DNA of 64,000 nt, taken from NCBI RefSeq assembly GCF_900128995.1, contig NZ_FQUE01000001.1, positions 868,001-932,000 on the forward strand, written 5' to 3'. The stretch is from Loktanella atrilutea. GTDB lineage: Bacteria; Pseudomonadota; Alphaproteobacteria; Rhodobacterales; Rhodobacteraceae. Positions 1-64,000 of this stretch are shown here, in pieces. The notes beneath the pieces were generated by a model, which saw only the letters and a list, made by a program, of their open reading frames with translations, had not been told where the DNA came from and did no database searches. Within the stretch, counting starts at the first letter, position 1; the number at the start of each line of letters is the position of its first letter. The position numbers were made by a program, and so were the translations under genes.

Positions 1-409
1 GGTGGCGCGCGTCAGGATTTGTTCGTGTCGTTGAAACGGTCCTGCCATACGATACGCATCACGGCTTCCTCGACAGTCGGATCGGGGTCATCGCGTGTAT
101 CGCGGGTCGCATGAAACCTCACGCAGGAACAGTCAGAGGCTGGAATGGTGCGGCCGCATGTGCAGCCCCTGTTCGGTATCTCGCGCGCTGCAATCCGTCG
201 TGCCATCTGCAAAACCCTCATCAACCTCGGGACGTCCAGGATGGGGGCAAACCGTGAACATGCCCCTAAGATTACCGTATCCGCCCGCACATCCGGACCG
301 ATGATACCTCTGGCAAGGGCTGCGTCAATTCTGGAGAAGGGCCTTTACCGGGTGCCACAGACTGGTCAGCCGATATCGAGGGGTTGGTAGCTCATAAAGC
401 GAGAGGAAA
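1..409. other. No supportable gene
   Basis: Open frames of 69 to 92 codons exist on both strands, but none gives a protein I recognise, none has a good ribosome-binding site, and they overlap each other. A 92-codon minus-strand frame (12-290, GTG start) is the longest and ends in a charged tail; I cannot distinguish it from chance in GC-rich DNA. The segment lies beyond the 3' end of the minus-strand tRNA-Val. Confidence 0.4.
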
Positions 410-484
410 TGGTGGGTGATAAGAGATTTGAACTCCTGACATCTTCGATGTGAACGAAGCGCTCTACCACTGAGCTAATCACCC
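410..484 (-). tRNA. tRNA-Val (anticodon CAC)
   Basis: Read on the minus strand the 75-nt sequence begins GGGTGATTAGCTCAGTGG and ends with an encoded CCA. It has the acceptor pair GGGTGAT/ATCACCC, a D-arm (AGCTCAGTGGTAGAGC), an anticodon stem CTTCG/CGAAG around loop TTCACAT, and a T-arm with GTTCAAAT. The anticodon CAC reads the valine codon GUG. Confidence 0.95.
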
Positions 485-496
485 TTGGGCGGTGAT

Positions 497-937
497 TTAG
501 CTGTCGTCGGCGTCCTCTGCAACCCCGGATTTCGTATTTCCCATGGCCGCAGGCGTCGCCGGGTCCTTGGTCGTGCGCAGTTTCAACGTCAGCATCTGCG
601 CCCCCTCGCCCACATCCTTGACCTTCACGGTCTTCAGCTTTCCGACCGGCGGCAGGATCAGCTCTCCGCCGTCCGCCATGATCGCCGCGATCTCTGCCAG
701 CGTGGCCTCGATCGCGGGCTTGGCGTCTTTCTTTTTCACACCGGATCGCGCCACGACGCGGTCGATGAAGTCGGCCTTCTTCACCGTCCCACCACCGGGC
801 GCATCAGCGGCGGGGGCGACGACGCGCGGTGCCGGCGCCTTGGTCGCGGCAGCAGGCGCGGGTTTCACCTTGACCCGGGGGGTGGCCGGGGTGAGGCGGA
901 CAGTGCCATCGGCGTCGGGTGCGGGCTTGTCGGTCAT
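497..937 (-). CDS. HU-family DNA-binding protein with Ala/Pro/Lys-rich N-terminal extension
   Basis: Predicted 146-residue nucleoid-associated protein. Residues about 52-125 match the HU/IHF fold: the KKADFIDRVVARSGVKKKDA helical start and a GELILPPVGKL strand. The usual arm motif with GRNP is missing, so the DNA-binding beta-arm looks shortened. Residues 1-50 are a basic, Ala/Pro/Lys-rich, low-complexity extension; the last 20 residues are acidic. The ATG at 937 was chosen because the protein from there starts with the plausible MTDKPAPD; the open frame runs upstream without family similarity. It lies directly downstream of lon but is separated from it by a strong terminator. The role in DNA compaction is inferred from the family. 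Confidence 0.8.
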   Translation of the reverse strand: MTDKPAPDADGTVRLTPATPRVKVKPAPAAATKAPAPRVVAPAADAPGGGTVKKADFIDRVVARSGVKKKDAKPAIEATLAEIAAIMADGGELILPPVGKLKTVKVKDVGEGAQMLTLKLRTTKDPATPAAMGNTKSGVAEDADDS

Positions 938-1025
938 GGAAGATTCCTGAGGGATGGGGGGCAAGATACAGGTCGCTACGGCGCGGTATCGGAGGGGATC
1001 GGGGCCGCAAGATGACGTCATTCCG

Positions 1026-1055
1026 AAAAAAGGGGCGCACCCTGCGGTGCGCCCC
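1026..1055 (-). terminator. Rho-independent terminator of lon
   Basis: On the minus strand, 18 nt after the lon stop codon, a 10-bp perfect stem (arms 1055-1046 and 1041-1032, GGGGCGCACC type) with a 4-nt loop is followed by six Ts (1031-1026). This is a textbook intrinsic terminator and isolates lon from the HU-like gene. Confidence 0.9.
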
Positions 1056-1073
1056 CTGTCGTCATAGGGCCGG

Positions 1074-3488
1074 TCAGTGGACCCCGGCACCGCCTGTCAG
1101 CCGGGCCCGCTGTTCGGCCAGCGTCGCGGCGGCGGCAGCCTCCTCGGCGGCCTCGTCCCATTCGACGGGATCGGGCTGCCGGATCAGCGCGTGTTCCAGC
1201 ACCTCCGACACGTGGGTGACGGGAATGATCGTCAGACCTTCCTTCACGTTGTCCGGAATGTCCGCGAGGTCCTTCTCGTTCTCCTCGGGGATCAGCACCG
1301 TCTTGATACCGCCGCGCAGGGCGGCCAGCAGTTTCTCTTTCAACCCGCCGATCGGCATGGCGTTGCCGCGCAAGCTGACCTCGCCGGTCATGGCGATGTC
1401 CTTGCGGACGGGAATCTGCGTCAGGACCGAGACGATGGAGGTCACCATCGCCAGACCCGCGCTCGGACCGTCCTTCGGCGTCGCCCCGTCAGGGACGTGG
1501 ACGTGGATGTCGATCGTGTCGAACTTCGGCGGTTTCACACCGATCTTCGGGCTGATCGACCGGACATAGCTGGAGGCCGCGTCGATGGATTCCTTCATCA
1601 CGTCGCCCAGCTTGCCAGTGGTCTTCATCCGGCCCTTGCCCGGCAGCCGCAGCGCCTCGATCGACAGGAGTTCGCCGCCGACGGAGGTCCACGCCAGTCC
1701 GGTCACGACACCGACCTGGTCGTCCTTCTCCGCCAACCCGTAGCGATGCTTGCGCACGCCGAGGAAGTCGTCGAGGTTGTCCGCCGTCACCGTGACGTGG
1801 TCGTAGGTCTTCTTGGCGATCTGGGTCACCGCCTTGCGGGCGATCTTGGCCAGCTCACGCTCGAAGTTCCGTACGCCGGCCTCGCGGGTGTAATACCGCG
1901 CGATGTCCGTCAGGGCGCTGTCCTCGACCGAAAATTCCTTCGGCTTCAGGCCATGGTTCTTCATGACCTTGGGCAGCAGGTGACCCTTCGCGATCTCGCG
2001 CTTCTCGTCCTCGGTGTAGCCGGACAGGCTGATGATCTCCATCCGGTCCAGCAGCGGCCCCGGCATGTTGTAGGAGTTTGCCGTGGTCAGGAACATGACG
2101 TTCGACAGGTCGTATTCCACCTCGAGATAGTGGTCCACGAAGCTGCCGTTCTGTTCCGGGTCGAGCACCTCGAGCATCGCGGAAGCCGGATCGCCACGGA
2201 AGTCCTGACCCATCTTGTCGATCTCGTCGAGCAGGATGAGCGGGTTCGTGGTCTTGGCCTTCTTCAGCGCCTGGATGATCTTGCCGGGCATGGACCCGAT
2301 GTAGGTCCGGCGGTGGCCGCGGATCTCCGATTCGTCACGCACGCCACCCAAGGAGATGCGGATGAACTCGCGCCCCGTGGCCTTCGCCACCGACTTGCCC
2401 AGCGACGTCTTGCCGACGCCCGGAGGACCGACGAGGCACATGATCGGCCCCTTCAGCTTGGCGCTGCGGCTTTGCACGGCCAGATACTCGACGATCCGCT
2501 CCTTGACCTTCTCCAGCCCGAAGTGGTCGTCGTCCAGCACCTTCTGTGCATGGACAAGGTTCTTCTTGGTGCGCGATTTGACGCCCCATGGCACGGCCAG
2601 AATCCAGTCGAGGTAGTTGCGCACCACGGTCGCCTCGGCACTCATCGGGCTCATGTTCTTGAGCTTCTTGAGTTCCGCGTCGACCTTTTCACGCGCTTCC
2701 TTGCTCAGCTTGGTCTCGGCGATCTTGGCTTCCAGTTCGGCGACCTCGTTCTGGCCGTCCTCGCCGTCGCCCAGTTCCTTCTGGATCGCCTTCATCTGTT
2801 CGTTCAGATAGTATTCGCGCTGGGTGCGCTCCATCTGTGACTTCACGCGGGTCTTGATCTTCTTCTCGACCTGCAGCACGGACATCTCGCCCTGCATCAG
2901 GCCATAGACCTTCTCCAGCCGCTCGCTGACGCTTAGCGTTTCCAGCAGGCCCTGCTTCTCGGCGACCTCAATCCCCAGATGGCCGGCCACGAGGTCGGCA
3001 AGCTTCGCCGGTTCCGTCGTCTCGCTGACGGCGGACATGGCTTCCTCGGGGATGTTCTTCTTGATCTTGGCGTAACGCTCGAACTCCGCCGCGACCGTGC
3101 GCACCAGCGCCTCGATCTCGTCCTCGTTGCCGGGCATTTCGGTCAGATATTCGGCGGACGCCTCGAAGAAGCTGTCGTTCGCGATAAAGTCCACGATCCG
3201 CACACGGGCGCGGCCTTCGACCAACACTTTCACGGTGCCGTCGGGCAATTTCAGCAGTTGCAGCACGTTGGCCAGCACGCCGGCCTTGTAGATGCCGCCT
3301 TCGGCGGGATCATCCTCGCCGGGGTCGATCTGGCTGGACAGCAGGATCTGCTTGTCGTCGCGCATGACTTCTTCCAGTGCGCGGACCGACTTCTCGCGCC
3401 CCACGAACAGCGGCACGATCATGTGCGGAAAGACCACGATGTCCCGCAGGGGCAGGACCGGGTAGGATGGGGCAAGTGGCTCTTGCAT
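1074..3488 (-). CDS. lon: ATP-dependent protease La (Lon)
   Basis: Predicted 804-residue cytoplasmic AAA+ serine protease that degrades misfolded and selected regulatory proteins. Visible domains are the N-terminal LON substrate-binding domain ([12 protein letters not shown] at about 13-24), a coiled-coil region, the AAA+ module with Walker [10 protein letters not shown] and Walker [10 protein letters not shown], and the C-terminal protease domain with Ser676 (DGPSAG) and Lys719 (GGLKEK) as the catalytic dyad. Length is close to the E. coli enzyme plus a short acidic/alanine tail. The ATG at 3488 has AAAGGA 7 nt upstream; the frame continues upstream without Lon similarity. A heat-shock-type promoter lies about 70 nt upstream and a terminator follows, so lon is probably monocistronic. 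Confidence 0.98.
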
Positions 3489-3560
3489 GCTCTGTTCCTT
3501 TGTTTGGCAAGACGTTCCGGCCCCTCTGTCGGCAACCGTGCGAACGCCTCCTCGTGTCAC

Positions 3561-3592
3561 AATATCTGGGGGTGCCGCGGATATGTTTCAAC
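3561..3592 (-). promoter_or_regulatory. Probable RpoH (heat-shock sigma factor) promoter of lon
   Basis: On the minus strand GTTGAAA (3592-3586) is followed after 14 nt by CCCCAGATATT (3571-3561). This matches the RpoH consensus CTTGAAA ... CCCCATNT except for one base in each half. Position about 70 nt before the lon ATG fits. lon is a classic RpoH target, so sequence and context agree, but no transcript start is visible. Confidence 0.6.
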
Positions 3593-3779
3593 CACGTTTA
3601 TGTCCGTCACCGCCACACATTGCCCGCGTGCGGCCAGCATCACAAGGCTTGACCCCGCGCAACCGTCATAAAACCGTGACAAAGCGGGTTTTGCCACGGG
3701 TGAACCGCCCTTTCAGGGCCTTTTTCGCCGAAATCGGCACATGTCCGGTCCGGCACGAAAACCGAGGCGAACCGGTCCG

Positions 3780-5009
<1,230 letters not shown>

Positions 5010-5798
5010 TCAGGCCGCGGCGGTAACGGCGCGCTTTGTCATGACGGCGCACAGGTGCGCGCGATAGGCCTTGTCGCCATGCAGGTCGGCAATCATGTGA
5101 TCCGGATCGACGCGCAGCCCGTCCAAAGCGCCGGCAGAAAAGTCGGAGGACAGCGCCGCTTCGGCTTCCGTCCAGCGGAACACCCCGGTTTCCGACGCGC
5201 CAGTGATCGCCACTCGCACGCCGTCGTCAAACTTCGCCACAAAGACCGCCACCAGCGGAAAACGTGACGCGGGCTGGATGAACTTCTCGTAGGCCGCGGC
5301 GCGGGGGACCGGAAACTTCACTTCGGTAATGATCTCGTCCTCCTCCAGCGCCGTGGCGAACATTCCGTGAAAGTAGTCGTCCGCGGCGATCTCCCGGGTA
5401 TTGGTCACGATCGTGGCGCCGGACGCCAGCGCCCCCGCCGGGTAGCAGGCAGAGGGATCGTTGTTCGCAAGGCTCCCGCCGATGGTGCCGCGGTTGCGGA
5501 CTGCCGGATCACCGATCCGGGCGGCCAGCGAGGCGAGCCCCGGATAGGAGCCGGCCAGTTCCCGCGCCACGGTGGCATGCGTTGTCGCCGCGCCGATGCA
5601 GATACGGCCATCGTCGTCGGTGCAAACGCCCTTCAGCTCGGCCACGCCATGCAGGCTGACCAGCTTGCCCGGATCCGCCAGCCGCGCCTTCAGCGTCGGG
5701 ATCAGCGTCTGCCCACCGCTCAGCGCCTGCCCGCCGCCCGCAATCGCCGCCACCGCATCCTGCAGCGTCGTGGGCCGTTCGATCTCGAATGCATACAT
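5010..5798 (-). CDS. coxM: Mo-hydroxylase FAD-binding (medium) subunit, CoxM type
   Basis: Predicted 262-residue FAD subunit of a xanthine-oxidase-family molybdenum hydroxylase; it takes electrons from the 2Fe-2S subunit and passes them to the quinone pool or another acceptor. The two FAD-binding motifs are present: ALSGGQT (25-31) and TIGGSLANNDP (105-115). The C-terminal CO_deh_flav_C domain follows. Start MYAFEIERP is typical of the family. It is last of the S-L-M gene order, the arrangement of form II CODH-like clusters. A copy of the window's intergenic repeat sits between it and the large-subunit gene. Confidence 0.93.
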   Translation of the reverse strand: MYAFEIERPTTLQDAVAAIAGGGQALSGGQTLIPTLKARLADPGKLVSLHGVAELKGVCTDDDGRICIGAATTHATVARELAGSYPGLASLAARIGDPAVRNRGTIGGSLANNDPSACYPAGALASGATIVTNTREIAADDYFHGMFATALEEDEIITEVKFPVPRAAAYEKFIQPASRFPLVAVFVAKFDDGVRVAITGASETGVFRWTEAEAALSSDFSAGALDGLRVDPDHMIADLHGDKAYRAHLCAVMTKRAVTAAA

Positions 5799-5840
5799 CT
5801 CTCTCGTCCTTTCCCTGTGATCAGAAGCACCGGGTCCCCC

Positions 5841-5888
5841 CTTCTTCTGGTCAAAAATACCTCGGGGGTCCGGGGGCTGGCCCCCGGA
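5841..5888 (-). repeat. Intergenic GTATTT element, copy a
   Basis: In minus-strand orientation, 14 nt after the coxL stop: a GC hairpin (5888-5880/5877-5869, 9 bp, 2-nt loop), then CCCCCGAGGTATTT, then AGAAGAAG. It is nearly identical over 30 nt to copy g downstream of eda. Function unknown; the position after a stop codon suggests transcript-end processing or termination, although no long T-tract follows the hairpin. Confidence 0.75.
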
Positions 5889-5902
5889 ACGCCCTTTGTC
5901 GC

Positions 5903-8266
5903 TTATTGCATCGCTGCCCAGACCCGCGCCGGCGTCAGCGGCATGTCGATATGCGCCACCTTCTTGCCCGAACCGGAATTGATCGCATCCAGCACCGCGT
6001 TCACCACCGACGGCGGAGAGCCGATCGCCCCGGCCTCGCCGCAGCCCTTCACCCCCAGCGGGTTGTGGGTGCAGGGGGTCTGGCACGAATGGTCCACCGT
6101 ATAGAACGGCACATCCTCCGCCCGCGGCATGGCGTAATCCATGTAGGAGGCACTCAGCAGCTGACCGTCGGCGTCGTAGACGCAGCCCTCCAGCATCGCC
6201 TGTCCGATGCCCTGCGCAATCCCGCCGTGGACCTGACCGGACACGATCATCGGGTTGATGATGTTGCCGAAGTCGTCCGCCGCACTGAACCGCTCGATCT
6301 TCACATGGCCCGTCTCGGGATCCAGCTCCACCTCGCAGGCATAGGCGCCGGACGGATAAGTGAAATTCGCGGGGTCATAGAAGGCCGTCTCCTCCAGCCC
6401 CGGCTCGATATCCGTCAGCGGGTAGTTGTGCGGCACATAGGCCGCCAGCGTCACGTCGCCCCAGGCCACGGACTTGTCCGTCCCCGCGACCGAGAACCTT
6501 CCGTTCTTCAGCTCGATGTCGCCCTCGCTGGCCTCCATCAGGTGCGCCGCGATCTTCTTGGCCTTGTTGATCACCTTCTCGGCGGCCCGCACCATGGCGG
6601 AGCCGCAGACCGCGAGGCTGCGCGAGCCGTAGGTGCCCATCCCGAAGGGGATCTTCGAGGTGTCGCCGTGCACGATGTCGATCTGGTCCTCGGGGATGCC
6701 GATCATCTCCGAGATCACCTGCGGGAAGGAGGTCTCGTGCCCCTGCCCGTGGCTGTGCGCGCCCACCATGACGCTGATCGACCCGGTCGCGTTCACCCGC
6801 ACGGTCGCCGCATCGTAAAGCCCCGCCCGCGCGCCAAGCTGACCGACGAGGTTCGACGGCGCGATGCCACAGGCCTCGATGTAGCAGTTCACGCCAAGGC
6901 CCCGCAGCTTGCCTTTCGCCTCCGACTCCTTGCGCCGCGCGGCAAAGCCCGCGAGGTCTGCGATCTCCTCGAGCTTGTCCATCGTGGCGACGTAGTCCCC
7001 GGTGTCATACTCGACGGCGACGGGCGTCGCGTAGGGGAATTCGGTGATGAAGTTCTGCCGCCGCAGCTTGATCGGATCGACGCCGAGCTCGCGCGCGGCC
7101 TTGTCGATCACCCGCTCCAGCTGGAACGTCGCCTCCGGCCGGCCGGCGCCGCGGTAGGCGTCGACGGGCACGGTATTTGTAAAGACCGCCTTCACGTTCA
7201 CATAGATATGCGGCGTCTTGTAGTTGCCGGCCATCAGCGTGCCGTGCAGCCAGGTGGGCACCGAGGACGCGAAGGTCGAGAGATACGCGCCCATGTTGGC
7301 GAGGGTCTCGGTGCGGACAGCCACGAAGTTGTTGTCCGCATCCAGCGCCAGCTCGATCTTGGTCACGTGGTCGCGCCCGTGGGCGTCCGACATGAAGGCC
7401 TCCGATCGGGTGGAGGTCCACTTCACCGGCCGGTTCAGCGCCTTGGCCGCAAAGGTGCAGAAGGCTTCCTCCGCGTAGTGAAAGATCTTGGTGCCGAAGC
7501 CGCCGCCCACGTCGGGCGCCACGACCCGCAGCTTGTGCTCGGGAATGCCCAGCACGAAGGCGCCCATCAGCAGGCGGATCACATGCGGGTTCTGGCTGGT
7601 GGTGTGCAGCGTGTGCATGTCGTCAGAGCGGTTGTATTCGCCCACCGCCACCCGCGGCTCCATCGGGTTGGCGACGAGGCGGTTGTTCACTAGTTCCAGC
7701 GTCGTCACATGGGCCGCGCCCTTGATGGCATCGTCGACGGCCTGCTTGTTGTCCTCCACGAAGCCCCAGTCGTAGCACAGGTTGGAGGTCAGGTCGTCGT
7801 GGACCCGTCCGGCACCGTCCTGCAGCGCCGCCTTCATGTCGATGACCGCCGGCAGCACGTCATAGTCCAGCACGATCGCCTCCGCCGCATCGCGGGCCTG
7901 TGCCAGCGTGTCGGCCACGACCGCCGCCACCGGTTCGCCCACGTGGCGGATCTTGCCTTCGGCGAGGATCGGATGCTTGGGCTCCTGCATCGGCTGCCCA
8001 TGCCGGTCCGTGATCAGCCAGCCGCAGGGCAGACCGCCGACCGCGGCGAAGTCCGCCGCCGTAAAGATCCGGTGCACCCCCGGCATCCCCTCCGCCGCGC
8101 TGGTATCCACGCCGTTCAGCGTCGCATGGGCCACGTCGGCGCGCAGGAAATGCACGTGCAGCTGGCCGTGGATGTTGATGTCGTCCGTGTAGTTCCCGGC
8201 TCCGGTCAGGAACCGCACATCCTCGCGCCGCTTGCTGCTGGCGCCGATTCCGCTGTCCTTGGGCAT
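5903..8266 (-). CDS. coxL: Form II CO-dehydrogenase-like large subunit (molybdopterin-cytosine-dinucleotide binding)
   Basis: Predicted 787-residue catalytic subunit of a molybdenum hydroxylase. The Mo-cofactor motif [10 protein letters not shown] is at 251-260, the catalytic glutamate is Glu744 in [11 protein letters not shown], and the active-site loop reads AYRGAGR (370-376). That loop is the form II signature; authentic aerobic CO dehydrogenase (form I) has AYxCSFR with the S-selanyl cysteine bound to copper. The substrate is therefore not known and CO oxidation should not be assumed. Start ATG at 8266 has GGAGGAG upstream. Neighbours are coxS (upstream) and coxM (downstream), same strand. 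Confidence 0.95.
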
Positions 8267-8318
8267 TTTACTCTCCTCCCAGAGTGTGCAGGTCCGACGT
8301 CGCCGCACGGTCCCCTGC

Positions 8319-8373
8319 TTCTTCTCGTTCCAAATACCTCGGGGGGAGGCGAAGCCGGGGGGCAGAGCCCCCC
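8319..8373 (-). repeat. Intergenic GTATTT element, copy b
   Basis: Minus-strand orientation, about 21 nt after the coxS stop: hairpin of seven G/C pairs (8373-8367/8363-8357), a GC linker, then CCCCCCGAGGTATTTGG and, 5 nt later, AGAAGAAG. It has the same parts as copy a, which lies one gene further downstream. Confidence 0.75.
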
Positions 8374-8394
8374 TCCACCCTCACCCCGGCACAC

Positions 8395-8880
8395 TCACTC
8401 CGCCGCCAGCGCCGGCATCTCCTGCCCCGACGCCGCCATGATCGCCTTGACGATGTTGTGGTAGCCCGTGCAGCGACAGATGTTGCCGTCGAGGTGGTGC
8501 CGGATCTCCGCCTCCGAAGGCTTGGGATTGTCCTTCAGCAAGGCGGTCGCCGCCATCACCATCCCCGGGGTGCAGAAGCCGCACTGCAGGCCGTGGTGAT
8601 CCTGGAACGCCTGCTGCACGACGCTCAGCGTGCCGTCCGGTGCGGCGATCCCCTCGATCGTCGTGACCGCGGCGCCTTCCGCCTCAGCCGCGAACATCGT
8701 GCAGGCCTTCACCAGCAGGCCGTCCACATGCACCGTGCAGGCCCCGCACTGCGAGGTGTCGCAGCCGACATGCGTTCCCGTCAGGTGCAGGCCTTCGCGC
8801 AGGAAATCCACCAGCAGCGTTCGCCCCTCGACCTCACCGCTCACCGAACGTCCGTTCACATCCATCGTCACACGCATCAT
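8395..8880 (-). CDS. coxS: Mo-hydroxylase 2Fe-2S (small) subunit, CoxS type
   Basis: Predicted 161-residue iron-sulfur subunit carrying electrons from the Mo centre to FAD. A plant-type ferredoxin domain has Cys40, Cys45, Cys48 and Cys60; the C-terminal four-helix [2Fe-2S] domain has CGFC (100-103) and CRC (135-137) followed by TGYHNI. All eight ligands are present. Two ATGs lie in tandem at 8880 and 8877, with GGAGG 4 nt before the first. About 107 nt separate it from the accessory genes upstream, so it may have its own promoter. Confidence 0.96.
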
Positions 8881-8987
8881 CGTTCCTCCCTCGAACGCAT
8901 CGATCATGGCGGAAGTTAAACACGCGCAACCCGCTCTGGGAAGGACCGTCTTTCGCTGCAGGTGCGAAGGACCCGCGACGCGCCGCG

Positions 8988-9977
8988 TCAATCCGTGGCG
9001 CGGCGGGGGCGCGGGCGCGAGGGGATTTCCTTCAGCAGGCCGCCGACGCCCATGTCGGCGATGGCGGCGGGCGTCACATCCAGACCGCACAGCAGCCGTT
9101 CCAGCACCCAGTCCGCCCCGTTCAGCGCGGGTGACCGGGCGCAGCCCGGCAGCCCCACGACCGGTCGCCCGGCGTGGTGGCCAAGGAACAGCAGGTTGCC
9201 CGGATCGACGGGCATGCCGAAGTGATCGACAGTGCCGCCCGCCAGCCGCACCCCCTCTGGCGCGGTATCGTTCAGGTCCGACGTGGCGGACCCGGTCAGG
9301 ATGCAGACCAGCGGCGCATCGGTCGCGATCAGCGCCTGCGCAATGGCCTGTGCGTCATGGTCCACGAGGCTGCGACCGGCAAATCCGACGCCCAGCCGGT
9401 CAAGGCGTGTGCGCAGGGACCGCACCCCCTTGTCGCCAAGGTCGCGCCCGGCGCGGGTCTCGATCAGGGCGACGCGGTCGATGGACGGGCGGTGCAGGGC
9501 GATGGCGGCGCGCCCCGCGTCGCAGGCCGCCCGCAGCGGCTCCTGCCCCACGGCGTAAGAGATGATCTTGACCGTGGCGACCAGTCCGCCCGCCTCCATC
9601 CGGTGAAGGTCCGGCACGGTCGCCACGGTGATCATCGGGTCGATCCGGTTGACCGCCTGCAGCGCCGCGACCTGCAGGGCGGCCAGCCCCGGCGCGTCCG
9701 CGATCACGTTGACGCGCCCCGTGGCCGCGACGCCAAGCCGCAGGCCCGGCGCCCCCGCCACCAGCGTTTCAGCCAGATCAGCGGCGGCGCGGTCCTCGTC
9801 CACGTCGCCGGGATCAAGGCGGGCGACGGTGACGCGATCCAGTCCCGCCGTCGCCAGACGATCGAGGTCGGCGGCGGTCAGCACATGGCCTTTCGACAGG
9901 GTGCCGTCGGGCAGGGTCTCGCGGTGGGCGAGAATCGCGCCCTGCGCGTCAGCGACCGGGACGGGCCCGAACCTCAT
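8988..9977 (-). CDS. Molybdopterin-binding protein of the Mo-hydroxylase cluster
   Basis: Predicted 329-residue protein with a MoaB/MogA-like molybdopterin-binding region in its C-terminal half ([16 protein letters not shown], and [18 protein letters not shown] near the end). The N-terminal third starts [17 protein letters not shown], a pattern seen in proteins next to Mo-hydroxylase maturation genes. I infer a role in delivering or modifying the cofactor. The nucleotidyltransferase (MobA/MocA) domain with which such modules are often fused is not here, so cytidylylation must be done by another gene. Its ATG overlaps the stop of the XdhC gene by 4 nt, so the two are translationally coupled. 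Confidence 0.8.
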
Positions 9978-10939
9978 CGGTTGCGGCGCAGGGTGGCGAT
10001 GACCTGCGCCATGATGCTGACGGCGATTTCTGCCGGGGCCCGCCCACCGAGGTCGAGTCCGATGGGGGCATGGATCCGGGCGATGTCGTCCTCCGTGAAA
10101 CCGGCCTCGGTCAGGCGCGTGACGCGCTTGGCATGGGTGCGCGTCGATCCGAGGCAGCCGAGGTAGAAGGCCCGCGATGTCAGCGTCTGCGTGATTGCGG
10201 GATCGTCGAGCTTGGGGTCGTGGGTCAGGGTCACGACCGCCGTCCGGCTGTCGGGGGCAAGCGCCGTCATCGCCTCGTCGGGCCAGTCCTCGACGATCGT
10301 CTCGCCCGGAAAACGATCAGCAGAGCCGAAAGCCCCGCGCGGATCGATCAGCACGGGATCGAAGCCGCAGGCCCGCGCCATCGGCAGCAACGCCTGCGCG
10401 ATATGCACGGCACCGACAACGATCATCCGCAGGGGCGGGTTGTGGACGGCGACGAAGGTCCGGCCGTCCTCCTCCACCCCCGACCGGTCGAGGCGGAACC
10501 GGTCGGGGTAGTCGGCCGGGTCCGCCACGCGGCGGGCGTCCGAGTCGAGGTCGATGACATAGGCGACGGGCTGCTTTTCGGCGATGGCAGCCACGAGCTG
10601 ATCCAGAAGCGCCACGGGCATCGCACCACCCACCGGTTCGACCAGCACCCGGATGCGCCCACCGCAGGCCAGACCCACGGCAAAGGCCTCGTCGTCGCTG
10701 ACGCCGTAATCCAGCAGGCGCGCCTCTCCGGTCGGGATCGCGTCCAGCGCCTCCATGATGACGGCGCCCTCGACGCAGCCGCCAGAAACGGAGCCTTCCA
10801 TCCGGCCCTCGCCGTCGATGATCAAAAGCGATCCGACGCCGCGCGGGGCAGAACCCCACGTCTCGATCACGGTGGCGACGGCAACGGGTTGACCGGCGCG
10901 GTGCCAGTCGCGAGCGGTCTGCAGCAGATGGTCGGTCAT
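9974..10939 (-). CDS. XdhC/CoxF-family Mo-hydroxylase maturation protein
   Basis: Predicted 321-residue maturation factor. Proteins of this family bind molybdenum cofactor and help its sulfuration and insertion into the large subunit. Visible are the N-terminal XdhC motif with GSAPRGVGS (29-37) and SGGCVEG (52-58), whose cysteine is conserved, and a C-terminal Rossmann-like domain starting at RMIVVGAVHIAQAL (about 170-183). It lies between coxE (9-nt gap) and the molybdopterin-binding gene (4-nt overlap), within the accessory half of the cluster. Confidence 0.9.
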   Translation of the reverse strand: MTDHLLQTARDWHRAGQPVAVATVIETWGSAPRGVGSLLIIDGEGRMEGSVSGGCVEGAVIMEALDAIPTGEARLLDYGVSDDEAFAVGLACGGRIRVLVEPVGGAMPVALLDQLVAAIAEKQPVAYVIDLDSDARRVADPADYPDRFRLDRSGVEEDGRTFVAVHNPPLRMIVVGAVHIAQALLPMARACGFDPVLIDPRGAFGSADRFPGETIVEDWPDEAMTALAPDSRTAVVTLTHDPKLDDPAITQTLTSRAFYLGCLGSTRTHAKRVTRLTEAGFTEDDIARIHAPIGLDLGGRAPAEIAVSIMAQVIATLRRNR

Positions 10940-10948
10940 CGGAGGGCC

Positions 10949-12265
<1,317 letters not shown>

Positions 12266-12278
12266 GGCCGGCGTCGCA

Positions 12279-12340
12279 GGGGGGCTGTCTGCCCCCCGGG
12301 CTGCGCCCTCCCCCCGAGGATATTTGGAAGACAGAGAGGA
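12279..12340 (+). repeat. Intergenic GTATTT element, copy c (inverted relative to the genes)
   Basis: Plus-strand orientation: hairpin of seven pairs (12279-12285/12291-12297), a GC linker, then CCCCCCGAGGATATTTGG and a weaker purine tail ACAGAGAGGA. The core has GGATATTT where others have GGTATTT. It fills the gap between coxD and coxE but points against their transcription, unlike most other copies. Confidence 0.65.
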
Positions 12341-12350
12341 CGGGCGCCGG

Positions 12351-13253
12351 TCACGCGGGGATCGCGGCGCGCGCGTCGTCGAGGATCTTCCTGGCCTTCG
12401 CGCCTTCGATCTTCTGTATGTCGTCCTGATACTTCAGGATCGCGCCCAGCGTGTCGGCGATGACGGCGGGTGACAGGTCGATGACGTCGAGGGCGAGCAG
12501 GCACTTCGCCCAGTCGATGGTCTCGGCGACGCCGGGCTTCTTGAACAGATCCTCGGACCGCAGGCGCTGGACGAAGGCCACGACCTCGCGGCTGAGGGTC
12601 TCGGCGGCCTCTGGCGCGCGGGCGTGCAGGATGTCGAGTTCGCGGTCGAAATCGGGATAGTCGACCCAGTGATAGAGGCAGCGGCGTTTCAGGGCGTCGT
12701 GAACCTCGCGCGTGCGGTTACTGGTCAGGATCACGATGGGCGGCGTGGGGGCCTTGATGGTGCCGAGTTCGGGGATCGTGACCTGGAAGTCCGACAGCGC
12801 CTCGAGCAGGAAGGCCTCGAAGGGGGCATCGGTGCGGTCCAGTTCGTCGATCAGCAGGACCGGCGCGCCGCCGGGCTGCGGGCGCATCGCCTGCAGCAGC
12901 GGGCGTTCGATCAGGTAGTCTTCGGTAAAGAGCTCCGCCTTCAGGGCGGTGCGGTCGGTGCCGCCCGCCGCCTCTGCCGTGCGGATCGCGATCATCTGTT
13001 CGGCGAAGTTCCACTCATAGACGGCAGAGGCGGCATCGAGCCCCTCGTAGCACTGCAGGCGGATCAGGCGGCGGCCGAGGGCGGCGGAGAGCGCCTTGGC
13101 AATCTCTGTCTTGCCGGTGCCGGCCTCGCCTTCGAGGAACAGGGGGCGGCCCAGTTTCAGGGCGAGGAAGACCACCGTGGCCAGCGGGCGCGGGCAGATG
13201 TAGCGTTCGGCGGCCAGCGCCGTCTGCACCGCGTCGATGCTGTCGAATGTCAT
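12351..13253 (-). CDS. coxD: MoxR-family AAA+ ATPase (CoxD)
   Basis: Predicted 300-residue AAA+ chaperone-like ATPase. Walker A is GEAGTGKTE (42-50), Walker B VLLIDELDR (132-140), and sensor-1 ILTSNRTRE with the arginine-finger region LKRRCLYHW follows. CoxD proteins are membrane-associated MoxR ATPases needed for maturation of the Mo active site, acting with the VWA partner encoded next. ATG at 13253 was chosen because family similarity starts at MTFDSIDAVQ; the open frame upstream is antisense to the divergent gene. It is the first gene of the minus-strand Mo-hydroxylase unit, with a 222-nt divergent region upstream. Confidence 0.95.
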   Translation of the reverse strand: MTFDSIDAVQTALAAERYICPRPLATVVFLALKLGRPLFLEGEAGTGKTEIAKALSAALGRRLIRLQCYEGLDAASAVYEWNFAEQMIAIRTAEAAGGTDRTALKAELFTEDYLIERPLLQAMRPQPGGAPVLLIDELDRTDAPFEAFLLEALSDFQVTIPELGTIKAPTPPIVILTSNRTREVHDALKRRCLYHWVDYPDFDRELDILHARAPEAAETLSREVVAFVQRLRSEDLFKKPGVAETIDWAKCLLALDVIDLSPAVIADTLGAILKYQDDIQKIEGAKARKILDDARAAIPA

Positions 13254-13475
13254 GGAACCACTCTCCCCCCGGGTCGCCTGTGCGTTCAACCTGCACCCCG
13301 GGGCGCCCGCGTCAAGGCGGACATTGTCGGCACGCGCCGAAGGTCGTAGCCTCCGGCCGGACCGGGCGGGCGGCGGGGTCGCAAAAGGAACCAGACCCTT
13401 GCCCAATTCTGCCGCATTGGCCCCGCACCTTGCCCGCAGACGTGGGTCGGGCCGCGACAGGACAGGAGAGCCGAA

Positions 13476-14417
13476 ATGACGGACCATGCGTTGCACTTCA
13501 CGACCGACCTGAAGGGGCTGGAGCCGGACGACTGGCTGGCGGCGCTGGAAGAGGTCGTGGAGGAGAACGGGTCCTTTACGCCGCTGGGACCCGACCATGT
13601 GGCGACCTTCCTCGACGCCGGGCCGCAGCTGCTGGTCACCTTCGAGAACGCGGCGGATATCCGGGCCCTGCCCGACGCGGCCCCCCGCGGCTTTGCCTTC
13701 GCCCGGCGCGAGGGCTGGTCGCATCTGGCGATCATCGGCAGAGAGGAGAGCTGGTTCCGCGATCCCGCGATCTACCGGCACGTCGACCGGCTGATCGACG
13801 ACGGTTTCTTCGAGGATTTCGAAAGCGTGCTGTTCTTCGGCAGCGGCGCGGGCGGATATGCGGCGGCGGCCTACAGTGTCGCGGCCCCAGGCGCGCGGGT
13901 GCTGGCGCTGCGGCCGCAGGCGACGCTGGACCCGACCGTCACCGGCTGGGATACGCGCTACATGGCGCAGCGGCGGCTGAACTTCACCGGGCGCTACGCC
14001 TATGCGCCCGACATGATCGACGCGGCCCGTCAGGTCTGGATCGCCTACGCGCCGCAGCAGCGGTTCGACGCGATGCACGCCAGCCTCTTTACCCGGCCCA
14101 ACGTGCAGATGCTGCGAATCAGCGGGATCGTCGGCCGGCTGGACGCAGCTTTCGACAGCCTCGGCGCCCTCGACACGCTGCTGCGCGACGCGATGGCGGG
14201 CGACCTGACGGTGCAGCGATTCATCCGTGCCCTCGCGGCGCGCAAGACCTACAGCCCCTACCTGCGGAACCTCGTGCGGCGGGCCCGCGACCGCGGCCAC
14301 GACGATCTGGCAGCACTGGCCTGCCGCGCGGTGCTGGCGCGCGGCCCTGACAGCCATTTCGCGCGGCAACTGGAACAGATGGGCCAACCGGTGCCGCAGC
14401 AGGACGCCGCGGAATAG
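13476..14417 (+). CDS. Conserved alphaproteobacterial protein of unknown function (often labelled phosphoadenosine phosphosulfate reductase)
   Basis: Predicted 313-residue soluble protein of a family I know from Rhodobacterales, where databases often carry the name PAPS reductase. I see no PP-loop (SGGxDS) and no CGxH active-site cysteine, so that name is not supported. The segment FFGSGAGGYAAAAYS (120-134) resembles the nucleophile elbow of an alpha/beta hydrolase, but the residue at the nucleophile position is Gly124, not Ser. ACAGGAGA precedes the ATG by 6 nt. It is divergent from coxD; pyrC follows 73 nt downstream on the same strand. Function unknown. Confidence 0.8.
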   Translation: MTDHALHFTTDLKGLEPDDWLAALEEVVEENGSFTPLGPDHVATFLDAGPQLLVTFENAADIRALPDAAPRGFAFARREGWSHLAIIGREESWFRDPAIYRHVDRLIDDGFFEDFESVLFFGSGAGGYAAAAYSVAAPGARVLALRPQATLDPTVTGWDTRYMAQRRLNFTGRYAYAPDMIDAARQVWIAYAPQQRFDAMHASLFTRPNVQMLRISGIVGRLDAAFDSLGALDTLLRDAMAGDLTVQRFIRALAARKTYSPYLRNLVRRARDRGHDDLAALACRAVLARGPDSHFARQLEQMGQPVPQQDAAE

Positions 14418-14490
14418 GACGGTCCCGATCTGACGTGCGCCCGGGGCGGCGTGACTGGTCAGCGCCGCCGTTCGCGTGTAATGGACGGTC

Positions 14491-15540
14491 ATGCCCGACC
14501 GACAGATCACAGAACTGACCCTGCGCCGCCCCGACGACTGGCACCTGCACCTGCGCGATGGCGCGATGCTGGAGGCCGTGCTGCCGGAAACCGCCCGCCA
14601 TTTCGCGCGGGCCATCGTGATGCCGAACCTCGTGCCGCCGGTGGTGACCGGTGCGCAGGCCATGGCCTATCGCGACCGGATCATGGCGGCCCTGCCCGCC
14701 GGCGCCGATTTCACGCCACTGATGACGCTCTACCTGACCGAGGATACCGACCCCGATGACGTGACGGCGGCCCATGCGGCAGGGATCATCACCGCGGTGA
14801 AACTCTATCCCGCGGGCGCCACGACCAATTCCGCCAGCGGCGTGCGCGATTTCGACAAGGTGCGCCCGGTGCTCGACCGCATGGCAGAGATCGGCCTGCC
14901 GCTGTGTGTCCACGGCGAGGTGACCGATCCCAGCATCGACATCTTCGACCGCGAGGCGGTGTTCATCGACAAGATCCTGCGGCCGATGCGCAAGAAGAAC
15001 CCCGACCTGCGCATCGTGATGGAGCATGTGACGACGCAGAACGCCGTGGACTACGTCCGCGACGCGGCCCGCAACCTTGCCGCGACGATCACGACCCATC
15101 ACCTGATCATCAACCGCAACCACATCCTCGCCGGCGGTATCCGCCCGCACTTCTATTGCCTCCCGGTGGCCAAGCGCGAGACGCACCGCGTGGCACTGGT
15201 GCAGGCGGCGGTGTCGGGCGACAAGCGGTTCTTCCTCGGCACCGATTCCGCCCCCCATACGGAGGCCGGCAAGCTGCAGGCCTGCGGCTGCGCCGGCATC
15301 TTCACCGCGACCAATACGATGTCCTGCCTTGCAGAGGTCTTCGAGGCCGCGGGCGCCCTGCGCCAGCTGGAGGCCTTCACCTCTCTGAACGGTCCGGCCT
15401 TCTACCGGATGGAACCCAATGCCGACACGATCACCCTGACGCGGGGCGATCCCGTCGCATATCCTGCGCGGATCGACACCGGCGAGGGGCCGGTGACGGT
15501 CTTCGACCCCGGTTTCCCCCTGCACTGGCGCGTCACCTGA
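14491..15540 (+). CDS. pyrC: Dihydroorotase, class II
   Basis: Predicted 349-residue zinc enzyme that cyclises N-carbamoyl-aspartate to dihydroorotate in pyrimidine synthesis. The metal-binding HLH is at 18-20 ([10 protein letters not shown]); [13 protein letters not shown] supplies the carboxylated lysine; [13 protein letters not shown] and GTDSAPH give the remaining histidines and the catalytic aspartate. Length fits the homodimeric class II enzyme of Proteobacteria. pyrE follows after 40 nt on the same strand, so the two are probably co-transcribed. Confidence 0.98.
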
Positions 15541-15580
15541 CGCGGACCGTCCCCGTGCCCCGAACGAAAGGTTCCACCCG

Positions 15581-16258
15581 ATGATCCCCACCGGTTTTCC
15601 CGCCAAGGACGAGATCGCCCGCCTGACCGCCGGCATGCTGCTGGAAATCGGCGCGGTGGATTTCAACACAACGACCCCCTTTACCCATGCCAGCGGCAAG
15701 CAGGCGCCGACCTACGTCGATTGCCGCAAGCTGATCTCCTACCCCCGCATCCGCGCGACGCTGATGGATTTCCTGACCGTCACGATCATGCGAGAGGCCG
15801 GTTTCGAGGCCTTCGACAACATCGCCGGCGGCGAGACGGCGGGCATCCCCTTTGCCGCGATGGTGGCCGAACGCATGGCGCTGCCGATGACCTACGTGCG
15901 CAAGAAGCCCAAGGGCTACGGCCGCAATGCCCGCATCGAGGGCGTGATGACCGAAGGCCAGCGCGTCCTGCTGGTGGAGGATCTGACCACCGACGGCGGG
16001 TCCAAGCTGTCCTTCGTGGACGCGATCCGCGAGACCGGCGCCACCTGCGGCGCGACGGCGGTCATCTTCTTCTACGGCATCTTCGAAGGGGTGGAGGCGC
16101 GACTTGCCGACCACGGCGTGCAGCTGCTGCACCTGTGCACCTGGTGGGATGTGCTGGCGGTCGCCCGCGCCCGCGGCGCATTCGACGACAGGACGCTCGA
16201 CGCGGTAGAGGCCTACCTGCGCAACCCGGCCGGATGGACCCCGGGCGTCATGGTCTGA
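15581..16258 (+). CDS. pyrE: Orotate phosphoribosyltransferase
   Basis: Predicted 225-residue enzyme joining orotate and PRPP to give OMP. The PRPP-binding motif [13 protein letters not shown] and the loop with [17 protein letters not shown] are clear. The C-terminus carries a short extension usual in Alphaproteobacteria. It follows pyrC; the partner pyrF (OMP decarboxylase) is not in this window. Confidence 0.97.
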
Positions 16259-16356
16259 CGCTGCGCCGGCGGATGTCTGCCGCCGATCAGACCACCATAT
16301 CTTGAGGCTTCTGGTAGCGATGTGCGCCATCTTGTGGTAAGCTCGCCGCAGGCGAC

Positions 16357-16365
16357 CTATCCACA
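16357..16365 (+). promoter_or_regulatory. DnaA-box-like nonamer upstream of dnaB
   Basis: CTATCCACA differs in one base from the DnaA box TTATCCACA. It is a single site about 90 nt before the dnaB start, in the 198-nt pyrE-dnaB gap. A single near-match can occur by chance. Confidence 0.25.
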
Positions 16366-16456
16366 GAAATATACAATTTGGGTCCGCGCCGCCGCTGGTC
16401 TATGACCGGCGCAAGCCACGCCGCACGTGGCAACCGACCGAGGGGACAGGCATCCG

Positions 16457-17962
16457 ATGAACGAGATCAGCATTTTCAATGCGACCGGCACCGCCGAGGC
16501 GAGCGTCGACACGATGCCGCATTCGATCGAGGCGGAACAGCAGTTGCTGGGCGCGATCCTGACCAACAACGACATCTTCGACCGGATCGCCTCTGTCGTG
16601 GGCCCGCAGCATTTCTACGATCCCGTCCACGCCCGCATCTTCGATTGCTGCGCCGCGCGCCTGTCCAAGAACGCGCTGGCCAGCCCGGTAACGCTGAAAT
16701 CCTACATGGAGGATGACGAGGGCCTCGCCGAACTCGGCGGCGGCGCCTACCTCGTGCGGCTGGCGGCCTCGGCCACCTCCGCCTTTGCCGCGCGCGACTA
16801 CGCGCAGATGATCTACGACCTCGCGATCCGCCGTCAGCTGATCCAGGTCGGGCAGACGATCTCTTCCAAGGCGTCCAAGGTCGACGTGGCCTCCGAACCC
16901 AAGGACCAGATCGTCGAGGCGGAACAGGCACTTTATGCGCTGGCCGAAAGCGGCACCAGCGAGAGCGGCTTTCAGTCCTTCCTGCGGGCGGTGACCGACG
17001 CGGTGAACGTCGCCAACGCCGCCTATCAGCGCGATGGGGGGCTGGCCGGCGTCTCGACCGGTCTCGTCGATCTCGACAAGAAACTGGGCGGGTTGCACAA
17101 GTCCGACCTTCTGATCCTTGCGGGCCGCCCGTCCATGGGCAAGACGTCGCTTGCGACCAACATCGCCTACAACATCGCCAAGGCCTACAAGAAGGGCACC
17201 CTGCACGACGGCACCGAAGGCGCTGTGAACGGCGGCGTCGTGGGCTTCTATTCGCTGGAAATGTCCGCCGAACAGCTGGCTGCCCGGATCCTGTCGGAAG
17301 CGGCAGAGGTGCCAAGCGAACAGATTCGCCGCGGCGACATGACAGAGGTCGAATTCCGCCGCTTCGTCCATGCCGCCAAGCAGCTCGAATCCTGTCCGCT
17401 CTTCATCGACGACACGCCCGCCCTGCCGATCAGCCAGCTGGCCGCCCGCGCGCGGCGTCTGAAGCGGACGCATGGTCTGGACGTTCTGGTCGTGGACTAC
17501 CTGCAACTGGTGCGCGGCACCGGGCGGTCGGAAAACCGCGTGAACGAGATCTCCGAGATCACCATGGGCCTGAAGGCCATCGCCAAGGAACTGATGATCC
17601 CGGTCATCGCCCTGTCGCAGCTGTCGCGTCAGGTGGAAAACCGCGAAGACAAGCGCCCGCAACTGTCGGACCTGCGGGAATCCGGCTCGATCGAGCAGGA
17701 CGCCGACGTGGTGATGTTCGTGTTCCGCGAGGAATACTACAAGGAACGCGAAAAGCCGGGCGATCACGAGATGGACAAGATCGCCATCTGGCAGGAAGAG
17801 ATGGAGCGCCTGCGCGGCAAGGCCGAGGTCGTCATCGGCAAGCAGCGCCACGGCCCCATCGGCACGGTCGAACTCAGCTTCGAGGGCCGTTTCACCCGCT
17901 TCGGCAATCTTGTGAAGCCCTGGCAGCAGGACGGCGGCGCCGGCGGCGACGTCGGTTTCTAG
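16457..17962 (+). CDS. dnaB: Replicative DNA helicase
   Basis: Predicted 501-residue hexameric 5'-3' helicase of the replication fork. The N-terminal DnaB domain begins at MPHSIEAEQQLLGAIL; the RecA-like domain holds Walker A GRPSMGKTS, the segment VGFYSLEMS, and VLVVDYLQLVRG (Walker B, H3). No intein is inserted. The ATG at 16457 (MNEISIFN) fits the family; a GTG 30 nt upstream is in frame but less likely. It stands alone between pyrE and a repeat element. Confidence 0.98.
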   Translation: MNEISIFNATGTAEASVDTMPHSIEAEQQLLGAILTNNDIFDRIASVVGPQHFYDPVHARIFDCCAARLSKNALASPVTLKSYMEDDEGLAELGGGAYLVRLAASATSAFAARDYAQMIYDLAIRRQLIQVGQTISSKASKVDVASEPKDQIVEAEQALYALAESGTSESGFQSFLRAVTDAVNVANAAYQRDGGLAGVSTGLVDLDKKLGGLHKSDLLILAGRPSMGKTSLATNIAYNIAKAYKKGTLHDGTEGAVNGGVVGFYSLEMSAEQLAARILSEAAEVPSEQIRRGDMTEVEFRRFVHAAKQLESCPLFIDDTPALPISQLAARARRLKRTHGLDVLVVDYLQLVRGTGRSENRVNEISEITMGLKAIAKELMIPVIALSQLSRQVENREDKRPQLSDLRESGSIEQDADVVMFVFREEYYKEREKPGDHEMDKIAIWQEEMERLRGKAEVVIGKQRHGPIGTVELSFEGRFTRFGNLVKPWQQDGGAGGDVGF

Positions 17963-18023
17963 ACCCGCGTCCCTCTTCGGTCCGGCGCCCATGGCTCTGG
18001 ACCTCATCGGGCGGGGCCCGCCC

Positions 18024-18077
18024 CTTCTTCTCGTCGGAAATACCTTGCGGAGGCGTGGAGGTGCAAAACCTCCACGC
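18024..18077 (-). repeat. Intergenic GTATTT element, copy d
   Basis: Minus-strand orientation: a 10-bp hairpin (18077-18068/18062-18053, GCGTGGAGGT type with a 5-nt loop), then CCGCAAGGTATTTCC and AGAAGAAG. It is in the 200-nt gap after dnaB, reading against the flanking plus-strand genes. Confidence 0.65.
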
Positions 18078-18162
18078 GGGACGGCACGGCCCGCCCACGG
18101 CGCTGTCATTTGCAACCTGCCGCCATACCCCTATCTTGGTGAGAGCCAGTGAAAGGGTCCCC

Positions 18163-19455
18163 ATGACCGATGAGCCCCGCCCGACCTCTGCCAGCGTATC
18201 CCGGACAGAGGCGCGCAACATCCGCAACGCCCGCGACCTCGAATCCCACGTCGTCTGGCTGGAAAGCATCACCGGCACCGCTCTTGGCGTGCTCGCGGTG
18301 GCATCGGGCATCTATACCTACCTCGGCGTCTCCTCGCTGCTTGACGACAACGGCGCCCTGTCGGTCTTTGCCGCGCTGGCCTATTCGGTCGCCGTCTCCG
18401 TGGGGATCTACGTCTTCTGGTCCTACATGATGCGCCTGCTGCCAGCGGTGCATACGGCCACGGCGCGCATCGGCCTCGGTCTGTCCATGGTGCTGGGCAG
18501 CCTTGCCATCATCGCCATGTCGTCCTGGCTGAACGCCGCGGCCCTCGCGGGTGCCGCCGCCGTCGAACAGCATCTGGCCGAAACGGTGCAGCAATATCAG
18601 ACGGCCCTCGAACGCGCGGACGAGATCACCCAGTCGGCGCAAAGCCTGTCGCGCGACGTCGCCCGCGTCCGCCAGTCCTTCGACGATCTGAGCGAGCAGG
18701 AGGCAACCGGCCAGCTGTCGGGCTTCGCCGGGCAAGGCGCCGTCTTCCGCCTGCTGCGCCAGAAATCCGATGAACTCGCCGCGCTCGAGGCGCAGATCAC
18801 CGCCCAGCAGCCGCTGGTCGAGCAGGCCTTCACCGAAGGGAACGCGATCCTGTCGCGGATGCGCGCCCTGACCGTTGACCAGGGCTCGATCGAGGCCCGC
18901 ACCGTGCCCTTCAGCGAGGAGGCGGTCCGGCTGGCCAACGTCATCACGCAACTGCGCCAGCTGTCCGTGGCACCGCTGGTGAACCGCGCCGCCACCGATC
19001 TGGCCGATGCGGTGGTCCTGCCCAGCCTCGATGGGTCCGACAGCGACACCCGCGCGGGTCAGCAGGCGACAATCGATTCGGTCCTCGGCGTGCTGCAGCA
19101 GCGGGCGACCACCCTGCAGGCGGCGGCGCAGGACGTGCTGGCGATGACGCCCCCCGCCGATATCAGCTACACCCCGATCAGCGCCGCCGACGCGGTGATC
19201 CTCTACGCCGGAAACTTCATTCCCTCCTGGGCCGGCGCCATTGCCATCGACCTGCTGCCCGCCGTGCTGGTGCTCATCCTCGCCGTCACGCAGGCCGCGA
19301 TCCGGGCGGGCCGCGACGGCACTGCGGCCGAGGATTCAATGACCCTGTCGGAACTGCGCGCCGCCGTGAACGCGATGCGCGAGATGGAAACCTCCCTCGA
19401 CCGGACGGAGGCGGTGGTGACCCGCCTCGATCGCCAGAAGACCCCCGCCGAATGA
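18163..19455 (+). CDS. Membrane protein with long periplasmic or cytoplasmic coiled coil, unknown function
   Basis: Predicted 430-residue protein that I do not recognise as a named family. Hydrophobic segments lie at about 36-60, 65-92 and 103-125, followed by a helical Glu/Gln/Ala-rich region (about 131-340, probable coiled coil), a fourth membrane segment at about 383-405 (LLPAVLVLILAVTQAAI), and a charged C-terminal helix. The ATG at 18163 was chosen because residues from there are hydrophilic then membrane-spanning; the upstream in-frame codons cross the repeat element. Its stop overlaps the start of the next gene (ATGA), so the products are probably partners. Topology is inferred by eye only. 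Confidence 0.8.
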   Translation: MTDEPRPTSASVSRTEARNIRNARDLESHVVWLESITGTALGVLAVASGIYTYLGVSSLLDDNGALSVFAALAYSVAVSVGIYVFWSYMMRLLPAVHTATARIGLGLSMVLGSLAIIAMSSWLNAAALAGAAAVEQHLAETVQQYQTALERADEITQSAQSLSRDVARVRQSFDDLSEQEATGQLSGFAGQGAVFRLLRQKSDELAALEAQITAQQPLVEQAFTEGNAILSRMRALTVDQGSIEARTVPFSEEAVRLANVITQLRQLSVAPLVNRAATDLADAVVLPSLDGSDSDTRAGQQATIDSVLGVLQQRATTLQAAAQDVLAMTPPADISYTPISAADAVILYAGNFIPSWAGAIAIDLLPAVLVLILAVTQAAIRAGRDGTAAEDSMTLSELRAAVNAMREMETSLDRTEAVVTRLDRQKTPAE

Positions 19456-20228
19456 CGACGGCCCCTGCCCGCTGGTCCGCAGGCCGTCTGCTGCGCTGGA
19501 TCTTCGGCCTGCAGTTGGTCTTCGGCGCGGTGTTGCTGGGATCGGACATCGCCCGCATCCTGCCGCAGGTCGCGATGCCCTCCAGCGCGCCGGCGATCAC
19601 GCAGCCCCTCGGTCCCGGCGACCAGACCCGCCGCTACGATCCCGCGCGGATCGATCAGCGCCCCGCCCGCCCCGGCTCGCGCCCGATCCCTGCGAGCACT
19701 GACATGCCCTCGCGCCTCGATTTCAGCGATACGGTCTGGCAGGGCGAACCGACGATCACCCTCACCGGCCGCATCGCGCCGGGCGACGCGGACCGCCTGA
19801 CCGATTTCCTGACGACCGTGGACCCGGCACCCACGCAGGCCTTCCTCAATTCCCCTGGCGGATCGGTGCAGGACGCGCTCGCGATGGGCCGCGTCCTGCG
19901 CGATCTCGGCCTCGCGACCCGGATGACCGCCAGCGACATCTGCCTCTCCGCCTGCCCCTACCTGCTGGCCGCCGGCACGACCCGCAGCGTCGAGGACGGC
20001 GCCCTCGTGGGCATCCACCAGCACTACTTCGGCGAAAACACTGCCCTGCCCGCCTTCATGGCCGTCTCCGACATCCAGCGCGGCCAGGGCGAGGTGATGG
20101 AATATCTTGCGGACATGGGCATCGATCCGCTGATCATGCGCCCGGCCCTCGCCACCCCGCCGGACGAGATCTACCTGCTGACCCCCGACGAGATGCAGCG
20201 CTTCCGCCTGACGACCGACGCCGACTGA
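19452..20228 (+). CDS. Exported ClpP/crotonase-fold protein (COG3904-like), possible serine peptidase
   Basis: Predicted 258-residue protein with an uncleaved signal anchor or signal peptide (about 14-38) and a ClpP-like domain from about 90. NSPGGSVQDA (133-142) gives the oxyanion glycines, Ser166 in DICLSACPYLLAAG is the likely nucleophile and His189 in VGIHQHY the likely base. The protein would face the periplasm. It overlaps the coiled-coil membrane protein gene by 4 nt, suggesting a membrane-bound complex in which that protein scaffolds or presents substrate. Substrate unknown. A repeat element and a hairpin follow the stop codon. Confidence 0.82.
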   Translation: MTTAPARWSAGRLLRWIFGLQLVFGAVLLGSDIARILPQVAMPSSAPAITQPLGPGDQTRRYDPARIDQRPARPGSRPIPASTDMPSRLDFSDTVWQGEPTITLTGRIAPGDADRLTDFLTTVDPAPTQAFLNSPGGSVQDALAMGRVLRDLGLATRMTASDICLSACPYLLAAGTTRSVEDGALVGIHQHYFGENTALPAFMAVSDIQRGQGEVMEYLADMGIDPLIMRPALATPPDEIYLLTPDEMQRFRLTTDAD

Positions 20229-20229
20229 A

Positions 20230-20264
20230 GTCCTCGCTTTTTTCCAAATACTCCCGCCGGAGGC
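20230..20264 (-). repeat. Intergenic GTATTT element, copy e (CGGCGGGAG variant)
   Basis: Minus-strand orientation: GCCTCCGGCGGGAGTATTTGG followed by a run of A and GCGAGGAC. The CTCC/GGAG arms form a small hairpin immediately before the GTATTT core. It lies in the gap between two convergent genes and is almost identical to copy f after edd. Confidence 0.7.
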
Positions 20265-20285
20265 TTGCCGTGCCCTGCACGGCAA
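20265..20285. terminator. Hairpin between convergent genes (possible bidirectional terminator)
   Basis: Perfect 9-bp stem (20265-20273 with 20277-20285, TTGCCGTGC type) and a 3-nt loop, 1 nt past the olsB stop and 37 nt past the stop of the ClpP-fold gene. No T-tract is present in either direction, so termination is only inferred from position. Confidence 0.5.
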
Positions 20286-20286
20286 A

Positions 20287-21006
20287 TCAGCCCGCCAGCG
20301 CGCGCAACGCCCGCGCCCGTGCCGGCGGGACCGCATCGACGGCGACGGCGGTGAAGACATGCACCGTGTCCATCACGTCATCCACCACCGCATGATCTCC
20401 GACCCAGCCACCCATCCCGAGGTAGCTGCGCAACAGCGGCGGCAGCCCCGCCAGTGCCGCCCGACGGTCCGGCACCGGCCCCGCCAGCGGCACGACCCGG
20501 TCCGCCCGGCGCCCCGGCCGCAGCCCCTCCGGCCCCTGATGATGGCGGCCCAACAGGGCCAGCGCGGCGGCGTGGCGCTGCGGATCGGCGCCGGCAAAGC
20601 TGGAGCAGCCGATCAGCAGCCCCGCGCCATGGGTATCGACGAGGGCGGTCAGCGCGCCCCAGGCCAGACGCAACACGTCGACGGCCCCGGCCGTTGGGGC
20701 CACGCAGAACCGCCCGATCTCGATGACCGGGCGTTCAAAGGTGGCCAGTGGCGACAGGTCGTAGGCGGTGGCGGCGTAGCTTGTGCTCAGGGCGTCGCCG
20801 TGGGGCAGCACCATGACACGGCAGGTGCCGACCAGACCGCCCTCACCGCCGATCATGATGTGCTGGCAGGCGGCATCGAAGGCATCCGCATCGACGCCGG
20901 GGCGGCCGAAGAAGCAGGCGTGGCGCAGCGCCTGACAGGCCGCAAGGTCGGCGGCATCCTGCGCCAGCCGGACGCCAAGGCGACCCTTGTGGAATGATGC
21001 CGTCAT
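20287..21006 (-). CDS. olsB: L-ornithine N-alpha-acyltransferase (OlsB type, GNAT fold)
   Basis: Predicted 239-residue acyltransferase that would transfer a 3-hydroxyacyl group from ACP to ornithine, the first step of ornithine-lipid synthesis. Family segments seen: VRLAQDAADLAACQALRHACF near the N-terminus, EIGRFCVAP, LIGCSSFAGADP, and LPPLLRSYLGMGGWVGDHAVVD. The stretch between about 155 and 185 is unusually Gly/Arg/Pro-rich. The OlsA acyltransferase gene that completes the pathway is not in this window. It is divergent from msrB, with 72 nt between starts. Confidence 0.85.
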   Translation of the reverse strand: MTASFHKGRLGVRLAQDAADLAACQALRHACFFGRPGVDADAFDAACQHIMIGGEGGLVGTCRVMVLPHGDALSTSYAATAYDLSPLATFERPVIEIGRFCVAPTAGAVDVLRLAWGALTALVDTHGAGLLIGCSSFAGADPQRHAAALALLGRHHQGPEGLRPGRRADRVVPLAGPVPDRRAALAGLPPLLRSYLGMGGWVGDHAVVDDVMDTVHVFTAVAVDAVPPARARALRALAG

Positions 21007-21078
21007 CGGACCTCGCCTTGGCGACCCGTGACCGCCGCCCTACATGTCAACCAACACATTGCAGGAAAGATGACAATC

Positions 21079-21474
21079 ATGGACAAAGTCAACAAAACCG
21101 ACGCCGAGTGGAAGGAAGAACTCTCGCCCGAGGCGTTCAAGGTGCTGCGCAAGCACGGCACCGAACGGGCAGGCACCCACGACGATTTTCCGAAGGATGC
21201 CGGCACGTTCCTGTGCAAGGGCTGCGGCAATCCGCTGTTCACGCAGGACACGAAGTTCGAATCCGGCACCGGCTGGCCGTCGTTCTATGCGCCCATCGAC
21301 GCCGACGCGGTGGGCGAACAGACCGACCGCAGCCTGTTCATGCGACGGACGGAAGTCCACTGCGCGCGCTGCGACGGGCATCTTGGACACGTCTTTCCCG
21401 ACGGCCCGGCCCCGACCGGCCTGCGCTACTGCATGAACGGCGTGGCCATGACGTTCGAACCGGACCAGTCCTGA
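21079..21474 (+). CDS. msrB: Peptide-methionine (R)-S-oxide reductase
   Basis: Predicted 131-residue repair enzyme reducing methionine-R-sulfoxide. The zinc site is Cys46/Cys49 (CKGCG) and Cys95/Cys98 (CARCDG); the catalytic Cys118 is in LRYCMNG. Three in-frame ATGs are close together; the one at 21079 (MDKVNKTDAEW) has AGGAAAG 9 nt upstream and fits the family start. A hairpin (21492-21499 with 21512-21519) follows, overlapping the 3' end of the convergent bamE. Confidence 0.96.
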   Translation: MDKVNKTDAEWKEELSPEAFKVLRKHGTERAGTHDDFPKDAGTFLCKGCGNPLFTQDTKFESGTGWPSFYAPIDADAVGEQTDRSLFMRRTEVHCARCDGHLGHVFPDGPAPTGLRYCMNGVAMTFEPDQS

Positions 21475-21504
21475 TCCTGTCCGTCCGGCCCGACGGTCCC
21501 CGGT

Positions 21505-21984
21505 CTAGCGCGGACCGTCGTCGCCGCCGCCGATGAAGTTGGAGGCGTCGAACCGGCCGACGCTGCCCAGCAGCTGCCGCAGGAACGTGCTGTCGCGGAC
21601 GTTGTCGGTGGTGACGCGGCGCGACAGGGCGATGACGCGGCCGTCCTGCAGGGTAAACCGTTCGACATTCGACACGGTGCCGCTCGGGGCGAAGCTGACG
21701 GCCAGCACCTGACGGTCGACCTCGACCGGTGCGCGGGCGCCTACCGTCTCGAACCGGCTTTGGACGTAGAAAAAGGCGTCGGTCCCCAGCATGCCGGTCG
21801 CCGTCGGCGGGCCGATCAGGGTCGTCACCGTCTCTCGAGTGTCCTGTCCCACGGTGATCTGCGCCAGATCGCCCTCGGTCGGGACATAGCCGTGATTGCG
21901 CACGATCGGCGTGCAGGCCATGGTCAGGGCCAGTCCGCCCGCCACGATCAGGCCGCGCACGCCACCCGTGATGCTGTCTGTCAT
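21505..21984 (-). CDS. bamE: Outer-membrane assembly lipoprotein BamE (SmpA/OmlA domain)
   Basis: Predicted 159-residue lipoprotein of the BAM beta-barrel assembly complex. A signal peptide ends in a lipobox LTMAC, giving a lipidated cysteine around residue 24. The SmpA/OmlA motif follows: GYVPTEGDLAQITVGQDTRETV and LIGPPTATGMLGTDAFFYV. ATG at 21984 fits the signal peptide. It is divergent from the DUF177 gene, an arrangement I know from other Rhodobacterales. Confidence 0.9.
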   Translation of the reverse strand: MTDSITGGVRGLIVAGGLALTMACTPIVRNHGYVPTEGDLAQITVGQDTRETVTTLIGPPTATGMLGTDAFFYVQSRFETVGARAPVEVDRQVLAVSFAPSGTVSNVERFTLQDGRVIALSRRVTTDNVRDSTFLRQLLGSVGRFDASNFIGGGDDGPR

Positions 21985-22094
21985 GGACCGCTCTTCCCCG
22001 TCTTCTTCGGACCCGCGGCCCTTGCCTTGGCGCGATACGCCTTTTAACTCACCTACAACATGCGATGCCCCTTGTTCAAGAATGGAACCGCCCG

Positions 22095-22658
22095 ATGACA
22101 GGTCACAGCGACTTACCGACCAAGATCCTGCGGCTGGCCGACCTGACCAACCGCCACGCAACGACATTCGACCTGACGACGACACCGGCGGAACGCGATG
22201 CCGTGGCGGCGCATCTGGACATCCTCGGCGTGAAGAAGCTGACCTTTGCGGGAGAGATCGTGCCGCAGGGGCGCGGCGATTGGCAACTGACCGGCAGGCT
22301 TGGCGCCACGGTCGTGCAGGCCTGCGTCGCCACGCTGGAACCGGTGACGACGCGGCTGGACGAGGATGTGCGCCGCGTCTACGCCCGCGACTTTACCTAC
22401 CCCGAAGGGGCCGAGGTCGAGATGCCGGAGGACGACGCCGTGGAACCGCTGCCCCAGACCCTCGACCTTGGCACCGTCATGGTCGAGGCGCTGAGCCTTG
22501 GCCTGCCGCCCTTTCCCCGCGCGGAGGGTGCGGAACTGGGTCAGGTGCTGGCCGCGGAGGACGGCATCGCGCCGATGACGGATGACGACGCAAAGCCCTT
22601 TGCGGGCCTTGGCGCGCTGCGCGACCGGCTGACGAAGGACCCGTCCGGCGACGCGTGA
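22095..22658 (+). CDS. DUF177 (YceD) protein, large-ribosomal-subunit accumulation protein
   Basis: Predicted 187-residue protein of the YceD/DUF177 family, which is almost always encoded before rpmF and is linked to 23S rRNA/50S accumulation. The family features are the central CVATLEPVTTRLDEDV, usually a cysteine-led strand, and the DLGTVMVEALSLGLPPFPR segment, where one acidic-to-proline motif is altered. ATG at 22095 (MTGHSDLPTK) chosen over one 30 nt upstream. rpmF follows after 156 nt. Confidence 0.88.
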   Translation: MTGHSDLPTKILRLADLTNRHATTFDLTTTPAERDAVAAHLDILGVKKLTFAGEIVPQGRGDWQLTGRLGATVVQACVATLEPVTTRLDEDVRRVYARDFTYPEGAEVEMPEDDAVEPLPQTLDLGTVMVEALSLGLPPFPRAEGAELGQVLAAEDGIAPMTDDDAKPFAGLGALRDRLTKDPSGDA

Positions 22659-22677
22659 CGGGCGCGTCATAAAAGGG

Positions 22678-22705
22678 TTGCACAAATACGCTTTCGCAGT
22701 ATGTT
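22678..22705 (+). promoter_or_regulatory. Candidate sigma-70 promoter of rpmF-plsX-fabH
   Basis: TTGCAC (22678-22683), 16-nt spacer, TATGTT (22700-22705), about 110 nt before the rpmF ATG. It is a good match to the vegetative consensus in a gap that otherwise lacks features. Confidence 0.5.
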
Positions 22706-22814
22706 CGCGACCTCTTCGACACCCCCTCGACAGGGCCGCCGTGATGGCATAGGTGCCCAGCGAGAACATGAAACACGGGCCATTCGCGCCCATCATTAAC
22801 AGATAGGTTGCGAC

Positions 22815-23018
22815 ATGGCCGTCCAGCAGAACAAAGTCTCCAAATCCCGCCGTAACATGCGTCGTGCCCACGATTCGCTGTCGGCTGCGAACCCCAACGA
22901 GTGCACCAACTGCGGCGAGCAGAAGCGTCCGCACCACATCTGCCCGTCCTGCGGCCACTACGCGACCCGCGAAGTGATCGTGGCCGACGCCGTCGAGATG
23001 GATGAAGACGCCGCCTGA
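22815..23018 (+). CDS. rpmF: 50S ribosomal protein L32
   Basis: 67 residues. The basic N-terminus [20 protein letters not shown] and two CxxC pairs (CTNCG, CPSCG) are diagnostic for the zinc-binding form of L32. The 3' tail is acidic. plsX follows after 38 nt, the usual DUF177-rpmF-plsX-fabH order. Confidence 0.98.
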
Positions 23019-23056
23019 GGCCGCGTAACGACCCTGACCAGCGGAAAGGCGTGACC

Positions 23057-24151
23057 ATGACCCAGACGGGGACGACCCTGAACGGGACCGATGCGTCGCG
23101 CGTTCTGTCGATCGACGCCATGGGCGGCGACAATGGGCCTGCAACCGTGGTTGCGGGCCTTGCGCTGTTTCTGAAGAAGAAACCCGGCACGCAGGTCATC
23201 CTGCACGGCCGCGCAGCAGAGTTGACGCCGCTGCTTGACCGTCACGGTCTGACGGACAAGGTCACGCTGCGCGACGCGACCGACGTGGTGACGATGCACG
23301 ACAAGCCCAGCCTCGTGGTGCGTCAGGGCAAGGCCACGTCCATGTGGTCGGCCATCGACGCCGTCCGCAACGGCGAGGCGGGCGTCGTCGTCAGCTGCGG
23401 CAATACCGGCGGCCTGATGGCGATGTCGATGCTGCGCCTGCGCAAGGTCGACGGCGTGAACCGCCCGGCCATTGCCTGCCTCTGGCCATCACGCAATCCG
23501 CAGGGCTTCAATGTCATGCTGGATGCCGGGGCCGATATCCGCGCCGATCAGGACGACCTGCTGATCTATGCGCTGATGGGCACGTCCTACGCCCGCAATG
23601 CCTTCGACCTCAAGCGCCCCCGCGTCGGCCTGCTGAACGTCGGCACGGAAGAACACAAGGGCCGGGCCGAACTGAAGGTCGCGCATGAACTGATCGGATC
23701 CGCCGCCACCAAGGGCGATTTCGAATACGTCGGCTTCGTCGAGGGTGGCGACCTGCCCGGTGACGTCTGCGATGTGATCGTGACCGACGGTTTCACCGGG
23801 AACGTCGCCCTGAAGACCGGCGAAGGAATCGCGAACCTGATCTCCGGCCTGCTGCGCGCCTCTCTGCGCCGGACGCCGCTGTCGATGCTGGGCGCCCTAA
23901 TGGCCCGCGGCGCACTGAACGCACTAAAAAAGCGCGTCGATCCGCGCCGGGTCAACGGCGGCGTGTTCCTTGGCCTGTCCAAGACCGTGATCAAGAGCCA
24001 CGGGTCCGCCGACGCCACCGGCGTCGCGGCAGCGATTTCCCTCGCGCACCGGCTGGCGGATCAGGGCTTTTCCGAAAAGCTGGCGGCGCGGCTGGCGGGC
24101 GCCCTGCCCCATGATACCGGCACCGCGCCGACACGAGGAGAGCCCGCATGA
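23057..24151 (+). CDS. plsX: Phosphate acyltransferase PlsX
   Basis: Predicted 364-residue peripheral membrane enzyme making acyl-phosphate from acyl-ACP for phosphatidic acid synthesis. Characteristic segments: LSIDAMGGDNGP near the N-terminus, VVSCGNTGGLMA, and DGFTGNVALKTGEG. ATG at 23057 has GGAAAGG 7 nt upstream; a GTG two codons earlier is an alternative. It overlaps fabH by 4 nt (ATGA). Confidence 0.97.
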   Translation: MTQTGTTLNGTDASRVLSIDAMGGDNGPATVVAGLALFLKKKPGTQVILHGRAAELTPLLDRHGLTDKVTLRDATDVVTMHDKPSLVVRQGKATSMWSAIDAVRNGEAGVVVSCGNTGGLMAMSMLRLRKVDGVNRPAIACLWPSRNPQGFNVMLDAGADIRADQDDLLIYALMGTSYARNAFDLKRPRVGLLNVGTEEHKGRAELKVAHELIGSAATKGDFEYVGFVEGGDLPGDVCDVIVTDGFTGNVALKTGEGIANLISGLLRASLRRTPLSMLGALMARGALNALKKRVDPRRVNGGVFLGLSKTVIKSHGSADATGVAAAISLAHRLADQGFSEKLAARLAGALPHDTGTAPTRGEPA

Positions 24152-25119
24152 CCCGCCGCGCCGTCGTTCTGGGGGTCGGGCACTACCTGCCGGACCGGAT
24201 CGTGCCGAACAGCTGGTTCGCCGAAACGCTGGACACGAGCGACGAGTGGATCAAGAGCCGGTCCGGGATCGAGCGCCGCCATTTTGCTGCCGAAGGGCAG
24301 ACCACCTCCGATCTCGCGTCGCGCGCGGCCAAGGCCGCACTCGCCGACGCGGGAATGCAGGGGTCAGACATCGACGCGATCATCCTCGCCACCTCGACCG
24401 CCGACATGACCTTCCCCTCTGCCGCGACCATGGTGCAGGAGGCGATCGGCAACACGACCGGATTCGCCTATGACGTGCAGGCCGTCTGCGCGGGATTCGT
24501 CTATGCACTGGCCAACGCCAACGCACTGATCATCTCGGGTCAAGCGCGGCGGGTGCTGGTGATCGGGGCGGAAACATTCAGCCGGATCATGGACTGGACC
24601 GACCGCAGCACCTGCGTGCTGTTCGGCGACGGCGCGGGGGCGCTGATCCTCGGGGCAGACGACGGCGCAGGCACGCCAGCCGACCGCGGCATCCTCGCAA
24701 CCGACCTGAATTCCGACGGGCGCTACCGCGACCTGCTCTATGTCGACGGGGGTGTCGCCACGCAGAACACCGGCAAGTTGCGGATGGAGGGCAAGGAAGT
24801 CTTTCGTCACGCGGTCGAGAAGCTGGCCGCCACCGCTGAGGCGGCGCTGACGAAGGCGGGTCTTGGTCCCGACGACGTCGCCTGGGTCGTGCCGCATCAG
24901 GCCAATATCCGCATCATCCAGTCCACCGCCAAGAAGTTGGGCGTCGGCATGGACCGGGTCGTCGTGACCGTGCAGGATCATGGCAACACCTCTGCCGCAT
25001 CGATTCCTCTGGCGCTGTCCGTCGGGCGCGACCGCGGCCAGATCAAGCGCGGCGACCTTGTGGTGACAGAGGCGATCGGCGGCGGGCTGGCCTGGGGATC
25101 GGTTGTTTTGCGCTGGTGA
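24148..25119 (+). CDS. fabH: 3-oxoacyl-[ACP] synthase III
   Basis: Predicted 323-residue condensing enzyme starting type II fatty acid synthesis from acetyl-CoA and malonyl-ACP. The catalytic triad is Cys114 (QAVCAGF), His250 (VVPHQANIRI) and Asn280 (DHGNTSAAS), and the C-terminal GGGLAWGS is conserved. Translationally coupled to plsX; ihfA follows 90 nt later with its own candidate promoter. Confidence 0.98.
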   Translation: MTRRAVVLGVGHYLPDRIVPNSWFAETLDTSDEWIKSRSGIERRHFAAEGQTTSDLASRAAKAALADAGMQGSDIDAIILATSTADMTFPSAATMVQEAIGNTTGFAYDVQAVCAGFVYALANANALIISGQARRVLVIGAETFSRIMDWTDRSTCVLFGDGAGALILGADDGAGTPADRGILATDLNSDGRYRDLLYVDGGVATQNTGKLRMEGKEVFRHAVEKLAATAEAALTKAGLGPDDVAWVVPHQANIRIIQSTAKKLGVGMDRVVVTVQDHGNTSAASIPLALSVGRDRGQIKRGDLVVTEAIGGGLAWGSVVLRW

Positions 25120-25156
25120 TTCCCGCCTGTCACCAACGTCCCGCAACCGCCTGATA

Positions 25157-25184
25157 TTGACTTTCAATTTGGCTCTCACATACT
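25157..25184 (+). promoter_or_regulatory. Candidate sigma-70 promoter of ihfA
   Basis: TTGACT (25157-25162), 16-nt spacer, CATACT (25179-25184), 25 nt before the ihfA ATG, in an AT-rich patch that contrasts with the flanking DNA. An alternative -10, TACTGT, would give an 18-nt spacer. Confidence 0.45.
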
Positions 25185-25209
25185 GTTCACGAAATCTTTG
25201 GGGGAAGCC

Positions 25210-25512
25210 ATGACCGACAAGACACTGACCCGGATGGATCTGTCCGACGCCGTGCACACGCAGGTGGGCCTGTCCCGCAACGAAAGTGCCGAGCTGGTCG
25301 AGAGCGTCCTGCAGCACATGTCCGATGCGCTGGTCGCTGGCGAGCAGGTGAAGATCAGCTCCTTCGGCACCTTCTCGATCCGCGACAAGGCGGCTCGCGT
25401 GGGTCGCAATCCGAAGACCGGCGAAGAAGTGCCGATCCACCCCCGGCGTGTGCTGACGTTCCGTCCCAGCCACCTGATGAAGGACAAGGTTGCCGCCGGC
25501 AACAAGACCTGA
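25210..25512 (+). CDS. ihfA: Integration host factor alpha subunit
   Basis: 100-residue nucleoid protein that forms the IHF heterodimer with IhfB and bends DNA. Typical features: [10 protein letters not shown] start, [26 protein letters not shown] (in two contiguous family motifs, the GRNP proline intercalating in DNA), and [16 protein letters not shown] at 25210 with GGGGGAAG upstream; an in-frame TTG lies 12 nt earlier. The MerR gene begins 11 nt downstream. Confidence 0.97.
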
Positions 25513-25523
25513 GGGAGACGCGC

Positions 25524-26324
25524 GTGGCCAAGGCCCCAGACGCCTTTCGCACCATATCAGAAGTCGCCGACCAGCTTGATACGCCAGCGCATGTCCTGCG
25601 CTTCTGGGAAAGCAAGTTCACGCAGGTGAAACCGGTGAAACGGGCCGGCGGGCGCCGCTATTATCGTCCCGACGACGTGGCGCTGCTGGGCGGCATCAAG
25701 GCGCTGCTGCACGATCAGGGCATGACCATCAAGGGCGCGCAAAAGATGTTGCGCGAACGCGGCGTGAAGGTCGTGATGGCCATGGGCCAGCCCGAGGATG
25801 CGGAGACGGGCGAGGTCATCGATGCCGTCGCCGCACCGCCGACCGCCCCCCGCATGACCGAAGCGGACGCGTTGCGCGACGCGCCTTCGGCGGAGGGCAC
25901 CGACGCTTCGGACAATGTGGTGCCGCTGCCCTTCGAGGTACCCGCCAGACAAGAAACGCCGGACACGGCTTTGCCCGACATGGGCGAGCCCGAACTGGTG
26001 GAACCAGATGCGCCGGACTTCGACGCGCCGGAGCCGGTGGACGCTCATCTGCCGGATGCGAACCCATCTGAAGAGACCGGGTCGCAGCTTTATGACGAGG
26101 TCGCACCCGCCGACGACGGGGAATCTGCATCTCTCGCCCCAATCGAAGAGACGGCGCCCTCCCTTGACCTGCCGCCCGATCCGGCGCCGCGGACGGACGT
26201 GCCCTCTCGCGTCCTCGCCGATCTGGGGCGGATGAACCGCGACCTGTCGGCGGCGCGCAGGGCCGCTCTGGCGCCGGTGGTGGACCGGCTGGGGCGTGTC
26301 CACGCCGCGATGACCGCGGGCTGA
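25524..26324 (+). CDS. MerR-family transcriptional regulator with long acidic C-terminal region
   Basis: Predicted 266-residue regulator. Residues 9-80 are a MerR winged helix ([25 protein letters not shown], in two pieces, then [15 protein letters not shown]). Residues about 95-215 are Pro/Asp/Glu-rich and probably disordered, and a short basic helix ends the protein. No effector-binding domain or metal-binding cysteines are visible. It begins with GTG 11 nt after ihfA, a pairing common in Alphaproteobacteria; target genes are unknown. Confidence 0.85.
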
Positions 26325-26391
26325 AAATACCCGCGCGCCGGCGCAAATCGGCCCTTGCCCTCTGCCCCATATCGGGTAAACAGCCCTCAGT

Positions 26392-26468
26392 CGGGCTATA
26401 GCGCAGCCTGGTAGCGCGTCCGTCTGGGGGACGGAAGGTCGCAGGTTCGAGTCCTGCTAGCCCGACCA
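26392..26468 (+). tRNA. tRNA-Pro (anticodon GGG)
   Basis: 77 nt including the encoded CCA. Acceptor CGGGCTA/TAGCCCG, D-arm AGCGCAGCCTGGTAGCGC, anticodon stem TCCGT/ACGGA with loop CTGGGGG (anticodon GGG), and T-arm with GGTTCGAGTCC are all present. The 5' C with its G partner is typical of tRNA-Pro. The dcd gene begins 63 nt downstream. Confidence 0.96.
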
Positions 26469-26530
26469 AACAAACCGCCCGCTGGCCCCGCGCCGCGGGC
26501 GTTTTGCTATGTGATGCAGGGGAATGGCGC

Positions 26531-27619
26531 ATGACTGATTTTGCATCCGGCGTACTGGCCGATCACCAGATCGCACAACTGATCGATGCGGGTGCCATCA
26601 CCGCACGCCAGCCCATTGCGCAGGGACAGATCCAGCCCGCCTCCCTCGACCTGCGGTTGGGCGACGTGGCCTACCGGGTGCGCGCGTCGTTCCTTGCGGG
26701 CGGCACCCGCACGGTCGAGGAGCGACTGGCCGATTTCACCATGCATGCGGTTCCCCTGACCGGCGGCGCGGTTCTGGAAAAGGGCTGCGTCTATGTCGTG
26801 CCCCTGCAAGAGGCTTTGGCCCTGCCGCCCGGCATGACCGCCGCCGCCAGCGCCAAGTCCTCGATAGGGCGCCTCGATCTGCTGACACGCATTATCACCG
26901 ACCGTGGCACCGCCTTCGACCGGGTACCGGCAGGCTATACCGGACCGCTGTATGTGGAGATCTGTCCGCGCAGCTTTTCCGTCGTGGCACAGCCGGGGCA
27001 GATGCTGAACCAGATGATCTTTCGGCAGGGCCAGACGGTGATGTCGGACGCCGATCTGCTGGCGCTGCACGAAAAGACCCCCATCGTCGACACCGATCCG
27101 GTGATTTCGGACGGTCTGGGCTTTTCCGTCGATCTGCGCCCCGCCACCGGCACGCTGATCGGTTACCGCGCCAAGCCGCATACGGGCGTCGTCGACCTGT
27201 CGAAGCTGGGACACTACGCCCCGAGCGACTACTGGGAGGAGGTCCATACCGACACCGGCTGGATCATCCTCGACCCCGGCGCCTTCTACATCCTTGTCAG
27301 TCGCGAGGCGATCGCCATCCCACCCCTGCAGGCGGCCGAGATGGCGCCCTATCTGGCGATGGTCGGCGAATTCCGCGTCCACTATGCCGGCTTCTTCGAT
27401 CCCGGCTTCGGCTGGGCGGATGCGGGCGGCACCGGGTCGCGTGGTGTTCTGGAGGTGCGCTGCCACGAGGCCCCCTTCGTGCTGGAGCATGGCCAGATCG
27501 TCGGACGTCTGGTCTACGAACGGATGTCGTCGCATCCCCACGCGCTATACGGTGCGGGAATCGCGTCGAACTATCAGGGTCAGGGCCTGAAACTGTCCAA
27601 GCACTTCGCGCCGCGCTGA
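26531..27619 (+). CDS. dcd: dCTP deaminase, long alphaproteobacterial form
   Basis: Predicted 362-residue enzyme deaminating dCTP to dUTP. Two Dcd-like halves are visible: GQIQPASLDLRLGDVAYRV ... SAKSSIGRLDLLTRI ... YVEICPRSF in the first, and FSVDLRP ... ILDPGAFYILVSRE ... GVLEVRCHEAPFVLEHGQ in the second. This is about twice the length of the E. coli enzyme (193 residues) and is the usual form in Alphaproteobacteria. ATG at 26531 (MTDFASGV) follows GGGGAATGGCGC. Convergent with the diguanylate cyclase gene, 4 nt apart. Confidence 0.92.
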   Translation: MTDFASGVLADHQIAQLIDAGAITARQPIAQGQIQPASLDLRLGDVAYRVRASFLAGGTRTVEERLADFTMHAVPLTGGAVLEKGCVYVVPLQEALALPPGMTAAASAKSSIGRLDLLTRIITDRGTAFDRVPAGYTGPLYVEICPRSFSVVAQPGQMLNQMIFRQGQTVMSDADLLALHEKTPIVDTDPVISDGLGFSVDLRPATGTLIGYRAKPHTGVVDLSKLGHYAPSDYWEEVHTDTGWIILDPGAFYILVSREAIAIPPLQAAEMAPYLAMVGEFRVHYAGFFDPGFGWADAGGTGSRGVLEVRCHEAPFVLEHGQIVGRLVYERMSSHPHALYGAGIASNYQGQGLKLSKHFAPR

Positions 27620-27623
27620 CGGC

Positions 27624-29006
27624 CTAGGCCACCTTGTCGTAAGCGAGCGCGAAGGCGATGCAGTTGCGCCCGCCGTCCTTCGCCGCATAAAGCGCCTCGT
27701 CGGCGCGCTTCACCGCCTGTTCGAAACTCGTATCCGTGTCGCGGAGCGCGCTGACACCGAAGGACGCGCTGATACGGAAGCCACCGGTCTTGCAGTTCGC
27801 GGATTTCTGGCGCGACAGGTCGGAGATGGCGATGCGCAACCGCTCCACCAGTTGCTTCAGCTCCTCCTCCTGACGGGCGTCGGCGATCAGCAGAAATTCT
27901 TCGCCGCCCCAGCGGCCCAGCACGTCGCCCTGTCGCAGCAAGGGCGGCAGGGCGCGGGCGATGCTTTGCAGCACACGGTCGCCCTGATCGTGGCCGTGAG
28001 TGTCGTTGATCGTCTTGAAATGGTCGAGGTCGAAGAGCACGATGCAGGCCGTCTTGCCGGTGGCGCGCAGGTCAGCCATGCGACGGCGCAGGATCTGGGT
28101 CAGGCCGGCCCGGTTGCGCAGCCCTGTCAGACCGTCGGTCACCGCCTGTTCCGCCAGCCGCAGTTCCGCGGCGCGACGCAACTCGTCGGCGATCTGGTGC
28201 TGGTAGCCAGAGGCGATGGACAGCAGGATCGTGGATGCGATGATGAGGGCGATCAGTATCGCCTCGATCTGGTAGCCGTCACGCGTGACACCCCAGACGT
28301 GATAGAGGAACATGCCGGCCAGCCATGGCACGCAGGTGCCGACAGCCGCCATGTACCGCGTCCGCACGCCGACCTGAGAGGTCAGCATGAGAATGCGCAC
28401 GACCGGGTGTACGGCGTAGAGGGCGATGGCGCAGACCGCCCCGCTGCACAGTGACGCCAGCGTCGGCGGCGCCATCTGACCGCCGAAATGCCTGACACCA
28501 TAGGTCATCGCCACGATTGCGTTCAGCAGGATCGCCAGAAAGCACACCAGACAGCCGATCCCGATGCGTGGGGTGCGGTGGCGCAGGATCGTGGACAGGC
28601 ACAGCAGCAGGATCGCGGTTGCGGTATCCACGCTGACCCTGCCCCGCATCGGCAGCCAGCCGGACAGAGGATCCGCCCCCCTGATCCCGAACACCAGCCA
28701 CGTCAGGACGACGGCAGCGGCGCCGGCGGTCAGCCACGTCGCCTGCCCCGGTTTGCCGTTGGCAAAGGGCGTCTGCACCATCGCCGCTGCCAGCATGATC
28801 AGGCCAAGTGCCGTTGCGGGATGCGTCGCGGCAGAGGTGACGCGGTCGAAGGATGTCCAGTGAGCCTGCAGGCCGAGGTTCACGATCAGGCCGGCAAACG
28901 CAAAGGCGGCCATGGCGGCGGCCCATGTGAACTTGCGGGCCTGCACCCATCGCACCGCGCCGGCGCGGTCGTGGGCCGGGTCGAAAGGTTCGTTCAGTCT
29001 GGACAT
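27624..29006 (-). CDS. Membrane-bound diguanylate cyclase
   Basis: Predicted 460-residue protein that makes cyclic-di-GMP. About eight hydrophobic segments fill residues 28-265, forming a membrane sensor domain of no named type. The GGDEF domain spans about 285-455: DGLTGLRNRAGL, metal-binding LFDLDHFK, and active-site GGEEF at 367-371. RQGD at 358-361 is the RxxD inhibitory site, so product inhibition is likely. No EAL domain. It sits alone between dcd (convergent) and scpB (same strand, 114 nt apart). Confidence 0.92.
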   Translation of the reverse strand: MSRLNEPFDPAHDRAGAVRWVQARKFTWAAAMAAFAFAGLIVNLGLQAHWTSFDRVTSAATHPATALGLIMLAAAMVQTPFANGKPGQATWLTAGAAAVVLTWLVFGIRGADPLSGWLPMRGRVSVDTATAILLLCLSTILRHRTPRIGIGCLVCFLAILLNAIVAMTYGVRHFGGQMAPPTLASLCSGAVCAIALYAVHPVVRILMLTSQVGVRTRYMAAVGTCVPWLAGMFLYHVWGVTRDGYQIEAILIALIIASTILLSIASGYQHQIADELRRAAELRLAEQAVTDGLTGLRNRAGLTQILRRRMADLRATGKTACIVLFDLDHFKTINDTHGHDQGDRVLQSIARALPPLLRQGDVLGRWGGEEFLLIADARQEEELKQLVERLRIAISDLSRQKSANCKTGGFRISASFGVSALRDTDTSFEQAVKRADEALYAAKDGGRNCIAFALAYDKVA

Positions 29007-29120
29007 CGGTCGCGCCTCCTCGGTGGTCGGTCCCGGGACGATGCGTCGATTTGGTCAAGACAGATTTAACAGATAAAATGCCATTTAATTTTGCGTCGTA
29101 TTGGCACAGATGAATCCGTG

Positions 29121-29750
29121 TCAGGCGTCGTCCTCGAAGAGGTCGTTTTGACCGGCCTGATCGGCGTCCTCGACCTCGGTGCCGGGTTGCGGACGGCTGT
29201 CCAGCAAGCCCGCGGCGCGCAGTTCCTTCAGCCCCGGCAGGTCGCGCGCGGACTCCAGACCGAAATGGTCGAGGAAGTGTTGCGTCACGATGAAGGTGAC
29301 GGGCCGGCCCGGCGTCATCCGGCGGCGGCCAAGGCGGATCCAGTCAAGCTCGATCAGCTGGTCGAGCGTGCCGCGGCTGACGCTGACGCCGCGAATCTCC
29401 TCGATTTCGGCGCGGGTAGCGGGCTGGTGATAGGCGACGATGGCCAGCGTCTCAATCGCTGCGCGGGAAAGCTTGCGGGTCTCGACGATTTCGTGGCTCA
29501 TCAGAAAGCCGAGGTCGGGAGCGGTGCGAAAGGCCCAGGCCTCGCCGACGCGGACCAGATGTACGCCCCGCCCGGCAAACCGCTTGCGCACCAGCGCCAG
29601 CGCCGCGGCGGGGTCGCAACCGTGCGGCATCCGGCCCGCGAGCTGCGGCAGGGTCACCGGCTCGGCAGTGGCGAACAGGATTGCCTCGACCATGCGCTCC
29701 TGCTCGGCCATGGGCGGTGCCTCGAACAGGCTGTCGCGGGGTTCAGACAT
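29121..29750 (-). CDS. scpB: Segregation and condensation protein B
   Basis: Predicted 209-residue winged-helix partner of the SMC-ScpAB condensin. Family features: EAILFATAEPVTLPQLA, LSRAAIETLAIVAYHQP and TRAEIEEIRGVSVSRG. The C-terminus is acidic. It overlaps scpA by 8 nt and ends the dgt-to-scpB run. Confidence 0.94.
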   Translation of the reverse strand: MSEPRDSLFEAPPMAEQERMVEAILFATAEPVTLPQLAGRMPHGCDPAAALALVRKRFAGRGVHLVRVGEAWAFRTAPDLGFLMSHEIVETRKLSRAAIETLAIVAYHQPATRAEIEEIRGVSVSRGTLDQLIELDWIRLGRRRMTPGRPVTFIVTQHFLDHFGLESARDLPGLKELRAAGLLDSRPQPGTEVEDADQAGQNDLFEDDA

Positions 29751-30537
29751 CGCGCGGCAGCCGCTTGCGGATATGGATCGGGGCGAAGGTGTCGCCCTGC
29801 CGAATCTCGATCCGGCCTTCCTTGGCGAGTTCCAGCGAGGCCGCGAAATGCGCCGCGGTGGCGGTGCGGCGACGGACGGGATCGTGATCCCATTCCGGCG
29901 GCAGATAGCTGGCGATATCCGTCCATTCGCCGGCGAAGCCGATCAGGTGCCGCATCCGGTCCAGCGCCTGCTCCATCGTCATCAGGTTGTCGCGGTCCAT
30001 GACGAAGGGGCGGAAATCGTCGCGGGTGCGAATTCGGGCATAGCCCTGCATCAGGTCGAGCAGAGTCGCCGTATAGGTCACGCGGCGCACACGGGTCACG
30101 TCCTGCGTGATGCCGCGGGCAAAGATGTCGCGGCCCAGCTGGTCGCGGGCCATCAGCCGCGCGGCGACGTTGCGCATCGCCTCCAGCCGTTCCAGCTGAA
30201 AGGCGAGGTGCGCTGCCAGTTCCTCGCCCGTCGGCCCCTCGTCCGCGGAATCCGGGGGCAGCAGCAGGCGGGATTTCAGAAAGGCGAGCCAGGCGGCCAT
30301 GACAAGGTAGTCGGCGGCCAGTTCCAGCCGCAGCCGCTTGGCCTGTTCGACGAAGGCCAGATATTGCCGGGCCAGTTCGAGGATCGAAATCTTGCGCAGA
30401 TCGACCTTCTGCGTCCGCGACAGGGTCAGCAGCAGGTCGAGCGGCCCCTCGTAGGCACCGACGTCGACGATCAGCGCCTCTTCGGCGATGCGGTCGGCGA
30501 CGCTGTCGCGCCCCGCTTCGTCCTGACCCTGTGCCAT
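29743..30537 (-). CDS. scpA: Segregation and condensation protein A
   Basis: Predicted 264-residue kleisin that bridges the SMC heads for chromosome segregation. The N-terminal YEGPLDLLLTLSRTQKVDLRKI motif (in two pieces, the second starting KVDL) and RLRLELAADYLVMAAWLA are diagnostic; the C-terminal winged helix includes VRRRTATAAHFAASLELAKEG. nagZ lies 11 nt upstream and scpB overlaps downstream. Confidence 0.95.
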   Translation of the reverse strand: MAQGQDEAGRDSVADRIAEEALIVDVGAYEGPLDLLLTLSRTQKVDLRKISILELARQYLAFVEQAKRLRLELAADYLVMAAWLAFLKSRLLLPPDSADEGPTGEELAAHLAFQLERLEAMRNVAARLMARDQLGRDIFARGITQDVTRVRRVTYTATLLDLMQGYARIRTRDDFRPFVMDRDNLMTMEQALDRMRHLIGFAGEWTDIASYLPPEWDHDPVRRRTATAAHFAASLELAKEGRIEIRQGDTFAPIHIRKRLPRDV

Positions 30538-30548
30538 CCGTTCCGACC

Positions 30549-31538
30549 TTAGCTAAGAAGCGTTTCAAGTTCGCGGACGGCGGCGTCGATGTCAATCGGC
30601 TGGGGGGGCTGGCGTTCCGCCAGCGCATGAAGGGCGCGGGCCTGCGCCGTGGGGGTCAGGGGGCCCGCGGCCTCGGCCACCGCGGGCATTTCCGACAAAT
30701 CGCCGTTGCAATGCAGGACGATGTCGCATCCAGCGGCGATGCTGGCCGCGGCGCGGGCGGCGGGGGTGCCGGACAGCGCCTCCATCCCGATGTCGTCGGT
30801 CATGATCAGACCGCCAAAGCCGATGTCTTCGCGGATCGCCCGCATCATCGGGGCGGATGTCGTGGCGGGCGCGTTCGGGTCGATGTCGGAAAAGACGATA
30901 TGCGCGGTCATGCCCATGCGGATGTCGGACAGCGCCTTGAAGGGCGCGAAATCACGCGACTCCAGATCCGCGCGCGGGGCGGTGACGGTGGGCAGGCTCA
31001 GGTGGCTGTCCACGCTGGCCCGACCATAGCCGGGGATATGCTTCAGCACCGGCAGCACGCCGCCGGCGACGAAGGCACTGGCGCAAACGCGCGCCGCCTC
31101 GATCACCACGGGGGCTGTTTCGCCGGACAGGCGGTTGCGCAGGACGGGGTGGGTCTGCGCCTCTACCAGATCGGCGAGAGGGGCACAGTTCACGTCGATG
31201 CCGACGTTGTGCAGTTCGGCGGCGATCAGGCGGTTGCGCAACCAGTGGGCCCGCATCGAATCGCTGGCACGGGCCATCTGATCGAGGGCCGGAAGGTATT
31301 CGCGCCAGTGCGGGCTGCGCAGGCGCTGCACACGGCCGCCTTCCTGATCGATCAACACGGGCGCATTCCGGCCCACGGCCTCGCGCAGGCTTGCGGTCAG
31401 CGCGCGCAGCTGGTCGGGGCTTTCCACGTTGCGGGCGAAGAGAATGAAGCCCCAGGGGTCCACGTCGCGAAAGAACGCGCGTTCAGCCCCGGTCAGGACC
31501 GGACCGGACAGGCCGAAGATCGTGGCGTTAGCGGACAA
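30549..31538 (-). CDS. nagZ: Beta-N-acetylhexosaminidase (NagZ, GH3)
   Basis: Predicted 329-residue cytoplasmic glycosidase that removes GlcNAc from anhydro-muropeptides in cell-wall recycling. PWGFILFARN, the active-site loop KHIPGYGRASVDSH (with the His/Asp dyad) and the nucleophile Asp in IMTDDIGMEALSG are present. The best start by family length is the TTG at 31538 (LSANATIFGLSG), overlapping the upstream SPOR gene by 11 nt; a longer frame reaches 31595 but adds only basic residues antisense to nothing conserved. The start is uncertain. Confidence 0.92.
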   Translation of the reverse strand: MSANATIFGLSGPVLTGAERAFFRDVDPWGFILFARNVESPDQLRALTASLREAVGRNAPVLIDQEGGRVQRLRSPHWREYLPALDQMARASDSMRAHWLRNRLIAAELHNVGIDVNCAPLADLVEAQTHPVLRNRLSGETAPVVIEAARVCASAFVAGGVLPVLKHIPGYGRASVDSHLSLPTVTAPRADLESRDFAPFKALSDIRMGMTAHIVFSDIDPNAPATTSAPMMRAIREDIGFGGLIMTDDIGMEALSGTPAARAAASIAAGCDIVLHCNGDLSEMPAVAEAAGPLTPTAQARALHALAERQPPQPIDIDAAVRELETLLS

Positions 31539-32628
31539 CGACCGGAGTGCAGACCGTGCGGCCCGCTTCCATCGTCTCGCAGAAGGCGCGCGCATCCTCC
31601 AGCGCGTCGAACCCGCTGGCGCGCAGGCGGTAGAAGGTCGAGCCGCCGGTCGTGGCAGGTTCGATCACGCGGGTCTTGGCTGCCAGAACCTCGCCGAAAC
31701 GGCCGACAAGGCGATCCCATTCCTGCGCCGCATCCGCGGGCGAGGGAAAGGCGCCGAGCTGCACCAGCTTCGTGCCCACAGGCATCGCGTCGGTCAGCAG
31801 AGCCTCTGACGGCAGGGCCGCCGGTGTGGCGGGATCGGTGACGACGAGGGCTGCCGTGTCCTGCGGGGTAACGGCGGCAACGGTCACGACGGCGGGCGCA
31901 AGATCGCTGGCCGTCGCCACGGCGGGCATGGCGCGCAGGGGGCGGGCCATCGGACGGATGACGGACTGCAATCCGCCGGCAGGCACGTCGGCTGCGGGGG
32001 CGGCGACATCGGCGTTCATAGCCTCGGCCAGGGCCAGCGCGATCGGATCTTCGGCATCGATGTTCTCGATGTCGGTGCCATCGACCTCTTCACCGTCGAC
32101 GGTCATCACGGGGCTTTCGGTATCCTCGTCGGCAACCGGCTCCAACGCAGCCATCGGCGTGATCCCGGCAGAAATCTGGTCGGCCAGTGCCAGAATATCG
32201 TCAGCGGTCATCGGACCGGTGGGCGCCGCGGGTGCTGCGGCGGTGGCCTGAGCGGTCTCTACCGGGTCGGGGGTGGCGGCGGTCAGGGGTGCGGTTTCCA
32301 GATCCTCCTCGGCCAGATCGAAGGTCCGCGGCGCGAGGGTGAGCGTATCCTCGGGGGCTGCCGCCTCGCCCACGGCGGCAACGGTGTTGACGGCAAGGCC
32401 GCGGTGGTCGGCGACATCGCCGCCCGGATCCTCGGGTGCGACGCGCATGTCGCCCTGCATCGCGCGCACGACGGGCACGCCGCTGACGTCGCGCAGGATG
32501 GTCTGGGTGCCCCAGACGGCGACACCGATCATCAGCGTCAGGCTGACGGCAGCGCCGGCGTATTGCGTATAGCGACCAGCCACGTCCGTCAGACGGCCGG
32601 GTGCATTCACCTCGTCAAAAGCTGCCAT
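31528..32628 (-). CDS. SPOR-domain membrane protein
   Basis: Predicted 366-residue bitopic protein. A single membrane segment is at about 27-47 (YAGAAVSLTLMIGVAVWGT), then a long acidic, Ala/Pro-rich periplasmic linker, and a C-terminal SPOR domain (about 290-366: KLVQLGAFPSPADA, TFYRLRASGF) that binds denuded glycan strands at the division septum. Such proteins are encoded between argS and nagZ in many Alphaproteobacteria. ATG at 32628; argS lies 62 nt upstream. Confidence 0.88.
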   Translation of the reverse strand: MAAFDEVNAPGRLTDVAGRYTQYAGAAVSLTLMIGVAVWGTQTILRDVSGVPVVRAMQGDMRVAPEDPGGDVADHRGLAVNTVAAVGEAAAPEDTLTLAPRTFDLAEEDLETAPLTAATPDPVETAQATAAAPAAPTGPMTADDILALADQISAGITPMAALEPVADEDTESPVMTVDGEEVDGTDIENIDAEDPIALALAEAMNADVAAPAADVPAGGLQSVIRPMARPLRAMPAVATASDLAPAVVTVAAVTPQDTAALVVTDPATPAALPSEALLTDAMPVGTKLVQLGAFPSPADAAQEWDRLVGRFGEVLAAKTRVIEPATTGGSTFYRLRASGFDALEDARAFCETMEAGRTVCTPVVVR

Positions 32629-32690
32629 TACTGCCTCGTCTTTTTCGCGGGTTCGCGCGACCCGCTTGTGCCTCTGGTCATCCTGGATGC

Positions 32691-34433
32691 TTAGCGCATC
32701 TCTTCGACCGGTGTGACGCCAAGAATACCCAGACCAGCGGCGATCACAACCTGCACGGCCCGGATCAGGGCGATCTTGGATTGTGATGTGGCATTGTCGC
32801 CATCCTGAATGAACCGTAGGCTTGTGTCGCTGTTGCCGAGGTTCCAGAGTCCGTGCAGGTCGGACGCCAGATCGTAGAGGTAGAACGCGATCTTGTGCGG
32901 CTCGTGACCACGGGCCGCGATCTCGACCATGCGGGGCCATTCGGCCACTTTCCGCGCGATCGCAAGCTCTGCCGGGTGGGTCAGGCCGGACAGGTCGGCG
33001 CCCGCCAGCGTCGCATCGTCCACGGCGATCCCCGCCTCTGCCGCCTTGCGCAGGACGGAATTCACACGTGCATGGGCGTACTGCACGTAGAAGACCGGGT
33101 TGTCCTTGGACTGTTCCGTGACCTTGGCAAAGTCGAAATCCAGCGGCGCGTCGTTCTTGCGCGTCAGCATGTGGAACCGGGTGACGTCGGCGCCGACCTC
33201 GTCCACGACGTCAGACAGGGTGATGAAGGTCCCTGCCCGCTTGGACATCTTGAACGGCTCGCCGTTCTGGTAAAGCTTCACCAGTTGCGTCAGCTTGACA
33301 TCCAGCGGCACGCGACCGTCGGACAGGGCCGAAACGGCGGCCTTCATCCGCTTGACGTAGCCGCCGTGGTCGGCACCGAAGACGTCGATGAGCGCGTCGA
33401 ACCCGCGTTCGATCTTGTCGTAGTGATAGGCGATGTCGGGCGCGAAATAGGTCCAGGCGCCGTCGGATTTCTGCACCGGGCGGTCCACGTCGTCGCCGTG
33501 TTCGGTCGACTTGAACAGCGTCTGCTCGCGCGGCTCCCAGTCCTCGGGCATCTTGCCCTTGGGCGGTTCCAGCGTGCCGCGATAGATCAGACCAGCCTGA
33601 TCCAGCCGTCCGATCGCCTTCTCGATCTTGCCGGTGCCGTAAAGCGACTTCTCGGAATAGGAGTTGTCCATGGTGATGTTCAGCTTGGCCAGATCCTTGC
33701 GGATCAGGTCCATCATCGCCTCGGTCGCGAACAGCCGGACCTCTTCCAGCCAGACGTCCTCCGGCTGGTCCAGCCAGATGTCGCCGACCTTGGCCTTCAA
33801 AGCCTCGCCCACCTCGATCAGGTAGTCGCCGGGATATGTGCCCTCGGGCCAGTCGACGCTGAGGTCGTGCGCCTCCTGGTAGCGCAGGTAGACGGACCGG
33901 GCGAGGACATCGACCTGCGCGCCGCCGTCGTTGATGTAGTATTCCCGGGTCACGTCGTAGCCCGCGTAGTCCAGCAGGCTGGCCAGCGCGTCGCCAAAGA
34001 CGGCACCCCGCGTATGGCCGACATGCAGCGGCCCGGTGGGATTGGCAGAGACGTATTCGACCAGCACCTTCTGATTGGCGCCCAGCGTGCCGCGCCCGAA
34101 ACCGGGGTCAGTCAGGGCGTCCACGATGAGCGCCTGCCAGACCGTATCGGCCAGCCGGAGGTTCAGGAAACCGGGGCCTGCGACCTCTGCGCTCACAACG
34201 CGCGGATCGGCGGTCAGGCGGGTCGCCAGCGCGTCGGCGATCTCGCGCGGTTTCATGCCCGCGGGTTTCGCCAGCACCATCGCGGCGTTGGTCGCCATGT
34301 CGCCGAGGCCCGCGTCGCGAGGCGGTTCCACCGACACCGCGTCCGTGGACAGCCCCGCCGGCAGCAGGCCGTCTCGCTCCATCTCGCCAAGGGTGGCGAT
34401 GACGAGGGCGCGCAGATCGGCGAAGATGTTCAT
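32691..34433 (-). CDS. argS: Arginyl-tRNA synthetase
   Basis: Predicted 580-residue class I synthetase. The HIGH motif reads [15 protein letters not shown] and the KMSKS motif FKMSKRAG; the C-terminal DALR anticodon-binding domain follows. The N-terminal Add-1 domain recognising the D-loop begins at [12 protein letters not shown]. It starts 70 nt after the antiporter stop on the same strand. Confidence 0.98.
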
Positions 34434-34503
34434 GGCACAGGGCTTCCGTTCAGGTGTGCGGCGGTCATACCACCGCCACCGCAGAGGTCAACGGCGCGCC
34501 GCG

Positions 34504-36348
34504 TCAGGTCGACGCAGGCGGCTGCGGCAAGGTCACGCCGCCTTCGACCTCTGGCGGGCGCAGGGCGATGATGCGGGTGTCGGGCAACCCACGCATCTCT
34601 GCGATGTCGTTCACCATCTTGAACTCTCCGGCCGGAGAAATACGCGCCATGAGGTGAGAGGCGGGACGCTTCTCCGACCATTCCTTCAACCCGAACTCCT
34701 CGGTCAGACGGGTCACGCGGAATGTCCATCCCTCCGCGATGTGGCGGGTCATCTCGTCGAAGGTGGCACCATGGCCGAAGGGGCGGCCGCCCAGCGTCGC
34801 AGGCAGCATGTGCCGGGCCGAGTCCGTCTTGGTCCGCGCGATCTGGAACACGTTCTCGCGGCCGAATTCCGGAGCAAGGTCAGTGGCGACGAGCGTGTTG
34901 TAGGCATCGTTGTCCGTTGCCGCCAGAAGCGTGGCATAGCTGACAAGTTCCAGCCGCTGTTCAGCCCCTTCGGACAGGATGTCGCCGGAATAGGTGGCGA
35001 TGCCTGCCGACCGCGCCGCCCGCAGGTGACCGAAGTTCGGGTCGGTCATCAGGACCGGAACCTCTGCCTTGACCAGCGCCTCTGCCAGCGCTGTCGTCCA
35101 TGACGATCCGCCGATGATGACCACGCCGGGATTGTCCGCCCCCGCCAGCCCCAGAAACCGGGCGAAGGGTTTCAGGGTGAAGCCGTGCAGCACGACCGTG
35201 GCCGCCACCAGCACGAAAGCCAGCGGCCCGATCAGCGCCGCATCCTCGAACCCCAGATCCAGCAGACGTTCGGCAAAGAGGCCGGCCACTGCGACCAGCA
35301 CCACACCGCGCGGGCCGGTGAAGGCAATCAGCAGTTGTTCGCGCCACGGCACGCCCGACCCCAGCAATGAGGCGAAAACCGTCAAAGGCCGCGCGACGCA
35401 AATGATCAGCACGAGGAAGATCGCCGCCCGCCACGTCAGCAGTTCCAGCGCCGCGAAGTCGAGATTCGCCGCCAGCAGGATGAACACGCCGGACACCAGC
35501 AGGATCGTCGCATGCTCCTTGAACCTGCGCAGTTCCTCGTAGCTGGGCAGGTTGGCATTGGCGATCACGATGCCCATGACAGTCACGGCCAGCAGGCCGC
35601 TTTCGTGAAGGACGGCATCGGAAATTCCGAAGATCCCCAGCAGCAACGCAAACAGGATCGACACCTTCATGTATTCAGGCACATAGCCGCGCCGGAACGC
35701 CGCGGCCAGACCGTAGCCCGCCGCCAGCCCCATCGCGATGGAGACGGCGATGCCGACGACCAGATCCAGCAGCGCGCTGCCCATCGTCTCTGCCCGGTTC
35801 AGGACCAGCACGACCTCGAATGCCAGCACGGCGGCCATGGCGCCGAGGGGATCGTTCACGATCGCCTCCCATTGAAGCAGCTTCGCGGGGCGCTTCGACA
35901 GGCGTGCCGTGCGCAGCAGCGGTGCGATGACCGTGGGGCCGGTGACGATCAAGATGCCGCCGAAGACCCAGGACGATGACCATGACAGCCCTGCCCCGAA
36001 ATGCAGCGTCAGCGCCGACAGCAGCCAGCCCAGCGGCGCGCCTACGAAGACAAGGCGCCGCACGCCGACGGCGGCATCGCGCAGCTGGTGGAAGTTCAGC
36101 GTCAGACCACCCTCGAACAGGATGATCGCCACGGCGATGGCGATGATCGGCTCCATCAGCGGACCGATGTCGCGGGCGGGGTCGAAGACGCCCAGCACCG
36201 GGCCGATCACGATGCCCGCGACCAGCATCAGCACGATGGCGGGCATCCTCAGGCGCCAGGCGAGCCACTGGCTGCCCACACCCAGACCGCCCACGAGGGC
36301 GATCGCGATCACCGGGGACAAGGCGCCCGGTGCGGTTTCAATGGCCAT
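34504..36348 (-). CDS. CPA1-type cation:proton antiporter with C-terminal nucleotide-binding-like domain
   Basis: Predicted 614-residue inner-membrane antiporter, probably Na+/H+ or K+/H+. About twelve membrane segments span residues 10-405, with family motifs FEGGLTLN, GPTVIAPLL, EAIVNDPLGA (the ND pair is the usual transport aspartate) and FTGPRGVV. Residues about 420-545 form a Rossmann-like domain (NPGVVIIGGSSWTTALAEAL, LLAATDNDAYNT) resembling TrkA-N but without GxGxxG. It overlaps dgt by 11 nt and is followed by argS, a position where I would not expect a transporter. Confidence 0.88.
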   Translation of the reverse strand: MAIETAPGALSPVIAIALVGGLGVGSQWLAWRLRMPAIVLMLVAGIVIGPVLGVFDPARDIGPLMEPIIAIAVAIILFEGGLTLNFHQLRDAAVGVRRLVFVGAPLGWLLSALTLHFGAGLSWSSSWVFGGILIVTGPTVIAPLLRTARLSKRPAKLLQWEAIVNDPLGAMAAVLAFEVVLVLNRAETMGSALLDLVVGIAVSIAMGLAAGYGLAAAFRRGYVPEYMKVSILFALLLGIFGISDAVLHESGLLAVTVMGIVIANANLPSYEELRRFKEHATILLVSGVFILLAANLDFAALELLTWRAAIFLVLIICVARPLTVFASLLGSGVPWREQLLIAFTGPRGVVLVAVAGLFAERLLDLGFEDAALIGPLAFVLVAATVVLHGFTLKPFARFLGLAGADNPGVVIIGGSSWTTALAEALVKAEVPVLMTDPNFGHLRAARSAGIATYSGDILSEGAEQRLELVSYATLLAATDNDAYNTLVATDLAPEFGRENVFQIARTKTDSARHMLPATLGGRPFGHGATFDEMTRHIAEGWTFRVTRLTEEFGLKEWSEKRPASHLMARISPAGEFKMVNDIAEMRGLPDTRIIALRPPEVEGGVTLPQPPAST

Positions 36349-37510
36349 CGGTCACTCCTGGCGGAACGTCGGTGCCGCCGATCAGACGGGCATGTTCCTG
36401 AATTGCAAAACGGTCGGTCATCCCGGCGATGTAGTCCGCGACGATCCGTGCCAAGGTCAAATCGTCACGCGCTTCCGCAACTTCCTTGCGCCATTGCTTC
36501 GGCAGCTCGCCCGGATTATGCAGGTAGAAAGGAAACAGCTCGTCGATCATCTGCGTGACCGCGATCCGCATGTCCACCACGGCAGGCGCGCGGTACATCC
36601 GTTCGAAGAGGAACTGGCGGATCACCTTCAGATCGGACCACAGCGCGGGCGTGAACTGGATCATCATGCGCCCGGCATGGCGGATGTCGGACACCGATTT
36701 CGGATCGAACGCCGAAAGGTTCGCGCGGCTGACGTCGATGACATCCTCCACCAGCACGCCGAAGAACCGGCGCAGGGCCTCGTGTCGGCGGCGATAATAG
36801 TTCAGGCCGGGGTATTTCGCATCGACGCGGGCAAAGCAGTCCTTCAGCACCGGCAGGTCCGCCAGCTCGTCCGTGCTGAAGAGTTCTGCGCGAAGACCGT
36901 CGTGCAAGTCATGGTTATTGTAGGCGATGTCGTCGGACAGGGCCGCAACCTGTGCCTCGGCACTCGCATGAGTGTCCAGTTCCAGATCGTGACGCGCATT
37001 GTATGCGGTCAGCGCCCAGGGATAGGGCTTCGGCACCGGGCCGTTGTGCTTGGCGATGCCCTCGAGTGTTTCCCACGTCAGGTTCAGGCCATCCCATTCG
37101 GCGTAGTGCCGCTCCAGCTCCGTCACGATGCGCAGTGCCTGCGCGTTGTGATCGAAGCCGCCGTAGGGCTGCATCAGTCGGTCGAGCGCCTCCTCTCCCG
37201 TATGACCGAAGGGCGTGTGGCCAAGGTCGTGCGCCAACGCCACGGCCTCGGTCAGTTCGACATTCAGGTCGAGCGCTGCGGCCACGGTGCGCGCCACCTG
37301 CGCCACCTCTATCGAATGGGTCAGCCGGGTGCGGAAATAATCGCCCTCGTGCTCGATGAAGACCTGCGTCTTGTGCTTCAGCCGCCGGAACGCGCTCGCG
37401 TGAATGATCCGGTCGCGATCCCGTTGAAAGGGCGAGCGGAAATGGCTCTCCTCTTCAGGATAAAGCCGCCCGCGCGCGGTGGCGGGGTCTGTCGCGTAGG
37501 GGGCTGCCAT
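36338..37510 (-). CDS. dgt: Deoxyguanosinetriphosphate triphosphohydrolase-like protein
   Basis: Predicted 390-residue HD-domain hydrolase converting dNTPs to deoxynucleosides plus triphosphate. The metal ligands are in TRLTHSIEVAQ and AHDLGHTPFGHTGEEAL, with DDIAYNNHDL supplying the last aspartate. First gene of the minus-strand run, divergent from erpA with 69 nt between the starts. Confidence 0.95.
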   Translation of the reverse strand: MAAPYATDPATARGRLYPEEESHFRSPFQRDRDRIIHASAFRRLKHKTQVFIEHEGDYFRTRLTHSIEVAQVARTVAAALDLNVELTEAVALAHDLGHTPFGHTGEEALDRLMQPYGGFDHNAQALRIVTELERHYAEWDGLNLTWETLEGIAKHNGPVPKPYPWALTAYNARHDLELDTHASAEAQVAALSDDIAYNNHDLHDGLRAELFSTDELADLPVLKDCFARVDAKYPGLNYYRRRHEALRRFFGVLVEDVIDVSRANLSAFDPKSVSDIRHAGRMMIQFTPALWSDLKVIRQFLFERMYRAPAVVDMRIAVTQMIDELFPFYLHNPGELPKQWRKEVAEARDDLTLARIVADYIAGMTDRFAIQEHARLIGGTDVPPGVTDGH

Positions 37511-37579
37511 GTCTTGCCTGCTTGTGACCTGCGGTTTGCCTTCCTATATTGGACTCGATCCGCAACCGATAGGTGCAAG

Positions 37580-37906
37580 ATGCTCACCCTTCCCCCGACT
37601 GTCACACCGCGCGCCTTCGGCCGCCTGTCCGAGATCGGCGCTGCCGCCCAGGGCAAGGCTTTGCGGATCGCCGTGGAAGGCGGCGGATGCTCCGGCTTTC
37701 AGTACGAGATCGCCCTCGACGACCCCAAGGACGACGACCTGAAACTGCAGGCCGAGGGTGAGACGGTGGTCATAGATTCCGTGTCGCTGCCGTTCCTCGC
37801 CTCTGCCGTCATCGACTTTTCCGAGGAACTGATCGGCGCCCGTTTCGTGATCGAGAACCCGAATGCCACATCATCCTGCGGCTGCGGGACATCGTTTTCA
37901 ATCTGA
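37580..37906 (+). CDS. erpA: Iron-sulfur cluster insertion protein ErpA (HesB/IscA family)
   Basis: Predicted 108-residue A-type carrier passing [2Fe-2S]/[4Fe-4S] clusters to apoproteins. The three cluster cysteines are Cys37 (GGGCSGFQY), Cys100 and Cys102 (SSCGCGTSF). The ATG at 37580 gives the normal length. It is divergent from dgt, the usual alphaproteobacterial pairing. Confidence 0.94.
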   Translation: MLTLPPTVTPRAFGRLSEIGAAAQGKALRIAVEGGGCSGFQYEIALDDPKDDDLKLQAEGETVVIDSVSLPFLASAVIDFSEELIGARFVIENPNATSSCGCGTSFSI

Positions 37907-37980
37907 CGTGAACGGCACTGTGGAACTATCTTTCCCCGATTCCCGTTGCTACAACATAATCTGACCAGACGGAGACTGCC

Positions 37981-38091
37981 ATGACTGCCATCATCGCCAT
38001 CACCATCCTTGCCGGCATTGCGGCCGTCGCCGCCGGTCAGATGGCGGATCAGCCGGTGCGCGTCGCCGTCCGGGTCCGGGACAAGCGCTGA
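37981..38091 (+). CDS. Small membrane protein, 36 residues
   Basis: A short ORF with a good ribosome-binding site (GGAG, 7 nt before the ATG). It begins MTAIIAITILAGIAAVAAG, one hydrophobic segment, then DQPVRVAVRVRDKR, a basic tail. It looks like a one-pass membrane protein with cytoplasmic C-terminus. I do not recognise it. It lies between erpA and xthA, all plus strand. Confidence 0.5.
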   Translation: MTAIIAITILAGIAAVAAGQMADQPVRVAVRVRDKR

Positions 38092-38143
38092 CCTTGTGCC
38101 GCCCGGCCCGCCGGCCTAGCGTGGCGGCAAAAAGGGACGGCAC

Positions 38144-38923
38144 ATGAAGATCGCGACATTCAACATCAACGGCGTGAAGGCCCGGATCGAGGGCCTTACC
38201 CATTGGCTGCAGGACAGCGCCCCGGATGTGGCGCTTTTGCAGGAGATCAAATCCGTCGACGACGGCTTTCCCAGACAGATCATCGAAGACCTCGGCTACA
38301 ACGTCGCGACCCACGGTCAGAAAGGTTTCAACGGCGTCGCCATCCTGTCGAAGCTGCCGCTGGAGGACGTGACTCGCGGACTGCCCGGCGACGACGCCGA
38401 CGAACAGGCCCGCTGGATCGAGGCGACCGTGGTAGGCGACACCGCCGTGCGAATCTGCTGTCTGTATTTGCCCAACGGCAATCCGGCACCGGGGCCGAAG
38501 TTCGACTACAAGCTCGCGTGGATGGACAGACTGCATGCTCGGGCTGTGGCGCTGCTGGCCGAGGAAATGCCGGCGCTGATGGCAGGCGACTACAACATCA
38601 TTCCGCAGGCCGAAGATGCGGCCCGTCCCGATGCATGGCGTGAGGATGCACTGTTTCGCCCCGACAGCCGTGCGGCGTTCCGCCGGATCATGAACCTCGG
38701 CTTCACCGAGGCGTTCCGCAGCCGCACCGCCGGACCCGGGCATTATTCTTTCTGGGACTATCAGGCCGGGGCCTGGGACAAGAACGACGGCATCCGGATC
38801 GACCACATGCTGCTGACGCCGCAATGTGCCGACCTGTTGCGCGACTGCTCGATCCAGAAGGAGGTGCGCGGTCGCGAAAAGCCGAGCGATCACGTGCCGG
38901 TCTGGGTCGATCTTGCCGCATGA
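38144..38923 (+). CDS. xthA: Exodeoxyribonuclease III
   Basis: Predicted 259-residue AP endonuclease/3'-5' exonuclease of base excision repair. Motifs MKIATFNINGVKARIEG, LLQEIKSVDDGFP, GDYNIIPQ and the C-terminal SDHVPVWVDL carry the metal and catalytic residues. Its stop overlaps the next start by 4 nt. Confidence 0.97.
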   Translation: MKIATFNINGVKARIEGLTHWLQDSAPDVALLQEIKSVDDGFPRQIIEDLGYNVATHGQKGFNGVAILSKLPLEDVTRGLPGDDADEQARWIEATVVGDTAVRICCLYLPNGNPAPGPKFDYKLAWMDRLHARAVALLAEEMPALMAGDYNIIPQAEDAARPDAWREDALFRPDSRAAFRRIMNLGFTEAFRSRTAGPGHYSFWDYQAGAWDKNDGIRIDHMLLTPQCADLLRDCSIQKEVRGREKPSDHVPVWVDLAA

Positions 38924-39282
38924 CCTGCACGTCGCCTCGTAACGTCCTGCTTGCGATCGCTTTTGCCGCTTGTGCATCGCAGTCCGGGGCGCAATGTGCT
39001 ATGGCGATCACAGGTGCAGGTTGCGGCGTGGCTTTCGGTCAAGGCGTCTCGGGCGCCAAGACGGTCAAGGCACCCGCACCGCCACCCCCATTAGTCAAGA
39101 TCGGCGACAAGCTCGAACCGGGCACCTATTCCATGGTTATGGACGCCACATGGTACGGTCTGCCCCCGGTCAGGGACGGCTGGGTCTACTACCGCATCGG
39201 GCGCGACGTGTTCCGTGTCGACTATCTGACGCTTGAGGTTCTGGAAAACGTCACGGCTCAGGCTGGTCGCAACTGGCCCTAG
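38920..39282 (+). CDS. Small exported protein of unknown function
   Basis: Predicted 120 residues with a signal peptide (NVLLAIAFAACASQSGAQC region; cleavage near residue 24). The mature part has a Pro-rich linker (KAPAPPPPL) and a C-terminal region with IGDKLEPGTYSMV, WVYYRIGRDVFRVD and LTLEVLENV, like short RcnB-like exported proteins of Rhodobacterales. Coupled to xthA by ATGA. Its TAG stop falls in a CTAG palindrome shared with the stop of the convergent monooxygenase gene. Confidence 0.7.
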   Translation: MTCTSPRNVLLAIAFAACASQSGAQCAMAITGAGCGVAFGQGVSGAKTVKAPAPPPPLVKIGDKLEPGTYSMVMDATWYGLPPVRDGWVYYRIGRDVFRVDYLTLEVLENVTAQAGRNWP

Positions 39283-40379
39283 GCCGTGGCGTCGAAGCCG
39301 TAAAGCCAGTTCATTCGTCCGATGAAGGCATCCGGCGCGATCCGCCCCAGTCCGCGCAATCCCAAGTGCGCTACCATCCGGCGCGGTCCCCGCAGGTGAT
39401 AGTTCGCGGCATTGGCACTGGCCGCCCGGATCGCGCGGGATACGCGCGGCTGGCGCACGGCCTGATAGCGCGGCAACCCCTCTGCCAGGCCGTGCAGCGC
39501 CAGAAGCCGCGCCAGCACGGCCGCATCCTCCAGCGCGAGGTTGGCGCCCTGCGCGAGGAAAGGCAGAGTCGGATGAGCCGCATCGCCAACCAGTGCGACC
39601 CGGTCCGTGACCCAGCGCAGCGCCACGGGATGCTGGAACAAGCCCCAGAGGTGTGGTCGCTCGACCTGCATCAGCAGGGTCTGAAGCGGTCCGCAGGCGT
39701 CGGCGAAGGCGTCGCGCAGGTTCGCGGGATCGTCGGCGTGATGCCATCCCTCGTCCGCCCAGTGGCTACGTTCCTGCACTGCCACGATGTTCACCAGCCC
39801 CCCGCGAAGCGGATAGGTCACGATGTGACGAAGCGGCAGCATCCAGATCCGCGCCTCCGGCGGATGATCGCCGGGAATCGTCGCGCGCCATGCGACCTGA
39901 CCGGTGAACTGCGGCGCTGCCGCGCCGTTCAACAGGTCCCGCGTCACCGACCGGATGCCGTCTGCCCCGACCACAAGGTCGGCATCCGGCAATTCCTCGG
40001 CCCGGTGGCCGAGGATGATCTCCACCCCGCGGTTGCGGCAGGCGGTAGCCAGACTGTCGATCAGGTCAGACCGGGCGACGAAGCGGTAGGGCGGTACCTG
40101 CCGCGACAAGTCGAACCGGGTGATGGCGTGGCCGGTCAGACCATCGGTCGGCACGACAGCTTCGGCCTGCACGCCATTGATCTGCAACGCATCCCCCAGA
40201 CCGAGCCAATCCAGCACGCGGGCGCCGTTCGGCGTGATCTGCAGGCCGGCGCCGACCTCTGCGATGCGGGGGGCCTGTTCGAAAACACAAACGCTGGCGC
40301 CTTGCTTTGCAAGGGCCAGCGCTGATGCAAGTCCGCCGATTCCGCCGCCGATCACGGCGACATGGGATCGCGCGATCAT
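39279..40379 (-). CDS. FAD-dependent aromatic-ring-type monooxygenase
   Basis: Predicted 366-residue flavoprotein monooxygenase (salicylate/3-hydroxybenzoate hydroxylase group). The FAD dinucleotide motif GGGIGGL is at 11-17, the DG motif in DLVVGADGIRSVTRD, and GDAAHPTLPFLAQGANLALEDA (two adjoining pieces) contacts the flavin. The substrate cannot be told from sequence; no aromatic-degradation genes are adjacent. It starts 1 nt from the dksA stop on the same strand. Confidence 0.88.
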   Translation of the reverse strand: MIARSHVAVIGGGIGGLASALALAKQGASVCVFEQAPRIAEVGAGLQITPNGARVLDWLGLGDALQINGVQAEAVVPTDGLTGHAITRFDLSRQVPPYRFVARSDLIDSLATACRNRGVEIILGHRAEELPDADLVVGADGIRSVTRDLLNGAAAPQFTGQVAWRATIPGDHPPEARIWMLPLRHIVTYPLRGGLVNIVAVQERSHWADEGWHHADDPANLRDAFADACGPLQTLLMQVERPHLWGLFQHPVALRWVTDRVALVGDAAHPTLPFLAQGANLALEDAAVLARLLALHGLAEGLPRYQAVRQPRVSRAIRAASANAANYHLRGPRRMVAHLGLRGLGRIAPDAFIGRMNWLYGFDATA

Positions 40380-40380
40380 G

Positions 40381-40803
40381 TCAGTCGTCGCGGTGCACCT
40401 TCTCGCGTCGTTCGTGACGCTCTTGCGCCTCCAGCGTCATGGTGGCGATGGGGCGCGCGTCGAGACGCTTGAGGCTGATCGGCTCACCGGAAATGACGCA
40501 ATAGCCGAACTCGCCTTCTTCGATGCGACGCAAAGCGGCGTCGATCTTGCTGACTAGCTTGCGCTGACGGTCGCGGGTGCGCAGTTCGATCGACCGGTCG
40601 GTCTCCTCGCTGGCGCGATCGGCCACGTCGGGAATGTTGCGGGTCTGGTCCTTCATCCCGGCGACGGTGTCGCGGCTGTCTTCCAGCAGATCGGCCTTCC
40701 AGTTCAGCAGTTTGCGGCGGAAGTATTCGACCTGCCGCTCGTTCATGAACGGCTCGTCCTCGGCTGGGCGGTAGTCGTCCGGCAGAAAGGTCTCGGCTTT
40801 CAT
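40381..40803 (-). CDS. dksA: DksA-family RNA polymerase-binding regulator, single-cysteine form
   Basis: Predicted 140-residue regulator that enters the RNA polymerase secondary channel and, with ppGpp, adjusts rRNA and amino-acid promoters. The coiled-coil tip DVADRA (59-64) keeps the two aspartates and the alanine needed for activity. The C4 zinc finger is degenerate: only Cys102 remains, in GEFGYCVISGEPISLKRLDARP (two pieces around Cys102); the other three positions are non-cysteine. Cysteine-poor DksA proteins are known in Alphaproteobacteria. ATG at 40803 chosen for family length. Divergent from the MoxR gene. Confidence 0.9.
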   Translation of the reverse strand: MKAETFLPDDYRPAEDEPFMNERQVEYFRRKLLNWKADLLEDSRDTVAGMKDQTRNIPDVADRASEETDRSIELRTRDRQRKLVSKIDAALRRIEEGEFGYCVISGEPISLKRLDARPIATMTLEAQERHERREKVHRDD

Positions 40804-41019
40804 TTCACGTTCCCCATGTGTGCCAGTCATCTTGAAAAAAGCATCCCCGGACATCTGGCCGTCTCCTCTTGATTGGCGGACATTTACGCCCATAGGGCGA
40901 GGCTGTCACCCCCATAAACGGGGGGATTTTAACCTTTGCTTATCTGGTTCTAACGCGGTTTCCGCTTGCCCTTGGCAGGCCATGGCCACACCCTGCGTCC
41001 AAACGACAGGAGATTACCC

Positions 41020-41865
41020 ATGACCACCCCCTTCACCGGCACCGATGCCTATGTCGCGACCGATGACCTGACCATGGCGGTCAATGCGGCGATCACGCTG
41101 GAACGTCCCCTTCTGGTGAAGGGAGAGCCGGGGACCGGCAAGACGGAACTGGCCCGGCAGGTCAGCGCGGGGTTGGGCATGCCGATGATCGAATGGCACA
41201 TCAAGTCCACGACGCGCGCGCAGCAGGGGCTTTACGAATACGACGCCGTCAGCCGGTTGCGTGACAGCCAGCTGGGCGACGCGCGGGTCAACGACGTGTC
41301 GAACTACATCCGGCGCGGCAAGCTGTGGCAGGCCTTCACCGCGACCGAGCGCTCCGTCCTGCTGATCGACGAGATCGACAAGGCCGATATCGAGTTTCCG
41401 AACGACCTGCTGCAGGAACTCGACCGGATGGAATTCCACGTCTACGAGACGGGCGAGACGGTGAAGGCACGGATCCGCCCCATCGTCATCATAACCTCGA
41501 ACAATGAAAAGGAGCTGCCGGACGCCTTCCTGCGGCGCTGCTTCTTTCACTACATCCGCTTTCCCGACATGGAGACGATGCGCAAGATCGTCGCCGTCCA
41601 CCATCCGGGCATCAAGGACGCGCTGCTCACCACGGCCTTGACGCAATTCTACGAACTGCGCGACACGGCCGGGCTGAAGAAGAAGCCCTCCACGTCCGAG
41701 GTATTGGATTGGCTGAAGCTGCTGCTGGCCGAGGATCTGTCTCCGGAAGACCTCAGGCGCGACGGGAAATCCGCGCTGCCGCGCCTGCACGGCGCGCTGC
41801 TGAAGAACGAACAGGACGTGCATCTGTTCGAGCGGCTGGCCTTCATGGCGCGCGCGCAGCGCTGA
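41020..41865 (+). CDS. MoxR-family AAA+ ATPase (second copy)
   Basis: Predicted 281-residue AAA+ ATPase. Walker A GEPGTGKTE (35-43), Walker B VLLIDEID (113-120), sensor IITSNNEKELPDAFLRRC. AGGAGA lies 6 nt before the ATG. It differs clearly from the coxD product at 12351-13253 and belongs to the group paired with COG3825 VWA proteins; the VWA partner is encoded at 43765, three genes downstream. Presumed role: chaperone-like remodelling of an unknown complex. Confidence 0.93.
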   Translation: MTTPFTGTDAYVATDDLTMAVNAAITLERPLLVKGEPGTGKTELARQVSAGLGMPMIEWHIKSTTRAQQGLYEYDAVSRLRDSQLGDARVNDVSNYIRRGKLWQAFTATERSVLLIDEIDKADIEFPNDLLQELDRMEFHVYETGETVKARIRPIVIITSNNEKELPDAFLRRCFFHYIRFPDMETMRKIVAVHHPGIKDALLTTALTQFYELRDTAGLKKKPSTSEVLDWLKLLLAEDLSPEDLRRDGKSALPRLHGALLKNEQDVHLFERLAFMARAQR

Positions 41866-42227
41866 CCAGATCTTGTGGCCACGGCGCGCACGGCCCCAAA
41901 CGACCGCGCTTTCCGTGCAACGGCCTTCAGCAAAGCGGAGCGCGACCTCTCTTGCCTCTCGTCCACCGGTCCCGCGCCGTCGTTAGCTGCCGCCTGCGCC
42001 AACTGAGTCCAGGATGTGCAACAAAGATCCCGAGATTGCCGCATTGGGGTCCAGATCGCGACGAAGTCCGGCGACATGGTTAACGGGACGTTAAAAAGGA
42101 GAGCCGTCTTGACCATGGCAAAGTCGCCCGTCGCCCGCTGCATTCGGCACCGTGCCGCCCTGATTCCAGCGAGCAGCGCGATCGCCCCTTGCCCTGCCGC
42201 GCGCCCGTCGCAGGCGGAGGGTCACCG
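41866..42227 (+). other. 362-nt gap between the MoxR and DUF2927 genes
   Basis: Apart from one possible short ORF at its 3' end (42115-42231) I see no gene. The stretch ATGGTTAACGGGACGTTAAA (42076-42095) is a local AT-rich patch that could hold a promoter. No hairpin with T-run is visible after the MoxR stop. Confidence 0.4.
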
Positions 42228-42231
42228 ATGA
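42115..42231 (+). CDS. Possible 38-residue leader ORF
   Basis: Starts MAKSPVARCIRHRAAL and ends by overlapping the ATG of the DUF2927 gene (ATGA). AAGGAGAG lies 13 nt before the ATG; a TTG two codons earlier has better spacing. Basic, Ala/Pro-rich composition, no recognisable domain. It could be a coupling leader peptide or chance. Confidence 0.25.
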   Translation: MAKSPVARCIRHRAALIPASSAIAPCPAARPSQAEGHR

Positions 42232-43577
42232 ACCGCGTCAGCGCTCTCGTCGTGGCGGCCTGCCTTGCCTCCTGCGCGCCGGCCACCGTGGCCCCGCCGC
42301 CCACACGTGCGGCCACCGATACCACGGCGCTGCCCGCGATGCGCAGCTTTGCCGACACCACTGTGGTGCCTGTTACGCGCAGCAACGCCGAGATGGCGCA
42401 GGATTTCCTCGACCTGACCTTTCGCCTTGAAAGCGGCCGCGCGCTTCCGGCGCTGACGCGTTTTGCGGGTCCGATCACCGTGCGCGTGGCCCCCGGTGCG
42501 CCGGCAACGCTGGCCCCGGACCTTGACGCCCTGCTGGCGCGGCTGCGCCGCGAAGCCGGGATCGACATCACCCGCACCGGCGGCCCCGCCAACATCACGG
42601 TCGAGGCGGTGCCGCAGAAGGCCCTGCAGCGCGCCGTGCCGCAGGCTGCCTGCTTTACGGTGCCGCGCGTCCACGAGTGGGGCGAATACCTGAAGATGCG
42701 CAAGTCGAAGGCGGTGGACTGGTCCACACTGACCGTGCGTGACAGCGCCACGATCTTCATCCCCGGCGATGCCGCCCCGCAAGAAGTGCGCGATTGCCTG
42801 CACGAGGAGCTGGCCCAGACGCTGGGACCGCTGAACGACCTTTACCGCCTGCCGGATTCGGTCTTCAACGACGACAACATCCACGCGGTGCTGACCGGCT
42901 TCGACATGCTGATGCTGCGGGCGATCTATGCGCCGGAAATGCGCAACGGCATGAGCCGCCAGCAGGCGGCCGCAGCCATCGGCCCGCTTCTGGCGCGGCT
43001 GAACCCGCGCGGTGAACGGCGCGGCAACGGGGTGTTTGCCGACACCTCGCGCGACTGGATCAGCGCGATCGAGACGGCGCTGACCAGCGGGTCGAGCCCC
43101 GCCACCCGCCGCGACGCGGTGAACCGGGCGGTGCGGATCGCGCACCAGTTCCGCTGGGGTGGCCCGCGCGAGGGGTTCTCCTACTACGCGATGGGTCGTC
43201 TGCAGGTGGGCTACGATTCCGTCGCGGCTCTGGCGGCCTTCAACAGCGCCGACGCGATCTATTCCGCCTCGCCGCTGATGCAGATCCATGCGGCGCATAT
43301 CGCCGTGCAGAAGGCGGCCTTCGCCCTGTCGGCGGGCGACGCCGTGACCGTCATCCGTCTGGCGGACAAGGCGATCCCTGTCGCGTCCCGCCACCAGAAC
43401 GCCGCCCTCATGGCCACCCTGATGATGTTCAAGGCCGAGGCGCTGGACATGCAGGGTAACAAGGTCGCGGCCAAGGCGGTGCGGGTGGACAGTCTGGGGT
43501 GGGCGCGATACGGCTTTGGCAGTGATGATAACGTGCGCGCCCGCATGGCAGAGGTCAAAGGGCTGCGCACCTACTGA
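42228..43577 (+). CDS. DUF2927-containing lipoprotein
   Basis: Predicted 449-residue lipoprotein. A signal peptide ends in CLASC, giving a lipidated Cys near residue 16. The DUF2927 region spans about 50-270, with conserved CLHEELAQTLGPLNDLYRLP and SVFNDDNIHAVLTGFD; HEELAQ resembles a metal-ligand motif but lacks the second His of HExxH. The C-terminal third is helical and may be TPR-like (QVGYDSVAALAAFNSADAI). Encoded between the MoxR ATPase and a small membrane protein. Function unknown. Confidence 0.82.
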   Translation: MNRVSALVVAACLASCAPATVAPPPTRAATDTTALPAMRSFADTTVVPVTRSNAEMAQDFLDLTFRLESGRALPALTRFAGPITVRVAPGAPATLAPDLDALLARLRREAGIDITRTGGPANITVEAVPQKALQRAVPQAACFTVPRVHEWGEYLKMRKSKAVDWSTLTVRDSATIFIPGDAAPQEVRDCLHEELAQTLGPLNDLYRLPDSVFNDDNIHAVLTGFDMLMLRAIYAPEMRNGMSRQQAAAAIGPLLARLNPRGERRGNGVFADTSRDWISAIETALTSGSSPATRRDAVNRAVRIAHQFRWGGPREGFSYYAMGRLQVGYDSVAALAAFNSADAIYSASPLMQIHAAHIAVQKAAFALSAGDAVTVIRLADKAIPVASRHQNAALMATLMMFKAEALDMQGNKVAAKAVRVDSLGWARYGFGSDDNVRARMAEVKGLRTY

Positions 43578-43587
43578 AGGCGGTCCC

Positions 43588-43761
43588 ATGATCCTACCCC
43601 TCGGCGGCTTCGCCCTCGGCGCCCTGATCGGCGCCCTTCGCGCCCGGATGCGCGGGGGCAAGGTTCTCGACATGCTGCAATGGGGGGCGGCCTTCGGTGT
43701 GATCCTCGCCATCGTCGGCCTGTTCGTGCTGGTCTTCATCCAGCGCACCGCCGTGGTCTAA
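43588..43761 (+). CDS. Small membrane protein, 57 residues
   Basis: Begins MILPLGGFALGALIGALRARMRGGK, then LDMLQWGAAFGVILAIVGLFV: two hydrophobic segments joined by a basic loop. It starts 10 nt after the DUF2927 stop and ends 3 nt before the VWA gene, so it belongs to this operon. Not a family I can name. Confidence 0.7.
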   Translation: MILPLGGFALGALIGALRARMRGGKVLDMLQWGAAFGVILAIVGLFVLVFIQRTAVV

Positions 43762-43764
43762 GGC

Positions 43765-44949
43765 GTGTTCCTGCGGTTCTTCGACAACCTGCGCCAGCAC
43801 GGCGTGCCGGTGTCGATCCGCGAATTCCTGGCCTTCCTCGAGGGCATGCGGGCGGGGCTGGCGACTTATGACGTCGATGCCTTCTATCACCTCGGCCGCA
43901 CGATCATGGTCAAGGACGAACGCCACATCGACCGCTACGACCGCGCCTTCGCCGCAAGTTTCGCGGGGCTGGAGCGTATTCCCGATCAGGACGTGCTGGA
44001 CGCCGTCGATATCCCCGCCGACTGGCTGGAGAAGCTGGCTGAGAAGCACCTGACCGAGGCCGAGAAAGCTGAAATCGAAGCCTCCGGCGGTTTCGAGGCC
44101 CTGATGGAGCGGCTGAAGCAGCGGCTGGCCGAGCAGAAGGGCCGCCATCAGGGCGGCAGCAAGTGGGTCGGAACTGCCGGCACCTCGCCCTTCGGCGCCT
44201 ATGGATACAATCCCGAGGGCGTGCGGATCGGGCAATCCGAATCTCGCCACCAGCGCGCGGTCAAGGTCTGGGACAAGCGCGAATTCCGCGATCTGGACGA
44301 CACCGTCGACCTGGGCACCCGCAACATCAAGGTTGCCCTGAAACGTCTGCGCAAATGGGCTCGCGACGGGGCGGCAGAGGAACTGGACCTCGACGGCACG
44401 ATCCGAAAGACGGCGGAACACGGCTACCTCGACGTGCAGACGCGGGCAGAGCGGCGCAATGCAGTGAAGGTGCTGCTGTTCCTCGACATCGGCGGCAGCA
44501 TGGACCCCCACATCAAGGTGGTGGAGGAGCTGTTCAGCGCCGCCCGTGCCGAGTTCAAGCACATGCAGCACTTCTACTTCCACAACTGCCTCTACGAAGG
44601 CGTCTGGACCGACAACCGCCGCCGCTGGAACGCACAGACGCCAACGTGGGACGTGCTGCGCAAGTACGGCAGCGACTACAAGTGCATCTTCGTGGGCGAC
44701 GCCAGCATGTCGCCCTACGAGGTGGCCGCCCCCGGCGGCGCCAACGAACACTGGAACGCCGAGGCGGGGTCGACCTGGCTCGCCCGCGCCCGCGACCAGT
44801 GGCCCGCCCATGTCTGGATCAACCCCCTGCCCGCGCACTACTGGACGCACACCCAGTCGATCCAGATGATCCGGCAGATCTTCGGCGCGGAACGGATGCA
44901 GCCGATGACCCTGTCGGGCATCGGTGCCGCGATGAAGCTGCTGGCCTGA
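43765..44949 (+). CDS. VWA-domain protein, COG3825/CoxE-like
   Basis: Predicted 394-residue cytoplasmic protein starting with GTG. A helical N-terminal domain (FLRFFDNLRQHGVPVSIREF) precedes a VWA domain whose MIDAS reads DIGGS (241-245), with Gly at the first serine position of DxSxS. Later segments FYFHNC, CIFVGDASMSPYE and HVWINPLPAHYW are conserved in this subgroup. It is the presumed partner of the MoxR ATPase at 41020. The intervening lipoprotein and small membrane protein suggest the pair acts at the membrane. Confidence 0.9.
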   Translation: MFLRFFDNLRQHGVPVSIREFLAFLEGMRAGLATYDVDAFYHLGRTIMVKDERHIDRYDRAFAASFAGLERIPDQDVLDAVDIPADWLEKLAEKHLTEAEKAEIEASGGFEALMERLKQRLAEQKGRHQGGSKWVGTAGTSPFGAYGYNPEGVRIGQSESRHQRAVKVWDKREFRDLDDTVDLGTRNIKVALKRLRKWARDGAAEELDLDGTIRKTAEHGYLDVQTRAERRNAVKVLLFLDIGGSMDPHIKVVEELFSAARAEFKHMQHFYFHNCLYEGVWTDNRRRWNAQTPTWDVLRKYGSDYKCIFVGDASMSPYEVAAPGGANEHWNAEAGSTWLARARDQWPAHVWINPLPAHYWTHTQSIQMIRQIFGAERMQPMTLSGIGAAMKLLA

Positions 44950-45007
44950 GCACGGCACCGCGCCGGGTGTGGTGGCATTCCGACCTCTGCCGCCCCATAT
45001 ACGGACC

Positions 45008-45691
45008 ATGCTGAAGTTCACCCCCATCCTGATCGCCATCGCCTACGGGCTCGCCATGTATCACTTCTCGGCCTGGCGGACGCGGCGAGAGCTGGATGCC
45101 GCATCGACGGAACTGGCGGACCCCACCCTGCGCGCCCTGACCGACCGGATGGCGCGGGCGCTCGATATCGCGCGGATCCGCGTCCATATCTACGAGGTCG
45201 CGATGGTGAACGGGCTTGCGGCGCCCGACGGACGCATCTTCATCACCCGCGGCTTCTTCGACCGCTATCGTGCTGGAGAGGTGAGCGCCGAAGAGCTGGC
45301 CAGCGTCATCGCGCACGAGATGGGGCATGTGGCGCTGGGCCATTCCCGCCGCCGGATGACGGACTTCGCCGCGCAGAACGCGATGCGGACCGCGATCGCC
45401 ATGGTGCTGAACCGGCTGCTGCCCGGCATCGGGGCGCTGATCGGCAACGGGCTGATGTCGCTGCTGGCCGCGCGGCTGAGCCGGGCCGACGAGTTCGAGG
45501 CGGACGCCTATGCCTCTGCCCTGCTGGTGAAGGCCGGCATCGGCACCGGCCCGCAGCAGTCGCTGTTCCGCAAGCTGGAGCATTTGACGGGCGCCAGGGG
45601 CGGCGGCACGCCGGCCTGGCTGCTGAGCCACCCGAAGACCGAGCTGCGGATCGCCGCCATCGCCGCGAACGAGGCGCGTTGGTCGACCTAG
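45008..45691 (+). CDS. M48-family metallopeptidase
   Basis: Predicted 227-residue membrane-anchored zinc peptidase. An N-terminal hydrophobic segment (about 3-20) is followed by HEMGH (103-107) and the third ligand Glu162 in SRADEFEAD. Hydrophobic residues 128-156 may form a second membrane hairpin as in HtpX. Shorter than HtpX. It lies 58 nt after the VWA gene and closes the MoxR-DUF2927-VWA run. Confidence 0.88.
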   Translation: MLKFTPILIAIAYGLAMYHFSAWRTRRELDAASTELADPTLRALTDRMARALDIARIRVHIYEVAMVNGLAAPDGRIFITRGFFDRYRAGEVSAEELASVIAHEMGHVALGHSRRRMTDFAAQNAMRTAIAMVLNRLLPGIGALIGNGLMSLLAARLSRADEFEADAYASALLVKAGIGTGPQQSLFRKLEHLTGARGGGTPAWLLSHPKTELRIAAIAANEARWST

Positions 45692-45694
45692 GCG

Positions 45695-45716
45695 CCAAAT
45701 TTTCTAGAAAATTTGG
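45695..45716. terminator. Perfect 22-bp AT-rich palindrome (likely bidirectional terminator)
   Basis: CCAAATTTTC-TAGAAAATTTGG, with no mismatch, starts 4 nt after the M48 stop. Either strand would give a hairpin containing internal U-runs. It stands out strongly from the GC-rich surroundings and lies between convergent genes. Confidence 0.65.
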
Positions 45717-45720
45717 AGTT

Positions 45721-45743
45721 CCGATTTTTCGTCGAAAAATCGG
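45721..45743. terminator. Second AT-rich palindrome, 11-bp arms
   Basis: Arms CCGATTTTTCG (45721-45731) and CGAAAAATCGG (45733-45743) around one central T. It ends directly at the stop codon (45744-45746) of the minus-strand PIN gene and is 4 nt from the first palindrome, so each convergent gene has its own AT-rich hairpin. Confidence 0.65.
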
Positions 45744-46283
45744 CTACATCAGCCGCTTGCCCAGACGGGGCATGCGGGCCTTCTTCATCAGCGCGCGGAT
45801 CGTCCACGGTTGGGGCGACAGGCGGTTCGCCTCGCGCAGCACTTCGTCGCAGATACGCTCGACCACCTCAGGCGCCTCGTCGTGCATCCGCAGCATGAAA
45901 CCGTCGGGATCGGCACGGAAAAGATCCTCGTCCGCCAGCAGGTTGCCCGGGAAATCCTTGGCGTTCAACGTCAGGATCGCGTCGCAGTGCCCTGCGACCG
46001 CCGCGGCGAGCACGTGGATGTCATCCGCATCCGGCAGCCACAGCCGCCGCAGCAGCCCGTCGTCCGGCGTCACGCAGGCCCGCGGAAACCGTGCCTGCAG
46101 CGCCGCAATCTCGCCCCGGGCGAAGACCTCCGCCTCCGGCCCCAGCTTGACCGTTGCCCGGGCCCATTCCTCGAGGATGCGGGGCGACCAGCAGGGCGCG
46201 AAAAGTCCCGCGGCGGCGCAGCCGGTCAGCACCTCGCGCATGACGGTCGGGTAGAGCACGCAGGCGTCGATCAGGACCTTCAC
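45744..46283 (-). CDS. PIN-domain protein
   Basis: Predicted 179-residue PIN-fold protein, probably a Mg-dependent ribonuclease. Acidic residues expected in the site: Asp6 (MKVLIDACV), Glu38/Glu39 (ILEEW), Asp87/Asp88 (LPDADDIHV) and Asp101 (GHCDAIL). The C-terminal 60 residues are helical and basic. The GTG start at 46283 overlaps the stop of the methyltransferase gene by 4 nt. No antitoxin gene is adjacent, so a toxin-antitoxin role is not supported here. Confidence 0.85.
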   Translation of the reverse strand: MKVLIDACVLYPTVMREVLTGCAAAGLFAPCWSPRILEEWARATVKLGPEAEVFARGEIAALQARFPRACVTPDDGLLRRLWLPDADDIHVLAAAVAGHCDAILTLNAKDFPGNLLADEDLFRADPDGFMLRMHDEAPEVVERICDEVLREANRLSPQPWTIRALMKKARMPRLGKRLM

Positions 46284-47476
46284 AGGCGGAACGTCACCGC
46301 CTTGAGGTAGCCGCTTTCCGCCAGATGCGGCAGCAACGGATGGTCCGGCCCGGCGAAGCCGGTCTGAATCACCTGCCCGCGCCGCCCGGCCCGCCCGATA
46401 CCGCGGGCAGAGGCATTGCGGAACCGGGTCAGGTCCGCCGCATGGCTGCAGGAACAGAGCATCAGGTAGCCGCCGTCGGTGACAAGGGCCGCCGCCAGCC
46501 GCGCGACACGCTCGTAGGCCCGCAGACCCGCTTCCAGCGCAGACTTGCCGGGGGCGAAGGCAGGCGGGTCGCACACCACCAAATCGAAGGTCTCGCCCTC
46601 CTCCGCCAGCGCCTCCAGCACGGCGAAGGCATCGCCCTTGCGGGTCGTGAAGCGGTCGGTGACGCCCATGGCCGCGGCGCCTTGCGCGGCCAGTGTCAGT
46701 GCGGGCTCTGACCCGTCCACGGCCAGTACGGAGGCCGCACCCCCTGCCAGCGCCGCAAGACCGAAGCCGCCGACGTGGCTGAACATGTCCAGCACCCGCG
46801 CGTCGCGGGCAAGGCCGGCGGCAAAGGCGTGGTTCGGCCGCTGGTCGAAGAACAGGCCGGTCTTCTGCCCGCCAGTCACGTCGGCCATGTAGGTGGCGCC
46901 GTTCATCGGCACCGGGATCGGCGCCTCCGGCGCAGTGCCCCGCAGCACGGCCATGCGGTCGTCGAGACCTTCAAGGCTGCGCGCCCTGCCGCTCGCGTTC
47001 AGGATCACGGTCGAGACCCCCGTGACCTGCACCAGCGCTTCCGTCAGCGGTTCGATCAGCGCGTCGGCCCAGGCCGCGTTGGGCTGGATTACCGCCACAT
47101 CTCCGAAGCGGTCGATGACCACGCCGGGCAGGCCATCCGCCTCGGCATGGACAAGACGATAGAACGGCTGGGCGTAGAGTCGCGCGCGATGCGCCAGCGC
47201 GCGGGAAAGCTTCGCCGTGAACCAGTCGGTGTCGATCACCGCCTCGGGGTCGCGGTCCAGCATCCGGCAGATGATCTTAGAGGCCGGATTCACGGTCACG
47301 AGGCCGAGCGGGACCCGGTTCGCATCCTCCAGCACGGCCAGCGCGCCGGGGGTCAGACCCTTGGTGCGGCGGTCGGTGACCAGTTCGTTGGCGTAGACCC
47401 AGGGATAGCCGTGGCGGATCGCGCGGGCGTCGCCCTTGGGCATCAGGCGGACGGTGGGATATGGGGGCATGTTCAT
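46280..47476 (-). CDS. Class I SAM-dependent rRNA methyltransferase, RlmI-like
   Basis: Predicted 398-residue enzyme methylating a cytosine-5 in 23S rRNA (RlmI group). An N-terminal PUA domain (GDARAIRHGYPWVYANEL) is followed by TGGQKTGLFFDQR, the SAM-binding VLDMFSHVGGFGL and catalytic VCDPPAFAPGK. GGAGG lies 4 nt before the ATG at 47476; a second ATG at 47470 has 10-nt spacing and is equally possible. Coupled to the PIN gene; divergent from edd. Confidence 0.9.
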   Translation of the reverse strand: MNMPPYPTVRLMPKGDARAIRHGYPWVYANELVTDRRTKGLTPGALAVLEDANRVPLGLVTVNPASKIICRMLDRDPEAVIDTDWFTAKLSRALAHRARLYAQPFYRLVHAEADGLPGVVIDRFGDVAVIQPNAAWADALIEPLTEALVQVTGVSTVILNASGRARSLEGLDDRMAVLRGTAPEAPIPVPMNGATYMADVTGGQKTGLFFDQRPNHAFAAGLARDARVLDMFSHVGGFGLAALAGGAASVLAVDGSEPALTLAAQGAAAMGVTDRFTTRKGDAFAVLEALAEEGETFDLVVCDPPAFAPGKSALEAGLRAYERVARLAAALVTDGGYLMLCSCSHAADLTRFRNASARGIGRAGRRGQVIQTGFAGPDHPLLPHLAESGYLKAVTFRL

Positions 47477-47588
47477 GACACCTCCTCTAACGTCCTGCGT
47501 CCGTCGCCGCCAGTGGCCAGTTCGCCCCTTCGGGCGCCTGTCGACCGCCCACCGCCGAAAACCGCCGGTTTCCGCCGGGCATACCGTT

Positions 47589-47600
47589 GTTAGCGCTAAC
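47589..47600. promoter_or_regulatory. LacI-family-type operator upstream of edd
   Basis: GTTAGCGCTAAC is a perfect 12-bp palindrome with the central CG typical of LacI/GalR operators, 47 nt before the edd ATG. Sugar-acid catabolic genes are common LacI-family targets. The regulator is not encoded in the window. Confidence 0.55.
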
Positions 47601-47647
47601 CTGACGTGGTAGAAAGGGGCAACACCCGTAGTCGAAGGGGGAGCCCG

Positions 47648-49453
47648 ATGGCCCTGCATCCCAAGATCGCCGAAGTCACCGACCGCATCCGTGCCCGGTC
47701 AGAGGCACCGCGTCGCCGGTATCTGGACACGATGGCCCGCGCCGCCGCCGCGGGCCCGCGCCGGGCGCATCTGACCTGCGGCAACCAGGCCCATGCCTAT
47801 GCGGCGATGGGCGACCAGAAGGACGCCCTCGTGGCCGAGGCCGCGCCCAACATCGGCATCATCACCGCCTACAACGACATGCTGAGCGCGCACCAGCCGT
47901 TCGAGACCTATCCTGCCCTGATCAAGCGCGCTGCCATCGCCGCGGGCGCCACCGCGCAGGTCGCGGGCGGCGTGCCCGCCATGTGCGACGGCGTGACGCA
48001 GGGGCAGACGGGGATGGAACTGTCGCTCTTCTCGCGCGACGTCATCGCCCTGTCGGCGGCGGTGGGCCTGTCGCACAATACCTTCGACGCGGCGATCTAC
48101 CTCGGCGTCTGCGACAAGATCGTGCCCGGCCTCGTCATGGCCGCCGCGACCTTCGGCTACATTCCCTCCATTTTCCTGCCCGCCGGCCCCATGACCTCGG
48201 GCCTGCCCAACGACGAGAAGTCGAAGGTCCGCCAGCAGTTCGCCACCGGCGAGGTCGGGCGCGACGCACTGATGGCATCGGAGATGGCGTCCTACCATGG
48301 GCCGGGCACCTGCACCTTCTACGGCACCGCCAACAGCAACCAGATGCTGATGGAGTTCATGGGCCTGCACCTGCCGGGCGCGTCCTTCGTGAACCCGAAC
48401 ACGCCGCTACGCGATGCGTTGACCGTGGCGGGCACGGAACGGGCGGCGCAGATCACGGCGCTGGGGAACCAGTTCACGCCGGTCAGCGACATTCTCGACG
48501 AACGGGCCTTCGTGAACGGCCTAGTGGGGTTGATGGCGACGGGGGGGTCGACGAACCTCGTGATCCACCTGCCCGCCATGGCGCGGGCGGCGGGCATCAT
48601 CCTCGACCTTCAGGATTTCAGCGACATCTCGGACGTGACGCCGCTGATGGCCAAGGTCTATCCCAACGGCCTTGCGGACGTGAACCATTTCCACGCGGCC
48701 GGCGGCCTCGGCTACATGATCGGGGAGTTGCTGAACGCAGGCCTGCTGCACGACGACGTCAAGACCGTCGCCGGCGACGGGCTGGACCTCTACACCCAGG
48801 AACCCAAGTTGTCCGATGGCCGCGTGACCTATGCCAAGGGCGCAGGCGAGAGTCTGAACACCAAGATTCTGCGCCCCGCCTCCGAACCCTTCCAGAAACA
48901 CGGCGGGCTGCAGCAGCTTAGCGGCAACCTCGGCCGCGGCGTGATGAAGACCTCCGCCGTGGCGGAGGAGCGTCACATCGTCGAGGCGCCCTGTCGCATC
49001 TTTCACGATCAGGACAGTGTCAAGGCGGCCTTCAAGGCCGGCGAGTTCACCGGCGACACGATTATCGTCGTACGGTTCCAGGGACCGAAATCGAACGGAA
49101 TGCCGGAACTGCACGGGCTGACGCCAACGCTGGCCGTGCTGCAGGACCGCGGGCTCAAGGTGGCGCTGGTGACCGACGGGCGTATGTCGGGCGCCTCCGG
49201 CAAGGTGCCGTCGGCCATCCACGTCTGCCCCGAAGCCGCCGATGGCGGCCCCATCGCGCGGATCAACGACGGCGACGTGATCCGTCTGGATGCGGTCAAC
49301 GGCACCATCGACGTGCTGGGAGTCGACCTCGACAACCGCACCGTGGCGACCGCCGACCTGACCGGCAACGGCACCGGCGTCGGCCGCGAACTCTTCGAGG
49401 TCTTCCGCCGCAACGTGGGTCTGGTGACCGACGGCGCCGGTGTCGCGGTCTAG
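47648..49453 (+). CDS. edd: 6-phosphogluconate dehydratase
   Basis: Predicted 601-residue [4Fe-4S] dehydratase converting 6-phosphogluconate to KDPG, the first specific step of the Entner-Doudoroff pathway. ILVD/EDD family motifs: [33 protein letters not shown] (cluster Cys; two pieces around MCDG), SVGLSH-like [12 protein letters not shown], and [18 protein letters not shown] at 47648 fits the family start. A repeat copy separates it from eda. Confidence 0.97.
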
Positions 49454-49459
49454 GGGTTC

Positions 49460-49494
49460 GTCCTCGCTTTTTCTGAAATACTCCCGCCGGAGGC
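49460..49494 (-). repeat. Intergenic GTATTT element, copy f (CGGCGGGAG variant)
   Basis: Minus-strand orientation GCCTCCGGCGGGAGTATTT, then CAGAAAAAGCGAGGACG. Located 6 nt after the edd stop, between edd and eda; it matches copy e closely over about 30 nt. Confidence 0.7.
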
Positions 49495-49534
49495 ATCCGC
49501 CCCCTGCTTCACGCACACCCATAGGCAATCCCTC

Positions 49535-50176
49535 ATGACACCTGAACAAGCTTCCGAACTGAACCACGACCTCTGCCTGCTGGCACCGGTGATCCCGGTG
49601 CTGGTGCTCGACGATGCGGCACTTGCCGCCGACCTCGCCCGCGCGCTGGTCGCCGGCGGCCTGCCCGCGCTGGAGGTCACGCTGCGCACGCCAGCCGCCC
49701 TCGACGCGATCCGCGAGATGGCCGATATCCCCGGCGGCGTGGTGGGCGCAGGCACGTTGCTGACGCCGAAGGATGTCGAGAACGCCAAGAAGGCGGGCGC
49801 GAAGTTCGGCGTCTCGCCCGGGGCGACGGACCTGATCCTGGACGCCTGCGAGGACAACGACCTGCCGCTGCTGCCCGGTACCGCCACCGCGTCGGAGGCG
49901 ATGCGCCTGCTGGAGCGCGGCTACACGGTACAGAAGTTCTTTCCGGCCGAGGCCAACGGCGGCGTGCCTGCGCTGAAGGCGATCGGCGCGCCGATCCCGC
50001 AGGTCCGGTTCTGCCCCACGGGGGGGGTCAGCCTGAAAAACGCGCCGGACTACCTCGCGCTGTCCAACACGCTGTGCGTCGGTGGCAGCTGGGTCGCGCC
50101 GAAGGACATGATGCTGGCCGGCGACTGGGCCGGGATCGAAGCCCTCGCACGCGAGGCGGCCGGCCTGCCGCGTTGA
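49535..50176 (+). CDS. eda: KDPG/KHG aldolase
   Basis: Predicted 213-residue class I aldolase cleaving KDPG to pyruvate and glyceraldehyde-3-phosphate. LEVTLRTP holds the catalytic Glu, VQKFFPAE the Schiff-base Lys, and CPTGGVS the phosphate site. With edd it completes the Entner-Doudoroff branch; zwf and pgl are elsewhere. Two hairpins and a repeat copy follow the stop. Confidence 0.97.
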   Translation: MTPEQASELNHDLCLLAPVIPVLVLDDAALAADLARALVAGGLPALEVTLRTPAALDAIREMADIPGGVVGAGTLLTPKDVENAKKAGAKFGVSPGATDLILDACEDNDLPLLPGTATASEAMRLLERGYTVQKFFPAEANGGVPALKAIGAPIPQVRFCPTGGVSLKNAPDYLALSNTLCVGGSWVAPKDMMLAGDWAGIEALAREAAGLPR

Positions 50177-50181
50177 GCGAT

Positions 50182-50254
50182 ATCGGATTGCGGCGCAATC
50201 CGATCCGCGGGGGCCAGCCCCCGCACCCCCGAGGTATTTGAGACGAGAAGAAGG
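50182..50254 (+). repeat. Double hairpin plus GTATTT element, copy g
   Basis: Starting 5 nt after the eda stop: a 10-bp stem with 3-nt loop (50182-50191/50195-50204, ATCGGATTGC type), an 8-bp GC stem (50207-50214/50217-50224), then ACCCCCGAGGTATTTG and AGAAGAAG. The second hairpin and tail are nearly identical to copy a. Likely the end of the edd-eda transcript. Confidence 0.75.
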
Positions 50255-50278
50255 ACCGGTGCGGGACCCGTGCCGTGA

Positions 50279-50551
50279 TCAGACCCGGTCCGTGCGCCCC
50301 GCACGGCCGCCGCGGCGGCGCGGTGGCGGCGCATCCTGAAGGCCTGCGAGCAGGGTCTGCGTCATGGGGTGGTCGACGGGCTGATCGGCGTATCGGGTCA
50401 GCAGCGCCTTGACGCGTTCGCGCAGATCGAAGGCGGCATCGCCCTTCATTGCCCAGTCGAGGAAGATCACCCGACAGTCGCGCGCAGTGATCTCGGGGAT
50501 CCGGTAGGCCTCTCGGATCAGGCCGGCGGGATCGAGGGGATCGCCCTTCAC
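50279..50551 (-). CDS. Conserved small protein of unknown function
   Basis: 90 residues, starting MKGDPLDPAGLIREAYRI and containing ITARDCRVIFLDWAM, with a basic Pro/Arg/Gly tail. I have seen homologues with the same N-terminal half after glnE in Rhodobacterales. Its ATG overlaps the glnE stop by 4 nt, so it is translated with glnE. Soluble; no catalytic motif visible. Confidence 0.75.
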   Translation of the reverse strand: MKGDPLDPAGLIREAYRIPEITARDCRVIFLDWAMKGDAAFDLRERVKALLTRYADQPVDHPMTQTLLAGLQDAPPPRRRGGRAGRTDRV

Positions 50552-53319
50552 GATGCATCCTGCAATCGGCGGGTGATGACGCTATCGGCGGCGGCGGCGG
50601 CGGTCGTCATGGCGGTTTCCAGCTCCTGCATGGTGGCGCATCCGGTCTCTCTCAGCACGAAGCGACGGCCGCCTTCGCCCAGGGCATCCGGGTCGAGCAC
50701 GCCGCCGGTCAGCAGGCGACCCGCGGACTGCAGCCGCCAGAAGAGATCCGCCGCACGCGTCAGGGCCGCGCCATCCTTGGCCGAAAGCCAGCCGCCCGCA
50801 ACGCCCGCGGCGATCTGGTCAGACAGATCGCGCAGATCGGACCCGGTGACAAGGGCCGCCGTCTGCGCCGTCAGTTCGACGTCCATCAGGCGTCCCGGTC
50901 CCATCTTGGCGTCCCAGACCCCCTGTGCGGGCTTGGCGCCCGCCAGTCTTGCGCGCATGTCGGCCACGTCGGCGGCGACCGTGTCGCCGCGCCCCTTGGC
51001 CTTCAGCAGGCTGCGGCGGAAGGCCTCGATGCCGGAGGCGAGCACGCGGGCGCCGGCGATGGGACGGGCGCGGGTCAGGGCCAGATGCTCCCAGGTCCAG
51101 GCCTCGTCCTGCTGATAGCCGCGGAAGGCGGCCCAGGAGGTGGCGACGGGGCCCTGCTTGCCCGAAGGACGCAGGCGCATGTCGACCTCGTAGAGCCGTC
51201 CGTCCGCCATCGGCGCAGACAGGGCCGTGACCAGTGCCTGCGTCAGCCGCGCGTAGTAGCTGCGCACCGGAAGCGGTCGGGGGCCGCTGGAGTTGCCCCA
51301 GATGTCGGCGTCGTAGATCACGATCAGGTCGACGTCCGACAGCGCGTTGAGCCGCCCTGCCCCCAGCGACCCCATGCCGAGAACCGTAGCACCCTGTCCC
51401 GGCGGCGGGCCGTGGCGGCGGGCGAAATCCGCCACGACGACGGGCCAGATTCCGGCGATCACCGCCTCTGCCAGATCGGCGTAGTGCTGCCCGGCGGTGG
51501 CCGCATCGGTCAGGCCGCGCAGGTGGTGCACGCCGATCCGAAAATGCCACTCGCGCGCCCAGCGGCGGGCGGCGTTCATCGCCGTCTCGTAGTCGGCGGC
51601 CTGCGAGACGATGTCGGTCAGGCCCTGCGACAGGACGGTGACACCGGGCCAGGGCGCGAAGAAATCACCGACGATCACCGCGTCCAGAACGCCTGCGTTA
51701 CGCGACAGGTATTGCGCCAGCGCCGGCGCCGTGGCGCAGATGTCGACGATCAGTTGCGTCAGGGCGGGGTTCGCCTCGAACAGGGCGAACAGCTGCACAC
51801 CGGCGGGCAGACCGGCAAGGAAGGCATCGAAGGTGTTCAGCGCCTCGTCCGGCTTGGCCGCCTCTGCCAGACGGGACAGGATGCCGGGGCGCAGGCGGCG
51901 AAAGATCTGCGCCGCGCGGGCACTCCGCAGGGCCGGATAGTCGGGCCAGCGGGCGGTGACGGTGCTGCCCCAGTCGGCCTCTGCCGGCGGAGCGGCAACG
52001 TCGGGGGCGAAGAAGCCTTCGGTCTTCGCATGGACCTGCGTCAGCCGGTCCGTGAGATCGGCACGCAGGCTGGCCGCATCGGTGTCCATGAAGGCCGCCA
52101 GCCGGTCGAAGCCCGCGTCGTCCTGTGGCAGGCTGTGGGTCTGGGCATCGTTGATCATCTGCAGGCGATGTTCGACGGTGCGGTGGGCGATGTAGTGATC
52201 CGTCAGCGCGTCGCGCAGGTCGCCGGGGATCCAGCCGGCCGCAGCCAGCCGCGACAGCCCCTCGACCGTCCCACGCACCCGCAGGCTGGCATCGCGGCCG
52301 CCGGCGATCAACTGATGGGTCTGGGTGAAGAACTCGATTTCCCGGATGCCGCCGCGGCCCAGCTTCATGTCGTGGCCCGGCAGCGACAGCTTGCCGCCCA
52401 GTCCCTTGTGATCGCGGATCCGCAGGCGCATGTCGTGGGCGTCCTGGATCGCGGCGAAGTCGAGGTGCTTGCGCCAGACGAAGGGTCGCAAGGTCTCGAG
52501 GAAGCGCTGCCCCGCCGCGATGTCCCCGGCACAAGGCGCAGCCTTGATGTAGGCCGCCCTTTCCCACGTGCGGCCGACGCTTTCGTAGTAGCGTTCCGCC
52601 GCGGTCATCGACAGGCAGACCGGCATGACGCTGGCATCTGGGCGCAGCCGCAGGTCGGTGCGGAAAACATAGCCCTCCGCCGTGTTGTCAGACAGCAGCG
52701 CGCACATCCGCCGCGTGACGCGGACGAAGGCGGCACGGGCCGCCGCCGTGTCCTCCGGTGCGAAGCGGTCGTCGTCGAAGAGGCAGATCAAATCAATGTC
52801 GGAGGAGTAGTTCAACTCTCCCGCACCCTGTTTCCCCATCGCGAGGACGACCATGCCGCCGGCTTCGCCCGCGTCGTCGGCGATCAGGCCGGGCAGCTTG
52901 CCGCGAGCGATCTCGGCGTCGACCAGCGGGACGATGCAGGCCTGCACGGCGGCGACGGCGAGGTCGGTCAGGGCTTGCGTGACCGTGGCCAGCGGCCAGA
53001 TGCCCGCCAGATCGCAAAGCGCCGTCAGCAGGGCGACGCGCCGTTTGGCCTGCCGCAGGCCGGGGCCCAGGTCGGCGAAAGGAATCGCAGGTATCTCGCG
53101 AAGGGTCGCGGCCAATGCCGCCTCCGGATCTTCGGTGGCGCCTTGCAGCCAGTCCGACTCTGCCGCGATCAGGCCGGCGAGGTAGGGACTGCAGCCGGCG
53201 GTCCCTGCGATCAGGTCGCGCAGCCCGTCCTTGGCCCATGGCGCCGCGTCCAGCGCGCCGGCGGCCCGTTCGGCATCGAAGGGGCGCGGGCTGCGGGTCA
53301 TGCGGGCGGTCAAGGTCAT
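50548..53319 (-). CDS. glnE: Bifunctional glutamine synthetase adenylyltransferase/deadenylase
   Basis: Predicted 923-residue enzyme that adenylylates and de-adenylylates glutamine synthetase under PII control. Two nucleotidyltransferase domains are visible: GAGELNYSSDIDLICLFD (SDIDL at 173-177) and GAGRLNALSDVDLIVIYD (around 690), each followed by a helical GlnD-UR domain. ATG at 53319 has GGAAAGG 5 nt upstream. Divergent from the YbaK gene. Confidence 0.96.
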   Translation of the reverse strand: MTLTARMTRSPRPFDAERAAGALDAAPWAKDGLRDLIAGTAGCSPYLAGLIAAESDWLQGATEDPEAALAATLREIPAIPFADLGPGLRQAKRRVALLTALCDLAGIWPLATVTQALTDLAVAAVQACIVPLVDAEIARGKLPGLIADDAGEAGGMVVLAMGKQGAGELNYSSDIDLICLFDDDRFAPEDTAAARAAFVRVTRRMCALLSDNTAEGYVFRTDLRLRPDASVMPVCLSMTAAERYYESVGRTWERAAYIKAAPCAGDIAAGQRFLETLRPFVWRKHLDFAAIQDAHDMRLRIRDHKGLGGKLSLPGHDMKLGRGGIREIEFFTQTHQLIAGGRDASLRVRGTVEGLSRLAAAGWIPGDLRDALTDHYIAHRTVEHRLQMINDAQTHSLPQDDAGFDRLAAFMDTDAASLRADLTDRLTQVHAKTEGFFAPDVAAPPAEADWGSTVTARWPDYPALRSARAAQIFRRLRPGILSRLAEAAKPDEALNTFDAFLAGLPAGVQLFALFEANPALTQLIVDICATAPALAQYLSRNAGVLDAVIVGDFFAPWPGVTVLSQGLTDIVSQAADYETAMNAARRWAREWHFRIGVHHLRGLTDAATAGQHYADLAEAVIAGIWPVVVADFARRHGPPPGQGATVLGMGSLGAGRLNALSDVDLIVIYDADIWGNSSGPRPLPVRSYYARLTQALVTALSAPMADGRLYEVDMRLRPSGKQGPVATSWAAFRGYQQDEAWTWEHLALTRARPIAGARVLASGIEAFRRSLLKAKGRGDTVAADVADMRARLAGAKPAQGVWDAKMGPGRLMDVELTAQTAALVTGSDLRDLSDQIAAGVAGGWLSAKDGAALTRAADLFWRLQSAGRLLTGGVLDPDALGEGGRRFVLRETGCATMQELETAMTTAAAAADSVITRRLQDAS

Positions 53320-53413
53320 GGGGGCCTTTCCGAGGTCCAACCAAAGGTATCCCGGCGGGCTGGTGCCTGCTGGGCCGATCTGCAATCCTTGAAGGATCGC
53401 AGGAGGATACCCG

Positions 53414-53887
53414 ATGAGCAAGAGTTTGCGGCGCGTCACCGCCGCTTTGCAGGCGGCCGGTCTGGACATCGTGCCGCTGGAGATGGCGGCAGAGACCCGC
53501 ACGGCGGCACAGGCTGCCGCCGCGGCAGACTGCACGGTGGACCAGATCGCGAAGTCCATCGTGTTCCAGAGGGCGGACAGCGGTGACGTTGTCCTGTTCA
53601 TCACCGCGGGCGGGCGGCAGGTGGATCCCGACCGCGCGGCGCAGGTGGCGGGCACGGCGCTGGTGCGGGCCGATGCCGATGCGGTGCGGGGCCGGACCGG
53701 ATTCGCGATCGGTGGCGTCTCTCCCGTCGGGCATCTGGCACCAGTGGCGACCTACATGGATACAACCTTGATGATATTCGACACGGTCTGGGCGGCGGCG
53801 GGCACGCCGCGCCACATCTTTGCCGTGGCGCCCGCTGATCTGCTGCGGATATCAGGGGCGACGCTGGCCGATTTCAGCCGGGGCTAA
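53414..53887 (+). CDS. YbaK/EbsC-family aminoacyl-tRNA deacylase
   Basis: Predicted 157-residue editing-domain protein, likely hydrolysing misacylated Cys- or Ala-tRNA(Pro). QIAKSIVFQ contains the conserved lysine; GRTGFAIGGVSPVGH is the family's GxxxGGxxP loop. GGAGGA precedes the ATG. Convergent with ccmG, 3 nt apart. Confidence 0.9.
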   Translation: MSKSLRRVTAALQAAGLDIVPLEMAAETRTAAQAAAAADCTVDQIAKSIVFQRADSGDVVLFITAGGRQVDPDRAAQVAGTALVRADADAVRGRTGFAIGGVSPVGHLAPVATYMDTTLMIFDTVWAAAGTPRHIFAVAPADLLRISGATLADFSRG

Positions 53888-53890
53888 CGG

Positions 53891-54427
53891 TTATTGCGTC
53901 GCAGCCTGCAGCATCGGCAGGAACCGCTGTTCGTAGTCGGACCCGATCAGAGGGCCGATGAAGCGGTTCAACACCGTGCCATCCGGACCGACGATGAAGG
54001 TTTCCGGCGGGGCGGTGACGCCCCAGTCGATCGCCGAACGGCCGCGCGGATCGAAGCCCGTGGCGAAGAACGGGTTGCCGTTGTCGGAAAGGTAGCCGCT
54101 GGCGTCGTCCGCCTGATCACGAAAGTTGACGCCGGCGACGCGGTAGCCTTGCTCGCTCAGCGCTTCCAGCGTCGGATGCTCTGCCCGGCAGGGCGGGCAC
54201 CAGCTGGCCCAGAAGTTGACGATGGTGATCTCTCCGGCCGACAGGTCTGCAGGGGTCAGCTGTGTCGTGCCTGCAACGGCCTCGGTCGGTAGCGCGGGGG
54301 CGGGCTGGCCGATGAACTGCGACGGCAGCTCGCCCGCGTTGTCGCGCATCAGGCCACCCCAGAACAGCCCTGCCAGCGCGGCAAAGATCACCGGCGGCAC
54401 GATCAGCAAAGGCGAGACCCTAGCCAC
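53891..54427 (-). CDS. ccmG: Thiol:disulfide interchange protein CcmG (DsbE)
   Basis: Predicted 178-residue membrane-anchored thioredoxin-like protein that keeps apocytochrome c cysteines reduced. N-terminal anchor at about 5-26; active site WCPPC (Cys77, Cys80); the GVTAPPETFIV segment holds the cis-Pro region with the CcmG acidic residue. GTG start at 54427 overlaps ccmD by 8 nt. Last gene of the yajC-to-ccmG run. Confidence 0.95.
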   Translation of the reverse strand: MARVSPLLIVPPVIFAALAGLFWGGLMRDNAGELPSQFIGQPAPALPTEAVAGTTQLTPADLSAGEITIVNFWASWCPPCRAEHPTLEALSEQGYRVAGVNFRDQADDASGYLSDNGNPFFATGFDPRGRSAIDWGVTAPPETFIVGPDGTVLNRFIGPLIGSDYEQRFLPMLQAATQ

Positions 54428-54560
54428 GCTCGACAGCCTCCAGCGCGCGCTTGACCCGCCGGGCGCGGCGCACGCTCAGCCAGACAAGGACCGTCAGAAC
54501 GGCGATACTGGCGGCATAGGCGGTCAGCACCTCGAAGGCGTATTTTCCCAGATCAGGCAC
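54420..54560 (-). CDS. ccmD: Heme exporter protein CcmD
   Basis: A 46-residue ORF (GTG start) reading MPDLGKYAFEVLTAYAASI, then a hydrophobic stretch and a basic tail (SVRRARRVKRALEAVERG). This matches CcmD, the small membrane subunit that helps release holo-CcmE from CcmABC. It overlaps ccmC by 8 nt and ccmG by 8 nt. Confidence 0.92.
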   Translation of the reverse strand: MPDLGKYAFEVLTAYAASIAVLTVLVWLSVRRARRVKRALEAVERG

Positions 54561-55281
54561 GCTGCGCCCTCGCCAGCAGGGCCTGCGTCCGGCGCACACG
54601 GATTTCCGTGCGGGTCCGCAGCAGCACCAGTGCCAGAAACAGCGCCACGAAGCCCGCGATGCAGACCAGCAGCGGGATGTAGAAGACGTTTGCCACGTTC
54701 TCCTCCTTGTCGAGGGACAGGGACGCGCCCTGATGCAGCCCCTGATTCCAGAAGTTCACCGCGTAGCGCGACAGGATCGCGAAGACCGACCCGACGAGAC
54801 AAAGCACCGAGGTCAGGTCGGCGGCGGTATCCGCATCCTCGATCGCGGCCCAGAGGGCGATGTAGCCGAGGTAGAAAAGGAACAGGATCAGGAAGGACGT
54901 CAGCCGCGGATCCCATGCCCAGTAGGTGCCCCACATCGGGCTGCCCCAGATCGCCCCGGTGATCAGCGCGATCACGGTCATCGCCAGCCCGACCGGGGCC
55001 GCGGCGCGGGCGGCCAGCGCGCTGACGTGGTGGCGACGGACCAGCCAGATGAGCGAGGCCACCAGCATCATGAACCACGCGTTGATCGCCATCAGGGCGG
55101 ATGGGACGTGCAGATAGATGATCTTGACGGTCGAGCCCTGCCGCGCCTCCTCCGGCGTGAAGAAGAAGCCCCAGATCAGGCCGATGGCCAGACAGGCGGC
55201 GGCCACGGCAAAGGCGACCCGCATGACGGGCGCGGTCCAGTCCATGAACCTTTTCGGATTGGCGTATTCCCAGATCGACAT
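54553..55281 (-). CDS. ccmC: Heme exporter protein CcmC
   Basis: Predicted 242-residue, six-helix membrane protein that loads heme onto CcmE. The tryptophan-rich heme-handling motif WGTYWAWDPRLTS is intact, with histidines in YLHVPSAL and NQGLHQGASL as likely heme ligands. Located between ccmB (42-nt gap) and ccmD (overlap). Confidence 0.97.
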   Translation of the reverse strand: MSIWEYANPKRFMDWTAPVMRVAFAVAAACLAIGLIWGFFFTPEEARQGSTVKIIYLHVPSALMAINAWFMMLVASLIWLVRRHHVSALAARAAAPVGLAMTVIALITGAIWGSPMWGTYWAWDPRLTSFLILFLFYLGYIALWAAIEDADTAADLTSVLCLVGSVFAILSRYAVNFWNQGLHQGASLSLDKEENVANVFYIPLLVCIAGFVALFLALVLLRTRTEIRVRRTQALLARAQRA

Positions 55282-55323
55282 GGCTTATCCCTACCCCGGC
55301 GCATGGCGCCCCTCAATCCCCGT

Positions 55324-55980
55324 TCACCGCAGGTTGATACGCAGCACCGCCGCCGCGGCGAAGGGCAAAAGCGCGAAACATCCCAACGTGATCGCCCCCA
55401 TCAGCATCAGCGGCGCCGCAGCCCCGGTGCCGTCGACGCCCCGGCGCACCGCCTCTGCCCCGAAGATCAGCGTCGGCACATAGAGTGGCAGGACCAGCAG
55501 CGACAGCAACAGGCCACCGCGTCGCAGGCCGACGGTCAAGGCCGCGCCAAAACTGCCGATCATCGACAGCGCAGGTGTCCCGATCGCGAGGCTGACCAGT
55601 AGATAGGCATAGGCGGCAGGCTGCATATTCAGAAAGAACCCCAGCGCAGGCGCCACAAGCGTCAGTGGCAGGCCCGTCGTGATCCAGTGAGCGAAGGCCT
55701 TGATGAGCGCCACGCCTTCCAACGGCAGGGGGGCCGTCGCCAGTAACGCCAGCGACCCGTCCTCGAAATCCAGCGCGAAGATCCGGTCGAGCGACAGGAG
55801 CGCCGCCAGCAAGGCTGCGACCCAAAGGATGCCCGGCGCGATCAGCGCCAGCACGCTGCGGTCGGGGCCGACGCCGAAGGGCACCAGGACGACGACGATC
55901 AGGAAGAACGCGAGGCCAAGACCGAAGCCGCCCCCCGCCCGCACCGCAAGCGCCAGATCGCGCCAGAGCAGGGCTTTCAC
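55324..55980 (-). CDS. ccmB: Heme exporter protein CcmB
   Basis: Predicted 218-residue, six-helix permease of the CcmAB ABC complex. Characteristic segments: [31 protein letters not shown], and [14 protein letters not shown]. Its ATG overlaps the ccmA stop by 4 nt. Confidence 0.96.
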
Positions 55981-56591
55981 AGGAACGCCTCGTCCGACCC
56001 GCCGGTGGCATCCGCCTGTGCGACGAAGGGCGTCAGGTCAAGCGTCGGCACGTCAAGGCCAAGGTCGATATGCGTGGCGATGACGGCGCAGCCGCCCTGC
56101 GCCAGATGCACGTCGCGCATCCAGCCCGCGAAATTGCGCACGGAAAACGCGTCGAGGCTGACGGTCGGCTCGTCGAGGAACAGCACCTTACGACCGATGA
56201 CGCCCAGCCGTGCCAGCCCCAGGCGCCGCTTCTGCCCGGCCGACAATGTTCCGGCGGCGCGACTGCGCAGCCCGTCGAGATCGAAGGCCGCAAAAACCGT
56301 GTCCGGCACGGTCAGCCCGTAGACCTGCGCCCAGAACGTCAGGTTTTCGGTCACGGTCAGCGCCGTCTTGATCCCGTCCGCGTGGCTGGCGTAGGCACCG
56401 GTCGCCTCGGGGTAGTCCACCGTGCCGTCCAGTGGCGGCTGCAGACCGGCCAAGGTGCGTAACAACGTCGTCTTGCCGACGCCGTTCGGTCCCCGCAGGA
56501 TCAGCGCCTCGCCCGCGTTCAGGTCAAAGGTCACGCCTTCCAGCACCGGCACGCCGCCGCGCGCGCAACGCAGGTCGCGGACCTGCAGCAT
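55977..56591 (-). CDS. ccmA: Cytochrome c biogenesis ATP-binding protein CcmA
   Basis: Predicted 204-residue ABC ATPase driving release of heme-loaded CcmE. Walker A GPNGVGKT (34-41), signature [14 protein letters not shown], Walker [13 protein letters not shown]. Starts 5 nt after the Mth938-domain gene. Confidence 0.97.
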
Positions 56592-56596
56592 CCCGG

Positions 56597-56950
56597 TCAG
56601 ACCGGGAACAGGGCGAGCGCGACGCGGCGCCCTTCGCTCAGCAACACGTTGTAGGTGCGGCAGGCGGCGGGGGATGCCATGCTCTCGACCCCAAGGCCCG
56701 CGGCCTCCAACACTTGCCGGAAGGCAGCGGGGGGATGGGCGATCTCGGCCCCCGTGCCGACGAAGACGACGTCGACCTTGTCGGCGGCGGCGATCAGCGC
56801 TGCCGTGTCGTCATAGCCGCCCCAGCCTGCCACGCCGGAAGGCATGACCGTCACCGGCCCCTCGATCACCTGACCGCCGATGCGAAAGAAGCCGGGGCCG
56901 TAGCCGTCGATCGGTTTCGCGTTGTCGTAGGTGATCTCGGTCAGGCGCAT
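56597..56950 (-). CDS. Mth938-domain (DUF498) protein
   Basis: Predicted 117-residue soluble protein related to mitochondrial complex I assembly factor NDUFAF3. Features: [17 protein letters not shown] and [15 protein letters not shown]. Commonly encoded after secF in Alphaproteobacteria; here it begins 1 nt after secF and ends 5 nt before ccmA. Biochemical role unknown. Confidence 0.9.
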
Positions 56951-56951
56951 G

Positions 56952-57923
56952 TCACTTGCTTTCCACGTCCGCGTATTTGCCGACCGTGCGCGGGTCCTTC
57001 TTGGACCAGTCCCGCTTTACCCCCAGCATCAGCACGATGTTCTTGGCGATGTAGATCGACGAATAGGTGCCGACCACGATTCCCCAAGTGATGGCAAAGA
57101 CAAAGCCCCGGATCACGTCGCCACCCAGAAAAAGCAGGGCCAGCAGCGCGAGGATCGTGGTGCCGGAGGTCATCAGCGTCCGGCTGAGGGTTTCATTGGC
57201 CGACAGGTTCAGCACGTCGATCAGCGGCATCACCTTGTACTTGCGCAAGTTTTCCCGCACCCGGTCGAAGACGACGACGGTATCGTTGATCGAATAGCCG
57301 ACAATGGTCAGCAGGGCTGCGATGATCGCCAGATCGAACTTGATCTGCAGCAGCGCGAATAGGCCGATGGTCAGACCCACGTCATGCACCAGTGCCACGA
57401 TGCCGCCCACGGCGAACTGCCATTCGAAGCGCAACCAGATGTAGATGACGATCGCCGTGATCGCCCCCAGCACCGACAGCACGGCAGAGCGGATCAATTC
57501 TCCCGACACCTTGGGCCCGACGCTTTCGACGGAGGCGAACTGCACGTTCGGGTCCACGGCGGTCAGGGCGCTCTCGATCGCGGTCATGGTCGCGGGCTGG
57601 ATGCTTTCCGCATCGCCCTGCGCTTGAATGCGGATCTCTGCCACGTTGCGGTCGGGGCCGAAGCCAGGGTCGAAGACCTCGGTGATCGCGACGTCGCCCA
57701 GCCCCAGCGGGTCGAGAGCGGCACGGTAGGCACCCACGTCGACGGACTGCGTGCTTTCGGTGCGGATCGTGGTGCCGCCCTTGAAGTCGATGCCGTAGTT
57801 CAGGCCGAAGGCCAGATAGGCCACGATCGACAGGACCAGTAGCACGATGGACCCGCCGAAGGTGATTTTCGACAACCCGAAGAAGTTGATCTTGGTATCG
57901 TCGGGAACAAGACGCAGACGCAT
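56952..57923 (-). CDS. secF: Protein translocase subunit SecF
   Basis: Predicted 323-residue membrane protein assisting SecYEG with the proton-motive force. Six membrane segments; family motifs GIDFKGGT, VDPNVQFASVESVGPKVSGEL (P1 end; two pieces) and GYSINDTVVVFDRVREN. Starts 4 nt after secD. Confidence 0.97.
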   Translation of the reverse strand: MRLRLVPDDTKINFFGLSKITFGGSIVLLVLSIVAYLAFGLNYGIDFKGGTTIRTESTQSVDVGAYRAALDPLGLGDVAITEVFDPGFGPDRNVAEIRIQAQGDAESIQPATMTAIESALTAVDPNVQFASVESVGPKVSGELIRSAVLSVLGAITAIVIYIWLRFEWQFAVGGIVALVHDVGLTIGLFALLQIKFDLAIIAALLTIVGYSINDTVVVFDRVRENLRKYKVMPLIDVLNLSANETLSRTLMTSGTTILALLALLFLGGDVIRGFVFAITWGIVVGTYSSIYIAKNIVLMLGVKRDWSKKDPRTVGKYADVESK

Positions 57924-57927
57924 GGGA

Positions 57928-59559
57928 TCAGACCTCGATTGTTTTCGGCCGCCGCCAGGCGAACCAGATGACGATCAGCGACCGCGTGACGAAGATCGCG
58001 GTGAAGATCGACGTGATGATGCCCAGACCCAGCGTCACCGCGAAGCCGCGTACCGGACCGGAACCCATGTAGAACAGGATGCCCGCCGTGATCAGCGTCG
58101 TGACGTTGGAGTCCACGATGGCCGACAGGGCGCGCTCATACCCTAGCTCGATCGCGCGGGCCGGGCCCTTGTCGGTGCGCAATTCCTCTCGGATGCGTTC
58201 GAACACCAGCACGTTGGCGTCCACCGCCATGCCGACGGTCAGCACGATGCCCGCGATGCCCGGCAGGGTGAGCGTAGCCCCCAGCAGCGACAGGCCACCG
58301 AAGATCAGGCCCATGTTGATCATCAGGGCGATGTTGGCGAAGAGGCCGAACAGACCGTAGGTCACCAGCATGAAGATCACCACGAGGGCGGAGCCCACGA
58401 CGGCGGCCTGCTTGCCCGCGTCGATGCTGTCCTGCCCCAGCTGCGGGCCGATGGTGCGTTCTTCGAGGAAGTTCAGCTTGGCCGGCAGCGCACCGGCGCG
58501 CAGCAGCACGGCAAGGTTGGTCGATTCCTCGACCGTGAAGTTGCCGGTAATGATGCCCGACCCGCCCGGAATGTGGCTCTGGATCGTGGGGGCGCTGATG
58601 ACCTCGTTATCCAGCACGATGGCGAAGGGTTCGCCGATATGATCGAGGGTATAATCCCCGAACTTGCGCGCGCCGGTCACGTTGAAACGGAAATTGACCG
58701 CCGGCTGTCCGTTCTGGTCAAAGGCGGGCTGAGCGTCGACAAGCTCCTCTCCGGTCACGACCGGGGCGGTGTCGAGGACGTAGAACACGCCCTGCTGATC
58801 GACGGAGGGCAGAACCTCCTGCCCCACGCCCGCCTGTTCGGTGGCGCTGGCGGCGCGGCCGACGACAGGCTGGAACGTCAGCTGCGCCGTGGTGCCGATG
58901 ATGTCCTTGACCTCTTGCGCGGACCCGACACCGGGCACCTCGACAAGGATCCGGGTCTCGCCCTGCCGCTGGATTGTCGGTTCGCGGGTGCCGACCTCGT
59001 CGATGCGGCGGCGGATGATCTCGAGGCTTTGCTGCATGGTGCGGTCGTCGACCGCCAGCTTTTCCGCGTCCGACAGGCGAATCGTCAGCAGCGGGCCGTT
59101 GCCCGTCACCTCGATGTCGGTGGACCCGGCACCGGTCAGCGAGGTGATCGGCCGTGCCAGACCGCGCACGATCTCCAGTGCGCGGTTGGCGCCCGCGGGT
59201 TCCGAGATGCGGACGATCAGCTCGTCTGGCGCGCTCGTCTCGCGGGTGACGAAGCCCACGGTATCGCGCTCCTGCGCCAGCGCGTCCCGCACCTCGGGCC
59301 ATGTGGCATCCATGATCGTGGCATAGACGTCCGTCGTCTGCACCTCTGCCAGCAGATGCGCGCCGCCGCGCAGGTCGAGGCCAAGGTTCACGAGGCCCGA
59401 CGGCAGGAACGATGGCCATGTCGTGTCGACCTGACCCTGCGCTATGGCGTCATTATGGGTCTCGACCCGGCTGTAGAAGGCATTGGGCAGCGCCAGCGCT
59501 AGACCGACGATGACCGTCAGCCAGATCGCGGCCTGCTTGAAGGCAGAGATGTGCAGCAT
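57928..59559 (-). CDS. secD: Protein translocase subunit SecD
   Basis: Predicted 543-residue partner of Sec[13 protein letters not shown] marks the first periplasmic segment; the C-terminal six-helix region has [32 protein letters not shown] (as separate motifs [17 protein letters not shown] and FERIREE). Preceded by yajC after 35 nt. Confidence 0.97.
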
Positions 59560-59594
59560 GGAGAGTAAGCCCCTTGGGCCAGAGGTATTATGGC

Positions 59595-59876
59595 TTACTT
59601 CGCCGGTTCGGTCTTGTTCACGACGGTCGCGATGGTGGACCGGATCACGCGGATCTTGACGCCCTGCGCGATCTCGACCTCGACTTCCTTGTCGGCGTCG
59701 TTCACCGCCGTCACCTTGCCCACAATCCCGCCCTGCGTGATCACGCGGTCACCCCGGCGCAGCGCGTTCACCATCGCCTGATGCTCCTTCAGCTTCTTCT
59801 GCTGGGGGCGGATCAACAGGAAGTACATGATGCCGAAGATGATCAGCATCAAAATGAGCGATTGGGTGCCCTGCAT
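59595..59876 (-). CDS. yajC: Preprotein translocase subunit YajC
   Basis: 93 residues with one N-terminal membrane segment ([19 protein letters not shown]) followed by the [12 protein letters not shown] basic helix and a beta-rich domain ([14 protein letters not shown]). ATG at 59876 with AAGGAA upstream. First gene of the run yajC-secD-secF-Mth938-ccmABCDG; divergent from serS. Confidence 0.96.
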
Positions 59877-60146
59877 GGCGGTTCCTTCCAAAGTCAGTCG
59901 CAGGGTGCGAGAGGCCCCCCGTCAAAGTCGCGGCACATTAGGTCTGGGGGTGGCGATTGGCAACCGTCCCCGCCCCGTGCCCCCGCGATATCGGGGGGAT
60001 GCGACGGGGCGTCAATGGGAGGACGGCAAATCGCGGGCGTCGCCGGTCACATTCACGCAAGTGAGGGCCGCTTTCCCCCCTTCAATGCGCGCGCCGGTTG
60101 GTGCATACCGCCCCGAGATACGCCCGCGACAGGAAGGACCAGCCCC

Positions 60147-61439
60147 ATGCACGACATCCGCATGATCCGAGACACGCCAGACGCCTTCGACGCCGCCCTG
60201 TCCCGGCGCGGGCTGGACCCCGTTTCGCCCGCGATCCTTGATCTTGACACCGCGCGGCGGCAGGCAATCAAGCAGGCCGAGGACGCCCAGGCCGCCGCCA
60301 ATGCGGCCGCCAAGGACGTCGGTCGCGCAAAGGCCAGCGGCGACGACGCGGAATTTGAACGCCTTCGCACGCTGATGGCCGACAAGAAGGCCGAGATCGC
60401 GGCACTGAACGAACGGGCCAAGGACCTAGACAGCCAGTTGAACGACCTGCTGCTGACGCTGCCGAACCTGCCCTATGACGACGTGCCCGCAGGCCGCAAC
60501 GAGGCGGACAACGTCGAGCAGAAGCGCACCGGCACCCCGCGCCAGTTCAACTTTCAACCACTCGAGCATTACGACATCCCCGCCGTGCAGGCGGGCATGG
60601 ACTTCGCCGCCGGGGCAAAGCTGTCGGGCTCGCGCTTTGTCGTGTTGCGCGGTGCCGTGGCGCGCCTGCACCGGGCGCTGGCGCAGTTCATGCTGGACAC
60701 GCATACCGAAGACCACGGCCTGACCGAGACCATTACGCCCGTGCTGGTCAAGGAAGAGATGATGTATGGCACCGGCCAGCTGCCCAAGTTCGGCGAGGAC
60801 AGCTATCAGACCACGAACGGCTGGTGGCTGATTCCGACGGCAGAGGTCACGTTGACCAACCTCGTCAACGGCGAGACGGTGGAGGCGGACACCCTGCCCC
60901 GCCGCTACGTCGCCCATACCCAGTGCTTCCGGTCTGAAGCCGGCAGCGCAGGCCGCGACACCAGCGGCATGCTGCGCCAGCACCAGTTCGAAAAGGTGGA
61001 GATGGTCAGCATCACCCACCCGGACGACAGCGACGCCGAACACGCCCGCATGACTCGCTGCGCCGAGGCGATCCTCGAAAAACTGGGGCTGCCCTATCGC
61101 ACCATGCTGCTCTGCGCCGGCGACATGGGCGCCGGTGCGCGCCGCACCTGTGATCTGGAAGTCTGGCTGCCCGGTCAGGACACCTATCGCGAGATTTCCA
61201 GCATCTCGACGTGCGGCGACTATCAGGCACGACGGATGAACGCGCGCTTCAAACCTGCGGGCGGCGGCAAGCCGGAGTTCGTACACACCCTGAACGGCTC
61301 CGGTCTGGCCGTCGGACGCTGCCTGATCGCCGTGCTGGAAAACGGCCAGCAGGCCGACGGTTCGGTCGTTTTGCCAGATGTCCTGAAGCCCTATCTGGGT
61401 GGCCGCAACACGATCACGGCAACCGGCGAATTAAAGTAA
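60147..61439 (+). CDS. serS: Seryl-tRNA synthetase
   Basis: Predicted 430-residue class II synthetase. An N-terminal coiled-coil arm (about 30-105) contacts tRNA; motif 2 is [21 protein letters not shown] (split as [14 protein letters not shown] and RQHQF), motif 3 is [25 protein letters not shown] lies 8 nt before the ATG at 60147; upstream in-frame sequence is antisense to yajC and not SerS-like. Confidence 0.97.
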
Positions 61440-61453
61440 AACAAGGGTGAACT

Positions 61454-62197
61454 TTGGTCATCCGGGCCGCGTTGGCTCGCATGACAAAAGCACTCGGATA
61501 TCTGACGCTCGTCCTGACCCTCGCCTTTGCGGCATCGCCGCTCTGGTCCGGGGATTTTGCGGGCTTCACCGCCGATCAACTGCCTGTGCCCCAGATCGAT
61601 CCACCGATCCAGCCAGCAAGCTACGCCTTTGCGATCTGGGGGCCGATTTACCTGTGGCTTGCAATCTCTGCCATCTACGGCGTGATCTATCGCGCAGCCG
61701 ATCCCGCGTGGGACGCGGTCCGGGTGCCGCTGTGCATCAGCCTCGGCGTCGGGGTGCCGTGGTTGCTGATCGCGCAGGTCAGCGCCGTCTGGGCCACGAT
61801 CACGATCTTCATCATGACCGCCAGCGCGATCCTGGCTTTGATCCGCACGCCCGCCCGCGACAGGCGATGGCTGCGCGGCCCCGTGGCGCTCTATTCCGGG
61901 TGGCTGACCGCAGCGAGCTTCGTGTCGCTGTGCACCACGCTGGCGGGCTACGACGTGCTTCTGAATGGCTACCACTGGGCCTTTGTCGGCATCATTGGAG
62001 CCTTGGCCGTGACGATCGCGACCTATGCTCGCGCGGCCACGCCGGTCTATCTATTTGCGGTGATCTGGGCCCTGATCGGGATCTGTGCCAATAACGGGAT
62101 GCAGAACTTCCTTGTCACCGCCACGGCGCTGACCGGGATCGTCGTGCTGATCTGCATCATGGCCATGTGGGCCCCCCGGATCAACCAGCAGACCTAG
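61454..62197 (+). CDS. Multi-pass membrane protein, weakly TspO/MBR-like
   Basis: Predicted 247 residues with about seven hydrophobic segments. [17 protein letters not shown] recalls the TspO proline-tryptophan motif, and later segments keep paired tryptophans, but it is longer than TspO (about 160). TTG at 61454 has AAGGG 6 nt upstream; an ATG at 61481 lacks a ribosome-binding site. Convergent with der, the stops sharing a CTAG palindrome. Function unknown. Confidence 0.75.
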
Positions 62198-63651
62198 CGG
62201 TCGCTGCCCGGCGCCTTCTTGTGCTTGCTCAGGCGTGAAGGCTGCGATGACTTCTTGTCCTTGTAAGGGTTCTTGTCCCCCTGATCGCGCAACGTCAGCC
62301 TGATCGGAGCGCCCGGCATGTCAAAGTCGTCCCGCAACCCGTTAACGAGATAACGTTTATAGCTTTCGGGCACGAGGTCGGGGTGGGATGTCATCACCAC
62401 GAAACCCGGTGGCCGCGTCTTGACCTGCGTGGCATAGCGCATCTTGATCCGCTTGCCGCCCGGTGCGGGTGGCGGGTGCTGTTCCAGCATCCCCGTCAGC
62501 CAGCGATTGAGCTGCGCCGTCGTCACGCGGCGGTTCCAGACGTCGTAGGCTTTCATGATCGCCTGCTGCAGCCGGTCCAGCCCCTTGCCGGTCTTGGCCG
62601 AGACGGTCACCAGTGGCGCGCCGCGCAGCTGCGGCAGAAGCCGGGCAAACTCCTCGCGCAACTCGCGCAGCTTGTCCTGCTTGTCGTCTTCGGTGTCCCA
62701 CTTGTTGACGCCGATCACGACCGCCCGGCCTTCGCGCTCTGCCAGATCTGCGATGCGCAGGTCCTGTTGTTCGAAGGGGATGTCCACGTCCAGCAGGACG
62801 ACCACGACCTCGGCGAACTTCACCGCGCGCAGGCCGTCGCTGACCGACAATTTTTCCAGCTTCTCGTTGATCCGGGCCTTCTTGCGCATGCCGGCGGTGT
62901 CGAAGATCCGCATCGGCACGTCGCCCCATTCCGTCATCACGGAAATGGCGTCGCGGGTGATCCCCGCCTCCGGCCCGGTCAGCAGACGTTCCTCGCCGAT
63001 GATCTTGTTGATCAGCGTGGATTTTCCCGCGTTCGGGCGACCGACGACGGCGATCTGCAGCGGCTTGCCCTTCGTCGGGACGCGCGGCGCATCCGGGTCC
63101 TCGTCATCGACGGCCACATCGGTGTCGGGGGCATCGGCCATGGCGCGCTCCTCGAACTGTTCCGACAGCGGGCGCAGCACGTCCATCAGCTCGCCCATGC
63201 CCTCGCCATGCTCGGCCGACATGCGGATCGGCTCGCCCAGTCCCAGCGCATAGGCTTCGAGGATGGTCACGTCCGCCGCCTTCCCCTCGCCCTTGTTGGC
63301 GGCAAGAATGACATGGGCGTTCTTCTTGCGCAGGATATCGGCAAAGACGCGGTCGGCGGGCAGGACGCCCACGCGGGCATCGATCATGAACAGGCAGACG
63401 TCCGCCATTTCCACCGCACGTTCCGTCAGCTTGCGCATCCGGCCCTGCAGCGATTCGTCCGTGGCCATTTCCAGACCGGCGGTGTCGATCACGGTGAACT
63501 TAATGTCGGCGATCCGGCCGGGGCCTTCACGCAGGTCGCGCGTCACACCGGGCTGATCGTCCACCAGCGCCAGCTTCTTACCCACCAGACGGTTGAACAG
63601 GGTGGACTTGCCGACATTGGGTCGGCCCACAAGGGCAAGGGTAAAGGTCAT
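62194..63651 (-). CDS. der: GTPase Der (EngA)
   Basis: Predicted 485-residue ribosome-assembly GTPase with two tandem G domains. First G1 GRPNVGKST (9-17), second GRPNAGKST (about residue 210); matching G4 motifs AANKGE (degenerate from NKxD) and VNKWD; C-terminal KH-like domain with [16 protein letters not shown]. The linker between the domains is acidic. Downstream of the bamB-like gene on the same strand, the usual proteobacterial order. Confidence 0.97.
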
Positions 63652-63698
63652 GCAGCACGCTCCGGCAGGTCAGAGAGCGGCCATACACCGCTTTTGCC

Positions 63699-64000
63699 TT
63701 AACGGAAAGCCAGCAGTTGCCCGGTCTTCGTCACAACATAAAGCATACCGCCTGCCACGGCGGGTGCGGACGCCGCCCCGCCCGGCAGCGGCACCGAGCC
63801 GACCAGCGCGCCCGACGTCGGATCGAAGGACCGCAGCAGCCCGTCGGATGAGGCGACGATCAGCCACCCGCCCGCGAGTGTCGGGCCGTAGTTGGCGAAG
63901 ACCGTGCTCTTGCGATTGAAGAAGCCCTTCTGCTCTTGCAGGTCCGGCAGGGCCGTGCGCCAGATGGAGCTGCCGTCCGCAGCGTCGAGGCGCACCAGCT
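63699..64000 (-). CDS. bamB: BamB-like beta-propeller protein, partial (3' end only)
   Basis: The window ends inside this gene; about the last 100 residues are visible. They show PQQ-type propeller repeats: LDAADGSSIWRT, GWLIVASSDGLLRSFDPTSGAL (as GWLIVASSDG and SFDPTSGAL) and GGMLYVVTKTGQLLAFR at the terminus. Position directly before der supports BamB, a lipoprotein of the outer-membrane assembly complex; the signal peptide is outside the window. Confidence 0.85.
   Translation of the reverse strand, partial: LVRLDAADGSSIWRTALPDLQEQKGFFNRKSTVFANYGPTLAGGWLIVASSDGLLRSFDPTSGALVGSVPLPGGAASAPAVAGGMLYVVTKTGQLLAFR

What the first reader, a model, noticed from the sequence alone, without database searches (positions are those of the whole stretch)
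5841..50254. Seven copies of an intergenic element with hairpin, GTATTT core and purine-rich tail
Copies lie at 5841-5888, 8319-8373, 12279-12340, 18024-18077, 20230-20264, 49460-49494 and 50182-50254. Each has a GC hairpin, then a (G)AGGTATTT or GGAGTATTT core (one copy GGATATTT), then a purine tail (AGAAGAAG or GCGAGGAC type). Two sub-types exist: CCCCCGAGGTATTT (a, b, c, g) and CGGCGGGAGTATTT (e, f), with d between them. Four lie in the sense orientation just after a stop codon (a, b, g; e relative to olsB); c, d and f point against the upstream gene. None is inside a gene. The conserved single-stranded part after the hairpin, not just the hairpin, argues for a bound factor or a processing signal, or for a small dispersed repeat.
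Basis: partly seen in the sequence, partly recalled or inferred. Interest (0 to 1): 0.72.

Follow-up and report, generated by a model that had tools for sequence, protein, structure and literature searches.

The report
Strand-oriented repeats behind bacterial stop codons
The seven copies belong to a large family of short hairpin-plus-tail DNA repeats that sit just behind stop codons, carry a genome-specific "dialect" in their tail, and point along a DNA strand rather than along the genes, so they look more like a DNA-level signal than like an RNA-processing site.

Summary
The window's genome (G000, 4.2 Mb) holds 94 exact cores against 2 reversed-pattern controls. Strong enrichment was seen only in its own family: 39 of 149 sampled family genomes have at least 40 hits, none of 285 sampled genomes of other families has 24. 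Anatomy: exchangeable head, GRRGTATTT core, 3-nt spacer, 11-12-nt tail. Among G000 copies with a TATTT core and a recognised tail, GGTATTT goes with tail A 47/47 and AGTATTT with tail B 46/46. Tails are genome-specific and rewritten in place: ten orthologous B pairs keep 93% of core, 44% of tail. Copies sit behind stop codons (G006: 0 of 107 divergent, 25 of 295 codirectional, 19 of 68 convergent gaps), in either direction relative to codirectional genes (76 sense, 66 antisense). Direction follows strand composition: tail-side 4-fold-site GC skew is positive at 72 of 79 G000 copies. This speaks against a sense-strand RNA signal and for a DNA site read by an unknown co-evolving factor, or a REP-like repeat without a RAYT. 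A weak test (n=7) does not show that the element causes the skew.

The parts
5841..5888 (-). copy a: head hairpin CCGGGGGCCAGCCCCCGG, core CCCCCGAGGTATTT, spacer TTG, tail ACCAGAAGAAG (tail A); sense, behind the stop of gene 5903-8266(-)
   Evidence: element at the orthologous place in G006
8319..8373 (-). copy b: hairpins, CCCCCCGAGGTATTT, spacer GGA, tail ACGAGAAGAAG (tail A); sense, behind gene 8395-8907(-)
   Evidence: ortholog present
12279..12340 (+). copy c: variant core GAGGATATTT with tail AAGACAGAGAGGAC; antisense between 10949-12265(-) and 12351-13253(-)
   Evidence: not found in G006
18024..18077 (-). copy d: hairpin CGTGGAGGTTTTGCACCTCCACG, variant core CAAGGTATTT, tail ACGAGAAGAAG (tail A); antisense between 16457-17962(+) and 18163-19455(+)
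   Evidence: ortholog present in G006 with the same variant core and the G006 tail ACCAGAAGAAG
20230..20264 (-). copy e: GCCTCCGGCGGGAGTATTT, tail AAAAAAGCGAGGAC (tail B), preceded on its strand by hairpin TTGCCGTGCAGGGCACGGCAA; convergent gap, sense to 20287-21006(-)
   Evidence: G006 has two tandem copies, one with each of its B tails
49460..49494 (-). copy f: GCCTCCGGCGGGAGTATTT, tail AAAAAGCGAGGAC (tail B), no strong upstream hairpin; antisense between 47648-49453(+) and 49535-50176(+)
   Evidence: ortholog present, tail rewritten
50182..50254 (+). copy g: two hairpins, CCCCCGAGGTATTT, spacer GAG, tail ACGAGAAGAAG (tail A); convergent gap, sense to 49535-50176(+)
   Evidence: ortholog present

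Best explanation
These are copies of one dispersed DNA element of the window's bacterial family (f1; Rhodobacteraceae/Roseobacteraceae, inferred from the named hits): exchangeable, mostly hairpin-forming head, GRRGTATTT core, 3-nt spacer, 11-12-nt tail. I think it acts as DNA, read in one direction by a sequence-specific factor whose specificity drifts between lineages, so that the tails of a genome change together while core and place stay. Two core-tail words (GGTATTT with tail A, AGTATTT with tail B) would be two specificities of that system. The element is tolerated or needed just behind stop codons and is oriented with the G-rich strand on its tail side. Shown: anatomy, code, dialects, placement, orientation statistics, in-place tail rewriting, covarying pairs beside the head stem. 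Inferred: the trans-acting factor, DNA-level reading, and any role (chromosome topology, recombination or DNA exchange).
For: Copy number and control. Family limits. Core-tail code: 93 of 93 in G000; in G006 73 of 73 copies with GG or AG cores, three more have other cores; looser in G018, where 4 of 21 GGTATTT copies have tail B and 1 of 7 AGTATTT copies tail A. Dialects: in G000 ACGAGAAGA follows 44 of 58 GG cores and AAAAGCGAG 33 of 37 AG cores; in G006 ACCAGAAGA 46 of 50, GCAAGATGA 19 of 29 and AAAAGCGAG 5 of 29; G018 GCCAGATGAA and AAAAGGGCGAGA; other genera. In-place rewriting: 24 of 24 aligned orthologous pairs keep their class (14 A, 10 B); class B core 93%, tail 44%, following 22 nt 32% identical. 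Orientation: 76 to 66 relative to codirectional genes, but tail-side 4-fold GC skew positive at 72/79 (G000), 45/49 (G006), 64/89 (named) copies against 49/78, 31/48, 46/95 on the head side; 591 element-free stops lie between -0.05 and 0. Pairs flanking the GGGG/CCCC stem covary beyond shuffles in the 13 G000 and 11 G006 copies of that geometry.
Against: No binding protein was found or looked for. Convergent-gap enrichment, absence from divergent gaps and covarying hairpin pairs are also what an mRNA 3'-end element would show. Core-tail coupling could be descent of two repeat subfamilies. At 7 placed sites where G006 has no recognisable element the tail-side skew is the same as in G000 (0.135 against 0.145), and skew is no higher at copies shared with G006 than at the rest (0.21 against 0.187, p 0.50), so the element is not shown to cause the skew. 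In 18 further G000 copies the skew is less one-sided (0.235 tail side, 0.184 head side). In named genera the effect is weaker (antisense copies: whole-sequence skew positive at 12 of 26; 4-fold skew at 18 of 26). The element also sits on plasmids. Gene calls are mine, not an annotation pipeline's.
Confidence: 0.5

Rival explanations
1. A REP/BIME-like mobile palindromic repeat without necessary host function: copies spread by an unidentified transposition or gene-conversion mechanism and survive where they do least harm, behind stop codons.
For: Dispersed, mostly extragenic, rare in divergent gaps, either orientation; inverted core within 112 nt tail-to-tail at 19 and head-to-head at 9 of 147 class B copies of named and viral contigs; near-identical stretches of 50-59 nt between unlinked copies such as L007/L030 and L099/L101; head modules differing between orthologous copies; genome-specific tails.
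Against: No Y1/RAYT transposase match in G000 or G006; 15 of 149 family genomes have one and element counts do not follow it (p 0.28). Six of the window's seven copies are at orthologous places in a genome mostly 75-84% identical over aligned loci, and orientation is kept at all 25 placed shared sites, while sequence just beyond the tail has diverged.
Confidence: 0.27
2. A transcript-end element: the hairpin protects mRNA 3' ends and RNase E cuts in the single-stranded GUAUUU behind it, the purine tail being part of the recognition.
For: Hairpin followed by an AU-rich core; AU is enriched around R. sphaeroides RNase E sites (PMC6238624, passages seen); position behind stop codons; covarying hairpin pairs.
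Against: Orientation relative to codirectional genes is 76 to 66, so nearly half of these copies would present the wrong strand; two copies lie inside apparent operons (nirJ to nitrite reductase, rfbB to rfbD); motif searches at PNPase-dependent 3' ends of R. sphaeroides found none (PMC7866481, passages seen).
Confidence: 0.15
3. A DNA-uptake or recombination signal comparable to DUS/USS: constant core plus lineage dialect, homogenised by biased exchange between relatives.
For: Dialects around a constant core, two B dialects co-existing in G006, inverted pairs in other genera, direction-dependent composition on one side. The DUS paper describes dialects, a constant core, and inverted pairs at terminators (PMC3630211, passages seen).
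Against: About a hundred copies, not hundreds to thousands; few inside genes (15 of 280 over three sets); no uptake preference for these bacteria came up in the listings; also on plasmids.
Confidence: 0.15
4. An intrinsic transcription terminator family.
For: GC-rich hairpin near a TATTT in many copies; one terminator-like site (18009-18023, plus strand) abuts copy d, on the opposite strand.
Against: No U tract; the terminator scan of 5000-24000 found 10 sites against 7.8 expected and none on the strand of copies a to e; copies in apparent operons; near-random orientation.
Confidence: 0.07

Closest known systems
REP / BIME (GTAG-tagged repetitive extragenic palindromes with RAYT transposases)
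   Same: Short, palindromic, about 100 copies, extragenic, either orientation, inverted pairs in some genera, genome-specific variants
   Different: No GTAG tag, no RAYT match in this genome, conserved part is a non-palindromic core plus tail beside the hairpin, positions largely conserved between two species
CGTC-tagged palindromic repeats (PMC3733652, passages seen)
   Same: Palindromic dispersed repeats said to lack a dedicated transposase; tail A of G000 happens to contain GACG, the complement of CGTC
   Different: GACG is not at the hairpin end and reads GACC in G006; that paper's main text has no occurrence of Rhodobacter, Paracoccus, Roseo- or Ruegeria
DNA uptake sequences of Neisseriaceae (DUS dialects)
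   Same: Constant core with lineage dialects, inverted pairs at gene ends
   Different: Far fewer copies, rarely inside genes, longer and hairpin-headed, uptake untested
RNase E cleavage sites of Rhodobacter sphaeroides
   Same: AU-rich single-stranded site beside structure
   Different: Element orientation ignores gene direction; much longer conserved sequence

Membership tests
REP/BIME with RAYT | dispersed extragenic palindromic unit in tens to hundreds of copies | tested here: met
   94 exact cores in G000; in G006 0/107 divergent, 25/295 codirectional, 19/68 convergent gaps occupied
REP/BIME with RAYT | GTAG (or CGTC) tag at one end of the hairpin | tested here: not met
   position profiles show GRRGTATTT plus tail; GACG (complement CGTC) occurs at tail A of G000, away from the hairpin, GACC in G006
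REP/BIME with RAYT | Y1/RAYT transposase in the genome or correlated with copy number | tested here: not met
   no PF01797 match in G000 or G006, no correlation over 149 genomes
REP/BIME with RAYT | inverted doublets | tested here: inconclusive
   tail-to-tail 19 and head-to-head 9 of 147 in named and viral contigs; none within about 75 nt among the 84 G000 and 72 G006 copies
DUS/USS uptake sequence | constant core with genome-wide dialect | tested here: met
DUS/USS uptake sequence | hundreds to thousands of copies, many inside genes | tested here: not met
   0-216 exact pattern hits per family genome; 6 of 84 copies inside called genes in G000
DUS/USS uptake sequence | raises DNA uptake, bound by a receptor | not testable with these tools
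   needs a transformation or gene-transfer-agent assay
RNase E processing site / mRNA 3'-end signal | sense orientation relative to the transcript | tested here: not met
   76 sense, 66 antisense in codirectional gaps
RNase E processing site / mRNA 3'-end signal | transcript ends at the core | not testable with these tools
   no RNA-seq data on hand
Intrinsic terminator | GC hairpin followed by a U tract | tested here: not met
   TATTT only; terminator scan of 5000-24000, copies a to e
Known Rfam RNA | match above gathering score | tested here: not met
   only two tRNAs in the window

The most novel reading that the evidence does not exclude
A self-recognition DNA signal with a two-word, lineage-specific code in Rhodobacteraceae: an oriented entry or exchange point (uptake, gene-transfer-agent exchange, or recombination) whose tail dialect is kept uniform across a genome by a co-evolving receptor and whose one-sided composition skew is a scar of strand-specific exchange starting at the element.
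Probability: 0.15. Interest if true: 0.88.

Novelty: new variant of a known kind. Interest (0 to 1): 0.62.

Why it matters
Many genomes of a large family of marine and soil bacteria appear to carry a compact, oriented, dialect-bearing DNA element behind some of their genes; the listings of my literature searches (open-access library only, up to 20 papers listed per search) showed no description of it. If a protein reads it, the dialects give an immediate handle for finding that protein; if nothing reads it, its in-place concerted rewriting and its alignment with local strand skew need another explanation. Either way it should be annotated, since it can be mistaken for terminators or small RNAs.

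Tried and rejected
RAYT-driven repeat: not supported. Plain transcript-end signal: weakened by orientation. Replichore polarity: on contig C26 the large-scale skew is noisy, so I report local skew only, not replication direction. C-to-T deamination as cause of the skew: not supported, since T does not rise where C falls. Element as cause of the skew: compared at 7 sites without a recognisable copy in G006 and not supported (site-by-site counts at c and at one G006-only site also show no bias). In one search I also treated copy d as absent from G006; the re-check shows that it is present there, behind an extra gene, so that part is void; one search had counted d correctly as shared. Trans-acting RNA matching tail B: of 50 AAAAGCGAGGA sites, one in L054 lacks a core; not pursued. 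Plasmid against chromosome density: RP-C matched only on contig C16, inconclusive. Searching papers by sequence strings (237 papers hold a string, 20 listed, none on this group by title) led nowhere.

Limits of the counts: numbers of copies differ between calls with the pattern used (83, 84, 93). One search drops copies with fewer than 25 usable sites per bin (84 to 79, 72 to 49, 124 to 89 on the tail side). could place 32 of the 84 copies plus c and d, and part of the G006 sequence held had been fetched because it bears elements, so 25 of 32 shared is biased upward; absence there is by pattern, so degenerate copies may be missed; the window itself gives 6 of 7. One search aligned 24 of those 25; d, with its variant core, was not matched. 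The covariation test used only the 13 and 11 class A copies with one head geometry. The output was cut by the tool. The gap background comes from loci selected for elements; one search uses 878 kb of G006, mostly 20-kb tiles of large contigs that I chose, where elements are denser than in the genome as a whole. G018 was seen through 30 loci. Control counts of the core pattern outside the family reach 44, so weak enrichment there cannot be judged.
Full report
Observation. The seven copies are present as described. Their shared part is a C-rich or CCTCCGG head, GRRGTATTT (c and d vary), three free bases, then a purine tail. Searching the whole genome in which the window lies (G000, 4.2 Mb, 46 contigs), SSGRGGTATTT gives 58 hits against 2 for the pattern read backwards and SGGGAGTATTT 36 against 0. 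I hold all of them (window): 83 of the 94 bear a purine tail; of the 11 others nine lie inside called genes. The tail AAAAGCGAGGA alone has 50 hits against 0; 30 held copies follow a standard core and three do not fit it; of 18 sites then fetched, one already held, all 18 are elements with other heads or degenerate cores. One site in L054 has the tail without a core. Rfam shows no such RNA in the window.

Anatomy. Position profiles show sharp edges: conservation starts at CCCCC or GCCTCC, ends after the tail, and is weak in the spacer. Heads come as a GGGG-loop-CCCC hairpin (loops CCAG, CTCTG, CGCTG), as CCTCCGGCGGG, or as a T-rich stretch, and may be preceded by further hairpins. In copies of one fixed head geometry the two base pairs flanking the GGGG/CCCC stem can pair in 13 and 12 of 13 in G000 and in 11 and 10 of 11 in G006, above shuffles (G-T allowed), so the hairpin is kept as a structure. 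Core and tail are locked: among copies with a recognised tail and a TATTT core, in G000 GGTATTT goes with ACGAGAAGAAG-type tails 47 of 47 and AGTATTT with AAAAAGCGAGG-type tails 46 of 46; in G006 43 of 43 GGTATTT and 30 of 30 AGTATTT obey, and three tails follow other cores; in G018 the coupling is looser, 4 of 21 GGTATTT having tail B and 1 of 7 AGTATTT tail A. Heads are partly exchangeable between tails.

Distribution. In 149 genomes of the same family CSGRRGTATTT has 4786 hits against 1169 in the control; 39 genomes have at least 40 hits, 72 have at least 12 hits and three times the control, and a few have none or only two. In 285 sampled genomes of other families of the class none exceeds 23 hits, with controls up to 44 (read from the table). 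Twenty IMG/VR contigs carry 18 nt of it. In PLSDB 33 plasmid records gave 46 places, by the organism names shown also of this group, and no listed gene under the best match of any of the records with gene tables. Sister genome G006 is inferred to be Loktanella salsilacus: its contig C43 has the same length as NZ_FOTF01000010.1 and the same element and flank, so the window is probably from Loktanella.

Dialects and in-place rewriting. Tails differ between genera and mostly agree within a genome: for example GACGAAGAGAAG in three loci of two Salipiger bermudensis strains, GGAACATTGAAA in two Thalassovita mediterranea loci, AGAAAGAGCAAT in two loci of one Pseudorhodobacter MAG; two Pseudooceanicola marinus loci show no clear common tail. 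G000 and G006 are mostly 75-84% identical over well-aligned loci. At 24 aligned orthologous pairs the class is kept in all (14 A, 10 B). Class B cores are 93% identical while tails are 44% and the bases beyond 32%; 9 of the 10 B tails switch from AAAAAGCGAGG to the CAAGATGA type and one keeps it. In 12 of 14 class A pairs ACGAG in G000 reads ACCAG in G006. In the window 6 of 7 copies have an ortholog; c has none, d has one with the same variant core and the tail of G006, and G006 has copies that G000 lacks.

Placement and orientation. With a home-made gene caller, the contexts in G000, G006 and named loci add up to 76 sense and 66 antisense in codirectional gaps (24/22, 15/18, 37/26), 107 convergent and 9 divergent; 15 further copies fall inside called genes and 7 could not be placed. 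In 878 kb of G006 the element occupies 25 of 295 codirectional, 19 of 68 convergent and 0 of 107 divergent gaps of at least 30 nt (Fisher tests). In antisense position the core ends a median of 23.5-25.5 nt from the neighbour's stop codon, so the tail nearly abuts it. Four plasmid records with gene tables agree: between nirJ and nitrite reductase in R. pomeroyi, near the stop of rfbA in D. shibae, between rfbB and rfbD in Ruegeria TM1040, and in a convergent gap in Leisingera; two further records list too few genes to tell.

Strand polarity. Orientation does follow something: measured on the element's strand, 4-fold-site GC skew in the first 500 nt on the tail side averages 0.226 in G000 (72 of 79 copies positive), 0.218 in G006 (45 of 49) and 0.130 in named genera (64 of 89); on the head side it is 0.090, 0.049 and -0.006. 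In 50 copies of the longer G006 stretches it falls from 0.25 to 0.12 within 1.5 kb and stays near 0.1 to 3 kb, while the head side is 0.06 or less. It is seen in sense, antisense and convergent contexts, and element-free stops (591) lie between -0.05 and 0. In 18 further G000 copies the tail side is 0.235 but the head side also 0.184. The shift is C to G without a rise in T. Autocorrelation of local skew (0.50 at 500 nt) would explain part of the decay but, as I read it, not its one-sidedness. Where G006 has no recognisable element (7 placed sites) the skew is nevertheless the same, and site-by-site comparison at c and at one G006-only site shows no bias. So the element marks, and may choose, one-sided skew; that it makes it is not shown.

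Interpretation. A sense-strand RNA signal predicts sense bias; there is little or none. A RAYT repeat predicts the transposase; none was found. A coupled core-tail code, genome-wide dialects rewritten in place, and strand orientation are what one expects of DNA sites read by co-evolving factors, as with DUS dialects (PMC3630211, passages), but copy number and the rarity of intragenic sites differ from DUS. I therefore put a DNA-level, factor-read, BIME-like element first at 0.5, with the mobile-repeat, transcript-end, uptake-signal and terminator readings behind it; the uptake reading overlaps the first.

Papers. PMC6238624, PMC7866481, PMC8625941, PMC3630211, PMC3733652 and PMC2817692 were seen as passages; other papers only as search listings. 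Ideas recalled and not used as evidence: poor repair of C-C mismatches by MutS, C-to-G changes by error-prone polymerases, the exact RNase E consensus.

Noticed in passing
L007, L009, L018, L030, L111 and other G000 loci: AT-stem palindromes of the type CCGATTTTTCTAGAAAAATCGG stand directly upstream of several class A copies and look like a repeat module of their own.
   Followed up: partly
L168 / L387:14064-14138: At the ortholog of copy e, G006 carries two tandem class B copies, one with each B-type tail.
   Followed up: partly
L387:11310-11790: At the ortholog of copy d, G006 has an extra open reading frame of about 0.4 kb between the neighbouring gene and the element, so the element there sits behind another stop codon.
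   Followed up: no
L307-L326: Twenty IMG/VR contigs carry the class B unit; several come as near-identical pairs from different samples. Whether they are phage or host DNA was not checked.
   Followed up: no
L179, L181, L183 (G006) and L341 (G018): A fourth head type, around GAACCAGTGGCGCACCAACCGGC, replaces the GGGG/CCCC hairpin in some copies.
   Followed up: no
window 12279-12340: Copy c has a third core and tail (GAGGATATTT, AAGACAGAGAGGAC); short matches to this stretch occur at several places in G006, so a third word of the code may exist.
   Followed up: no
L107, L337, L338: CGGAGGTATTT hits in a conserved stretch that I take, from recall, to be the antisense strand of 23S rRNA: a false-positive source for core-only searches.
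   Followed up: partly
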